Below, one piece after another: positions 1 through 64,000 of a DNA stretch of 64,000 bases. The notes beneath the pieces were generated by a model. It was not told the DNA's origin. It saw only the letters and a list, made by a program, of their open reading frames with translations, and did not search any database. Made by a program: the position numbers and the translations under genes. Origin of the DNA: Muricea muricata (Eukaryota > Cnidaria > Anthozoa > Malacalcyonacea > Plexauridae). Numbering within the stretch: the first letter of the stretch is position 1; each line of letters begins with the position of its first letter. The stretch lies in assembly GCA_963855995.1 (NCBI GenBank), contig OY979718.1, positions 29,545,282 to 29,609,281 on the forward strand. Reading direction: 5' to 3'.

Positions 1-323
1 ACATCATTTTAAGCTCTAAAACGTCACCCTGATCGATTTAAAACAGCAACTTTTCGTTGGTGATTTCAGCATGTTTTTACGTTCAAATCGCTTCTAGAGC
101 GCTTAAAACGCGATTTTTATAGTTCTAAGATCGTTTCTGTTCAGTGTACAAGCAAGTTATAGGTTTCTCATTTCAACATGTCATTTCGCTTATCCCGATG
201 GTTTGAGCGCCGAAAACGTGATTCCCGACTTGCTAAGTTCTGCAATTTCCATTTAGAAGGTCTCTTTTAGGTCCGTTATTGCAGTACATCATTGCACTCA
301 ACTCGTTCACTTTAGCACTGAAA
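1..323 (+). repeat. Type A satellite monomer (representative)
   Basis: Type A is recognised by AACAGCAACTTTTCGTTGG, GATTTCAGCATG, TCTAGAGCG, GTGTACAAGCAAG, CGCTTATCCCGATGG, GAAAACGTG and CATTTAGAAGG. Its inverted repeat is disrupted (arms GATTTCAGC and GTTCAAATC). It recurs at 1290, 2582, 4518, 5164, 11575 and many later starts. A sub-variant with CAGCAAG in place of CAGCATG occurs at 1290, 4518, 29961, 32866 and 34158. Confidence 0.9.
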
Positions 324-645
324 ACATCATTTTAAGCTCTAAAACGTCGCCCTGATCGACATAAAACGGCGATTTTTAGTTGGTGATTTGATTATGTTTT
401 TACGCTCAAATCGCTTCTAGAACACTTAAAACGCAATTTTGATGGTTCTAAGATCGTTGCTGTTCAGTTTACTAGAAAGTTATAGGTTTCTCATGTCAAC
501 GGGTTACTTCGCTCATCTCGATAGTTTAGCGCCGAAAACATGATTCCCGACCTGCTAAGTTCTGCAATTTCCATTTATTGGGTGTCTTTTAGGTCCGTCA
601 TTGCAGTACATTATTGCGCTCAACTCGTTCACTTTAGCACTGAAA
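324..645 (+). repeat. Type B satellite monomer (representative)
   Basis: Type B carries GTCGCCCTGATCGACATA where other types have GTCACCCTGATCGATTTA, plus TCTAGAACAC, GATCGTTGCTGTTCAG, TTTACTAGAAAG and CATTTATTGGG. It usually follows type A. This copy lacks one G in TTTGAGCGCC and has a damaged hairpin arm (GATTTGATT). Further copies lie at 2905, 4841, 8669, 11898 and 12867. Confidence 0.9.
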
Positions 646-968
646 ACATCATTTTAAGCTCTAAAACGTCACCCTGATCGATTTAAAACAGCAATTTTTC
701 GTTGGTGATTTGAGCATGTTTTTACGTTCAAATCGCTTCTAGAACGCTTAAAACGCGATTTTTATGGTTCTAAAATCGTTTCTGTTCAGTGTACAAGAAA
801 GTTATAGGTTTCTCATTTCAACATGTCATTTCGCTCATCCCGATGGTTTGAGCGCCGAAAACCTGATTCCCGACTTGCTAAGTTCTGCAATTTCCATTTA
901 TTAGGTCTTTTTTAGGTCCGTGAATGCAGTACATCATTGCGCTCAACTCGTTCACTTTAGCACTGAAA
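646..968 (+). repeat. Type C satellite monomer (representative)
   Basis: Type C is recognised by AACAGCAATTTTTCGTTGG, GCGATTTTTATGGTTC, GTGTACAAGAAAG and a tail with TATTAGGTCTTTTTTAGG and GTGAATGCAG. It normally follows type B. Other copies are at 3227, 8992, 12221 and about 18669. Confidence 0.88.
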
Positions 969-1289
969 ACATCATTTTAAGCTCAAAAACGTCACCCTGA
1001 TCGATTTAAAACGGCGATTTTAAGTTGGTGATTTGAGCATGTTTTCACGCTCAAATCGTTCTAGAACGGGTAAAACGCAATTTTGCTGGTTCTAAGATCA
1101 TTTCTTTTCAGTTTACAAGAGAGTTATAGGTTTCTCATGTCAACGGGTTACTTCGCTCATCTCGATAGTTTGAGCGCCGAAAACCTGATTCCCGACTTGC
1201 TAAGTTCTGCAATTTCATTTATTAGGTCTCTTTTAGGTCCGTGATTGCAGTACATTATTGCGCTCAACTCGTTCACTTTAGCACTGAAA
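969..1289 (+). repeat. Type D satellite monomer (representative)
   Basis: Type D is recognised by AAGCTCAAAAACGTC, AACGGCGATTTTAAG, GTTTTCACGC, GTTCTAGAACGGG, TTTTGCTGGTTC, TTTACAAGAGAG and GTCAACGGGTTACTTCGC. Other copies are at 4196, 9961, about 14480 and 16413. Confidence 0.88.
1030..1067 (+). repeat. Satellite inverted repeat plus 10-bp palindrome
   Basis: Within the monomer at 969 there is a perfect 9-bp inverted repeat, GATTTGAGC (1030-1038) and GCTCAAATC (1049-1057), around a 10-nt loop. It is followed directly by the perfect palindrome GTTCTAGAAC (1058-1067). The element recurs once per monomer. It is intact in most B, D, E, F, G and H monomers, has one mismatch in C (GTTCAAATC) and J (GCTTAAATC), and is disrupted in type A. 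The loop varies (ATGTTTTTAC, ATATTTTTAC, ATGTTTTCAC) while the arms are mostly kept. It could form a hairpin or be a protein site; neither is shown. Confidence 0.8.
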
Positions 1290-1612
1290 ACATCATTTTA
1301 AGCTCTAAAACGTCACCCTGATCGATTTAAAACAGCAACTTTTCGTTGGTGATTTCAGCAAGTTTTTACGTTCAAATCGCTTCTAGAGCGCTTAAAACGC
1401 GATTTTTATAGTTCTAAGATCGTTTCTGTTCAGTGTACAAGCAAGTTATAGGTTTCTCATTTCAACATGTCATTTCGCTTATCCCGATGGTTTGAGCGCC
1501 AAAAACGTGATTCCCGACTTGCTAAGTTCTGCAATTTCCATTTAGAAGGTCTCTTTTAGGTCCGTTATTGCAGTACATCATTGCACTCAACTCGTTCACT
1601 TTAGCACTGAAA

Positions 1613-1935
1613 ACATCATTTTAAGCTTTAAAACGTCACCCTGATTGATTTAAAACGGCAACTTTTAGTTGGTGATTTGAGCATATTTTTACGCTCAAAT
1701 CGCTTCTAGAACGCTTAAAACGCGATTTTGATGGTTCTAAGATCGTTTCTTCTCAGTTCACAAGTAAGCTCTACGTTTCTCATGTCAAGGTGTTATTTTG
1801 CTAATCTCGATGGTTTGAGAGCCGAAAATATGATTCCCGACATGCTTAGTTCTGCAATTTCCATTTATTGTGTCTCTTTCAGGTCCGTCATTGCAGTACG
1901 TTATTGCGCTCAACTCGTTCACTTTAGCACAGAAA
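1613..1935 (+). repeat. Type E satellite monomer (representative)
   Basis: Type E is recognised by AAGCTTTAAAACGTC, CTGATTGATTTA, TTCTTCTCAGTTCACAAG, AAGCTCTACG, GTCAAGGTGTTATTTTGC, GAGAGCCGAAAATATG and CCCGACATGC. Its tail is TATTGTGTCTCTTTCAGG here, but TAGAAGG in the sub-variants at 3873 and about 16090. It carries an open + frame of 79 codons that I regard as non-coding. Confidence 0.88.
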
Positions 1936-2258
1936 ACATCATTTTAAGTTCTAAAACGTCACCCTGATCGATTTAAAACGGCAATTTTAAGTTGGTGATT
2001 TGAGCATATTTTTACGCTCAAATCACTTCTAGAACGCTTAAAACGCAATTTTGATTGTTCTAAGATGGTTTCTTTTCAGTTTACAAGCAAGTTATAGGTT
2101 TCTCATTTCAACATGTCATTTCGCTCATCCCGTTCGTTTGAGCGCCAAAAACCTGATTCCCAACTTGCTAAGTTCTGCAATTACCATTTAGAAGGTCTCT
2201 TTTAGGTCCGTGATTGCAGTACATCATTGCGCTCAACTCGTTCACTTTAGCACTGAAA
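1936..2258 (+). repeat. Type F satellite monomer (representative)
   Basis: Type F is recognised by AAGTTCTAAAACG, AACGGCAATTTTAAG, AAATCACTTCTAGAACG, GATTGTTCTAAG, CATCCCGTT, GCGCCAAAAACC, CCCAACTTGC and AATTACCATTTAGAAGG. It usually follows E or J and precedes G. Other copies are at 10606, about 13513 and 63523. Confidence 0.88.
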
Positions 2259-2581
2259 ACATCATTTTAAGCTCTAAAACGTCACCCTGATGGATTTAAA
2301 ACGGCGATTTTAAGTTAGTGATTTGAGCATGTTTTTACGCTCAAATCGCTTCTAGAACACTTAAAACGCAATTTTGCTGGTTCTAAGATCGTTTCTTTTC
2401 AGTTTACAAGAGAGTTATAGGTTTCTCATGTCAACGGGTTACTTCGCTCATCTCGATAGTTTGAGCGCCGAAAACCTGATTCCCGACTTGCTAAGTTCTG
2501 CAATTTCCATTTATTCGGTCTCTTTTAGGTCCGTGATTTCAGTTCATTATTGCGCTCAACTTGTTCACTTTAGCACTGAAA
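2259..2581 (+). repeat. Type G satellite monomer (representative)
   Basis: Type G is recognised by CCTGATGGATTTAAAACGG, AAGTTAGTG, TCTAGAACAC and TTTTGCTGGTTC, with a D-like second half. A related G' form has GCTAAAATCTGC and CAACTTGTTC (11252, about 17702). The monomer at 10929 has a G front and an F back. Confidence 0.86.
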
Positions 2582-3549
2582 ACATCATTTTAAGCTCTAA
2601 AACGTCACCCTGATCGATTTAAAACAGCAACTTTTCGTTGGTGATTTCAGCATGTTTTTACGTTCAAATCGCTTCTAGAGCGCTTAAAACGCGATTTTTA
2701 TAGTTCTAAGATCGTTTCTGTTCAGTGTACAAGCATGTTATAGGTTTCTCATTTCAACATGTCATTTCGCTTATCCCGATGGTTTGAGCGCCGAAAACGT
2801 GATTCCCGACTTGCTAAGTTCTGCAATTTCCATTTAGAAGGTCTCTTTTAGGTCCGTTATTGCAGTACATCATTGCACTCAACTCGTTCACTTTAGCACT
2901 GAAAACATCATTTTAAGCTCTAAAACGTCGCCCTGATCGACATAAAACGGCGATTTTTAGTTGGTGATTTGAGCATGTTTTTACGCTCAAATCGCTTCTA
3001 GAACACTTAAAACGCAATTTTGATGGTTCTAAGATCGTTGCTGTTCAGTTTACTAGAAAGTTATAGGTTTCTCATGTCAACGGGTTACTTCGCTCATCTC
3101 GATAGTTTAGCGCCGAAAACATGATTCCCGACTTGCTAAGTTCTGCAATTTCCATTTATTGGGTGTCTTTTAGGTCCGTCATTGCAGTACATTATTGCGC
3201 TCAACTCGTTCACTTTAGCACTGAAAACATCATTTTAAGCTCTAAAACGTCACCCTGATCGATTTAAAACAGCAATTTTTCGTTGGTGATTTGAGCATGT
3301 TTTTACGTTCAAATCGCTTCTAGAACGCTTAAAACGCGATTTTTATGGTTCTAAGATCGTTTCTGTTCAGTGTACAAGAAAGTTATAGGTTTCTCATTTC
3401 AACATGTCATTTCGCTCATCCCGATGGTTTGAGCGCCGAAAACCTGATTCCCGACTTGCTAAGTTCTGCAATTTCCATTTATTAGGTCTTTTTTAGGTCC
3501 GTGAATGCAGTACATCATTGCGCTCAACTCGTTCACTTTAGCACTGAAA

Positions 3550-3872
3550 ACATCATTTTAAGCTTTAAAACGTCACCCTGATTGATTCAAAACGGCAACT
3601 TTTAGTTGGTGATTTGAGCATATTTTTACGCTCAAATTGCTTCTAGAACGCTTAAAACGCGATTTTGTTGGTTCTAAGATCGTTTCTGTTCTGTTTACAA
3701 GCAAGTTATAGGTTTCTGATTTCAACATGTCATTTCGCTCATCCCGATGGTTTGAGCGCCGAAAACCTGATTCCCGACTTGCTAAGTTCTGCAATTTCCA
3801 TTTATTAGGTCTTTTTTAGGTCCGTGAATGCAGTATATCATTGCGCTCAACTCGTTCACTTTAGCACTGAAA
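3550..3872 (+). repeat. Type H satellite monomer (representative)
   Basis: Type H is recognised by AAGCTTTAAAACGTC, CTGATTGATT, TTTTGTTGGTTC, TCTGTTCTGTTTACAAGC and TTTCTGATTTCAAC. Here the minus strand is open for 73 codons (3573-3794). I treat that as an accidental opening. Other copies are at 9315, 9638, 18992, 29003 and in super-block 2. Confidence 0.86.
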
Positions 3873-5474
3873 ACATCATTTTAAGCTTTAAAACGTCACC
3901 CTGATTGATTTAAAACGGCAACTTTCAGTTGGTGATTTGAGCATATTTTTACGCTCAAATCGCTTCTAGAACGCTTAAAACGCGATTTTGATGGTTCTAA
4001 GATCGTTTCTTCTCAGTTCACAAGTAAGCTCTACGTTTCTCATGTCAAGGTGTTATTTTGCTAATCTCGATAGTTTGAGAGCCGAAAATATGATTCCCGA
4101 CATGCTTAGTTCTGCAATTTCAATTTAGAAGGTCTCTTTTAGGTCCGTGAATGCAGTACATCATTGCGCTCAACTCGTTCACTTTAGCACTGAAAACATC
4201 ATTTTAAGCTCAAAAACGTCACCCTGATCGATTTAAAACGGCGATTTTAAGTTGGTGATTTGAGCATGTTTTCACGCTCAAATCGTTCTAGAACGGGTAA
4301 AATGCAATTTTGCTGGTTCTAAGATCGTTTCTTTTCAGTTTACAAGAGAGTTATAGGTTTCTCATGTCAACGGGTTACTTCGCTCATCTCGATAGTTTGA
4401 GCGCCGAAAACCTGATTCCCGACTTGCTAAGTTCTGCAATTTCCATTTATTAGGTCTCTTTTAGGTCCGTGATTGCAGTACATTATTGCGCTCAACTCGT
4501 TCACTTTAGCACTGAAAACATCATTTTAAGCTCTAAAACGTCACCCTGATCGATTTAAAACAGCAACTTTTCGTTGGTGATTTCAGCAAGTTTTTACGTT
4601 CAAATCGCTTCTAGAGCGCTTAAAACGCGATTTTTATAGTTCTAAGATCGTTTCTGTTCAGTGTACAAGCAAGTTATAGGTTTCTCATTTCAACATGTCA
4701 TTTCGCTTATCCCGATGGTTTGAGCGCCGAAAACGTGATTCCCGACTTGCTAAGTTCTGCAATTTCCATTTAGAAGGTCTCTTTTAGGTCCGTTATTGCA
4801 GTACATCATTGCACTCAACTCGTTCACTTTAGCACTGAAAACATCATTTTAAGCTCTAAAACGTCGCCCTGATCGACATAAAACGGCGATTTTTAGTTGG
4901 TGATTTGAGCATGTTTTTACGCTCAAATCGCTTCTAGAACACTTAAAACCCAATTTTGATGGTTCTAAGATCGTTGCTGTTCAGTTTACAAGAGAGTTAT
5001 AGGTTTCTCATGTCAACGGGTTACTTCGCTCATCTCGATAGTTTGAGCGCCGAAAACCTGATTCCCGACTTGCTAAAATCTGCAATTTCCATTTATTAGG
5101 TCTCTTTTAGGTCCGTGATTGCAGTACATTATTGCGCTCAACTTGTTCACTTTAGCACTGAAAACATCATTTTAAGCTCTAAAGCGTCACCCTGATCGAT
5201 TTAAAACAGCAACTTTTCGTTGGTGATTTCAGCATGTTTTTACGTTCAAATCGCTTCTAGAGCGCTTAAAACGCGATTTTTATAGTTCTAAGATCGTTTC
5301 TGTTCAGTGTACAAGCAAGTTATAGGTTTCTCATTTCAACATGTCATTTCGCTTATCCCGATGGTTTGAGCGCCGAAAACGTGATTCCCGACTTGCTAAG
5401 TTCTGCAATTTCCATTTAGAAGGTCTCTTTTAGGTCCGTTATTGCAGTACATCATTGCACTCAACTCGTTAACT

Positions 5475-5495
5475 TTATTATTATTATTATTATTA
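5475..5495 (-). repeat. (TTA)7 tract: LINE 3' tail, copy 1
   Basis: Seven TTA units on the + strand, reading (TAA)n at the element's 3' end. Short microsatellite tails instead of poly(A) are usual in CR1/L2-like and I-like LINEs, where they arise during target-primed reverse transcription. Confidence 0.88.
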
Positions 5496-5643
5496 GGATA
5501 CATTTATTAAGCGCAAATTATCATGAAAATGTTCAAATGCGCTATGAGAAAGGTTACAGTAAAAACTATTACATGAATTAATTAAAAATAATTAAGAATA
5601 GATATAATCTACATATATACAACTCAAATTTATTTATGGAAAA
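5496..5643 (-). other. LINE 3' UTR with stem-loop, copy 1
   Basis: AT-rich segment between the ORF2 stop and the tail. It contains 6-bp complementary arms AGCGCA (5510-5515) and TGCGCT (5538-5543), 22 nt apart, close to the 3' end. LINEs of this group often carry a terminal stem-loop recognised by their RT; that role is inferred here from position and shape only. Confidence 0.6.
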
Positions 5644-6548
5644 TTATATGGTAATATCATAAGCAAGACGAAATAGATAGGTTTTTAACTGTTTCTTAAA
5701 ATTATCCAGTGAATCTAAATGTCTTATTTCTTTGGGAAGACGATTCCATAGTTTCGGTGCAGCGAATTTAAACGCTCTGTCTGCGATTGAATTTGGTGAC
5801 TCATGGGACGGTACAGTAAGAAATATTTCATTACTCCTTCTAAGATTATAGTTAGGCAATTCCCTAATTTGGATTAAATCACACAAATATTCCGGAGCCA
5901 ATCCGTAAATCGCTTGAAAAGTTAAGATAAGAATCTTAAATTCTATCCGATACTTGACGGGAAGCCAGTGAAGTTCCTTTAAAAATGGACTAATGTGCAC
6001 AAATTTTGGGACCATATAGACCAATCTAGCTGCAGAATTCTGAACTCTCTGTAGTTTAGCGATTTGATAAGCCGGTAGTCCATACATTAGACAATTACAA
6101 TAGTCTAAACGAGAAATAACAAGCGCGTGAACGAGAGTGGCTGTAACATCCGTTGTTAAATATTTCCGAATCTTTCGGATATTATGCAGGAAGTAAAAAG
6201 ACGTTTTACATAGTTTGTTAATTTGTTCGTGAAAAGTCAGATTGGTATCCATCAGAATTCCCAAATTACTGAGGTTACAGGAAGGAATTATACTCTTTTC
6301 ACCAACTGAAATACAATTAAGGTCTACTTTGGAGATTTGCTGTCTTGTTCCAATTAACATACATTCTGTCTTATCATCGTTCATTTTTAATTTACTTCCA
6401 GCCATCCAGTCCCGCAAATTTGAAATGCAGTTTTCCATTTCCTCAACTTCTAGTTCCCGTTTACCAGCACAATTTGGGTTCAATGTACGGTACAGTTGGG
6501 TATCATCGGCATAACCGTGTGCTCCTTGCGAAGGGTTATCAATAACAG
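5644..6548 (-). pseudogene. LINE ORF2 fragment: RT YADD box, thumb and C-terminus, copy 1
   Basis: This is the continuation of the same RT in another frame. The frame is open from about 6548, and the catalytic YADD codons lie at 6502-6513, upstream of the first Met at 6483, so that Met is not a real start. Counting from Met 6483 (279 codons): WMAGSKLKMNDDKTE (26-40) and LGILMD (74-79) match the RT palm and motif E. SRLDYCNCLMYGLP, RVQNSAARLV and LHWLPVKYRIEFKI are the usual CR1/L2 C-terminal signatures. The end, LWNRLPKEIRHL to TYLFRLAYD, is the typical element terminus. With the upstream fragment it makes one broken protein. Residue 145 is Gln here and Lys in copy 2. Confidence 0.9.
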
Positions 6549-6551
6549 AAA
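6549..6551 (-). other. RT frameshift site, copy 1
   Basis: Codons of the upstream fragment start at coordinates congruent to 2 modulo 3, those of the downstream fragment at 0 modulo 3. Family-like sequence ends at YASDMF in the first frame and resumes within a few codons in the second, then reaches YADD. The switch is at a run of three T on the minus strand and fits a one-base loss there. The same break is in copy 2, so it predates the duplication. Confidence 0.75.
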
Positions 6552-7252
6552 CATGTCGCTTGCATAAATAATAAACAGCAACGGGCCAAGGCAGGAACCC
6601 TGAGGAACTCCATGATTTAGAGCAAATTCTTTTGATATTGAACCATCAACATGAATACGTAGTTTCCTATTTGTGAGATAGGATTTAAACCAAGATAGAG
6701 CGGTACCATTTATTCCAAAGTTTTGCTTCAAACGATTTAACAATATTGAATGGTCAATCGTATCGAAAGCTGCACTCAAATCTAGTAGAACCAGTAATGA
6801 AACCTGCTGATTACTCATATTTAGAAGAATGTCGTTTGTGATTTTGAGTAGAGCTGTCTCAGTGCTGTGATACTTCCGATATGCAGATTGGAGTTTGGGA
6901 TAAAGCTTGTTTATTAACAGATGGTTATTCAGTTGTTGGAATACAGCTTTCTCCGTGAGTTTAGAAACATATGATAGATTACTAATGAGGCGAAGATTTG
7001 GAAAACTAGAACCAAGGTCCACCTTTTTCAACAACGGGTAGCCAATAGCTTCCTTCCACATATCAGGAAACACACCATATTCAAGAGATAAATTGATTTG
7101 AGAAGTAATAACAGGCAGTAAGGTGTCTAGACATTCCAGCATCAGTGGTGTGGGCATGGGATCAAGTGCAAAATATTTCTTGCCGGTGTTTGAGATCAAT
7201 TTTTGTACATCATCTTCACTGAGGGGAGCAAAATTCAGTAGTCGACATAGAT

Positions 7253-7384
7253 TTGATGGACCTGTTGATGGACTCATAAGTGGACTTGATGGGCTAGTTG
7301 ATGGACTAGTTGATGGACTTATTAACAGACCTGTTGATGGACTTGTTGATGGACTCGTTGCTGAACTTGTTGATGGACTTGCTG
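7253..7384 (-). repeat. 12-bp minisatellite in the LINE linker, copy 1
   Basis: On the + strand the unit GTTGATGGACTT and close variants recur about ten times with some interruptions. On the coding strand it gives SPST-like repeats, residues about 431-474 of the endonuclease-RT frame. It keeps the frame, as expected for a slippage-prone flexible linker between endonuclease and RT. The open + frame over it (7123-7392) is a shadow. Confidence 0.85.
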
Positions 7385-8668
7385 ACGTGTGAGAATCGTT
7401 TGAATTAAATTGAGAGCGAATTGTGTCAATTTTTGAGATGAAATACTGGCCAAGTTCATTTACGAGGCAATTTTTATCTTGATGGTCCGAAAAGCTTAAA
7501 TTATTCTTAGGAGTTAATAGATTCTTGGCAATTGAAAACAGCTTACTTTGATTGTGAGAATTTTCATTTACAATCCTAGCGTAGAACTCGCATTTTGCAC
7601 GATGCATCAGATGATTTGCTTTATTCTTGATGAATTTAAACTGCATCAAGTCAGATTCTTTGTTCGTTTTTCTCCACAATTTTTCTGCTTTTCTTCTGCG
7701 CCTTTTTATCGCTTTGATTTCATCAGAGAACCATGGAACATAGGGCCTTGTTGTGATGTTCTTCTTTAGAAGTGGAGCGTGGATCTCCAGTAGTTTTGAA
7801 AGAGTTGTATTGAAACTTTCCGCAAGTTCATTAATATTCGAATGTGCTTGAGAGAATAGGCTGGATGAACGTAGATCTTCTCTCAACACAGATATATTAA
7901 CGTTACTAAGTTTTCTATATTGTACTGACTTTTTCTTTAATGGCGGTTTTAGCAATGATAAACAGCATATGACAGACATATGGTCTGAAATGCAAAAGTC
8001 AGCTTTGGGCGATTCTTTCAAAATGTGATCGCTAGTCCTAGTGATTATAAGATCCAATGTGTGGCCGTGTGTGTGTGTTGGACCACGGACATGTTGCTCA
8101 AGGCCAAATGACTCAAGTAGATCGTGAAATTTTAAAGCATCAGCATTTGAGGAATTGTCGACGTGTATATTAAAGTCTCCAGTGATCAGAATAGAATGTT
8201 GGCAAACAATAACTGATTCTAAATAATCAGTAAGTTCGGCGAAAAATATTCCAATTGGAATAGGATGAGCTCTGGAATAGGGAGGTCTGTAGATAATAAT
8301 CAGTTTCACAGGCAACGACCTACGAGGACGAATAATCCATTCCGAAAATTCAAAGGAATTCAAAGTTGCAGAAGTCACTTTCTCGACTGGCAAGGTTTCT
8401 TTGTAGAGCAGAGCTGTTCCACCACCCCTCGAATCAGAACGAGGACAATCTGATAAACAATAACCAGAAGGGGTGCAGTCTATTTTTGCGGCGGTATCTC
8501 TATCTTTAAACCAGGTTTCTGTTACCGCGACAAGTTCTGGTTTGATATCACAAACATAGTCATTGAAAACGGAAGATTTACTTTTGAGAGAGCGGGCATT
8601 TAGGACCATAAGTTTAAAACATTTTTCACAATTTATGCCGCGATTTGGTTTCTTTAAGGACGCCTGGG

Positions 8669-11600
8669 ACATCATTTTAAGCTCTAAAACGTCGCCCTGA
8701 TCGACATAAAACGGCGATTTTTAGCTGGTGATTTGAGCATGTTTTTACGCTCAAATCGCTTCTAGAACACTTAAAACGCAATTTTGATGGTTCTAAGATC
8801 GTTGCTGTTCAGTTTACTAGAAAGTTATAGGTTTCTCATGTCAACGGGTTACTTCGCTCATCTCGATAGTTTGAGCGCCGAAAACATGATTCCCGACTTG
8901 CTGAGTTCTGCAATTTCCATTTATTGGGTCTCTTTTAGGTCCGTCATTGCAGTACATTATTGCGCTCAACTCGTTCACTTTAGCACTGAAAACATCATTT
9001 TAAGCTCTAAAACGTCACCCTGATCGATTTAAAACAGCAATTTTTCGTTGGTGATTTGAGCATGTTTTTACGTTCAAATCGCTTCTAGAACGCTTAAAAC
9101 GCGATTTTTATGGTTCTAAGATCGTTTCTGTTCAGTGTACAAGAAAGTTATAGGTTTCTCATGTCAACGGGTTACTTCGCTCATCTCGATAGTTTGAGCG
9201 CCGAAAACATGATTCCCGACTTGCTAAGTTCTGCAATTTCCATTTATTAGGTCTTTTTTAGGTCCGTGAATGCAGTACATCATTGCGCTCAACTCGTTCA
9301 CTTTAGCACTGAAAACATCATTTTAAGCTTTAAAACGTCACCCTGATTGATTTAAAACGGCAACTTTTAGTTGGTGATTTGAGCATATTTTTACGCTCAA
9401 ATCGCTTCTAGAACGCTTAAAACGAAATTTTGTTGGTTCTAAGATCGTTTCTGTTCTGTTTACAAGCAAGTTATAGGTTTCTGATTTCAACATGTCATTT
9501 CGCTCATCCCGATGGTTTGAGCGCCGAAAACCTGATTCCCGACTTGCTAAGTTCTGCATTTTACATTTAGAATGTCTCTTTTAGGTCCCTGATTGCAGTA
9601 AATCATTGCGCTCAACTCGTTCACTTTAGCACTGAAAACATCATTTTATGCTTTAAAACGTCACCCTGATCGATTTTAAACGGCAACTTTTAGTTGGTGA
9701 TTTGAGCATATTTTTACGCTCAAATCGCTTCTAGAACGCTTAAAACGCGATTTTGTTGGTTCTAAGATCGTTTCTCTTCTGTTTACAAGCAAGTTATAGG
9801 TTTCTGATTTCAACATGTCATTTCGCTCATCCCGATGCTTTGAGCGCCGAAAACCTGATTCCCGACTTGCTAAGTTCTGCAATTTCCATTTATTAGGTCT
9901 TTTTTAGGTCCGTGAATGCAGTACATCATTGCGCTCAACTCGTTCACTTTAGCACTGAAAACATCATTTTAAGCTCAAAAACGTCACCCTGATCGATTTA
10001 AAACGGCGATTTTAAGTTGGTGATTTGAGCATGTTTTCACGCTAAAATCGTTCTAGAACGGGTAACACGCAATTTTTGCTGGTTCTAAGATCGTTTCTTT
10101 TCAGTTTACAAGAGAGTTATAGGTTTCTCATGTCAACGGGTTACTTCGCTCATCTCGATAGTTTGAGCGCCGAAAACATGATTCCCGACTTGCTAAGTTC
10201 TACAATTTCCATTTATTGGGTCTCTTTTAGGTCCGTCATTGCAGTACATTATTGCGCTCAATTCGTTCACTTTAGCACTGAAAACATCATTTTAAGCTCT
10301 AAAACGTCACCCTGAGCGATTTAAAACAGCAATTTTTAGTTGGTGATTTGAGCATGTTTTCACGCTTAAATCGTTCTAGAATGGGTAAAACGCAATTTTG
10401 ATGGTTCTAAGATCGTTTCTGTTAAGTTTACTAGAGAGTTTTCGGTTTCTCATGTCAACGGGTTACTTCGCTCATCTCGATAGTTTGAGCGCCGAAAACC
10501 TGATTCCCGACTTGCTAAGTTCTGCAATTTCCATTTATTGTGTCTCTTTCAGGTCCGTCATTGCAGTACGTTATTGCGCTCAACTCGTTCACTTTAGCAC
10601 AGAAAACATCATTTTAAGTTCTAAAACGTCACCCTGATCGATTTAAAACAGCAATTTTAAGTTGGTGATTTGAGCATATTTTTACGCTCAAATTACTTCT
10701 AGAACGCTTAAAACGCGATTTTGATTGTTCTAAGATCGTTTCTTTTCAGTTTACAAGCAAGTTATAGGTTTCTCATTTCAACATGTCATTTCGCTCATCC
10801 CGTTGGTTTGAGCGCCAAAAACCTGATTCCCAACTTGCTAAGTTCTGCAATTACCATTTAGAAGGTCTCTTTTAGGTCCGTGATTGCAGTACATCATTGC
10901 GCTCAACTCGTTCACTTTAGCACTGAAAACATCATTTTAAGCTCTAAAACGTCACCCTGATGGATTTAAAACGGCGATTTTAAGTTAGTGATTTGAGCAT
11001 GTTTTTACGCTCAAATCGCTTCTAGAACACTTAAAACAAAATTTTGCTGGTTCTAAGATCGTTTCTTTTCAGTTTACAAGATAGTTATAGGTTTCTCATT
11101 TCAACATGTCATTTCGCTCATCCCGTTGGTTTGAGCGCCAAAAACCTGATTCCCAACTTGCTAAGTTCTGCAATTACCAATTAGAAGGTCTCTTTTAGGT
11201 CCGTGATTGCAGTACATCATTGCGCTCAACTCGTTCACTTTAGCACTGAAAACATCATTTTAAGCTCTAAAACGTCACCATGATGGATTTAAAACGGCGA
11301 TTTTAAGTTAGTGATTTGAGCATGTTTTTACGCTCAAATCGCTTCTAGAACACTTAAAACAAAATTTTGCTGGTTCTAAGATCGTTTCTTTTCAGTTTAC
11401 AAGAGAGTTATAGGTTTCTCATGTCAACGGGTTACTTCGCTCATCTCGATAGTTTGAGCGCCGAAAACCTGATTCCCGACTTGCTAAAATCTGCAATTTC
11501 CATTTATTAGGTCTCTTTTAGGTCCGTGATTGCAGTTCATTATTGCGCTCAACTTGTTCACTTTAGCACTGAAAACATCATTTTAAGCTCTAAAACGTCA

Positions 11601-12543
11601 CCCTGATCGATTTAAAACAGCAACTTTTCGTTGGTGATTTCAGCATGTTTTTACGTTCAAATCGCTTCTAAAGCGCTTAAAACGCGATTTTTATAGTTCT
11701 AAGATCGTTTCTGTTCAGTGTACAAGCAAGTTATAGGTTTCTCATTTCAACATGTCATTTCGCTTATCCCGATGGTTTGAGCGCCGAAAACGTGATTCCC
11801 GACTTGCTAAGTTCTGCAATTTTCATTTAGAAGGTCTCTTTTAGGTCCGTTATTGCAGTACATCATTGCACTCAACTCGTTCACTTTAGCACTGAAAACA
11901 TCATTTTAAGCTCTAAAACGTCGCCCTGATCGACATAAAACGGCGATTTTTAGTTGTTGATTTGAGCATGTTTTTACGCTCAAATCGCTTCTAGAACACT
12001 TAAAACGCAATTTTGATGGTTCTAAGATCGTTGCTGTTCAGTTTACTAGAAAGTTATAGGTTTCTCATGTCAACGGGTTACTTCGCTCATCTCGATAGTT
12101 TGAGCGCCGAAAACATGATTCCCGACTTGCTGAGTTCTGCAATTTCCATTTATTGGGTCTCTTTTAGGTCCGTCATTGCAGTACATTATTGCGCTCAACT
12201 CGTTCACTTTAGCACTGAAAACATCATTTTAAGCTCTAAAACGTCACCCTGATCGATTTAAAACAGCAATTTTTCGTTGGTGATTTGAGCATGTTTTTAC
12301 GTTGAAATCGCTTCTAGAACGCTTAAAACGCGATTTTTATGGTTCTAAGATCGTTTCTGTTCAGTGTACAAGAAAGTTATAGGTTTCTCATGTCAACGGG
12401 TTACTTCGCTCATCTCGATAGTTTGAGCGCCGAAAACATGATTCCCGACTTGCTAAGTTCTGCAATTTCTATTTATTAGGTCTTTTTTAGGTCCGTAAAT
12501 GCAGTACATCATTGCGCTCAACTCGTTCACTTTAGCACTGAAA
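8669..12543 (+). repeat. Satellite segment right of LINE copy 1 (12 monomers)
   Basis: Starts at 8669, 8992, 9315, 9638, 9961, 10284, 10606, 10929, 11252, 11575, 11898 and 12221, in the order B,C,H,H,D,J,F,G/F,G',A,B,C. Two H monomers in a row occur only here and at the homologous place in super-block 2. Nothing but satellite is present. Confidence 0.87.
10284..10605 (+). repeat. Type J satellite monomer (representative)
   Basis: Type J is recognised by CCTGAGCGATTTAAAACAGC, GCTTAAATCG, TCTAGAATGGG, CTGTTAAGTTTACTAG and GAGTTTTCGG. It occurs between D and F at 10284 and about 14799, as a J/F mosaic at 16735, as a full J at 17057, and at homologous sites in the other units. Confidence 0.85.
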
Positions 12544-15500
12544 ACATCATTTTAAGCTTTAAAACGTCACCCTGATTGATTTAAAACGGCAACTTTTAGT
12601 TGGTGATTTGAGCAAATTTTTACGCTCAAACCGCTTCTAGAACGCTTAAAACGCGATTTTGTTGATTCTAAGATCGTTTCTGTTCTGTTTACAAGCAAGT
12701 TATAGGTTTCTCATTTCAACATGTCATTTCGCTTATCCCGATGGTTTGAGCGCCGAAAACGTGATTCCCGACTTGCTAAGTTCTGCAATTTCCATTTAGA
12801 AGGTCTCTTTTAGGTCCGTTATTGCAGTACAACATTGCACTCAACTCGTTCACTTTAGCACTGAAAACATCATTTTAAGCTCTAAAACGTCGCCCTGATC
12901 GACATAAAACGGCGATTTTTAGTTGGTGATTTGAGCATGTTTTTACGCTCAAATCGCTTCTAGAACACTTAAAACGCAATTTTGATGGTTCTAAGACCGT
13001 TGCTGTTCAGTTTACAAGAGAGTTATAGGTTTCTCATGTCAACGGGTTACTTCGCTCATCTCGATAGTTTGAGCGCCGAAAACATGATTCCCGACTTGCT
13101 AAGTTCCGCAATTTCCATTTATTAGGTCTTTTTTAGGTCCGTGAATGCAGTACATCATTGCGCTCAACTCGTTCACTTTAGCACTGAAAACATCATTTTA
13201 AGCTCTAAAACATGACCCTGATGGATTTAAAACGGCGATTTTAAGTTAGTGATTTGAGCGTGTTTTTACGCTCAAATCGCTTCTAGAACACTTAAAACGC
13301 AATTTTGCTGGTTCTAAGATCGTTTCTTTTCAGTTTACAAGAGAGTTATAGGTTTCTCATGTCAACGGGTTACTTCGCTCATCTCGATAGTTTGAGCGCC
13401 GAAAACCTGATTCCCGACTTGCTAAGTTCTGCAATTTCCATTTATTGTGTCTCTTTCAGGTCCGTCATTGCAGTACGTTATTGCGCTCAACTCGTTCACT
13501 TTAGCACAGAAAACTTCATTTTAAGTTCTAAAACGTCACCCTGATCGATTTAAAACGGCAATTTTAAGTTGGTGATTTGAGCATATTTTTACGCTCAAAT
13601 CACTTCTAGAACGCTTAAAACGCGATTTTGATTGTTCTAAGATCGTTCTTTTCAGTTTACAAGAGAGTTATAGGTTTCTCATTTCAACATGTCATTTCGC
13701 TCATCCCGTTGGTTTGAGCGCCAAAAACCTGATTCCCAACTTGCTAAGTTCTGCAATTACCATTTAGAAGGTCTCTTTTAGGTCCGTGATTGCAGTACAT
13801 CATTGCGCTCAACTCGTTCACTTTAGCACTGAAAACATCATTTTAAGCTCTAAAACGTCACCCTGATGGATTTAAAACAGCAACTTTTCGTTGGTGATTT
13901 CAGCATGTTTTTACGTTCAAATCGCTTCTAGAGCGCTTAAAACGCGATTTTTATAGTTCTAAGATCGTTTCTGTTCAGTGTACAAGCAAGTTATAGGTTT
14001 CTCATTTCAACATGTCATTTCGCTTATCCCGATGGTTTGAGCGCCGAAAACGTGATTCCCGACTTGCTAAGTTCTGCAATTTTCATTTAGAAGGTCTCTT
14101 TTAGGTCCGTTATTGCAGTACATCATTGCACTCAACTCGTTCACTTTAGCACTGAAAACATCATTTTAAGCTCTAAAACGTCGCCCTGATCGACATAAAA
14201 CGGCGATTTTTAGTTGGTGATTTGAGCATGTTTTTACGCTCAAATCGCTTCTAGAACACTTAAAACGCAATTTTGATGGTTCTAAGATCGTTGCTGTTCA
14301 GTTTACTAGAAAGTTATAGGTTTCTCATGTCAACGGGTTACTTCGCTCATCTCGATAGTTTGAGCGCCGAAAACATGATTCCCGACTTGCTGAGTTCTGC
14401 AATTTCCATCTAGAAGGTCTTTTTTAGGTCCGTGAATGCAGTACATCATTGCGCTCAACTCGTTCACTTTAGCACTGAAAACATCATTTTAAGCTCAAAA
14501 ACGTCACCCTGATCGATTTAAAACGGCGATTTTAAGTTGGTGATTTGAGCATGTTTTCACGCTAAAATCGTTCTAGAACGGGTAAAACGCAATTTTGCTG
14601 GTTCTAAGATCGTTTCTTTTCAGTTTACAAGAGAGTTATAGGTTTCTCATATCAACGGGTTACTTCGCTCATCTCGATAGTTTGAGCGCCGAAAACATGA
14701 TTCCCGACTTGATAAGTTCTACAATTTCCATTTATTGGGTCTCTTTTAGGTCCGTCATTGCAGTACATTATTGCGCTCAACTCGTTCTTAGCACTGAAAA
14801 CATCGTTTTAAGCTCTAAAACGTCACCCTGAGCGATTTAAAACAGCAATTTTTAGTTGGTGATTTGAGCATGTTTTCACGCTTAAATCGTTCTAGAATGG
14901 GTAAAACGCAATTTTGATGGTTCTAAGATCGTTTCTGTTAAGTTTACTAGAGAGTTTTCGGTTTCTCATGTCAACGGGTTACTTCGCTCATCTCGATAGT
15001 TTGAGCGCCGAAAACCTGATTCCCGACTTGCTAAGTTCTGCAATTTCCATTTATTGTGTCTCTTTCAGGTGCGTCATTGCAGTACGTTACTGCGCTCAAC
15101 TCGTTGACTTTAGCACAGAAAACTTCATTTTAAGTTCTAAAACGTCACCCTGATCGATTTAAAACGGCAATTTTAAGTTGGTGATTTGAGCATATTTTTA
15201 CGCTCAAATCACTTCTAGAACGCTTAAAACGCGATTTTGATTGTTCTAAGATCGTTCTTTTCAGTTTACAAGCAAGTTATAGGTTTCTCATTTCAACATG
15301 TCATTTCGCTCATCCCGTTGGTTTGAGCGCCAAAAACCTGATTCCCAACTTGCTAAGTTCTGCAATTACCATTTAGAAGGTCTCTTTTAGGTCCGTGATT
15401 GCAGTACATCATTGCGCTCAACTCGTTCACTTTAGCACTGAAAACATCATTTTAAGCTCTAAAACGTCGCCCTGATCGACATAAAACGGCGATTTTTAGT

Positions 15501-18500
15501 TGGTGATTTGAGCATGTTTTTACGCTCAAATCGCTTCTAGAACACTTAAAACGCAATTTTGATGGTTCTAAGATCGTTGCTGTTCAGTTTACTAGAAAGT
15601 TATAGGTTTCTCATGTCAACGGGTTACTTCGCTCATCTCGATAGTTTGAGCGCCGAAAACATGATTCCCGACTTGCTGAGTTCTGCAATTTCCATTTATT
15701 GGGTCTCTTTTAGGTCCGTCATTTCAGTACATTATTGCGCTCAACTCGTTCACTTTAGCACTGAAAACATCATTTTAAGCTCTAAAACGTCACCCTGATC
15801 GATTTGAAACAGCAACTTTTCGTTGGTAATTTCAGCATGTTTTTACGTTCAAATCGCTTCTAGAGCGCTTAAAACGCGATTTTTATAGTTCTAAGATCGT
15901 TTCTGTTCAGTGTACAAGCAAGTTATAGGTTTCTCATTTCAACATGTCATTTCGCTTATCCCGATGGTTTGAGCGCCGAAAACGTGATTCCCGACTTGCT
16001 AAGTTCTGCAATTTCCATTTAGAAGGTCTCTTTTAGGTCCGTTATTGCAGTACATCATTGCACTCAACTCGTTCACTTTAGCACTGAAAACATCATTTTA
16101 AGCTCTAAAACGTTGCCCTGATCGACATAAAACGGCAACTTTTAGTTGGTGATTTGAGCATATTTTTACGCTCAAATCGATTCTAGAACGCTTAAAACGC
16201 GATTTTGATGGTTCTAAGATCGTTTCTTCTCAGTTCACAAGTAAGCTCTACGTTTCTCATGTCAAGGTGTTATTTTGCTAATCTCGATAGTTTGAGAGCC
16301 GAAAATATGATTCCCGACATGCTTAGTTCTGCAATTTCAATTTAGAAGGTCTCTTTTAGGTCCGTGAATGCAGTACATCATTGCGCTCAACTCGTTCACT
16401 TTAGCACTGAAAACATCATTTTAAGCTCAAAAACGTCACCCTGATCGATTTAAAACGGCGATTTTAAGTTGGTGATTTGAGCATGTTTTCACGCTAAAAT
16501 CGTTCTAGAACGGGTAAAACGCAATTTTGCTGGTTCTAAGATCGTTTCTTTTCAGTTTACAAGAGAGTTATAGGTTTCTCATGTCAACGGGTTACTTCGC
16601 TCATCTCGATAGTTTGAGCGCCGAAAACATGATTCCCGACTTGATAAGTTCTACAATTTCCATTTATTGGGTCTCTTTTAGGTCCGTCATTGCAGTACAT
16701 TATTGCACTCAACTCGTTCACTTTAGCACTGAAAACATCATTTTAAGCTCTAAAACGTCACCCTGAGCGATTTAAAACAGCAATTTTTAGTTGGTGATTT
16801 GAGCATGTTTTCACGCTTAAATCGTTCTAGAATGGGTAAAACGCAATTTTGATGGTTCTAAGATCGTTTCTGTTAAGTTTACTAGAGAGTTTTCGGTTTC
16901 TCATGTCAACGGGTTACTTCGCTCATCTCGATAGTTTGAGCGCCGAAAACCTGATTCCCGACTTGCTAAGTTCTGCAATTACCATTTAGAAGGTCTCTTT
17001 TAGGTCCGTGATTGCAGTACATCATTGCGCTCAACTCGTTCACTTTAGCACTGAAAACATCATTTTAAGCTCTAAAACGTCACCCTATGGATTTAAAACG
17101 GCGATTTTAAGTGAGTGATTTGAGCATGTTTTCACGCTTAAATCGTTCTAGAATGGGTAAAACGCAATTTTGATGGTTCTAAGATCGTTTCTGTTAAGTT
17201 TACTAGAGAGTTTTCGGTTTCTCATGTCAACGGGTTACTTCGCTCATCTCGATAGTTTGAGCGCCGAAAACCTGATTCCCGACTTGCTAAGTTCTGCAAT
17301 TTCCATTTATTGTGTCTCTTTCAGGTCCGTCATTGCAGTACGTTATTGCGCTCAACTCGTTCACTTTAGCACAGAAAACTTCATTTTAAGTTCTAAAACG
17401 TCACCCTGATCGATTTAAAACGGCAATTCTAAGTTGGTGATTTGAGCATATTTTTACGCTCAAATCACTTCTAGAACGCTTAAAACGCGATTTTGATTGT
17501 TCTAAGATCGTTCTTTTCAGTTTACAAGCAAGTTATAGGTTTCTCATTTCAACATGTCATTTCGCTCATCCCGTTGGTTTGAGCGCCAAAAACCTGATTC
17601 CCAACTTGCTAAGTTCTGCAATTACCATTTAGAAGGTCTCTTTTAGGTCCGTGATTGCAGTACATCATTGCGCTCAACTCGTTCACCTTAGCACTGAAAA
17701 CATCATTTTAAGCTCTAAAACGTCACCCTGATGGATTTAAAACGGCGATTTTAAGTTAGTGATTTGAGCATGTTTTTACGCTCAATACGCTTCTAGAACA
17801 CTTACAACGCAATTTCGCTGGTTCTAAGATCGTTTCTTTTCAGTTTACAAGAGAGTTATAGGTTTCTCATGTCAACGGGTTACTTCGCTCATCTCGATAG
17901 TTTGAGCGCCGAAAACCTGATTCCCGACTTGCTAAAATCTGCAATTTCCATTTATTAGGTCTCTTTTAGGTCCGTGATTGCAGTACATTATTGCGCTCAA
18001 CTTGTTCACTTTAGCACTGAAAACATCATTTTAAGCTCTAAAACGTCACCCTGATCGATTTAAAACAGCAACTTTTCGTTGGTGATTTCAGCATGTTTTT
18101 ACGTTCAAATCGCTTCTAGAGCGCTTAAAACGCGATTTTTATAGTTCTAAGATCGTTTCTGTTCAGTGTACAAGCAAGTTATAGGTTTCTCATTTCAACA
18201 TGTCATTTCGCTTATCCCGATGGTTTGAGCGCCGAAAACGTGATTCCCGACTTGCTAAGTTCTGCAATTTTCATTTAGAAGGTCTCTTTTAGGTCCGTTA
18301 TTGCAGTACATCATTGCACTCAACTCGTTCACTTTAGCACTGAAAACATCATTTTAAGCTCTAAAACGTCGCCCTGATCGACATAAAACGGCGATTTTTA
18401 GTTGGTGATTTGAGCATGTTTTTACGCTCAAATCGCTTCTAGAACACTTAAAACGCAATTTTGATGGTTCTAAGATCGTTGCTGTTCAGTTTACTAGAAA

Positions 18501-19855
18501 GTTATAGGTTTCTCATGTCAACGGGTTACTTCGCTCATCTCGATAGTTTGAGCGCCGAAAACATGATTCCCGACTTGCTGAGTTCTGCAATTTCCATTTA
18601 TTGGGTCTCTTTTAGGTCCGTCATTGCAGTACATTATTGCGCTCAACTCGTTCACTTTAGCTCTGAAAACATCATTTTAAGCTCTAAAACGTCACCCTGA
18701 TCGATTTAAAACAGCAATTTTTCATTGGTGATTTGAGCATGTTTTTACGTTCAAATCGCTTCTAGAACGCTTAAAACGCGATTTTTATGGTTCTAAGATC
18801 GTTTCAGTTCAGTGTACAAGAAAGTTATAGGTTTCTCATGTCAACGGGTTACTTCGCTCATCTCGATAGTTTGAGCGCCGAAAACATGATTCCCGACTTG
18901 CTAAGTTCTGCAATTTCCATTTATTAGGTCTTTTTTAGGTCCGTGAATGCAGTACATCATTGCGCTCAACTCGTTCACTTTAGCACTGAAAACATCATTT
19001 TAAGCTTTAAAACGTCACCCTGATTGATTTAAAACGGCAACTTTTAGTTGGTGATTTGAGCATATTTTTACGCTCAAATCGCTTCTAGAACGCTTAAAAC
19101 GCGATTTTGTTGATTCTAAGATCGTTTCTGTTCTGTTTACAAGCAAGTTATAGGTTTCTAATTTCAACATGTCATTTCGCTCATCCCGATGGTTTGAGCG
19201 CCGAAAACCTGATCCCCGACTTGCTAAGTTCTGCAATTTACATTTAGAATGTCTCTTTTAGGTCACTGATTGCAGTACATCATTGCGCTCAACTCGTTCA
19301 CTTTAGCACTGAAAACATCATTTTATGCTTTAAAACGTCACCCTGATCGATTTTAAACGGCAACTTTTAGTTGGTGATTTGAGCATGTTTTTACGTTCAA
19401 ATCGCTTCTAGAATGCTTAAAACGCGATTTTGATGGTTCTTAGATCGTTTTTTCTCAGTTCGCAAGTAAGCTCTACGTTTCTCATGTCAAGGTGTTATTT
19501 TGCCAATTATCGATGGTTTGAGAGCCGAAAATATGATTCCCGACATGCTTAGTTCTGCAATTTCAATTTAGAAGGTCTCTTTTAGGTCCGTGAATGCAGT
19601 ACATCATTGCGCTCAACTCGTTCACTTTAGCACTGAAAACATCATTTTAAGCTCAAAAACGTCACCCTGATCGATTTAAAACGGTGATTTTAAGTTGGTG
19701 ATTTGAGCATGTTTTCACGCTCAAATCGTTCTAGAACGGGTAAAACGCAATTTTGCTGGTTCTAAGATCGTTTCTTTTCAGTTTACAAGAGAGTTATAGG
19801 TTTCTCATGTCAACGGGTTACTTCGCTCATCTCGATAGTTTGAGCGCCGAAAACC
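12439..19855 (+). repeat. 23-monomer higher-order repeat, block 1 copy 1
   Basis: A 7417-bp unit followed directly by a near-identical copy. Reading monomers from 12544 the order is H/A,B,G,F,A,B/C,D,J,F,B,A,E,D,J/F,J,F,G',A,B,C,H,E,D. The left edge is set by the first mismatch with copy 2 (12438 A versus 19855 C), after which the two agree except for isolated bases such as 13214 G versus 20631 C, 15684 T versus 23101 C and 16082 C versus 23499 A. Confidence 0.9.
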
Positions 19856-22800
19856 TGATTCCCGACTTGCTAAGTTCTGCAATTTCTATTTATTAGGTCT
19901 TTTTTAGGTCCGTAAATGCAGTACATCATTGCGCTCAACTCGTTCACTTTAGCACTGAAAACATCATTTTAAGCTTTAAAACGTCACCCTGATTGATTTA
20001 AAACGGCAACTTTTAGTTGGTGATTTGAGCAAATTTTTACGCTCAAACCGCTTCTAGAACGCTTAAAACGCGATTTTGTTGATTCTAAGATCGTTTCTGT
20101 TCTGTTTACAAGCAAGTTATAGGTTTCTCATTTCAACATGTCATTTCGCTTATCCCGATGGTTTGAGCGCCGAAAACGTGATTCCCGACTTGCTAAGTTC
20201 TGCAATTTCCATTTAGAAGGTCTCTTTTAGGTCCGTTATTGCAGTACAACATTGCACTCAACTCGTTCACTTTAGCACTGAAAACATCATTTTAAGCTCT
20301 AAAACGTCGCCCTGATCGACATAAAACGGCGATTTTTAGTTGGTGATTTGAGCATGTTTTTACGCTCAAATCGCTTCTAGAACACTTAAAACGCAATTTT
20401 GATGGTTCTAAGACCGTTGCTGTTCAGTTTACAAGAGAGTTATAGGTTTCTCATGTCAACGGGTTACTTCGCTCATCTCGATAGTTTGAGCGCCGAAAAC
20501 ATGATTCCCGACTTGCTAAGTTCCGCAATTTCCATTTATTAGGTCTTTTTTAGGTCCGTGAATGCAGTACATCATTGCGCTCAACTCGTTCACTTTAGCA
20601 CTGAAAACATCATTTTAAGCTCTAAAACATCACCCTGATGGATTTAAAACGGCGATTTTAAGTTAGTGATTTGAGCGTGTTTTTACGCTCAAATCGCTTC
20701 TAGAACACTTAAAACGCAATTTTGCTGGTTCTAAGATCGTTTCTTTTCAGTTTACAAGAGAGTTATAGGTTTCTCATGTCAACGGGTTACTTCGCTCATC
20801 TCGATAGTTTGAGCGCCGAAAACCTGATTCCCGACTTGCTAAGTTCTGCAATTTCCATTTATTGTGTCTCTTTCAGGTCCGTCATTGCAGTACGTTATTG
20901 CGCTCAACTCGTTCACTTTAGCACAGAAAACTTCATTTTAAGTTCTAAAACGTCACCCTGATCGATTTAAAACGGCAATTTTAAGTTGGTGATTTGAGCA
21001 TATTTTTACGCTCAAATCACTTCTAGAACGCTTAAAACGCGATTTTGATTGTTCTAAGATCGTTCTTTTCAGTTTACAAGAGAGTTATAGGTTTCTCATT
21101 TCAACATGTCATTTCGCTCATCCCGTTGGTTTGAGCGCCAAAAACCTGATTCCCAACTTGCTAAGTTCTGCAATTACCATTTAGAAGGTCTCTTTTAGGT
21201 CCGTGATTGCAGTACATCATTGCGCTCAACTCGTTCACTTTAGCACTGAAAACATCATTTTAAGCTCTAAAACGTCACCCTGATGGATTTAAAACAGCAA
21301 CTTTTCGTTGGTGATTTCAGCATGTTTTTACGTTCAAATCGCTTCTAGAGCGCTTAAAACGCGATTTTTATAGTTCTAAGATCGTTTCTGTTCAGTGTAC
21401 AAGCAAGTTATAGGTTTCTCATTTCAACATGTCATTTCGCTTATCCCGATGGTTTGAGCGCCGAAAACGTGATTCCCGACTTGCTAAGTTCTGCAATTTT
21501 CATTTAGAAGGTCTCTTTTAGGTCCGTTATTGCAGTACATCATTGCACTCAACTCGTTCACTTTAGCACTGAAAACATCATTTTAAGCTCTAAAACGTCG
21601 CCCTGATCGACATAAAACGGCGATTTTTAGTTGGTGATTTGAGCATGTTTTTACGCTCAAATCGCTTCTAGAACACTTAAAACGCAATTTTGATGGTTCT
21701 AAGATCGTTGCTGTTCAGTTTACTAGAAAGTTATAGGTTTCTCATGTCAACGGGTTACTTCGCTCATCTCGATAGTTTGAGCGCCGAAAACATGATTCCC
21801 GACTTGCTGAGTTCTGCAATTTCCATCTAGAAGGTCTTTTTTAGGTCCGTGAATGCAGTACATCATTGCGCTCAACTCGTTCACTTTAGCACTGAAAACA
21901 TCATTTTAAGCTCAAAAACGTCACCCTGATCGATTTAAAACGGCGATTTTAAGTTGGTGATTTGAGCATGTTTTCACGCTAAAATCGTTCTAGAACGGGT
22001 AAAACGCAATTTTGCTGGTTCTAAGATCGTTTCTTTTCAGTTTACAAGAGAGTTATAGGTTTCTCATATCAACGGGTTACTTCGCTCATCTCGATAGTTT
22101 GAGCGCCGAAAACATGATTCCCGACTTGATAAGTTCTACAATTTCCATTTATTGGGTCTCTTTTAGGTCCGTCATTGCAGTACATTATTGCGCTCAACTC
22201 GTTCTTAGCACTGAAAACATCGTTTTAAGCTCTAAAACGTCACCCTGAGCGATTTAAAACAGCAATTTTTAGTTGGTGATTTGAGCATGTTTTCACGCTT
22301 AAATCGTTCTAGAATGGGTAAAACGCAATTTTGATGGTTCTAAGATCGTTTCTGTTAAGTTTACTAGAGAGTTTTCGGTTTCTCATGTCAACGGGTTACT
22401 TCGCTCATCTCGATAGTTTGAGCGCCGAAAACCTGATTCCCGACTTGCTAAGTTCTGCAATTTCCATTTATTGTGTCTCTTTCAGGTGCGTCATTGCAGT
22501 ACGTTACTGCGCTCAACTCGTTGACTTTAGCACAGAAAACTTCATTTTAAGTTCTAAAACGTCACCCTGATCGATTTAAAACGGCAATTTTAAGTTGGTG
22601 ATTTGAGCATATTTTTACGCTCAAATCACTTCTAGAACGCTTAAAACGCGATTTTGATTGTTCTAAGATCGTTCTTTTCAGTTTACAAGCAAGTTATAGG
22701 TTTCTCATTTCAACATGTCATTTCGCTCATCCCGTTGGTTTGAGCGCCAAAAACCTGATTCCCAACTTGCTAAGTTCTGCAATTACCATTTAGAAGGTCT

Positions 22801-25800
22801 CTTTTAGGTCCGTGATTGCAGTACATCATTGCGCTCAACTCGTTCACTTTAGCACTGAAAACATCATTTTAAGCTCTAAAACGTCGCCCTGATCGACATA
22901 AAACGGCGATTTTTAGTTGGTGATTTGAGCATGTTTTTACGCTCAAATCGCTTCTAGAACACTTAAAACGCAATTTTGATGGTTCTAAGATCGTTGCTGT
23001 TCAGTTTACTAGAAAGTTATAGGTTTCTCATGTCAACGGGTTACTTCGCTCATCTCGATAGTTTGAGCGCCGAAAACATGATTCCCGACTTGCTGAGTTC
23101 CGCAATTTCCATTTATTGGGTCTCTTTTAGGTCCGTCATTTCAGTACATTATTGCGCTCAACTCGTTCACTTTAGCACTGAAAACATCATTTTAAGCTCT
23201 AAAACGTCACCCTGATCGATTTGAAACAGCAACTTTTCGTTGGTAATTTCAGCATGTTTTTACGTTCAAATCGCTTCTAGAGCGCTTAAAACGCGATTTT
23301 TATAGTTCTAAGATCGTTTCTGTTCAGTGTACAAGCAAGTTATAGGTTTCTCATTTCAACATGTCATTTCGCTTATCCCGATGGTTTGAGCGCCGAAAAC
23401 GTGATTCCCGACTTGCTAAGTTCTGCAATTTCCATTTAGAAGGTCTCTTTTAGGTCCGTTATTGCAGTACATCATTGCACTCAACTCGTTCACTTTAGAA
23501 CTGAAAACATCATTTTAAGCTCTAAAACGTTGCCCTGATCGACATAAAACGGCAACTTTTAGTTGGTGATTTGAGCATATTTTTACGCTCAAATCGATTC
23601 TAGAACGCTTAAAACGCGATTTTGATGGTTCTAAGATCGTTTCTTCTCAGTTCACAAGTAAGCTCTACGTTTCTCATGTCAAGGTGTTATTTTGCTAATC
23701 TCGATAGTTTGAGAGCCGAAAATATGATTCCCGACATGCTTAGTTCTGCAATTTCAATTTAGAAGGTCTCTTTTAGGTCCGTGAATGCAGTACATCATTG
23801 CGCTCAACTCGTTCACTTTAGCACTGAAAACATCATTTTAAGCTCAAAAACGTCACCCTGATCGATTTAAAACGGCGATTTTAAGTTGGTGATTTGAGCA
23901 TGTTTTCACGCTAAAATCGTTCTAGAACGGGTAAAACGCAATTTTGCTGGTTCTAAGATCGTTTCTTTTCAGTTTACAAGAGAGTTATAGGTTTCTCATG
24001 TCAACGGGTTACTTCGCTCATCTCGATAGTTTGAGCGCCGAAAACATGATTCCCGACTTGATAAGTTCTACAATTTCCATTTATTGGGTCTCTTTTAGGT
24101 CCGTCATTGCAGTACATTATTGCACTCAACTCGTTCACTTTAGCACTGAAAACATCATTTTAAGCTCTAAAACGTCACCCTGAGCGATTTAAAACAGCAA
24201 TTTTTAGTTGGTGATTTGAGCATGTTTTCACGCTTAAATCGTTCTAGAATGGGTAAAACGCAATTTTGATGGTTCTAAGATCGTTTCTGTTAAGTTTACT
24301 AGAGAGTTTTCGGTTTCTCATGTCAACGGGTTACTTCGCTCATCTCGATAGTTTGAGCGCCGAAAACCTGATTCCCGACTTGCTAAGTTCTGCAATTACC
24401 ATTTAGAAGGTCTCTTTTAGGTCCGTGATTGCAGTACATCATTGCGCTCAACCCGTTCACTTTAGCACTGAAAACATCATTTTAAGCTCTAAAACGTCAC
24501 CCTATGGATTTAAAACGGCGATTTTAAGTGAGTGATTTGAGCATGTTTTCACGCTTAAATCGTTCTAGAATGGGTAAAACGCAATTTTGATGGTTCTAAG
24601 ATCGTTTCTGTTAAGTTTACTAGAGAGTTTTCGGTTTCTCATGTCAACGGGTTACTTCGCTCATCTCGATAGTTTGAGCGCCGAAAACCTGATTCCCGAC
24701 TTGCTAAGTTCTGCAATTTCCATTTATTGTGTCTCTTTCAGGTCCGTCATTGCAGTACGTTATTGCGCTCAACTCGTTCACTTTAGCACAGAAAACTTCA
24801 TTTTAAGTTCTAAAACGTCACCCTGATCGATTTAAAACGGCAATTCTAAGTTGGTGATTTGAGCATATTTTTACGCTCAAATCACTTCTAGAACGCTTAA
24901 AACGCGATTTTGATTGTTCTAAGATCGTTCTTTTCAGTTTACAAGCAAGTTATAGGTTTCTCATTTCAACATGTCATTTCGCTCATCCCGTTGGTTTGAG
25001 CGCCAAAAACCTGATTCCCAACTTGCTAAGTTCTGCAATTACCATTTAGAAGGTCTCTTTTAGGTCCGTGATTGCAGTACATCATTGCGCTCAACTCGTT
25101 CACCTTAGCACTGAAAACATCATTTTAAGCTCTAAAACGTCACCCTGATGGATTTAAAACGGCGATTTTAAGTTAGTGATTTGAGCATGTTTTTACGCTC
25201 AATACGCTTCTAGAACACTTACAACGCAATTTCGCTGGTTCTAAGATCGTTTCTTTTCAGTTTACAAGAGAGTTATAGGTTTCTCATGTCAACGGGTTAC
25301 TTCGCTCATCTCGATAGTTTGAGCGCCGAAAACCTGATTCCCGACTTGCTAAAATCTGCAATTTCCATTTATTAGGTCTCTTTTAGGTCCGTGATTGCAG
25401 TACATTATTGCGCTCAACTTGTTCACTTTAGCACTGAAAACATCATTTTAAGCTCTAAAACGTCACCCTGATCGATTTAAAACAGCAACTTTTCGTTGGT
25501 GATTTCAGCATGTTTTTACGTTCAAATCGCTTCTAGAGCGCTTAAAACGCGATTTTTATAGTTCTAAGATCGTTTCTGTTCAGTGTACAAGCAAGTTATA
25601 GGTTTCTCATTTCAACATGTCATTTCGCTTATCCCGATGGTTTGAGCGCCGAAAACGTGATTCCCGACTTGCTAAGTTCTGCAATTTTCATTTAGAAGGT
25701 CTCTTTTAGGTCCGTTATTGCAGTACATCATTGCACTCAACTCGTTCACTTTAGCACTGAAAACATCATTTTAAGCTCTAAAACGTCGCCCTGATCGACA

Positions 25801-27272
25801 TAAAACGGCGATTTTTAGTTGGTGATTTGAGCATGTTTTTACGCTCAAATCGCTTCTAGAACACTTAAAACGCAATTTTGATGGTTCTAAGATCGTTGCT
25901 GTTCAGTTTACTAGAAAGTTATAGGTTTCTCATGTCAACGGGTTACTTCGCTCATCTCGATAGTTTGAGCGCCGAAAACATGATTCCCGACTTGCTGAGT
26001 TCTGCAATTTCCATTTATTGGGTCTCTTTTAGGTCCGTCATTGCAGTACATTATTGCGCTCAACTCGTTCACTTTAGCTCTGAAAACATCATTTTAAGCT
26101 CTAAAACGTCACCCTGATCGATTTAAAACAGCAATTTTTCATTGGTGATTTGAGCATGTTTTTACGTTCAAATCGCTTCTAGAACGCTTAAAACGCGATT
26201 TTTATGGTTCTAAGATCGTTTCAGTTCAGTGTACAAGAAAGTTATAGGTTTCTCATGTCAACGGGTTACTTCGCTCATCTCGATAGTTTGAGCGCCGAAA
26301 ACATGATTCCCGACTTGCTAAGTTCTGCAATTTCCATTTATTAGGTCTTTTTTAGGTCCGTGAATGCAGTACATCATTGCGCTCAACTCGTTCACTTTAG
26401 CACTGAAAACATCATTTTAAGCTTTAAAACGTCACCCTGATTGATTTAAAACGGCAACTTTTAGTTGGTGATTTGAGCATATTTTTACGCTCAAATCGCT
26501 TCTAGAACGCTTAAAACGCGATTTTGTTGATTCTAAGATCGTTTCTGTTCTGTTTACAAGCAAGTTATAGGTTTCTAATTTCAACATGTCATTTCGCTCA
26601 TCCCGATGGTTTGAGCGCCGAAAACCTGATCCCCGACTTGCTAAGTTCTGCAATTTACATTTAGAATGTCTCTTTTAGGTCACTGATTGCAGTACATCAT
26701 TGCGCTCAACTCGTTCACTTTAGCACTGAAAACATCATTTTATGCTTTAAAACGTCACCCTGATCGATTTTAAACGGCAACTTTTAGTTGGTGATTTGAG
26801 CATGTTTTTACGTTCAAATCGCTTCTAGAATGCTTAAAACGCGATTTTGATGGTTCTTAGATCGTTTTTTCTCAGTTCGCAAGTAAGCTCTACGTTTCTC
26901 ATGTCAAGGTGTTATTTTGCCAATTATCGATGGTTTGAGAGCCGAAAATATGATTCCCGACATGCTTAGTTCTGCAATTTCAATTTAGAAGGTCTCTTTT
27001 AGGTCCGTGAATGCAGTACATCATTGCGCTCAACTCGTTCACTTTAGCACTGAAAACATCATTTTAAGCTCAAAAACGTCACCCTGATCGATTTAAAACG
27101 GTGATTTTAAGTTGGTGATTTGAGCATGTTTTCACGCTCAAATCGTTCTAGAACGGGTAAAACGCAATTTTGCTGGTTCTAAGATCGTTTCTTTTCAGTT
27201 TACAAGAGAGTTATAGGTTTCTCATGTCAACGGGTTACTTCGCTCATCTCGATAGTTTGAGCGCCGAAAACC
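19856..27272 (+). repeat. 23-monomer higher-order repeat, block 1 copy 2
   Basis: The second tandem copy of the 7417-bp unit. Identity with copy 1 stops at about 27300, where a type F tail (AATTACCATTTAGAAGG) replaces AATTTCTATTTATTAGG. The breakpoint lies inside the conserved stretch before that. A base seen only in this copy is 24453 C. Confidence 0.9.
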
Positions 27273-29960
27273 TGATTCCCGACTTGCTAAGTTCTGCAAT
27301 TACCATTTAGAAGGTCTCTTTTAGGTCCGTGATTGCAGTATATCATTGCGCTCAACTCGTTCACTTTAGCACTGAAAACATCATTTTAAGCTCTAAAACG
27401 TCACCCTGATCGATTTAAAACGGCAATTTTAAGTTGGTGATTTGAGCATATTTTTACGCTCAAATCACTTCTAGAACGCTTAAAACGCGATTTTGATTGT
27501 TCTAAGATCGTTCTTTTCAGTTTACAAGCAAGTTATAGGTTTCTCATTTCAACATGTCATTTCGCTCATCCCGTTGGTTTGAGCGCCAAAAACCTGATTC
27601 CCAACTTGCTAAGTTCTGCAATTACCATTTAGAAGGTCTCTTTTAGGTCCGTGATTGCAGTACATCATTGCGCTCAACTCGTTCACCTTAGCACTGAAAA
27701 CATCATTTTAAGCTCTAAAACGTCACCCTGATGGATTTAAAACGGCGATTTTAAGTTAGTGATTTGAGCATGTTTTTACGCTCAATACGCTTCTAGAACA
27801 CTTACAACGCAATTTCGCTGGTTCTAAGATCGTTTCTTTTCAGTTTACAAGAGAGTTATAGGTTTCTCATGTCAACGGGTTACTTCGCTCATCTCGATAG
27901 TTTGAGCGCCGAAAACCAGATTCCCGACTTGCTAAAATCTGCAATTTCCATTTATTAGGTCTCTTTTAGGTCCGTGATTGCAGTACATTATTGCGCTCAA
28001 CTTGTTCACTTTAGCACTGAAAACATCATTTTAAGCTCTAAAACGTCACCCTGATCGATTTAAAACAGCAACTTTTCGTTGGTGATTTCAGCATGTTTTT
28101 ACGTTCAAATCGCTTCTAGAGCGCTTAAAACGCGATTTTTATAGTTCTAAGATCGTTTCTGTTCAGTGTACAAGCAAGTTATAGGTTTCTCATTTCAACA
28201 TGTCATTTCGCTTATCCCGATGGTTTGAGCGCCGAAAACGTGATTCCCGACTTGCTAAGTTCTGCAATTTTCATTTAGAAGGTCTCTTTTAGGTCCGTTA
28301 TTGCAGTACATCATTGCACTCAACTCGTTCACTTTAGCACTGAAAACATCATTTTAAGCTCTAAAACGTCGCCCTGATCGACATAAAACGGCGATTTTTA
28401 GTTGGTGATTTGAGCATGTTTTTACGCTCAAATCGCTTCTAGAACACTTAAAACGCAATTTTGATGGTTCTAAGATCGTTGCTGTTCAGTTTACTAGAAA
28501 GTTATAGGTTTCTCATGTCAACGGGTTACTTCGCTCATCTCGATAGTTTGAGCGCCGAAAACATGATTCCCGACTTGCTGAGTTCTGCAATTTCCATTTA
28601 TTGGGTCTCTTTTAGGTCCGTCATTGCAGTACATTATTGCGCTCAACTCGTTCACTTTAGCACTGAAAACATCATTTTAAGCTCTAAAACGTCACCCTGA
28701 TCGATTTAAAACAGCAATTTTTCATTGGTGATTTGAGCATGTTTTTACGTTCAAATCGCTTCTAGAACGCTTAAAACGCGATTTTTATGGTTCTAAGATC
28801 GTTTCAGTTCAGTGTACAAGAAAGTTATAGGTTTCTCATGTCAACGGGTTACTTCGCTCATCTCGATAGTTTGAGCGCCGAAAACATGATTCCCGACTTG
28901 CTAAGTTCTGCAATTTCCATTTATTAGGTCTTTTTTAGGTCCGTGAATGCAGTACATCATTGCGCTCAACTCGTTCACTTTAGCACTGAAAACATCATTT
29001 TAAGCTTTAAAACGTCACCCTGTTTGATTTAAAACGGCAACTTTTAGTTGGTGATTTGAGCATATTTTTACGCTCAAATCGCTTCTAGAACGCTTAAAAC
29101 GCGATTTTGTTGATTCTAAGATCGTTTCTGTTCTGTTTACAAGCAAGTTATAGGTTTCTAATTTCAACATGTCATTTCGCTCATCCCGATGGTTTGAGCG
29201 CCGAAAACCTGATTCCCGACTTGCTAAGTTCTGCAATTTACATTTAGAATGTCTCTTTTAGGTCACTGATTGCAGTACATCATTGCGCTCAACTCGTTCA
29301 CTTTAGCACTGAAAACATCATTTTATGCTTTAAAACGTCACCCTGATCGATTTTAAACGGCAACTTTTAGTTGGTGATTTGAGCATGTTTTTACGTTCAA
29401 ATCGCTTCTAGAATGCTTAAAACGCGATTTTGATGGTTCTTAGATCGTTTTTTCTCAGTTCGCAAGTAAGCTCTACGTTTCTCATGTCAAGGTGTTATTT
29501 TGCCAATTATCGATGGTTTGAGAGCCGAAAATATGATTCCCGACATGCTTAGTTCTGCAATTTCAATTTAGAAGGTCTCTTTTAGGTCCGTGAATGCAGT
29601 ACATCATTGCGCTCAACTCGTTCACTTTAGCACTGAAAACATCATTTTAAGCTCAAAAACGTCACCCTGATCGATTTAAAACGGCGATTTTAAGTTGGTG
29701 ATTTGAGCATGTTTTCACGCTCAAATCGTTCTAGAACGGGTAAAACGCAATTTTGCTGGTTCTAAGATCGTTTCTTTTCAGTTTACAAGAGAGTTATAGG
29801 TTTCTCATGTCAACGGGTTACTTCGCTCATCTCGATAGTTTGAGCGCCGAAAACCTGATTCCCGACTTGCTAAGTTCTGCAATTTCCATTTATTAGGTCT
29901 CTTTTAGGTCCGTGATTGCAGTACATTATTGCGCTCAACTCGTTCACTTTAGCACTGAAA
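27273..29960 (+). repeat. Eight-monomer partial third copy, block 1
   Basis: Eight monomers in the order F,G',A,B,C,H,E,D repeat the last eight monomers of the preceding 23-mer at an offset of 2583 bp. The close match begins near 27430 and ends near 29880. Small differences include 27107 T versus 29690 C, and CTGATCCCC near 26631 versus CTGATTCCC near 29214. The first about 100 bp are a separate F-type tail. Confidence 0.85.
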
Positions 29961-31575
29961 ACATCATTTTAAGCTCTAAAACGTCACCCTGATCGATTTA
30001 AAACAGCAACTTTTCGTTGGTGATTTCAGCAAGTTTTTACGTTCAAATCGCTTCTAGAGCGCTTAAAACGCGATTTTTATAGTTCTAAGATCGTTTCTGT
30101 TCAGTGTACAAGCAAGTTATAGGTTTCTCATTTCAACATGTCATTTCGCTTATCCCGATGGTTTGAGCGCCGAAAACGTGATTCCCGACTTGCTAAGTTC
30201 TGCAATTTCCATTTAGAAGGTCTCTTTTAGGTCCGTTATTGCAGTACATCATTGCACTCAACTCGTTCACTTTAGCACTGAAAACATCATTTTAAGCTCT
30301 AAAACGTCGCCCTGATCGACATAAAACGGCGATTTTTAGTTGGTGATTTGAGCATGTTTTTACGCTCAAATCGCTTCTAGAACACTTAAAACGCAATTTT
30401 GATGGTTCTAAGATCGTTGCTGTTCAGTTTACAAGAGAGTTATAGGTTTCTCATGTCAACGGGTTACTTCGCTCATCTCGATAGTTTGAACGCCGAAAAC
30501 ATGATTCCCGACTTGCTAAGTTCTGCAATTTCCATTTATTAGGTCTTTTTTAGGTCCGTGAATGCAGTACATCATTGCGCTCAACTCGTTCACTTTAGCA
30601 CTGAAAACATCATTTTAAGCTTTAAAACGTCACCCTGATTGATTTAAAACGGCAACTTTTAGTTGGTGATTTGAGCATATTTTTACGCTCAAATCGCTTC
30701 TAGAACGCTTAAAACGCGATTTTGATGGTTCTAAGATCGTTTCTTCTCAGTTCACAAGTAAGCTCTACGTTTCTCATGTCAAGGTGTTATTTTGCTAATC
30801 TCGATGGTTTGAGAGCCGAAAATATGATTCCCGACATGCTTAGTTCTGCAATTTCCATTTATTGTGTCTCTTTCGGGTCCGTCATTGCAGTACGTTATTG
30901 CGCTCAACTCGTTCACTTTAGCACAGAAAACATCATTTTAAGTTCTAAAACGTCACCCTGATCGATTTAAAACGGCAATTTTAAGTTGGTGATTTGAGCA
31001 TATTTTTACGCTCAAATCACTTCTAGAACGCTTAAAACGCGATTTTGATTGTTCTAAGATCGTTTCTTTTCAGTTTACAAGCAAGTTATAGGTTTCTCAT
31101 TTCAACATGTCATTTCGCTCATCCCGTTGGTTTGAGCGCCAAAAACCTGATTCCCAACTTGCTAAGTTCTGCAATTACCATTTAGAAGGTCTCTTTTAGG
31201 TCCATGATTGCAGTACATCATTGCGCTCAACTCGTTCACTTTAGCACTGAAAACATCATTTTAAGCTCTAAAACGTCACCCTGATGGATTTAAAACGGCG
31301 ATTTTAAGTTAGTGATTTGAGCATGTTTTTACGCTCAAATCGCTTCTAGAACACTTAAAACGCAATTTTGCTGGTTCTAAGATCGTTTCTTTTCAGTTTA
31401 CAAGAGAGTTATAGGTTTCTCATGTCAACGGGTTACTTCGCTCATCTCGATAGTTTGAGCGCCGAAAACCTGATTCCCGACTTGCTAAGTTCTGCAATTT
31501 CCATTTATTAGGTCTCTTTTAGGTCCGTGATTGCAGTACATTATTGCGCTCAACTTGTTCACTTTAGCACTGAAA
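29961..31575 (+). repeat. Satellite segment A,B,E,F,G closing super-block 1
   Basis: Five monomers, starts 29961, about 30284, about 30606, about 30930 and 31253. The A,B,E,F part (29961-31252, 1292 bp) is the same four-monomer cycle found twice in tandem at 32866-35449. The E monomer carries TTTCGGGTCC, a rare variant shared with 63.47 kb, which anchors the alignment of the two super-block ends. Confidence 0.85.
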
Positions 31576-34500
31576 ACATCATTTTAAGTTCTAAAACTTC
31601 ACCCTGATCGATTTAAAACAGCAACTTTTCGTTGGTGATTTCAGCATGTTTTTACGTTCAAATCGCTTCTAGAGCGCTTAAAACGCGATTTTTATAGTTC
31701 TAAGATCGTTTCTGTTCAGTGTACAAGCAAGTTATAGGTTTCTCATTTCAACATGTCATTTCGCTTATCCCGATGGTTTGAGCGCCGAAAACGTGATTCC
31801 CGACTTGCTAAGTTCTGCAATTTCCATTTAGAAGGTCTCTTTTAGGTCCGTTATTGCAGTACATCATTGCACTCAACTCGTTCACTTTAGCACTGAAAAC
31901 ATCATTTTAAGCTCTAAAACGTCGCCCTGATCGACATAAAACGGCGATTTTTAGTTGGTGATTTGAGCATGTTTTTACGCTCAAATCGCTTCTAGAACAC
32001 TTAAAACGCAATTTTGATGGTTCTAAGATCGTTGCTGTTCAGTTTACTAAAAAGTTATAGGTTTCTCATGTCAACGGGTTACTTCGCTCATCTCGATAGT
32101 TTAGCGCCGAAAACATGATTCCCGACTTGCTAAGTTCTGCAATTTCCATTTATTGGGTGTCTTTTAGGTCCGTCATTGCAGTACATTATTGCGCTCAACT
32201 CGTTCACTTTAGCACTGAAAACATCATTTTAAGCTCTAAAACGTCACCCTGATCGATTTAAAACAGCAATTTTTCGTTGGTGATTTGAGCATGTTTTTAC
32301 GTTCAAATCGCTTCTACAACGCTTAAAACGCGATTTTTATGGTTCTAAGATCGTTTCTGTTCAGTGTACAAGAAAGTTATAGGTTTCTCATTTCAACATG
32401 TCATTTCGCTCATCCCGATGGTTTGAGCGCCGAAAACCTGATTCCCGACTTGCTAAGTTCTGCAATTTCCATTTATTAGGTCTTTTTTAGGTCCGTGAAT
32501 GCAGTACATCATTGCGCTCAACTCGTTCACTTTAGCACTGAAAACATCATTTTAAGCTCAAAAACGTCACCCTGATCGATTTAAAACGGCGATTTTAAGT
32601 TGGTGATTTGAGCATGTTTTCACGCTCAAATCGTTCTAGAACGGGTAAAACGCAATTTTGCTGGTTCTAAGATCGTTTCTTTTCAGTTTACAAGAGAGTT
32701 ATAGGTTTCTCATGTCAACGGGTTACTTCGGTCATCTCGATAGTTTGAGCGCCGAAAACCTGATTCCCGACTTGCTAAGTTCTGCAATTTCCATTTATTA
32801 GGTCTCTTTTAGGTCCGTGATTGCAGTACATTATTGCGCTCAACTCGTTCACTTTAGCACTGAAAACATCGTTTTAACCTCTAAAACGTCACCCTGATCG
32901 ATTTAAAACAGCAACTTTTCGTTGGTGATTTCAGCAAGTTTTTACGTTCAAATCGCTTCTAGAGCGCTTAAAACGCGATTTTTATAGTTCTAAGATCGTT
33001 TCTGTTCAGTGTACAAGCAAGTTATAGGTTTCTCATTTCAACATGTCATTTCGCTTATCCCGATGGTTTGAGCACCGAAAACGTGATTCCCGACTTGCTA
33101 AGTTCTGCAATTTCCATTTAGAAGGTCTCTTTTAGGTCCGTTATTGCAGTACATCATTGCACTCAACTCGTTCACTTTAGCACTGAAAACATCATTTTAA
33201 GCTCTAAAACGTCGCCCTGATCGACATAAAACGGCGATTTTTAGTTGGTGATTTGAGCATGTTTTTACGCTCAAATCGCTTCTAGAACACTTAAAACGCA
33301 ATTTTGATGGTTCTAAGATCGTTGCTGTTCAGTTTACAAGAGAGTTATAGGTTTCTCATGTCAACGGGTTACTTCGCTCATCTCGATAGTTTGAACGCCG
33401 AAAACATGATTCCCGACTTCCTAAGTTCTGCAATTTCCATTTATTAGGTCTTTTTTAGGTCCGTGAATGCAGTACATCATTGCGCTCAACTCGTTCACTT
33501 TAGCACTGAAAACATCATTTTAAGCTTTAAAACGTCACCCTGATTGATTTAAAACGGCAACTTTTAGTTGGTGATTTGAGCATATTTTTACGCTCAAATC
33601 GCTTCTAGAACGCTTAAAACGCGATTTTGATGGTTCTAAGATCGTTTCTTCTCAGTTCATAAGTAAGCTCTACGTTTCTCATGTCAAGGTGTTATTTTGC
33701 TAATCTCGATGGTTTGAGAGCCGAAAATGTGATTCCCGACATGCTTAGTTCTGCAATTTCCATTTATTGTGTCTCTTTCAGGTCCGTCATTGCAGTACGT
33801 TATTGCGCTCAACTCGTTCACTTTAGCACAGAAAACATCATTTTAAGTTCTAAAACGTCACCCTGATCGATTTAAAACGGCAATTTTAAGTTGGTTATTT
33901 GAGCATATTTTTACGCTCAAATCACTTCTAGAACGCTTAAAACGCGATTTTGATTGTTCTAAGATCGTTTCTTTTCAGTTTACAAGCAAGTTATAGGTTT
34001 CTCATTTCAACATGTCATTTCGCTCATCCCGTTCGTTTGAGCGCCAAAAACCTGATTCCCAACTTGCTAAGTTCTGCAATTACCATTTAAAAGGTCTTTT
34101 TTAGGTCCGTGATTGCAGTACATCATTGCGCTCAACTCGTTCACTTTAGCACTGAAAACATCATTTTAAGCTCTAAAACGTCACCCTGATCGATTTAAAA
34201 CAGCAACTTTTCGTTGGTGATTTCAGCAAGTTTTTACGTTCAAATCGCTTCTAGAGCGCTTAAAACGCGATTTTTATAGTTCTAAGATCGTTTCTGTTCA
34301 GTGTACAAGCAAGTTATAGGTTTCTCATTTCAACATGTCATTTCGCTTATCCCGATGGTTTGAGCGCCAAAAACGTGATTCCCGACTTGCTAAGTTCTGC
34401 AATTTCCATTTAGAAGGTCTCTTTTAGGTCCGTTATTGCAGTACATCATTGCACTCAACTCGTTCACTTTAGCACTGAAAACATCATTTTAAGCTCTAAA

Positions 34501-37500
34501 ACGTCGCCCTGATCGACATAAAACGGCGATTTTTAGTTGGTGATTTGAGCATGTTTTTACGCTCAAATCGCTTCTAGAACACTTAAAACGCAATTTTGAT
34601 GGTTCTAAGATCGTTGCTGTTCAGTTTACAAGAGAGTTATAGGTTTCTCATGTCAACGGGTTACTTCGCTCATCTCGATAGTTTGAACGCCGAAAACATG
34701 ATTCCCGACTTCCTAAGTTCTGCAATTTCCATTTATTAGGTCTTTTTTAGGTCCGTGAATGCAGTACATCATTGCGCTCAACTCGTTCACTTTAGCACTG
34801 AAAACATCATTTTAAGCTTTAAAACGTCACCCTGATTGATTTAAAACGGCAACTTTTAGTTGGTGATTTGAGCATATTTTTACGCTCAAATCGCTTCTAG
34901 AACGCTTAAAACGCGATTTTGATGGTTCTAAGATCGTTTCTTCTCAGTTCACAAGTAAGCTCTACGTTTCTCATGTCAAGGTGTTATTTTGCTAATCTCG
35001 ATGGTTTGAGAGCCGAAAATATGATTCCCGACATGCTTAGTTCTGCAATTTCCATTTATTGTGTCTCTTTCAGGTCCGTCATTGCAGTACGTTATTGCGC
35101 TCAACTCGTTCACTTTAGCACAGAAAACATCATTTTAAGTTCTAAAACGTCACCCTGATCGATTTAAAACGGCAATTTTAAGTTGGTGATTTGAGCATAT
35201 TTTTACGCTCAAATCACTTCTAGAACGCTTAAAACGCAATTTTGATTGTTCTAAGATGGTTTCTTTTCAGTTTACAAGCAAGTTATAGGTTTCTCATTTC
35301 AACATGTCATTTCGCTCATCCCGTTCGTTTGAGCGCCAAAAACCTGATTCCCAACTTGCTAAGTTCTGCAATTACCATTTAGAAGGTCTCTTTTAGGTCC
35401 GTGATTGCAGTACATCATTGCGCTCAACTCGTTCACTTTAGCACTGAAAACATCATTTTAAGCTCTAAAACGTCACCCTGATGGATTTAAAACGGCGATT
35501 TTAAGTTAGTGATTTGAGCATGTTTTTACGCTCAAATCGCTTCTAGAACACTTAAAACGCAATTTTGCTGGTTCTAAGATCGTTTCTTTTCAGTTTACAA
35601 GAGAGTTATAGGTTTCTCATGTCAACGGGTTACTTCGCTCATCTCGATAGTTTGAGCGCCGAAAACCTGATTCCCGACTTGCTAAGTTCTGCAATTTCCA
35701 TTTATTCGGTCTCTTTTAGGTCCGTGATTTCAGTTCATTATTGCGCTCAACTTGTTCACTTTAGCACTGAAAACATCATTTTAAGCTCTAAAACGTCACC
35801 CTGATCGATTTAAAACAGCAACTTTTCGTTGGTGATTTCAGCATGTTTTTACGTTCAAATCGCTTCTAGAGCGCTTAAAACGCGATTTTTATAGTTCTAA
35901 GATCGTTTCTGTTCAGTGTACAAGCATGTTATAGGTTTCTCATTTCAACATGTCATTTCGCTTATCCCGATGGTTTGAGCGCCGAAAACGTGATTCCCGA
36001 CTTGCTAAGTTCTGCAATTTCCATTTAGAAGGTCTCTTTTAGGTCCGTTATTGCAGTACATCATTGCACTCAACTCGTTCACTTTAGCACTGAAAACATC
36101 ATTTTAAGCTCTAAAACGTCGCCCTGATCGACATAAAACGGCGATTTTTAGTTGGTGATTTGAGCATGTTTTTACGCTCAAATCGCTTCTAGAACACTTA
36201 AAACGCAATTTTGATGGTTCTAAGATCGTTGCTGTTCAGTTTACTAGAAAGTTATAGGTTTCTCATGTCAACGGGTTACTTCGCTCATCTCGATAGTTTA
36301 GCGCCGAAAACATGATTCCCGACTTGCTAAGTTCTGCAATTTCCATTTATTGGGTGTCTTTTAGGTCCGTCATTGCAGTACATTATTGCGCTCAACTCGT
36401 TCACTTTAGCACTGAAAACATCATTTTAAGCTCTAAAACGTCACCCTGATCGATTTAAAACAGCAATTTTTCGTTGGTGATTTGAGCATGTTTTTACGTT
36501 CAAATCGCTTCTAGAACGCTTAAAACGCGATTTTTATGGTTCTAAGATCGTTTCTGTTCAGTGTACAAGAAAGTTATAGGTTTCTCATTTCAACATGTCA
36601 TTTCGCTCATCCCGATGGTTTGAGCGCCGAAAACCTGATTCCCGACTTGCTAAGTTCTGCAATTTCCATTTATTAGGTCTTTTTTAGGTCCGTGAATGCA
36701 GTACATCATTGCGCTCAACTCGTTCACTTTAGCACTGAAAACATCATTTTAAGCTTTAAAACGTCACCCTGATTGATTCAAAACGGCAACTTTTAGTTGG
36801 TGATTTGAGCATATTTTTACGCTCAAATTGCTTCTAGAACGCTTAAAACGCGATTTTGTTGGTTCTAAGATCGTTTCTGTTCTGTTTACAAGCAAGTTAT
36901 AGGTTTCTGATTTCAACATGTCATTTCGCTCATCCCGATGGTTTGAGCGCCGAAAACCTGATTCCCGACTTGCTAAGTTCTGCAATTTCCATTTATTAGG
37001 TCTTTTTTAGGTCCGTGAATGCAGTATATCATTGCGCTCAACTCGTTCACTTTAGCACTGAAAACATCATTTTAAGCTTTAAAACGTCACCCTGATTGAT
37101 TTAAAACGGCAACTTTCAGTTGGTGATTTGAGCATATTTTTACGCTCAAATCGCTTCTAGAACGCTTAAAACGCGATTTTGATGGTTCTAAGATCGTTTC
37201 TTCTCAGTTCACAAGTAAGCTCTACGTTTCTCATGTCAAGGTGTTATTTTGCTAATCTCGATAGTTTGAGAGCCGAAAATATGATTCCCGACATGCTTAG
37301 TTCTGCAATTTCAATTTAGAAGGTCTCTTTTAGGTCCGTGAATGCAGTACATCATTGCGCTCAACTCGTTCACTTTAGCACTGAAAACATCATTTTAAGC
37401 TCAAAAACGTCACCCTGATCGATTTAAAACGGCGATTTTAAGTTGGTGATTTGAGCATGTTTTCACGCTCAAATCGTTCTAGAACGGGTAAAATGCAATT

Positions 37501-38665
37501 TTGCTGGTTCTAAGATCGTTTCTTTTCAGTTTACAAGAGAGTTATAGGTTTCTCATGTCAACGGGTTACTTGGCTCATCTCGATAGTTTGAGCGCCGAAA
37601 ACCTGATTCCCGACTTGCTAAGTTCTGCAATTTCCATTTATTAGGTCTCTTTTAGGTCCGTGATTGCAGTACATTATTGCGCTCAACTCGTTCACTTTAG
37701 CACTGAAAACATCATTTTAAGCTCTAAAACGTCACCCTGATCGATTTAAAACAGCAACTTTTCGTTGGTGATTTCAGCAAGTTTTTACGTTCAAATCGCT
37801 TCTAGAGCGCTTAAAACGCGATTTTTATAGTTCTAAGATCGTTTCTGTTCAGTGTACAAGCAAGTTATAGGTTTCTCATTTCAACATGTCATTTCGCTTA
37901 TCCCGATGGTTTGAGCGCCGAAAACGTGATTCCCGACTTGCTAAGTTCTGCAATTTCCATTTAGAAGGTCTCTTTTAGGTCCGTTATTGCAGTACATCAT
38001 TGCACTCAACTCGTTCACTTTAGCACTGAAAACATCATTTTAAGCTCTAAAACGTCGCCCTGATCGACATAAAACGGCGATTTTTAGTTGGTGATTTGAG
38101 CATGTTTTTACGCTCAAATCGCTTCTAGAACACTTAAAACCCAATTTTGATGGTTCTAAGATCGTTGCTGTTCAGTTTACAAGAGAGTTATAGGTTTCTC
38201 ATGTCAACGGGTTACTTCGCTCATCTCGATAGTTTGAGCGCCGAAAACCTGATTCCCGACTTGCTAAAATCTGCAATTTCCATTTATTAGGTCTCTTTTA
38301 GGTCCGTGATTGCAGTACATTATTGCGCTCAACTTGTTCACTTTAGCACTGAAAACATCATTTTAAGCTCTAAAGCGTCACCCTGATCGATTTAAAACAG
38401 CAACTTTTCGTTGGGGATTTCAGCATGTTTTTACGTTCAAATCGCTTCTAGAGCGCTTAAAACGCGATTTTTATAGTTCTAAGATCGTTTCTGTTCAGTG
38501 TACAAGCAAGTTATAGGTTTCTCATTTCAACATGTCATTTCGCTTATCCCGATGGTTTGAGCGCCGAAAACGTGATTCCCGACTTGCTAAGTTCTGCAAT
38601 TTCCATTTAGAAGGTCTCTTTTAGGTCCGTTATTGCAGTACATCATTGCACTCAACTCGTTAACT
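31576..38665 (+). repeat. Satellite segment left of LINE copy 2 (22 monomers)
   Basis: Order A,B,C,D,A,B,E,F,A,B,E,F,G,A,B,C,H,E,D,A,B,A. It equals the 17-monomer segment at the window start with five extra monomers. Outside the expansion the match is close to base-for-base. Confidence 0.87.
32866..35449 (+). repeat. Four-monomer unit A,B,E,F duplicated in tandem
   Basis: Two 1292-bp copies, 32866-34157 and 34158-35449, each A,B,E,F with starts 32866, 33189, 33512, 33835 and 34158, 34481, 34804, 35127. Both B monomers share the variant TTTGAACGCC. Type F follows E in each. Block 1 has only A,E,F at the homologous place (1290-2258), so this is where super-block 2 is longer by 1616 bp. Confidence 0.85.
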
Positions 38666-38686
38666 TTATTATTATTATTATTATTA
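38666..38686 (-). repeat. (TTA)7 tract: LINE 3' tail, copy 2
   Basis: Seven TTA units, the same count as at 5475-5495. An unchanged microsatellite length in both copies again points to a recent common origin. Confidence 0.88.
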
Positions 38687-38834
38687 GGATACATTTATTA
38701 AGCGCAAATTATCATGAAAATGTTCAAATGCGCTATGAGAAAGGTTACAGTAAAAACTATTACATGAATTAATTAAAAATAATTAAGAATAGATATAATC
38801 TACATATATACAACTCAAATTTATTTATGGAAAA
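38687..38834 (-). other. LINE 3' UTR with stem-loop, copy 2
   Basis: Same AT-rich segment as in copy 1, with arms AGCGCA (38701-38706) and TGCGCT (38729-38734). Confidence 0.6.
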
Positions 38835-39739
38835 TTATATGGTAATATCATAAGCAAGACGAAATAGATAGGTTTTTAACTGTTTCTTAAAATTATCCAG
38901 TGAATCTAAATGTCTTATTTCTTTGGGAAGACGATTCCATAGTTTCGGTGCAGCGAATTTAAACGCTCTGTCTGCGATTGAATTTGGTGACTCATGGGAC
39001 GGTACAGTAAGAAATATTTCATTACTCCTTCTAAGATTATAGTTAGGCAATTCCCTAATTTGGATTAAATCACACAAATATTCCGGAGCCAATCCGTAAA
39101 TCGCTTGAAAAGTTAAGATAAGAATCTTAAATTCTATCCGATACTTGACGGGAAGCCAGTGAAGTTCCTTTAAAAATGGACTAATGTGCACAAATTTTGG
39201 GACCATATAGACCAATCTAGCTGCAGAATTCTGAACTCTCTTTAGTTTAGCGATTTGATAAGCCGGTAGTCCATACATTAGACAATTACAATAGTCTAAA
39301 CGAGAAATAACAAGCGCGTGAACGAGAGTGGCTGTAACATCCGTTGTTAAATATTTCCGAATCTTTCGGATATTATGCAGGAAGTAAAAAGACGTTTTAC
39401 ATAGTTTGTTAATTTGTTCGTGAAAAGTCAGATTGGTATCCATCAGAATTCCCAAATTACTGAGGTTACAGGAAGGAATTATACTCTTTTCACCAACTGA
39501 AATACAATTAAGGTCTACTTTGGAGATTTGCTGTCTTGTTCCAATTAACATACATTCTGTCTTATCATCGTTCATTTTTAATTTACTTCCAGCCATCCAG
39601 TCCCGCAAATTTGAAATGCAGTTTTCCATTTCCTCAACTTCTAGTTCCCGTTTACCAGCACAATTTGGGTTCAATGTACGGTACAGTTGGGTATCATCGG
39701 CATAACCGTGTGCTCCTTGCGAAGGGTTATCAATAACAG
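38835..39739 (-). pseudogene. LINE ORF2 fragment: RT YADD box, thumb and C-terminus, copy 2
   Basis: Continuation of the broken RT in the second frame. The YADD codons lie at 39693-39704, upstream of the first Met at 39674. From that Met it has 279 codons, identical to copy 1 except residue 145, which is Lys (KLKRVQNS) where copy 1 has Gln. No sign of coding constraint can be judged from one change. Confidence 0.9.
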
Positions 39740-39742
39740 AAA
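39740..39742 (-). other. RT frameshift site, copy 2
   Basis: Same T-run and same change of frame as at 6549-6551, at the constant 33191-bp offset. It is therefore inherited, not independent. Confidence 0.75.
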
Positions 39743-40443
39743 CATGTCGCTTGCATAAATAATAAACAGCAACGGGCCAAGGCAGGAACCCTGAGGAACT
39801 CCATGATTTAGAGCAAATTCTTTTGATATTGAACCATCAACATGAATACGTAGTTTCCTATTTGTGAGATAGGATTTAAACCAAGATAGAGCGGTACCAT
39901 TTATTCCAAAGTTTTGCTTCAAACGATTTAACAATATTGAATGGTCAATCGTATCGAAAGCTGCACTCAAATCTAGTAGAACCAGTAATGAAACCTGCTG
40001 ATTACTCATATTTAGAAGAATGTCGTTTGTGATTTTGAGTAGAGCTGTCTCAGTGCTGTGATACTTCCGATATGCAGATTGGAGTTTGGGATAAAGCTTG
40101 TTTATTAACAGATGGTTATTCAGTTGTTGGAATACAGCTTTCTCCGTGAGTTTAGAAACATATGATAGATTACTAATGAGGCGAAGATTTGGAAAACTAG
40201 AACCAAGGTCCACCTTTTTCAACAACGGGTAGCCAATAGCTTCCTTCCACATATCAGGAAACACACCATATTCAAGAGATAAATTGATTTGAGAAGTAAT
40301 AACAGGCAGTAAGGTGTCTAGACATTCCAGCATCAGTGGTGTGGGCATGGGATCAAGTGCAAAATATTTCTTGCCGGTGTTTGAGATCAATTTTTGTACA
40401 TCATCTTCACTGAGGGGAGCAAAATTCAGTAGTCGACATAGAT

Positions 40444-40575
40444 TTGATGGACCTGTTGATGGACTCATAAGTGGACTTGATGGGCTAGTTGATGGACTAG
40501 TTGATGGACTTATTAACAGACCTGTTGATGGACTTGTTGATGGACTCGTTGCTGAACTTGTTGATGGACTTGCTG
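40444..40575 (-). repeat. 12-bp minisatellite in the LINE linker, copy 2
   Basis: Same units and same number as in copy 1, encoding the SPST-like linker. The absence of any length change in a slippage-prone tract supports a very recent duplication. Confidence 0.85.
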
Positions 40576-41859
40576 ACGTGTGAGAATCGTTTGAATTAAA
40601 TTGAGAGCGAATTGTGTCAATTTTTGAGATGAAATACTGGCCAAGTTCATTTACGAGGCAATTTTTATCTTGATGGTCCGAAAAGCTTAAATTATTCTTA
40701 GGAGTTAATAGATTCTTGGCAATTGAAAACAGCTTACTTTGATTGTGAGAATTTTCATTTACAATCCTAGCGTAGAACTCGCATTTTGCACGATGCATCA
40801 GATGATTTGCTTTATTCTTGATGAATTTAAACTGCATCAAGTCAGATTCTTTGTTCGTTTTTCTCCACAATTTTTCTGCTTTTCTTCTGCGCCTTTTTAT
40901 CGCTTTGATTTCATCAGAGAACCATGGAACATAGGGCCTTGTTGTGATGTTCTTCTTTAGAAGTGGAGCGTGGATCTCCAGTAGTTTTGAAAGAGTTGTA
41001 TTGAAACTTTCCGCAAGTTCATTAATATTCGAATGTGCTTGAGAGAATAGGCTGGATGAACGTAGATCTTCTCTCAACACAGATATATTAACGTTACTAA
41101 GTTTTCTATATTGTACTGACTTTTTCTTTAATGGCGGTTTTAGCAATGATAAACAGCATATGACAGACATATGGTCTGAAATGCAAAAGTCAGCTTTGGG
41201 CGATTCTTTCAAAATGTGATCGCTAGTCCTAGTGATTATAAGATCCAATGTGTGGCCGTGTGTGTGTGTTGGACCACGGACATGTTGCTCAAGGCCAAAT
41301 GACTCAAGTAGATCGTGAAATTTTAAAGCATCAGCATTTGAGGAATTGTCGACGTGTATATTAAAGTCTCCAGTGATCAGAATAGAATGTTGGCAAACAA
41401 TAACTGATTCTAAATAATCAGTAAGTTCGGCGAAAAATATTCCAATTGGAATAGGATGAGCTCTGGAATAGGGAGGTCTGTAGATAATAATCAGTTTCAC
41501 AGGCAACGACCTACGAGGACGAATAATCCATTCCGAAAATTCAAAGGAATTCAAAGTTGCAGAAGTCACTTTCTCGACTGGCAAGGTTTCTTTGTAGAGC
41601 AGAGCTGTTCCACCACCCCTCGAATCAGAACGAGGACAATCTGATAAACAATAACCAGAAGGGGTGCAGTCTATTTTTGCGGCAGTATCTCTATCTTTAA
41701 ACCAGGTTTCTGTTACCGCGACAAGTTCTGGTTTGATATCACAAACATAGTCATTGAAAACGGAAGATTTACTTTTGAGAGAGCGGGCATTTAGGACCAT
41801 AAGTTTAAAACATTTTTCACAATTTATGCCGCGATTTGGTTTCTTTAAGGACGCCTGGG

Positions 41860-44800
41860 ACATCATTTTAAGCTCTAAAACGTCGCCCTGATCGACATAA
41901 AACGGCGATTTTTAGCTGGTGATTTGAGCATGTTTTTACGCTCAAATCGCTTCTAGAACACTTAAAACGCAATTTTGATGGTTCTAAGATCGTTGCTGTT
42001 CAGTTTACTAGAAAGTTATAGGTTTCTCATGTCAACGGGTTACTTCGCTCATCTCGATAGTTTGAGCGCCGAAAACATGATTCCCGACTTGCTAAGTTCT
42101 GCAATTTCCATTTATTAGGTCTTTTTTAGGTCCGTGAATGCAGTACATCATTGCGCTCAACTCGTTCACTTTAGCACTGAAAACATCATTTTAAGCTTTA
42201 AAACGTCACCCTGATTGATTTAAAACGGCAACTTTTAGTTGGTGATTTGAGCATATTTTTACGCTCAAATCGCTTCTAGAACGCTTAAAACGAAATTTTG
42301 TTGGTTCTAAGATCGTTTCTGTTCTGTTTACAAGCAAGTTATAGGTTTCTGATTTCAACATGTCATTTCGCTCATCCCGATGGTTTGAGCGCCGAAAACC
42401 TGATTCCCGACTTGCTAAGTTCTGCATTTTACATTTAGAATGTCTCTTTTAGGTCCCTGATTGCAGTAAATCATTGCGCTCAACTCGTTCACTTTAGCAC
42501 TGAAAACATCATTTTATGCTTTAAAACGTCACCCTGATCGATTTTAAACGGCAACTTTTAGTTGGTGATTTGAGCATATTTTTACGCTCAAATCGCTTCT
42601 AGAACGCTTAAAACGCGATTTTGTTGGTTCTAAGATCGTTTCTCTTCTGTTTACAAGCAAGTTATAGGTTTCTGATTTCAACATGTCATTTCGCTCATCC
42701 CGATGCTTTGAGCGCCGAAAACCTGATTCCCGACTTGCTAAGTTCTGCAATTTCCATTTATTAGGTCTTTTTTAGGTCCGTGAATGCAGTACATCATTGC
42801 GCTCAACTCGTTCACTTTAGCACTGAAAACATCATTTTAAGCTCAAAAACGTCACCCTGATCGATTTAAAACGGCGATTTTAAGTTGGTGATTTGAGCAT
42901 GTTTTCACGCTAAAATCGTTCTAGAACGGGTAACACGCAATTTTTGCTGGTTCTAAGATCGTTTCTTTTCAGTTTACAAGAGAGTTATAGGTTTCTCATG
43001 TCAACGGGTTACTTCGCTCATCTCGATAGTTTGAGCGCCGAAAACATGATTCCCGACTTGCTAAGTTCTACAATTTCCATTTATTGGGTCTCTTTTAGGT
43101 CCGTCATTGCAGTACATTATTGCGCTCAATTCGTTCACTTTAGCACTGAAAACATCATTTTAAGCTCTAAAACGTCACCCTGAGCGATTTAAAACAGCAA
43201 TTTTTAGTTGGTGATTTGAGCATGTTTTCACGCTTAAATCGTTCTAGAATGGGTAAAACGCAATTTTGATGGTTCTAAGATCGTTTCTGTTAAGTTTACT
43301 AGAGAGTTTTCGGTTTCTCATGTCAACGGGTTACTTCGCTCATCTCGATAGTTTGAGCGCCGAAAACCTGATTCCCGACTTGCTAAGTTCTGCAATTTCC
43401 ATTTATTGTGTCTCTTTCAGGTCCGTCATTGCAGTACGTTATTGCGCTCAACTCGTTCACTTTAGCACAGAAAACATCATTTTAAGTTCTAAAACGTCAC
43501 CCTGATCGATTTAAAACAGCAATTTTAAGTTGGTGATTTGAGCATATTTTTACGCTCAAATTACTTCTAGAACGCTTAAAACGCGATTTTGATTGTTCTA
43601 AGATCGTTTCTTTTCAGTTTACAAGCAAGTTATAGGTTTCTCATTTCAACATGTCATTTCGCTCATCCCGTTGGTTTGAGCGCCAAAAACCTGATTCCCA
43701 ACTTGCTAAGTTCTGCAATTACCATTTAGAAGGTCTCTTTTAGGTCCGTGATTGCAGTACATCATTGCGCTCAACTCGTTCACTTTAGCACTGAAAACAT
43801 CATTTTAAGCTCTAAAACGTCACCCTGATGGATTTAAAACGGCGATTTTAAGTTAGTGATTTGAGCATGTTTTTACGCTCAAATCGCTTCTAGAACACTT
43901 AAAACAAAATTTTGCTGGTTCTAAGATCGTTTCTTTTCAGTTTACAAGATAGTTATAGGTTTCTCATTTCAACATGTCATTTCGCTCATCCCGTTGGTTT
44001 GAGCGCCAAAAACCTGATTCCCAACTTGCTAAGTTCTGCAATTACCAATTAGAAGGTCTCTTTTAGGTCCGTGATTGCAGTACATCATTGCGCTCAACTC
44101 GTTCACTTTAGCACTGAAAACATCATTTTAAGCTCTAAAACGTCACCATGATGGATTTAAAACGGCGATTTTAAGTTAGTGATTTGAGCATGTTTTTACG
44201 CTCAAATCGCTTCTAGAACACTTAAAACAAAATTTTGCTGGTTCTAAGATCGTTTCTTTTCAGTTTACAAGAGAGTTATAGGTTTCTCATGTCAACGGGT
44301 TACTTCGCTCATCTCGATAGTTTGAGCGCCGAAAACCTGATTCCCGACTTGCTAAAATCTGCAATTTCCATTTATTAGGTCTCTTTTAGGTCCGTGATTG
44401 CAGTTCATTATTGCGCTCAACTTGTTCACTTTAGCACTGAAAACATCATTTTAAGCTCTAAAACGTCACCCTGATCGATTTAAAACAGCAACTTTTCGTT
44501 GGTGATTTCAGCATGTTTTTACGTTCAAATCGCTTCTAAAGCGCTTAAAACGCGATTTTTATAGTTCTAAGATCGTTTCTGTTCAGTGTACAAGCAAGTT
44601 ATAGGTTTCTCATTTCAACATGTCATTTCGCTTATCCCGATGGTTTGAGCGCCGAAAACGTGATTCCCGACTTGCTAAGTTCTGCAATTTTCATTTAGAA
44701 GGTCTCTTTTAGGTCCGTTATTGCAGTACATCATTGCACTCAACTCGTTCACTTTAGCACTGAAAACATCATTTTAAGCTCTAAAACGTCGCCCTGATCG

Positions 44801-45306
44801 ACATAAAACGGCGATTTTTAGTTGTTGATTTGAGCATGTTTTTACGCTCAAATCGCTTCTAGAACACTTAAAACGCAATTTTGATGGTTCTAAGATCGTT
44901 GCTGTTCAGTTTACTAGAAAGTTATAGGTTTCTCATGTCAACGGGTTACTTCGCTCATCTCGATAGTTTGAGCGCCGAAAACATGATTCCCGACTTGCTG
45001 AGTTCTGCAATTTCCATTTATTGGGTCTCTTTTAGGTCCGTCATTGCAGTACATTATTGCGCTCAACTCGTTCACTTTAGCACTGAAAACATCATTTTAA
45101 GCTCTAAAACGTCACCCTGATCGATTTAAAACAGCAATTTTTCGTTGGTGATTTGAGCATGTTTTTACGTTGAAATCGCTTCTAGAACGCTTAAAACGCG
45201 ATTTTTATGGTTCTAAGATCGTTTCTGTTCAGTGTACAAGAAAGTTATAGGTTTCTCATGTCAACGGGTTACTTCGCTCATCTCGATAGTTTGAGCGCCG
45301 AAAACA
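41860..45306 (+). repeat. Satellite segment right of LINE copy 2 (11 monomers)
   Basis: Order B/C,H,H,D,J,F,G/F,G',A,B,C. It matches 8669-12438 minus one monomer. The first monomer starts as B (GTCGCCCTG, TTTACTAGAAAG) and ends as C (TATTAGGTCTTTTTTAGG, GTGAATGCAG), so the missing monomer was lost by recombination between B and C somewhere in about 42005-42090. Confidence 0.87.
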
Positions 45307-48300
45307 TGATTCCCGACTTGCTAAGTTCTGCAATTTCTATTTATTAGGTCTTTTTTAGGTCCGTAAATGCAGTACATCATTGCGCTCAACTCGTTCACTT
45401 TAGCACTGAAAACATCATTTTAAGCTTTAAAACGTCACCCTGATTGATTTAAAACGGCAACTTTTAGTTGGTGATTTGAGCAAATTTTTACGCTCAAACC
45501 GCTTCTAGAACGCTTAAAACGCGATTTTGTTGATTCTAAGATCGTTTCTGTTCTGTTTACAAGCAAGTTATAGGTTTCTCATTTCAACATGTCATTTCGC
45601 TTATCCCGATGGTTTGAGCGCCGAAAACGTGATTCCCGACTTGCTAAGTTCTGCAATTTCCATTTAGAAGGTCTCTTTTAGGTCCGTTATTGCAGTACAA
45701 CATTGCACTCAACTCGTTCACTTTAGCACTGAAAACATCATTTTAAGCTCTAAAACGTCGCCCTGATCGACATAAAACGGCGATTTTTAGTTGGTGATTT
45801 GAGCATGTTTTTACGCTCAAATCGCTTCTAGAACACTTAAAACGCAATTTTGATGGTTCTAAGACCGTTGCTGTTCAGTTTACAAGAGAGTTATAGGTTT
45901 CTCATGTCAACGGGTTACTTCGCTCATCTCGATAGTTTGAGCGCCGAAAACATGATTCCCGACTTGCTAAGTTCCGCAATTTCCATTTATTAGGTCTTTT
46001 TTAGGTCCGTGAATGCAGTACATCATTGCGCTCAACTCGTTCACTTTAGCACTGAAAACATCATTTTAAGCTCTAAAACATGACCCTGATGGATTTAAAA
46101 CGGCGATTTTAAGTTAGTGATTTGAGCGTGTTTTTACGCTCAAATCGCTTCTAGAACACTTAAAACGCAATTTTGCTGGTTCTAAGATCGTTTCTTTTCA
46201 GTTTACAAGAGAGTTATAGGTTTCTCATGTCAACGGGTTACTTCGCTCATCTCGATAGTTTGAGCGCCGAAAACCTGATTCCCGACTTGCTAAGTTCTGC
46301 AATTTCCATTTATTGTGTCTCTTTCAGGTCCGTCATTGCAGTACGTTATTGCGCTCAACTCGTTCACTTTAGCACAGAAAACTTCATTTTAAGTTCTAAA
46401 ACGTCACCCTGATCGATTTAAAACGGCAATTTTAAGTTGGTGATTTGAGCATATTTTTACGCTCAAATCACTTCTAGAACGCTTAAAACGCGATTTTGAT
46501 TGTTCTAAGATCGTTCTTTTCAGTTTACAAGAGAGTTATAGGTTTCTCATTTCAACATGTCATTTCGCTCATCCCGTTGGTTTGAGCGCCAAAAACCTGA
46601 TTCCCAACTTGCTAAGTTCTGCAATTACCATTTAGAAGGTCTCTTTTAGGTCCGTGATTGCAGTACATCATTGCGCTCAACTCGTTCACTTTAGCACTGA
46701 AAACATCATTTTAAGCTCTAAAACGTCACCCTGATGGATTTAAAACAGCAACTTTTCGTTGGTGATTTCAGCATGTTTTTACGTTCAAATCGCTTCTAGA
46801 GCGCTTAAAACGCGATTTTTATAGTTCTAAGATCGTTTCTGTTCAGTGTACAAGCAAGTTATAGGTTTCTCATTTCAACATGTCATTTCGCTTATCCCGA
46901 TGGTTTGAGCGCCGAAAACGTGATTCCCGACTTGCTAAGTTCTGCAATTTTCATTTAGAAGGTCTCTTTTAGGTCCGTTATTGCAGTACATCATTGCACT
47001 CAACTCGTTCACTTTAGCACTGAAAACATCATTTTAAGCTCTAAAACGTCGCCCTGATCGACATAAAACGGCGATTTTTAGTTGGTGATTTGAGCATGTT
47101 TTTACGCTCAAATCGCTTCTAGAACACTTAAAACGCAATTTTGATGGTTCTAAGATCGTTGCTGTTCAGTTTACTAGAAAGTTATAGGTTTCTCATGTCA
47201 ACGGGTTACTTCGCTCATCTCGATAGTTTGAGCGCCGAAAACATGATTCCCGACTTGCTGAGTTCTGCAATTTCCATCTAGAAGGTCTTTTTTAGGTCCG
47301 TGAATGCAGTACATCATTGCGCTCAACTCGTTCACTTTAGCACTGAAAACATCATTTTAAGCTCAAAAACGTCACCCTGATCGATTTAAAACGGCGATTT
47401 TAAGTTGGTGATTTGAGCATGTTTTCACGCTAAAATCGTTCTAGAACGGGTAAAACGCAATTTTGCTGGTTCTAAGATCGTTTCTTTTCAGTTTACAAGA
47501 GAGTTATAGGTTTCTCATATCAACGGGTTACTTCGCTCATCTCGATAGTTTGAGCGCCGAAAACATGATTCCCGACTTGATAAGTTCTACAATTTCCATT
47601 TATTGGGTCTCTTTTAGGTCCGTCATTGCAGTACATTATTGCGCTCAACTCGTTCTTAGCACTGAAAACATCGTTTTAAGCTCTAAAACGTCACCCTGAG
47701 CGATTTAAAACAGCAATTTTTAGTTGGTGATTTGAGCATGTTTTCACGCTTAAATCGTTCTAGAATGGGTAAAACGCAATTTTGATGGTTCTAAGATCGT
47801 TTCTGTTAAGTTTACTAGAGAGTTTTCGGTTTCTCATGTCAACGGGTTACTTCGCTCATCTCGATAGTTTGAGCGCCGAAAACCTGATTCCCGACTTGCT
47901 AAGTTCTGCAATTTCCATTTATTGTGTCTCTTTCAGGTGCGTCATTGCAGTACGTTACTGCGCTCAACTCGTTGACTTTAGCACAGAAAACTTCATTTTA
48001 AGTTCTAAAACGTCACCCTGATCGATTTAAAACGGCAATTTTAAGTTGGTGATTTGAGCATATTTTTACGCTCAAATCACTTCTAGAACGCTTAAAACGC
48101 GATTTTGATTGTTCTAAGATCGTTCTTTTCAGTTTACAAGCAAGTTATAGGTTTCTCATTTCAACATGTCATTTCGCTCATCCCGTTGGTTTGAGCGCCA
48201 AAAACCTGATTCCCAACTTGCTAAGTTCTGCAATTACCATTTAGAAGGTCTCTTTTAGGTCCGTGATTGCAGTACATCATTGCGCTCAACTCGTTCACTT

Positions 48301-51300
48301 TAGCACTGAAAACATCATTTTAAGCTCTAAAACGTCGCCCTGATCGACATAAAACGGCGATTTTTAGTTGGTGATTTGAGCATGTTTTTACGCTCAAATC
48401 GCTTCTAGAACACTTAAAACGCAATTTTGATGGTTCTAAGATCGTTGCTGTTCAGTTTACTAGAAAGTTATAGGTTTCTCATGTCAACGGGTTACTTCGC
48501 TCATCTCGATAGTTTGAGCGCCGAAAACATGATTCCCGACTTGCTGAGTTCCGCAATTTCCATTTATTGGGTCTCTTTTAGGTCCGTCATTTCAGTACAT
48601 TATTGCGCTCAACTCGTTCACTTTAGCACTGAAAACATCATTTTAAGCTCTAAAACGTCACCCTGATCGATTTGAAACAGCAACTTTTCGTTGGTAATTT
48701 CAGCATGTTTTTACGTTCAAATCGCTTCTAGAGCGCTTAAAACGCGATTTTTATAGTTCTAAGATCGTTTCTGTTCAGTGTACAAGCAAGTTATAGGTTT
48801 CTCATTTCAACATGTCATTTCGCTTATCCCGATGGTTTGAGCGCCGAAAACGTGATTCCCGACTTGCTAAGTTCTGCAATTTCCATTTAGAAGGTCTCTT
48901 TTAGGTCCGTTATTGCAGTACATCATTGCACTCAACTCGTTCACTTTAGCACTGAAAACATCATTTTAAGCTCTAAAACGTTGCCCTGATCGACATAAAA
49001 CGGCAACTTTTAGTTGGTGATTTGAGCATATTTTTACGCTCAAATCGATTCTAGAACGCTTAAAACGCGATTTTGATGGTTCTAAGATCGTTTCTTCTCA
49101 GTTCACAAGTAAGCTCTACGTTTCTCATGTCAAGGTGTTATTTTGCTAATCTCGATAGTTTGAGAGCCGAAAATATGATTCCCGACATGCTTAGTTCTGC
49201 AATTTCAATTTAGAAGGTCTCTTTTAGGTCCGTGAATGCAGTACATCATTGCGCTCAACTCGTTCACTTTAGCACTGAAAACATCATTTTAAGCTCAAAA
49301 ACGTCACCCTGATCGATTTAAAACGGCGATTTTAAGTTGGTGATTTGAGCATGTTTTCACGCTAAAATCGTTCTAGAACGGGTAAAACGCAATTTTGCTG
49401 GTTCTAAGATCGTTTCTTTTCAGTTTACAAGAGAGTTATAGGTTTCTCATGTCAACGGGTTACTTCGCTCATCTCGATAGTTTGAGCGCCGAAAACATGA
49501 TTCCCGACTTGATAAGTTCTACAATTTCCATTTATTGGGTCTCTTTTAGGTCCGTCATTGCAGTACATTATTGCACTCAACTCGTTCACTTTAGCACTGA
49601 AAACATCATTTTAAGCTCTAAAACGTCACCCTGAGCGATTTAAAACAGCAATTTTTAGTTGGTGATTTGAGCATGTTTTCACGCTTAAATCGTTCTAGAA
49701 TGGGTAAAACGCAATTTTGATGGTTCTAAGATCGTTTCTGTTAAGTTTACTAGAGAGTTTTCGGTTTCTCATGTCAACGGGTTACTTCGCTCATCTCGAT
49801 AGTTTGAGCGCCGAAAACCTGATTCCCGACTTGCTAAGTTCTGCAATTACCATTTAGAAGGTCTCTTTTAGGTCCGTGATTGCAGTACATCATTGCGCTC
49901 AACTCGTTCACTTTAGCACTGAAAACATCATTTTAAGCTCTAAAACGTCACCCTATGGATTTAAAACGGCGATTTTAAGTGAGTGATTTGAGCATGTTTT
50001 CACGCTTAAATCGTTCTAGAATGGGTAAAACGCAATTTTGATGGTTCTAAGATCGTTTCTGTTAAGTTTACTAGAGAGTTTTCGGTTTCTCATGTCAACG
50101 GGTTACTTCGCTCATCTCGATAGTTTGAGCGCCGAAAACCTGATTCCCGACTTGCTAAGTTCTGCAATTTCCATTTATTGTGTCTCTTTCAGGTCCGTCA
50201 TTGCAGTACGTTATTGCGCTCAACTCGTTCACTTTAGCACAGAAAACTTCATTTTAAGTTCTAAAACGTCACCCTGATCGATTTAAAACGGCAATTCTAA
50301 GTTGGTGATTTGAGCATATTTTTACGCTCAAATCACTTCTAGAACGCTTAAAACGCGATTTTGATTGTTCTAAGATCGTTCTTTTCAGTTTACAAGCAAG
50401 TTATAGGTTTCTCATTTCAACATGTCATTTCGCTCATCCCGTTGGTTTGAGCGCCAAAAACCTGATTCCCAACTTGCTAAGTTCTGCAATTACCATTTAG
50501 AAGGTCTCTTTTAGGTCCGTGATTGCAGTACATCATTGCGCTCAACTCGTTCACCTTAGCACTGAAAACATCATTTTAAGCTCTAAAACGTCACCCTGAT
50601 GGATTTAAAACGGCGATTTTAAGTTAGTGATTTGAGCATGTTTTTACGCTCAATACGCTTCTAGAACACTTACAACGCAATTTCGCTGGTTCTAAGATCG
50701 TTTCTTTTCAGTTTACAAGAGAGTTATAGGTTTCTCATGTCAACGGGTTACTTCGCTCATCTCGATAGTTTGAGCGCCGAAAACCTGATTCCCGACTTGC
50801 TAAAATCTGCAATTTCCATTTATTAGGTCTCTTTTAGGTCCGTGATTGCAGTACATTATTGCGCTCAACTTGTTCACTTTAGCACTGAAAACATCATTTT
50901 AAGCTCTAAAACGTCACCCTGATCGATTTAAAACAGCAACTTTTCGTTGGTGATTTCAGCATGTTTTTACGTTCAAATCGCTTCTAGAGCGCTTAAAACG
51001 CGATTTTTATAGTTCTAAGATCGTTTCTGTTCAGTGTACAAGCAAGTTATAGGTTTCTCATTTCAACATGTCATTTCGCTTATCCCGATGGTTTGAGCGC
51101 CGAAAACGTGATTCCCGACTTGCTAAGTTCTGCAATTTTCATTTAGAAGGTCTCTTTTAGGTCCGTTATTGCAGTACATCATTGCACTCAACTCGTTCAC
51201 TTTAGCACTGAAAACATCATTTTAAGCTCTAAAACGTCGCCCTGATCGACATAAAACGGCGATTTTTAGTTGGTGATTTGAGCATGTTTTTACGCTCAAA

Positions 51301-52723
51301 TCGCTTCTAGAACACTTAAAACGCAATTTTGATGGTTCTAAGATCGTTGCTGTTCAGTTTACTAGAAAGTTATAGGTTTCTCATGTCAACGGGTTACTTC
51401 GCTCATCTCGATAGTTTGAGCGCCGAAAACATGATTCCCGACTTGCTGAGTTCTGCAATTTCCATTTATTGGGTCTCTTTTAGGTCCGTCATTGCAGTAC
51501 ATTATTGCGCTCAACTCGTTCACTTTAGCTCTGAAAACATCATTTTAAGCTCTAAAACGTCACCCTGATCGATTTAAAACAGCAATTTTTCATTGGTGAT
51601 TTGAGCATGTTTTTACGTTCAAATCGCTTCTAGAACGCTTAAAACGCGATTTTTATGGTTCTAAGATCGTTTCAGTTCAGTGTACAAGAAAGTTATAGGT
51701 TTCTCATGTCAACGGGTTACTTCGCTCATCTCGATAGTTTGAGCGCCGAAAACATGATTCCCGACTTGCTAAGTTCTGCAATTTCCATTTATTAGGTCTT
51801 TTTTAGGTCCGTGAATGCAGTACATCATTGCGCTCAACTCGTTCACTTTAGCACTGAAAACATCATTTTAAGCTTTAAAACGTCACCCTGATTGATTTAA
51901 AACGGCAACTTTTAGTTGGTGATTTGAGCATATTTTTACGCTCAAATCGCTTCTAGAACGCTTAAAACGCGATTTTGTTGATTCTAAGATCGTTTCTGTT
52001 CTGTTTACAAGCAAGTTATAGGTTTCTAATTTCAACATGTCATTTCGCTCATCCCGATGGTTTGAGCGCCGAAAACCTGATCCCCGACTTGCTAAGTTCT
52101 GCAATTTACATTTAGAATGTCTCTTTTAGGTCACTGATTGCAGTACATCATTGCGCTCAACTCGTTCACTTTAGCACTGAAAACATCATTTTATGCTTTA
52201 AAACGTCACCCTGATCGATTTTAAACGGCAACTTTTAGTTGGTGATTTGAGCATGTTTTTACGTTCAAATCGCTTCTAGAATGCTTAAAACGCGATTTTG
52301 ATGGTTCTTAGATCGTTTTTTCTCAGTTCGCAAGTAAGCTCTACGTTTCTCATGTCAAGGTGTTATTTTGCCAATTATCGATGGTTTGAGAGCCGAAAAT
52401 ATGATTCCCGACATGCTTAGTTCTGCAATTTCAATTTAGAAGGTCTCTTTTAGGTCCGTGAATGCAGTACATCATTGCGCTCAACTCGTTCACTTTAGCA
52501 CTGAAAACATCATTTTAAGCTCAAAAACGTCACCCTGATCGATTTAAAACGGTGATTTTAAGTTGGTGATTTGAGCATGTTTTCACGCTCAAATCGTTCT
52601 AGAACGGGTAAAACGCAATTTTGCTGGTTCTAAGATCGTTTCTTTTCAGTTTACAAGAGAGTTATAGGTTTCTCATGTCAACGGGTTACTTCGCTCATCT
52701 CGATAGTTTGAGCGCCGAAAACC
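45307..52723 (+). repeat. 23-monomer higher-order repeat, block 2 copy 1
   Basis: Homologue of 12439-19855 at offset 32868. It keeps that copy's diagnostic bases: 46082 G and 48950 C. At 48552 it has C like the other copies, whereas its direct homologue 15684 has T. Confidence 0.9.
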
Positions 52724-55700
52724 TGATTCCCGACTTGCTAAGTTCTGCAATTTCTATTTATTAGGTCTTTTTTAGGTCCGTAAATGCAGTACATCATTGC
52801 GCTCAACTCGTTCACTTTAGCACTGAAAACATCATTTTAAGCTTTAAAACGTCACCCTGATTGATTTAAAACGGCAACTTTTAGTTGGTGATTTGAGCAA
52901 ATTTTTACGCTCAAACCGCTTCTAGAACGCTTAAAACGCGATTTTGTTGATTCTAAGATCGTTTCTGTTCTGTTTACAAGCAAGTTATAGGTTTCTCATT
53001 TCAACATGTCATTTCGCTTATCCCGATGGTTTGAGCGCCGAAAACGTGATTCCCGACTTGCTAAGTTCTGCAATTTCCATTTAGAAGGTCTCTTTTAGGT
53101 CCGTTATTGCAGTACAACATTGCACTCAACTCGTTCACTTTAGCACTGAAAACATCATTTTAAGCTCTAAAACGTCGCCCTGATCGACATAAAACGGCGA
53201 TTTTTAGTTGGTGATTTGAGCATGTTTTTACGCTCAAATCGCTTCTAGAACACTTAAAACGCAATTTTGATGGTTCTAAGACCGTTGCTGTTCAGTTTAC
53301 AAGAGAGTTATAGGTTTCTCATGTCAACGGGTTACTTCGCTCATCTCGATAGTTTGAGCGCCGAAAACATGATTCCCGACTTGCTAAGTTCCGCAATTTC
53401 CATTTATTAGGTCTTTTTTAGGTCCGTGAATGCAGTACATCATTGCGCTCAACTCGTTCACTTTAGCACTGAAAACATCATTTTAAGCTCTAAAACATCA
53501 CCCTGATGGATTTAAAACGGCGATTTTAAGTTAGTGATTTGAGCGTGTTTTTACGCTCAAATCGCTTCTAGAACACTTAAAACGCAATTTTGCTGGTTCT
53601 AAGATCGTTTCTTTTCAGTTTACAAGAGAGTTATAGGTTTCTCATGTCAACGGGTTACTTCGCTCATCTCGATAGTTTGAGCGCCGAAAACCTGATTCCC
53701 GACTTGCTAAGTTCTGCAATTTCCATTTATTGTGTCTCTTTCAGGTCCGTCATTGCAGTACGTTATTGCGCTCAACTCGTTCACTTTAGCACAGAAAACT
53801 TCATTTTAAGTTCTAAAACGTCACCCTGATCGATTTAAAACGGCAATTTTAAGTTGGTGATTTGAGCATATTTTTACGCTCAAATCACTTCTAGAACGCT
53901 TAAAACGCGATTTTGATTGTTCTAAGATCGTTCTTTTCAGTTTACAAGAGAGTTATAGGTTTCTCATTTCAACATGTCATTTCGCTCATCCCGTTGGTTT
54001 GAGCGCCAAAAACCTGATTCCCAACTTGCTAAGTTCTGCAATTACCATTTAGAAGGTCTCTTTTAGGTCCGTGATTGCAGTACATCATTGCGCTCAACTC
54101 GTTCACTTTAGCACTGAAAACATCATTTTAAGCTCTAAAACGTCACCCTGATGGATTTAAAACAGCAACTTTTCGTTGGTGATTTCAGCATGTTTTTACG
54201 TTCAAATCGCTTCTAGAGCGCTTAAAACGCGATTTTTATAGTTCTAAGATCGTTTCTGTTCAGTGTACAAGCAAGTTATAGGTTTCTCATTTCAACATGT
54301 CATTTCGCTTATCCCGATGGTTTGAGCGCCGAAAACGTGATTCCCGACTTGCTAAGTTCTGCAATTTTCATTTAGAAGGTCTCTTTTAGGTCCGTTATTG
54401 CAGTACATCATTGCACTCAACTCGTTCACTTTAGCACTGAAAACATCATTTTAAGCTCTAAAACGTCGCCCTGATCGACATAAAACGGCGATTTTTAGTT
54501 GGTGATTTGAGCATGTTTTTACGCTCAAATCGCTTCTAGAACACTTAAAACGCAATTTTGATGGTTCTAAGATCGTTGCTGTTCAGTTTACTAGAAAGTT
54601 ATAGGTTTCTCATGTCAACGGGTTACTTCGCTCATCTCGATAGTTTGAGCGCCGAAAACATGATTCCCGACTTGCTGAGTTCTGCAATTTCCATCTAGAA
54701 GGTCTTTTTTAGGTCCGTGAATGCAGTACATCATTGCGCTCAACTCGTTCACTTTAGCACTGAAAACATCATTTTAAGCTCAAAAACGTCACCCTGATCG
54801 ATTTAAAACGGCGATTTTAAGTTGGTGATTTGAGCATGTTTTCACGCTAAAATCGTTCTAGAACGGGTAAAACGCAATTTTGCTGGTTCTAAGATCGTTT
54901 CTTTTCAGTTTACAAGAGAGTTATAGGTTTCTCATATCAACGGGTTACTTCGCTCATCTCGATAGTTTGAGCGCCGAAAACATGATTCCCGACTTGATAA
55001 GTTCTACAATTTCCATTTATTGGGTCTCTTTTAGGTCCGTCATTGCAGTACATTATTGCGCTCAACTCGTTCTTAGCACTGAAAACATCGTTTTAAGCTC
55101 TAAAACGTCACCCTGAGCGATTTAAAACAGCAATTTTTAGTTGGTGATTTGAGCATGTTTTCACGCTTAAATCGTTCTAGAATGGGTAAAACGCAATTTT
55201 GATGGTTCTAAGATCGTTTCTGTTAAGTTTACTAGAGAGTTTTCGGTTTCTCATGTCAACGGGTTACTTCGCTCATCTCGATAGTTTGAGCGCCGAAAAC
55301 CTGATTCCCGACTTGCTAAGTTCTGCAATTTCCATTTATTGTGTCTCTTTCAGGTGCGTCATTGCAGTACGTTACTGCGCTCAACTCGTTGACTTTAGCA
55401 CAGAAAACTTCATTTTAAGTTCTAAAACGTCACCCTGATCGATTTAAAACGGCAATTTTAAGTTGGTGATTTGAGCATATTTTTACGCTCAAATCACTTC
55501 TAGAACGCTTAAAACGCGATTTTGATTGTTCTAAGATCGTTCTTTTCAGTTTACAAGCAAGTTATAGGTTTCTCATTTCAACATGTCATTTCGCTCATCC
55601 CGTTGGTTTGAGCGCCAAAAACCTGATTCCCAACTTGCTAAGTTCTGCAATTACCATTTAGAAGGTCTCTTTTAGGTCCGTGATTGCAGTACATCATTGC

Positions 55701-58700
55701 GCTCAACTCGTTCACTTTAGCACTGAAAACATCATTTTAAGCTCTAAAACGTCGCCCTGATCGACATAAAACGGCGATTTTTAGTTGGTGATTTGAGCAT
55801 GTTTTTACGCTCAAATCGCTTCTAGAACACTTAAAACGCAATTTTGATGGTTCTAAGATCGTTGCTGTTCAGTTTACTAGAAAGTTATAGGTTTCTCATG
55901 TCAACGGGTTACTTCGCTCATCTCGATAGTTTGAGCGCCGAAAACATGATTCCCGACTTGCTGAGTTCCGCAATTTCCATTTATTGGGTCTCTTTTAGGT
56001 CCGTCATTTCAGTACATTATTGCGCTCAACTCGTTCACTTTAGCACTGAAAACATCATTTTAAGCTCTAAAACGTCACCCTGATCGATTTGAAACAGCAA
56101 CTTTTCGTTGGTAATTTCAGCATGTTTTTACGTTCAAATCGCTTCTAGAGCGCTTAAAACGCGATTTTTATAGTTCTAAGATCGTTTCTGTTCAGTGTAC
56201 AAGCAAGTTATAGGTTTCTCATTTCAACATGTCATTTCGCTTATCCCGATGGTTTGAGCGCCGAAAACGTGATTCCCGACTTGCTAAGTTCTGCAATTTC
56301 CATTTAGAAGGTCTCTTTTAGGTCCGTTATTGCAGTACATCATTGCACTCAACTCGTTCACTTTAGAACTGAAAACATCATTTTAAGCTCTAAAACGTTG
56401 CCCTGATCGACATAAAACGGCAACTTTTAGTTGGTGATTTGAGCATATTTTTACGCTCAAATCGATTCTAGAACGCTTAAAACGCGATTTTGATGGTTCT
56501 AAGATCGTTTCTTCTCAGTTCACAAGTAAGCTCTACGTTTCTCATGTCAAGGTGTTATTTTGCTAATCTCGATAGTTTGAGAGCCGAAAATATGATTCCC
56601 GACATGCTTAGTTCTGCAATTTCAATTTAGAAGGTCTCTTTTAGGTCCGTGAATGCAGTACATCATTGCGCTCAACTCGTTCACTTTAGCACTGAAAACA
56701 TCATTTTAAGCTCAAAAACGTCACCCTGATCGATTTAAAACGGCGATTTTAAGTTGGTGATTTGAGCATGTTTTCACGCTAAAATCGTTCTAGAACGGGT
56801 AAAACGCAATTTTGCTGGTTCTAAGATCGTTTCTTTTCAGTTTACAAGAGAGTTATAGGTTTCTCATGTCAACGGGTTACTTCGCTCATCTCGATAGTTT
56901 GAGCGCCGAAAACATGATTCCCGACTTGATAAGTTCTACAATTTCCATTTATTGGGTCTCTTTTAGGTCCGTCATTGCAGTACATTATTGCACTCAACTC
57001 GTTCACTTTAGCACTGAAAACATCATTTTAAGCTCTAAAACGTCACCCTGAGCGATTTAAAACAGCAATTTTTAGTTGGTGATTTGAGCATGTTTTCACG
57101 CTTAAATCGTTCTAGAATGGGTAAAACGCAATTTTGATGGTTCTAAGATCGTTTCTGTTAAGTTTACTAGAGAGTTTTTGGTTTCTCATGTCAACGGGTT
57201 ACTTCGCTCATCTCGATAGTTTGAGCGCCGAAAACCTGATTCCCGACTTGCTAAGTTCTGCAATTACCATTTAGAAGGTCTCTTTTAGGTCCGTGATTGC
57301 AGTACATCATTGCGCTCAACTCGTTCACTTTAGCACTGAAAACATCATTTTAAGCTCTAAAACGTCACCCTATGGATTTAAAACGGCGATTTTAAGTGAG
57401 TGATTTGAGCATGTTTTCACGCTTAAATCGTTCTAGAATGGGTAAAACGCAATTTTGATGGTTCTAAGATCGTTTCTGTTAAGTTTACTAGAGAGTTTTC
57501 GGTTTCTCATGTCAACGGGTTACTTCGCTCATCTCGATAGTTTGAGCGCCGAAAACCTGATTCCCGACTTGCTAAGTTCTGCAATTTCCATTTATTGTGT
57601 CTCTTTCAGGTCCGTCATTGCAGTACGTTATTGCGCTCAACTCGTTCACTTTAGCACAGAAAACTTCATTTTAAGTTCTAAAACGTCACCCTGATCGATT
57701 TAAAACGGCAATTCTAAGTTGGTGATTTGAGCATATTTTTACGCTCAAATCACTTCTAGAACGCTTAAAACGCGATTTTGATTCTTCTAAGATCGTTCTT
57801 TTCAGTTTACAAGCAAGTTATAGGTTTCTCATTTCAACATGTCATTTCGCTCATCCCGTTGGTTTGAGCGCCAAAAACCTGATTCCCAACTTGCTAAGTT
57901 CTGCAATTACCATTTAGAAGGTCTCTTTTAGGTCCGTGATTGCAGTACATCATTGCGCTCAACTCGTTCACCTTAGCACTGAAAACATCATTTTAAGCTC
58001 TAAAACGTCACCCTGATGGATTTAAAACGGCGATTTTAAGTTAGTGATTTGAGCATGTTTTTACGCTCAATACGCTTCTAGAACACTTACAACGCAATTT
58101 CGCTGGTTCTAAGATCGTTTCTTTTCAGTTTACAAGAGAGTTATAGGTTTCTCATGTCAACGGGTTACTTCGCTCATCTCGATAGTTTGAGCGCCGAAAA
58201 CCTGATTCCCGACTTGCTAAAATCTGCAATTTCCATTTATTAGGTCTCTTTTAGGTCCGTGATTGCAGTACATTATTGCGCTCAACTTGTTCACTTTAGC
58301 ACTGAAAACATCATTTTAAGCTCTAAAACGTCACCCTGATCGATTTAAAACAGCAACTTTTCGTTGGTGATTTCAGCATGTTTTTACGTTCAAATCGCTT
58401 CTAGAGCGCTTAAAACGCGATTTTTATAGTTCTAAGATCGTTTCTGTTCAGTGTACAAGCAAGTTATAGGTTTCTCATTTCAACATGTCATTTCGCTTAT
58501 CCCGATGGTTTGAGCGCCGAAAACGTGATTCCCGACTTGCTAAGTTCTGCAATTTTCATTTAGAAGGTCTCTTTTAGGTCCGTTATTGCAGTACATCATT
58601 GCACTCAACTCGTTCACTTTAGCACTGAAAACATCATTTTAAGCTCTAAAACGTCGCCCTGATCGACATAAAACGGCGATTTTTAGTTGGTGATTTGAGC

Positions 58701-60140
58701 ATGTTTTTACGCTCAAATCGCTTCTAGAACACTTAAAACGCAATTTTGATGGTTCTAAGATCGTTGCTGTTCAGTTTACTAGAAAGTTATAGGTTTCTCA
58801 TGTCAACGGGTTACTTCGCTCATCTCGATAGTTTGAGCGCCGAAAACATGATTCCCGACTTGCTGAGTTCTGCAATTTCCATTTATTGGGTCTCTTTTAG
58901 GTCCGTCATTGCAGTACATTATTGCGCTCAACTCGTTCACTTTAGCTCTGAAAACATCATTTTAAGCTCTAAAACGTCACCCTGATCGATTTAAAACAGC
59001 AATTTTTCATTGGTGATTTGAGCATGTTTTTACGTTCAAATCGCTTCTAGAACGCTTAAAACGCGATTTTTATGGTTCTAAGATCGTTTCAGTTCAGTGT
59101 ACAAGAAAGTTATAGGTTTCTCATGTCAACGGGTTACTTCGCTCATCTCGATAGTTTGAGCGCCGAAAACATGATTCCCGACTTGCTAAGTTCTGCAATT
59201 TCCATTTATTAGGTCTTTTTTAGGTCCGTGAATGCAGTACATCATTGCGCTCAACTCGTTCACTTTAGCACTGAAAACATCATTTTAAGCTTTAAAACGT
59301 CACCCTGATTGATTTAAAACGGCAACTTTTAGTTGGTGATTTGAGCATATTTTTACGCTCAAATCGCTTCTAGAACGCTTAAAACGCGATTTTGTTGATT
59401 CTAAGATCGTTTCTGTTCTGTTTACAAGCAAGTTATAGGTTTCTAATTTCAACATGTCATTTCGCTCATCCCGATGGTTTGAGCGCCGAAAACCTGATCC
59501 CCGACTTGCTAAGTTCTGCAATTTACATTTAGAATGTCTCTTTTAGGTCACTGATTGCAGTACATCATTGCGCTCAACTCGTTCACTTTAGCACTGAAAA
59601 CATCATTTTATGCTTTAAAACGTCACCCTGATCGATTTTAAACGGCAACTTTTAGTTGGTAATTTGAGCATGTTTTTACGTTCAAATCGCTTCTAGAATG
59701 CTTAAAACGCGATTTTGATGGTTCTTAGATCGTTTTTTCTCAGTTCGCAAGTAAGCTCTACGTTTCTCATGTCAAGGTGTTATTTTGCCAATTATCGATG
59801 GTTTGAGAGCCGAAAATATGATTCCCGACATGCTTAGTTCTGCAATTTCAATTTAGAAGGTCTCTTTTAGGTCCGTGAATGCAGTACATCATTGCGCTCA
59901 ACTCGTTCACTTTAGCACTGAAAACATCATTTTAAGCTCAAAAACGTCACCCTGATCGATTTAAAACGGTGATTTTAAGTTGGTGATTTGAGCATGTTTT
60001 CACGCTCAAATCGTTCTAGAACGGGTAAAACGCAATTTTGCTGGTTCTAAGATCGTTTCTTTTCAGTTTACAAGAGAGTTATAGGTTTCTCATGTCAACG
60101 GGTTACTTCGCTCATCTCGATAGTTTGAGCGCCGAAAACC
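52724..60140 (+). repeat. 23-monomer higher-order repeat, block 2 copy 2
   Basis: Homologue of 19856-27272 at offset 32868. It keeps that copy's diagnostic bases: 53499 C and 56367 A. Changes seen only here include 57179 T, 57784 C and 59661 A. Confidence 0.9.
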
Positions 60141-62505
60141 TGATTCCCGACTTGCTAAGTTCTGCAATTACCATTTAGAAGGTCTCTTTTAGGTCCGTGA
60201 TTGCAGTATATCATTGCGCTCAACTCGTTCACTTTAGCACTGAAAACATCATTTTAAGCTCTAAAACGTCACCCTGATCGATTTAAAACGGCAATTTTAA
60301 GTTGGTGATTTGAGCATATTTTTACGCTCAAATCACTTCTAGAACGCTTAAAACGCGATTTTGATTGTTCTAAGATCGTTCTTTTCAGTTTACAAGCAAG
60401 TTATAGGTTTCTCATTTCAACATGTCATTTCGCTCATCCCGTTGGTTTGAGCGCCAAAAACCTGATTCCCAACTTGCTAAGTTCTGCAATTACCATTTAG
60501 AAGGTCTCTTTTAGGTCCGTGATTGCAGTACATCATTGCGCTCAACTCGTTCACCTTAGCACTGAAAACATCATTTTAAGCTCTAAAACGTCACCCTGAT
60601 GGATTTAAAACGGCGATTTTAAGTTAGTGATTTGAGCATGTTTTTACGCTCAATACGCTTCTAGAACACTTACAACGCAATTTCGCTGGTTCTAAGATCG
60701 TTTCTTTTCAGTTTACAAGAGAGTTATAGGTTTCTCATGTCAACGGGTTACTTCGCTCATCTCGATAGTTTGAGCGCCGAAAACCAGATTCCCGACTTGC
60801 TAAAATCTGCAATTTCCATTTATTAGGTCTCTTTTAGGTCCGTGATTGCAGTACATTATTGCGCTCAACTTGTTCACTTTAGCACTGAAAACATCATTTT
60901 AAGCTCTAAAACGTCACCCTGATCGATTTAAAACAGCAACTTTTCGTTGGTGATTTCAGCATGTTTTTACGTTCAAATCGCTTCTAGAGCGCTTAAAACG
61001 CGATTTTTATAGTTCTAAGATCGTTTCTGTTCAGTGTACAAGCAAGTTATAGGTTTCTCATTTCAACATGTCATTTCGCTTATCCCGATGGTTTGAGCGC
61101 CGAAAACGTGATTCCCGACTTGCTAAGTTCTGCAATTTTCATTTAGAAGGTCTCTTTTAGGTCCGTTATTGCAGTACATCATTGCACTCAACTCGTTCAC
61201 TTTAGCACTGAAAACATCATTTTAAGCTCTAAAACGTCGCCCTGATCGACATAAAACGGCGATTTTTAGTTGGTGATTTGAGCATGTTTTTACGCTCAAA
61301 TCGCTTCTAGAACACTTAAAACGCAATTTTGATGGTTCTAAGATCGTTGCTGTTCAGTTTACTAGAAAGTTATAGGTTTCTCATGTCAACGGGTTACTTC
61401 GCTCATCTCGATAGTTTGAGCGCCGAAAACATGATTCCCGACTTGCTGAGTTCTGCAATTTCCATTTAATGGGTCTCTTTTAGGTCCGTCATTGCAGTAC
61501 ATTATTGCGCTCAACTCGTTCACTTTAGCACTGAAAACATCATTTTAAGCTCTAAAACGTCACCCTGATCGATTTAAAACAGCAATTTTTCATTGGTGAT
61601 TTGAGCATGTTTTTACGTTCAAATCGCTTCTAGAACGCTTAAAACGCGATTTTTATGGTTCTAAGATCGTTTCAGTTCAGTGTACAAGAAAGTTATAGGT
61701 TTCTCATGTCAACGGGTTACTTCGCTCATCTCGATAGTTTGAGCGCCGAAAACATGATTCCCGACTTGCTAAGTTCTGCAATTTCCATTTATTAGGTCTT
61801 TTTTAGGTCCGTGAATGCAGTACATCATTGCGCTCAACTCGTTCACTTTAGCACTGAAAACATCATTTTAAGCTTTAAAACGTCACCCTGTTTGATTTAA
61901 AACGGCAACTTTTAGTTGGTGATTTGAGCATATTTTTACGCTCAAATCGCTTCTAGAACGCTTAAAACGCGATTTTGTTGATTCTAAGATCGTTTCTGTT
62001 CTGTTTACAAGCAAGTTATAGGTTTCTAATTTCAACATGTCATTTCGCTCATCCCGATGGTTTGAGCGCCGAAAACCTGATTCCCGACTTGCTAAGTTCT
62101 GCAATTTACATTTAGAATGTCTCTTTTAGGTCACTGATTGCAGTACATCATTGCGCTCAACTCGTTCACTTTAGCACTGAAAACATCATTTTATGCTTTA
62201 AAACGTCACCCTGATCGATTTTAAACGGCAACTTTTAGTTGGTGATTTGAGCATGTTTTTACGCTCAAATCGCTTCTAGAACACTTAAAACGCAATTTTG
62301 CTGGTTCTAAGATCGTTTCTTTTCAGTTTACAAGAGAGTTATAGGTTTCTCATGTCAACGGGTTACTTCGCTCATCTCGATAGTTTGAGCGCCGAAAACC
62401 TGATTCCCGACTTGCTAAAATCTGCAATTTCCATTCATTAGGTCTCTTTTAGGTCCGTGATTGCAGTACATTATTGCGCTCAACTTGTTCACTTTAGCAC
62501 TGAAA
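60141..62505 (+). repeat. Partial third copy, block 2 (seven monomers, altered end)
   Basis: Homologue of 27273-29.39 kb: F,G',A,B,C,H, then a monomer at 62183 that starts as the E variant (ATTTTATGCTTTAAAACG) and changes near 62260 to a G' back (TCTAGAACAC, GCTAAAATCTGC). The D monomer present in block 1 is missing. A base change at 61469 makes a stop in the B monomer's + frame, showing that frame is not protected. Confidence 0.83.
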
Positions 62506-63200
62506 ACATCATTTTAAGCTCTAAAACGTCACCCTGATCGATTTAAAACAGCAACTTTTCGTTGGTGATTTCAGCATGTTTTTACGTTCAAATCGCTTCT
62601 AGAGCGCTTAAAACGCGATTTTTATAGTTCTAAGATCGTTTCTGTTCAGTGTACAAGCAAGTTATAGGTTTCTCATTTCAACATGTCATTTCGCTTATCC
62701 CGATGGTTTGAGCGCCGAAAACGTGATTTCCGACTTGCTAAGTTCTGCAATTTTCATTTAGAAGGTCTCTTTTAGGTCCGTTATTGCAGTACATCATTGC
62801 ACTCAACTCGTTCACTTTAGCACTGAAAACATCATTTTAAGCTCTAACATTATTTTAACATCATTATTTTTATCATCATTTTAACATTATTTTAAGCTTG
62901 TCGCCCTGATCGACATAAAACGGCGATTTTTAGTTGGTGATTTGAGCATGTTTTTACGCTCAAATCGCTTCTAGAACACTTAAAACGCAATTTTGATGGT
63001 TCTAAGATCGTTGCTGTTCAGTTTACTAGAAAGTTATAGGTTTCTCATGTCAACGGGTTACTTCGCTCATCTCGATAGTTTGAGCGCCGAAAACATGATT
63101 CCCGACTTGCTGAGTTCTGCAATTTCCATTTAGAAGGTCTCTTTTAGGTCCGTGAATGCAGTACATCATTGCGCTCAACTCGTTCACTTTAGCACTGAAA
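62506..63200 (+). repeat. Satellite monomers A and B flanking a low-complexity insertion
   Basis: A type A monomer (62506-62828) and a type B monomer (62829-63200). The B monomer is 372 bp long, 49 more than usual. Its tail is TAGAAGG followed by GTGAATGCAG, an E-variant tail on a B body. Confidence 0.82.
62848..62899 (+). other. AT-rich 49-bp net insertion in a B monomer
   Basis: Between CTCTAA and GTCGCCCTG an intact monomer has three bases; here there are 52. The insert repeats variants of the adjoining satellite word ACATCATTTTAA (ACATTATTTTAA, ACATCATTATT, ATCATCATTTTAA, ACATTATTTTAA), so local slippage or template switching is the simplest origin. It is the only sequence in the window that is neither ordinary monomer nor LINE. 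Confidence 0.85.
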
Positions 63201-63522
63201 ACATCATTTTAAGCTCAAAAACGTCACCCTGATCGATTTAAAACGGCGATTTTAAGTTGGTGATTTGAGCATGTTTTCACGCTAAAATCGTTCTAGAACG
63301 GGTAAAACGCAATTTTGCTGGTTCTAAGATCGTTTCTTTTCAGTTTACAAGAGAGTTATACGTTTCTCATGTCAAGGTGTTATTTTGCTAATCTCGATGG
63401 TTTGAGAGCCGAAAATATGATTCCCGACATGCTTAGTTCTGCAATTTCCATTTATTGTGTCTCTTTCGGGTCCGTCATTGCAGTACGTTATTGCGCTCAA
63501 CTCGTTCACTTTAGCACAGAAA
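63201..63522 (+). repeat. D/E chimeric satellite monomer
   Basis: The first about 150 bp are type D (AAGCTCAAAAACG, GTTCTAGAACGGG, TTTACAAGAGAG). From about 63360 it is type E (TACGTTTCTCATGTCAAGG, GAGAGCCGAAAATATG, TTTCGGGTCC). The switch falls within GAGAGTTATACGTTTC. The rare TTTCGGGTCC shows that the E half derives from the homologue of 30.6-30.9 kb. Confidence 0.82.
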
Positions 63523-64000
63523 ACATCATTTTAAGTTCTAAAACGTCACCCTGATCGATTTAAAACGGCAATTTTAAGTTGGTGATTTGAGCATATTTTT
63601 ACGCTCAAATCACTTCTAGAACGCTTAAAACGCGATTTTGATTGTTCTAAGATCGTTTCTTTTCAGTTTACAAGCAAGTTATAGGTTTCTCATTTCAACA
63701 TGTCATTTCGCTCATCCCGTTGGTTTGAGCGCCAAAAACCTGATTCCCAACTTGCTAAGTTCTGCAATTACCATTTAGAAGGTCTCTTTTAGGTCCGTGA
63801 TTGCAGTACATCATTGCGCTCAACTCGTTCACTTTAGCACTGAAAACATCATTTTAAACTCTAAAACGTCACCCTGATGGATTTAAAACGGCGATTTTAA
63901 GTTAGTGATTTGAGCATGTTTTTACGCTCAAATCGCTTCTAGAACACTTAAAACGCAATTTTGCTGGTTCTAAGATCGTTTCTTTTCAGTTTACAAGAGA
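63523..64000 (+). repeat. Satellite monomers F and G (partial) at the window end
   Basis: A type F monomer (63523-63845) and the first 155 bp of a type G monomer (63846 onward), cut by the window edge. They match 30930-31407 at an offset of 32593. Confidence 0.85.

What the first reader, a model, noticed from the sequence alone, without database searches (positions are those of the whole stretch)
1..64000. Two tandem periods of a roughly 32-kb super-higher-order repeat that includes a LINE
The order of about 88 monomer types, nested duplications and a LINE with identical junctions in block 1 (1-31575) is repeated in block 2 (31576-64000). Piecewise offsets of 31575, 33191, 32868 and 32593 bp change only by nearly whole monomers. 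A higher-order unit this long, with a retroelement as part of the unit, is far larger than classic higher-order repeats of a few kb. Possible origins are unequal exchange over tens of kb, rolling-circle reintegration of an extrachromosomal circle, or a false duplication in assembly.
Basis: seen in the sequence. Interest (0 to 1): 0.8.

Follow-up and report, generated by a model that had tools for sequence, protein, structure and literature searches.

The report
Recently duplicated LINE-bearing satellite block
Inside a megabase-sized array of 323-bp repeats near the middle of a chromosome of an unnamed, probably animal, species, a stretch of about 35-42 kb that had already caught a jumping gene was recently copied head-to-tail, which shows how such arrays grow by large exchanges, a process already known from other organisms.

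Summary
The duplication is real in this assembly, but its limits and meaning need correcting. The window lies in a 323-bp satellite array of about 1.2-1.4 Mb near the middle of a 60.7-Mb contig. Window 1586-29395 and 34777-62263 are near-identical (10 substitutions in 27,571 aligned bases, no single-base indels, one monomer gained, one lost). The block limits 1/31575/64000 are not the real ones: the piece between the copies (29.4-34.2 kb) is itself a copy of sequence left of the window. The likeliest cause is one in-register unequal exchange in a 130-bp zone (29266-29395), doubling a unit of 41,582 bp, or 35,126 bp if a 6.5-kb duplication in copy 1 came later. A rival reading, that the tandem order at that zone is older, is not excluded. 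The LINE entered once. Four copies with identical junctions (two outside the window, 36.8 and 43.5 kb after the second) were made by satellite duplication, with tree ((1,2),(3,4)). An older, partial third period lies to the right, up to a flip of array orientation. This is a local, two-to-three-period arrangement, not a homogenised super-HOR. Precedents exist (maize CEN10; human LTR-array HORs). A haplotype misjoin cannot be excluded without reads.

The parts
1..64000 (+). 323-bp satellite array, one orientation throughout the window, interrupted only by two LINE copies
   Evidence: TRF; 179 monomer anchors; array context
1..1585 (+). Left part of copy 1 that copy 2 largely lacks; the end of the second copy (Lb) of a 6,456-bp tandem duplication reaches 1216
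1586..29395 (+). Copy 1 of the near-identical segment U (contains LINE copy 1 and the nested duplications)
   Evidence: 10 substitutions in 27,571 aligned bases with copy 2
34777..62263 (+). Copy 2 of segment U (contains LINE copy 2)
5478..8668 (-). LINE copy 1: non-LTR retrotransposon with endonuclease and reverse-transcriptase domains, TTA-repeat (TAA in its own sense) 3' tail at 5478, 5'-truncated, ORF interrupted; joins the satellite without an obvious target duplication and with about 9 bp of monomer missing
38669..41859 (-). LINE copy 2, same junctions, 2 of 3,191 positions different
29266..29395 (+). Probable exchange zone (130 bp, across the border of monomers 28992 and 29315): matches both the end of copy 2 and the start of the unit left of the window (-12316..-12187); also collinear with the inner 8-monomer unit, so a second reading exists
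29396..34190 (+). J, start of the second unit: copy of -12186..-7392 (2 differences) and, from 29580, of -5546..-936 (2 differences in 4,611)
34481..34803 (+). Extra monomer in copy 2, no mismatch to monomer 33189-33511 in the alignment
41860..42182 (+). Hybrid monomer in copy 2 after the LINE (5' part like 8669-8902, 3' part like 9142-9314): loss of one monomer
12375..19884 (+). First copy of nested 7,417-bp (23-monomer) tandem duplication in copy 1
   Evidence: 5 mismatches in 7,510
19792..27301 (+). Second copy of the nested 7,417-bp duplication (93-bp overlap with the first)
45243..52752 (+). Nested duplication, first copy, in copy 2
52660..60169 (+). Nested duplication, second copy, in copy 2
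27392..29884 (+). Eight-monomer (2,583-bp offset) duplicate of 24809-27301, older (6 mismatches in 2,493); it runs through the probable exchange zone, while in copy 2 the same match ends at 62243-62263
62264..64000 (+). Right flank found only after copy 2: starts like several places in the left part (-7343, -6697, -887: 99.1% over 565 bp); one monomer (62829, 372 bp) carries a 49-bp AT-rich insert

Best explanation
A LINE inserted once into a 323-bp satellite array (shown by identical junctions in four copies). The array then grew by successive in-register exchanges between similar but non-allelic monomers. Order inferred from differences: local duplications now 0.5-0.8% apart; next, at about the same level (0.24-0.25%), the split between the LINE 1/2 and LINE 3/4 lineages and an 8-monomer duplication, whose mutual order is open; then a 23-monomer duplication; and last the event that doubled the LINE 1 block. 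The last event was most likely one exchange between a site at about -12.3 kb and the right end of the block, in 130 bp where both are identical. It doubled 41,582 bp (or 35,126 bp if the 6,456-bp La/Lb duplication is later), with the LINE as passenger. Each copy then gained its own substitutions and whole-monomer gains and losses. Shown: the copies, whole-monomer offsets, origin of the middle piece, order of the nested event, and the LINE tree. Inferred: the exact exchange point, unequal crossing-over (or break-induced copying) rather than reinsertion of a circle, and a centromeric role.
For: 28602-29395 equals the end of copy 2 with no mismatch; 29266-34190 equals -12316..-7392 with two mismatches; the two parents are identical over the 130-bp overlap, 97.8% alike over 323 bp to its left and 85.8% to its right. 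All 29 listed young repeat pairs (>=1,500 bp, mismatch fraction <=0.0025) in 264 kb are offset by whole monomers. Two other tandem duplications leave similar overlaps: 93 bp (7,417; 92 of 93 equal) and 307 bp (6,456; 306 of 307 equal). Four-way comparison of the 7,417-bp copies: 8 variable sites, of which 3 separate first from second nested copy in both blocks (the nested duplication came first), 5 are private, 0 group by block. Four LINE copies share both 30-bp junctions; 11 variable columns, of which 5 separate {1,2} from {3,4} and 6 are private. The 200-bp flanks of the five other copies matching 1-3191 show no match to this satellite region.
Against: The order seen at 29.3-29.9 kb may therefore be old, with the breaks at La's left edge and at copy 2's right edge instead. 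I lowered this explanation from 0.8 to 0.7 for that. Only one assembly was seen, with no reads, depth or second haplotype. Copy 2 is 7 monomers shorter before 1257 if the 6,456-bp duplication is later, 27 if earlier, so further gains or losses must be assumed. J differs from La and Lb almost equally, so the unit length is ambiguous. Sequence cannot tell sister exchange from break-induced replication or homologous reinsertion of a circle.
Confidence: 0.7

Rival explanations
1. The tandem order was older: periods of the form L-U-L-U already existed, the last event was a homologous exchange (or conversion) between such periods and left no new junction, and the outer ends (La's left edge, copy 2's right edge) are later losses of whole monomers.
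For: Copy 1 passes through the zone collinear with the inner 8-monomer unit. The sequence after copy 2 starts like the left part at -7343 (99.1% over 565 bp), as if a stretch of L were missing. An older L-like plus U-start plus LINE order exists further right.
Against: It needs two independent breaks inside the same 130 bp of a 33-41-kb unit. J and La differ by only 2 in about 4.9 kb, so they are as young as the copies.
Confidence: 0.2
2. Assembly artefact: two haplotypes (or two graph paths) of one LINE-bearing block were laid end to end.
For: The copies differ by only 0.036% plus a few whole-monomer indels, which a pair of alleles could also show. No reads were available. Satellite arrays are where assemblers fail.
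Against: No N in 264 kb. The parents of the join share only 130 identical bases there, far less than a long-read overlap normally needs (the overlap norm is recalled). Both copies have private substitutions: LINE 3/4 place one change on LINE 1 and one on LINE 2. Similar young duplications occur elsewhere in the array (13,882; 6,456; 8,397 bp), and the LINE 3/4 pair is older than the LINE 1/2 pair.
Confidence: 0.14
3. An extrachromosomal circle carrying the unit was cut out and reinserted by homology.
For: It gives the same product as unequal exchange when reinsertion is in register; nothing in the sequence excludes it.
Against: It needs two steps where one suffices. In the 264 kb read there is no third young copy, as rolling-circle products would tend to give.
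Confidence: 0.06
4. A true, homogenised ~33-kb super-HOR: the 92-monomer unit with its LINE is repeated many times in the array.
For: A third partial period with LINE copies 3 and 4 lies 36.8 kb further on.
Against: The whole-genome LINE search lists only four copies in the array (40 of 73 first-look candidates scored). The third period is older and partial. Lag 92 is not among the eight best lags of the 203-monomer stretch to the left.
Confidence: 0.05
5. Two (or four) independent LINE insertions into the same monomer position.
For: None found; some non-LTR elements are site-specific (recalled).
Against: Same 5' truncation point, same 3' tail, a shared unusual base in the left flank (GTTAACTTTA) and the same flanking 30 bp in four of four copies.
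Confidence: 0.01

Closest known systems
Maize centromere 10: 22.7-kb adjacent segmental duplication and CentC HORs formed by adjacent duplications (PMC4806543; passages seen)
   Same: Adjacent duplication of tens of kb in a centromere, with retroelements inside; chimeric monomer from loss of a monomer; neighbouring arrays in opposite orientation.
   Different: The maize 22.7-kb block is mostly nested and partial retrotransposons joined at 5 nt of microhomology; here it is nearly pure satellite, offsets are whole monomers, and the unit is 35-42 kb.
Human pericentromeric LTR arrays on chromosomes 13, 18 and 21 (PMC2588610; passages; section 8 read)
   Same: A higher-order unit of tens of kb (six ~3.5-kb monomers) marked by one retroelement insertion (LTR6A) duplicated with the unit; monomer losses ascribed to unequal crossing-over.
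   Different: The monomers there are themselves retroelement-derived and the HOR is repeated several times; here there is a 323-bp satellite, two young copies and one older partial copy.
Human alpha-satellite HORs with hybrid monomers and structural variants (PMC9549924; passages seen)
   Same: Phase-conserving hybrid monomers; unequal crossover and conversion as presumed motors.
   Different: No homogenised HOR unit here; period 92 monomers in only two to three copies.
Tribolium madens satellite arrays with orientation switches, 'macro-dyad symmetries' (PMC13081366; passages seen)
   Same: Long satellite arrays whose orientation flips, as at about window +90.7 kb.
   Different: No near-identical inverted arms seen here (longest inverted match in the list 2,369 bp).

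Membership tests
Satellite higher-order repeat (HOR) | A block of distinct monomers repeated in the same order, copies far more alike than the monomers | tested here: met
   99.96% between copies against 91% between monomers
Satellite higher-order repeat (HOR) | The unit is iterated many times and homogenised over a large part of the array | tested here: not met
   Two young copies and one older partial copy in the 264 kb read; lag 92 not among the eight best lags of the 203-monomer left stretch; the rest of the array was sampled only by 1-kb probes
Tandem duplication by unequal homologous exchange in a satellite | In-register join in a zone identical in both parents, whole-monomer offset | tested here: inconclusive
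   Zone 29266-29395 and whole-monomer offsets are found, but copy 1 is also collinear there with the inner 8-monomer unit, so the join may be older
Tandem duplication by unequal homologous exchange in a satellite | Reciprocal deletion product or new variant in a pedigree or population | not testable with these tools
   Only one assembly held
Non-LTR retrotransposon (LINE) with exo/endonuclease-family endonuclease | Endonuclease and reverse transcriptase domains | tested here: met
   PF03372 1.2e-12, PF14529 1.3e-9 and PF00078 8.5e-21
CR1/L2-like clade of LINEs | Placement on a reverse-transcriptase tree; 3' end of short repeats instead of poly(A) | tested here: inconclusive
   3' end is a TAA-type repeat in the LINE's own sense, typical of that clade from recall; no tree built. 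The two listed hits named with an organism are both from the coral Oculina patagonica, 47-48% identity (120 of 478 hits listed)
Centromeric satellite | CENP-A/CENH3 occupancy | not testable with these tools
   Only position is known: about 29.3-30.5 Mb of a 60.66-Mb contig

The most novel reading that the evidence does not exclude
In this lineage a megabase, possibly centromeric array grows chiefly by long exchanges of about 20-120 monomers. These use short identical or nearly identical zones (about 90-310 bp) inside otherwise different monomers and carry a trapped LINE along as a marker, so that each event can be ordered. The array would then be a natural record of turnover by large single events rather than by monomer-scale slippage.
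Probability: 0.28. Interest if true: 0.55.

Novelty: new member of a known kind. Interest (0 to 1): 0.4.

Why it matters
How centromere-like arrays turn over is still argued: slippage, unequal exchange, conversion, or copying after breaks. Here the probable exchange point can be narrowed to 130 bp, several duplications can be ordered by shared and private changes, and a single LINE insertion gives four copies with a clean tree as an independent check. It is a good worked example in an organism outside the usual models, but the process itself is known.

Tried and rejected

Led nowhere: naming the species (protein hits mostly unnamed; the listings of paper searches showed no matching 323-bp satellite; passages of a coral cytogenetics paper, PMC12355185 gave nothing matching). 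Distribution of the satellite on other contigs: the pattern search did not complete. Two centromere papers wanted by DOI are not held. I do not claim that this locus is absent from print; paper searches made.

One search showed a second reading of the zone. The nearer left stretch (66 monomers) cannot show lag 92. Odds were lowered for the first.

Limits of the scripts: monomers were cut at a fixed anchor (6 or 9 mismatches allowed), so some divergent monomers may be missed. The two monomers before the in-window LINEs were cut to 314 bp, and the last monomer is partial. Monomer identities come from a MAFFT alignment and ignore gaps. The LINE search scored 40 of 73 first-look candidates; the satellite search scored 2 of 3,497. 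The identities outside the zones are ungapped and not used.
Full report
WHERE IT IS. One-kb probes place the satellite from about 29.295 Mb to between 30.509 and 30.709 Mb, near the middle of the contig, with at least two changes of orientation (12 of 12 probes from 29,345,282 to 30,509,282 are satellite; the probe at 29,295,282 is partly so; the seven beyond, six to the left and one to the right, are not). I fetched 100 kb on each side. All 264 kb are satellite apart from four LINE copies and one 440-bp insert; there is no N. Orientation is + up to window coordinate about 90,708 and - from there to the end of what I read. Coordinates below zero or above 64,000 are window coordinates continued outward.

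THE SATELLITE. TRF gives a 323-bp unit. The 179 monomers of the window are on average 91.0% alike (range 82.9-100%); the best lag is 92 monomers at 97.3%. There are 87 distinct sequences among the 179 and 66 among the first 88.

THE TWO COPIES. Ungapped extension gives 1586-8902 / 34777-42093 (7,317 bp, 4 mismatches) and 9142-29395 / 42010-62263 (20,254 bp, 6 mismatches). The ten differences are all substitutions. Between the two pieces copy 2 has lost one monomer: its monomer 41860-42182 is a hybrid of 8669-8991 and 8992-9314. Near its left end copy 2 has one extra monomer, 34481-34803, without mismatch to 33189-33511.

THE JOIN. Looking outside the window explains the middle piece. Bases 29580-34190 equal -5546..-936 at offset 35126 with 2 mismatches in 4,611. 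At offset 41582 the match runs from 29266 to 34190 with mismatches only at 29441 and 34098; left of 29266 there are 10 mismatches in 443 bp. The end of copy 2 matches from 28602 to 29395 without mismatch and then stops. Bases 29266-29395 thus match both presumed parents, which are identical over these 130 bp, 97.8% alike over the 323 bp to the left and 85.8% over the 323 bp to the right. In random in-register monomer pairs of the window an exact run of 130 or more occurs in 9% (3,000 pairs), so such zones are easy to find in this array. The simplest reading is one unequal exchange there, doubling 41,582 bp. The left part of copy 1 contains a 6,456-bp tandem duplication (-12002..-5240 / -5546..1216, 6 mismatches in 6,763). 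If that is younger, the unit was 35,126 bp. Over 29580-34190 the three versions J, La and Lb differ at two columns only, so the order cannot be decided.

A SECOND READING OF THE JOIN. Copy 1 runs through this zone collinear with the inner 8-monomer unit (offset -2583: 4 mismatches over 28600-29884; the same counts at offsets -10000 and +22868, one more at +30285). So the order at 29.3-29.9 kb may be older than the last event, with the breaks at La's left edge and copy 2's right edge. The sequence after copy 2 (62264-62828) resembles several places in the left part, for example -7343..-6779 at 99.1%, as if monomers had been lost there. This reading needs two breaks in the same 130 bp, and J and La are as alike as the young copies, so I keep the exchange as the better explanation, at 0.7 instead of the 0.8 I first gave.

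OTHER EVENTS OF THE SAME KIND. With thresholds of 1,500 bp and 0.25% mismatch there are 29 repeat pairs in the 264 kb. All 29 offsets are whole monomers after subtracting LINE length (largest deviation 0.087 monomer). They include 13,882 bp (43 monomers, 2 mismatches in 16,439, at -90.3..-60.0 kb), 7,417 bp (23 monomers), 6,456 bp (20) and 8,397 bp (26). Many pairs are not independent, since they show the same event between different copies. The overlaps left by the 7,417 and 6,456 duplications are 93 and 307 bp, each with one mismatch between the outer parents.

ORDER. The four versions of the 7,417-bp unit have 8 variable sites: 3 separate first from second nested copy in both blocks, 5 are private to one version, and none separates block 1 from block 2. 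The nested duplication therefore preceded the large one. The 8-monomer duplication (offsets 2583 and 10000) has 6 differences in about 2,500 bp and is older; the LINE 1/2 versus 3/4 split is at about the same level (8 in 3,191). Local duplications at 99.2-99.4% (offsets 4197, 2905, 28994) are older still. No absolute dates are given, because no mutation rate is known for this organism.

THE LINE. It is 3,191 bp, read on the minus strand, with endonuclease (PF03372, PF14529) and reverse-transcriptase (PF00078) domains in one 746-aa open frame and the rest in another frame. Of the 120 protein relatives listed (478 found), two are named with an organism, both Oculina patagonica, a coral, at 47-48%. 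It is truncated at its 5' end: flanks of four of the five other copies matching 1-3191 continue with a shared sequence (TGGTCTTGTTGGAATATCC or close to it), while the fifth (C1:2056114) does not. The genome search lists 50 matches with 40 of 73 candidates scored: nine span the full query, four of them in this array. The 200-bp flanks of the other five have no match to the 264-kb region at 1e-5. All four array copies have the same 30 bp on each side. At the insertion about 9 bp of the monomer are missing and no target duplication is obvious (sequence). The alignment of the four copies has 11 variable columns: 5 separate {1,2} from {3,4}, one of them a 1-base indel, and 6 are private; differences 2 (1-2), 4 (3-4), 8 (each cross pair). 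The LINE thus entered once and was multiplied by the satellite.

THE THIRD PERIOD. Right of the window, LINE copies begin at 75,455 and 82,189, i.e. 36,786 and 43,520 bp after LINE 2. Their surroundings repeat the order in part: pieces like the left part (63359-65985, 66304-68711, 68660-72602; 99.2-99.5%), then 72949-79086 and 80848-86687 like 2972-9108 and 4137-9975 (99.8-99.9%), the second being a 6,734-bp-offset duplicate of the first with a left-part-like piece (79052-81757) before it. Near the orientation switch 89731-90697 resembles 10115-11081 at 99.0%, but it resembles other places almost as well (98.9%), so this is weak. I found no match there to the nested 23-monomer part. Left of -12.8 kb the list of matches of 2,500 bp or more shows none to the unit. 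Lag 92 is not among the eight best lags of the 203-monomer stretch -100 to -34.5 kb; the 66-monomer stretch nearer by is too short to show it. Over the whole LINE domain lag 92 (0.938) is second to lag 249 (0.940, 31 pairs only).

ARTEFACT? Against a misjoin: no N, a join whose parents share only 130 identical bases, private changes in both LINE copies (LINE 3/4 assign one change to LINE 1 and one to LINE 2), and events of the same kind at several other places and ages. For it: no reads or second haplotype could be examined, and 0.036% divergence would fit alleles. I put the chance of an artefact at about 14%.

KNOWN OR NEW. Maize CEN10 has a 22.7-kb adjacent duplication with retroelements, HORs from adjacent duplication, and a chimeric monomer after loss of one monomer (PMC4806543, passages). 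Human LTR arrays have HORs of six ~3.5-kb units each marked by one LTR6A insertion (PMC2588610, section 8). A review of human centromeres reports hybrid monomers and presumes unequal crossover and conversion (PMC9549924, passages). A study of complete human centromeres infers saltatory amplification that simple unequal crossover may not explain (PMC11062924, passages). What is seen here is a clear further case, large and well resolved, not a new kind.

Noticed in passing
about 90708 (window coordinates, outside the window; C3:29,635,989): The satellite array flips orientation at one point within a monomer; no long near-identical inverted arms were found in the 264 kb read.
   Followed up: partly
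-34487..-34048 (window coordinates; L015:5513-5952): A 440-bp insert with long inverted ends and an internal run of ACCCTA telomere-like repeats, looking like a small non-autonomous DNA transposon.
   Followed up: no
-90296..-59976: A 13,882-bp (43-monomer) unit in about 2.2 tandem copies with 2 mismatches in 16,439 bp, apparently younger still than the duplication in the window.
   Followed up: partly
62829-63200: A 372-bp monomer with a 49-bp AT-rich insert (CATTATTTTAA-type short repeats).
   Followed up: no
C33, C2, C3 and C1: The same LINE family has five listed near-full-length copies outside the array (98-99% identical), their flanks unlike this satellite, which suggests a low-copy, recently active family.
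   Followed up: partly
left part of the array, -100000..-34488: Monomers there are less alike to the reference monomer (88%) than those right of -34 kb (92-93%), suggesting an older flank of the array.
   Followed up: no
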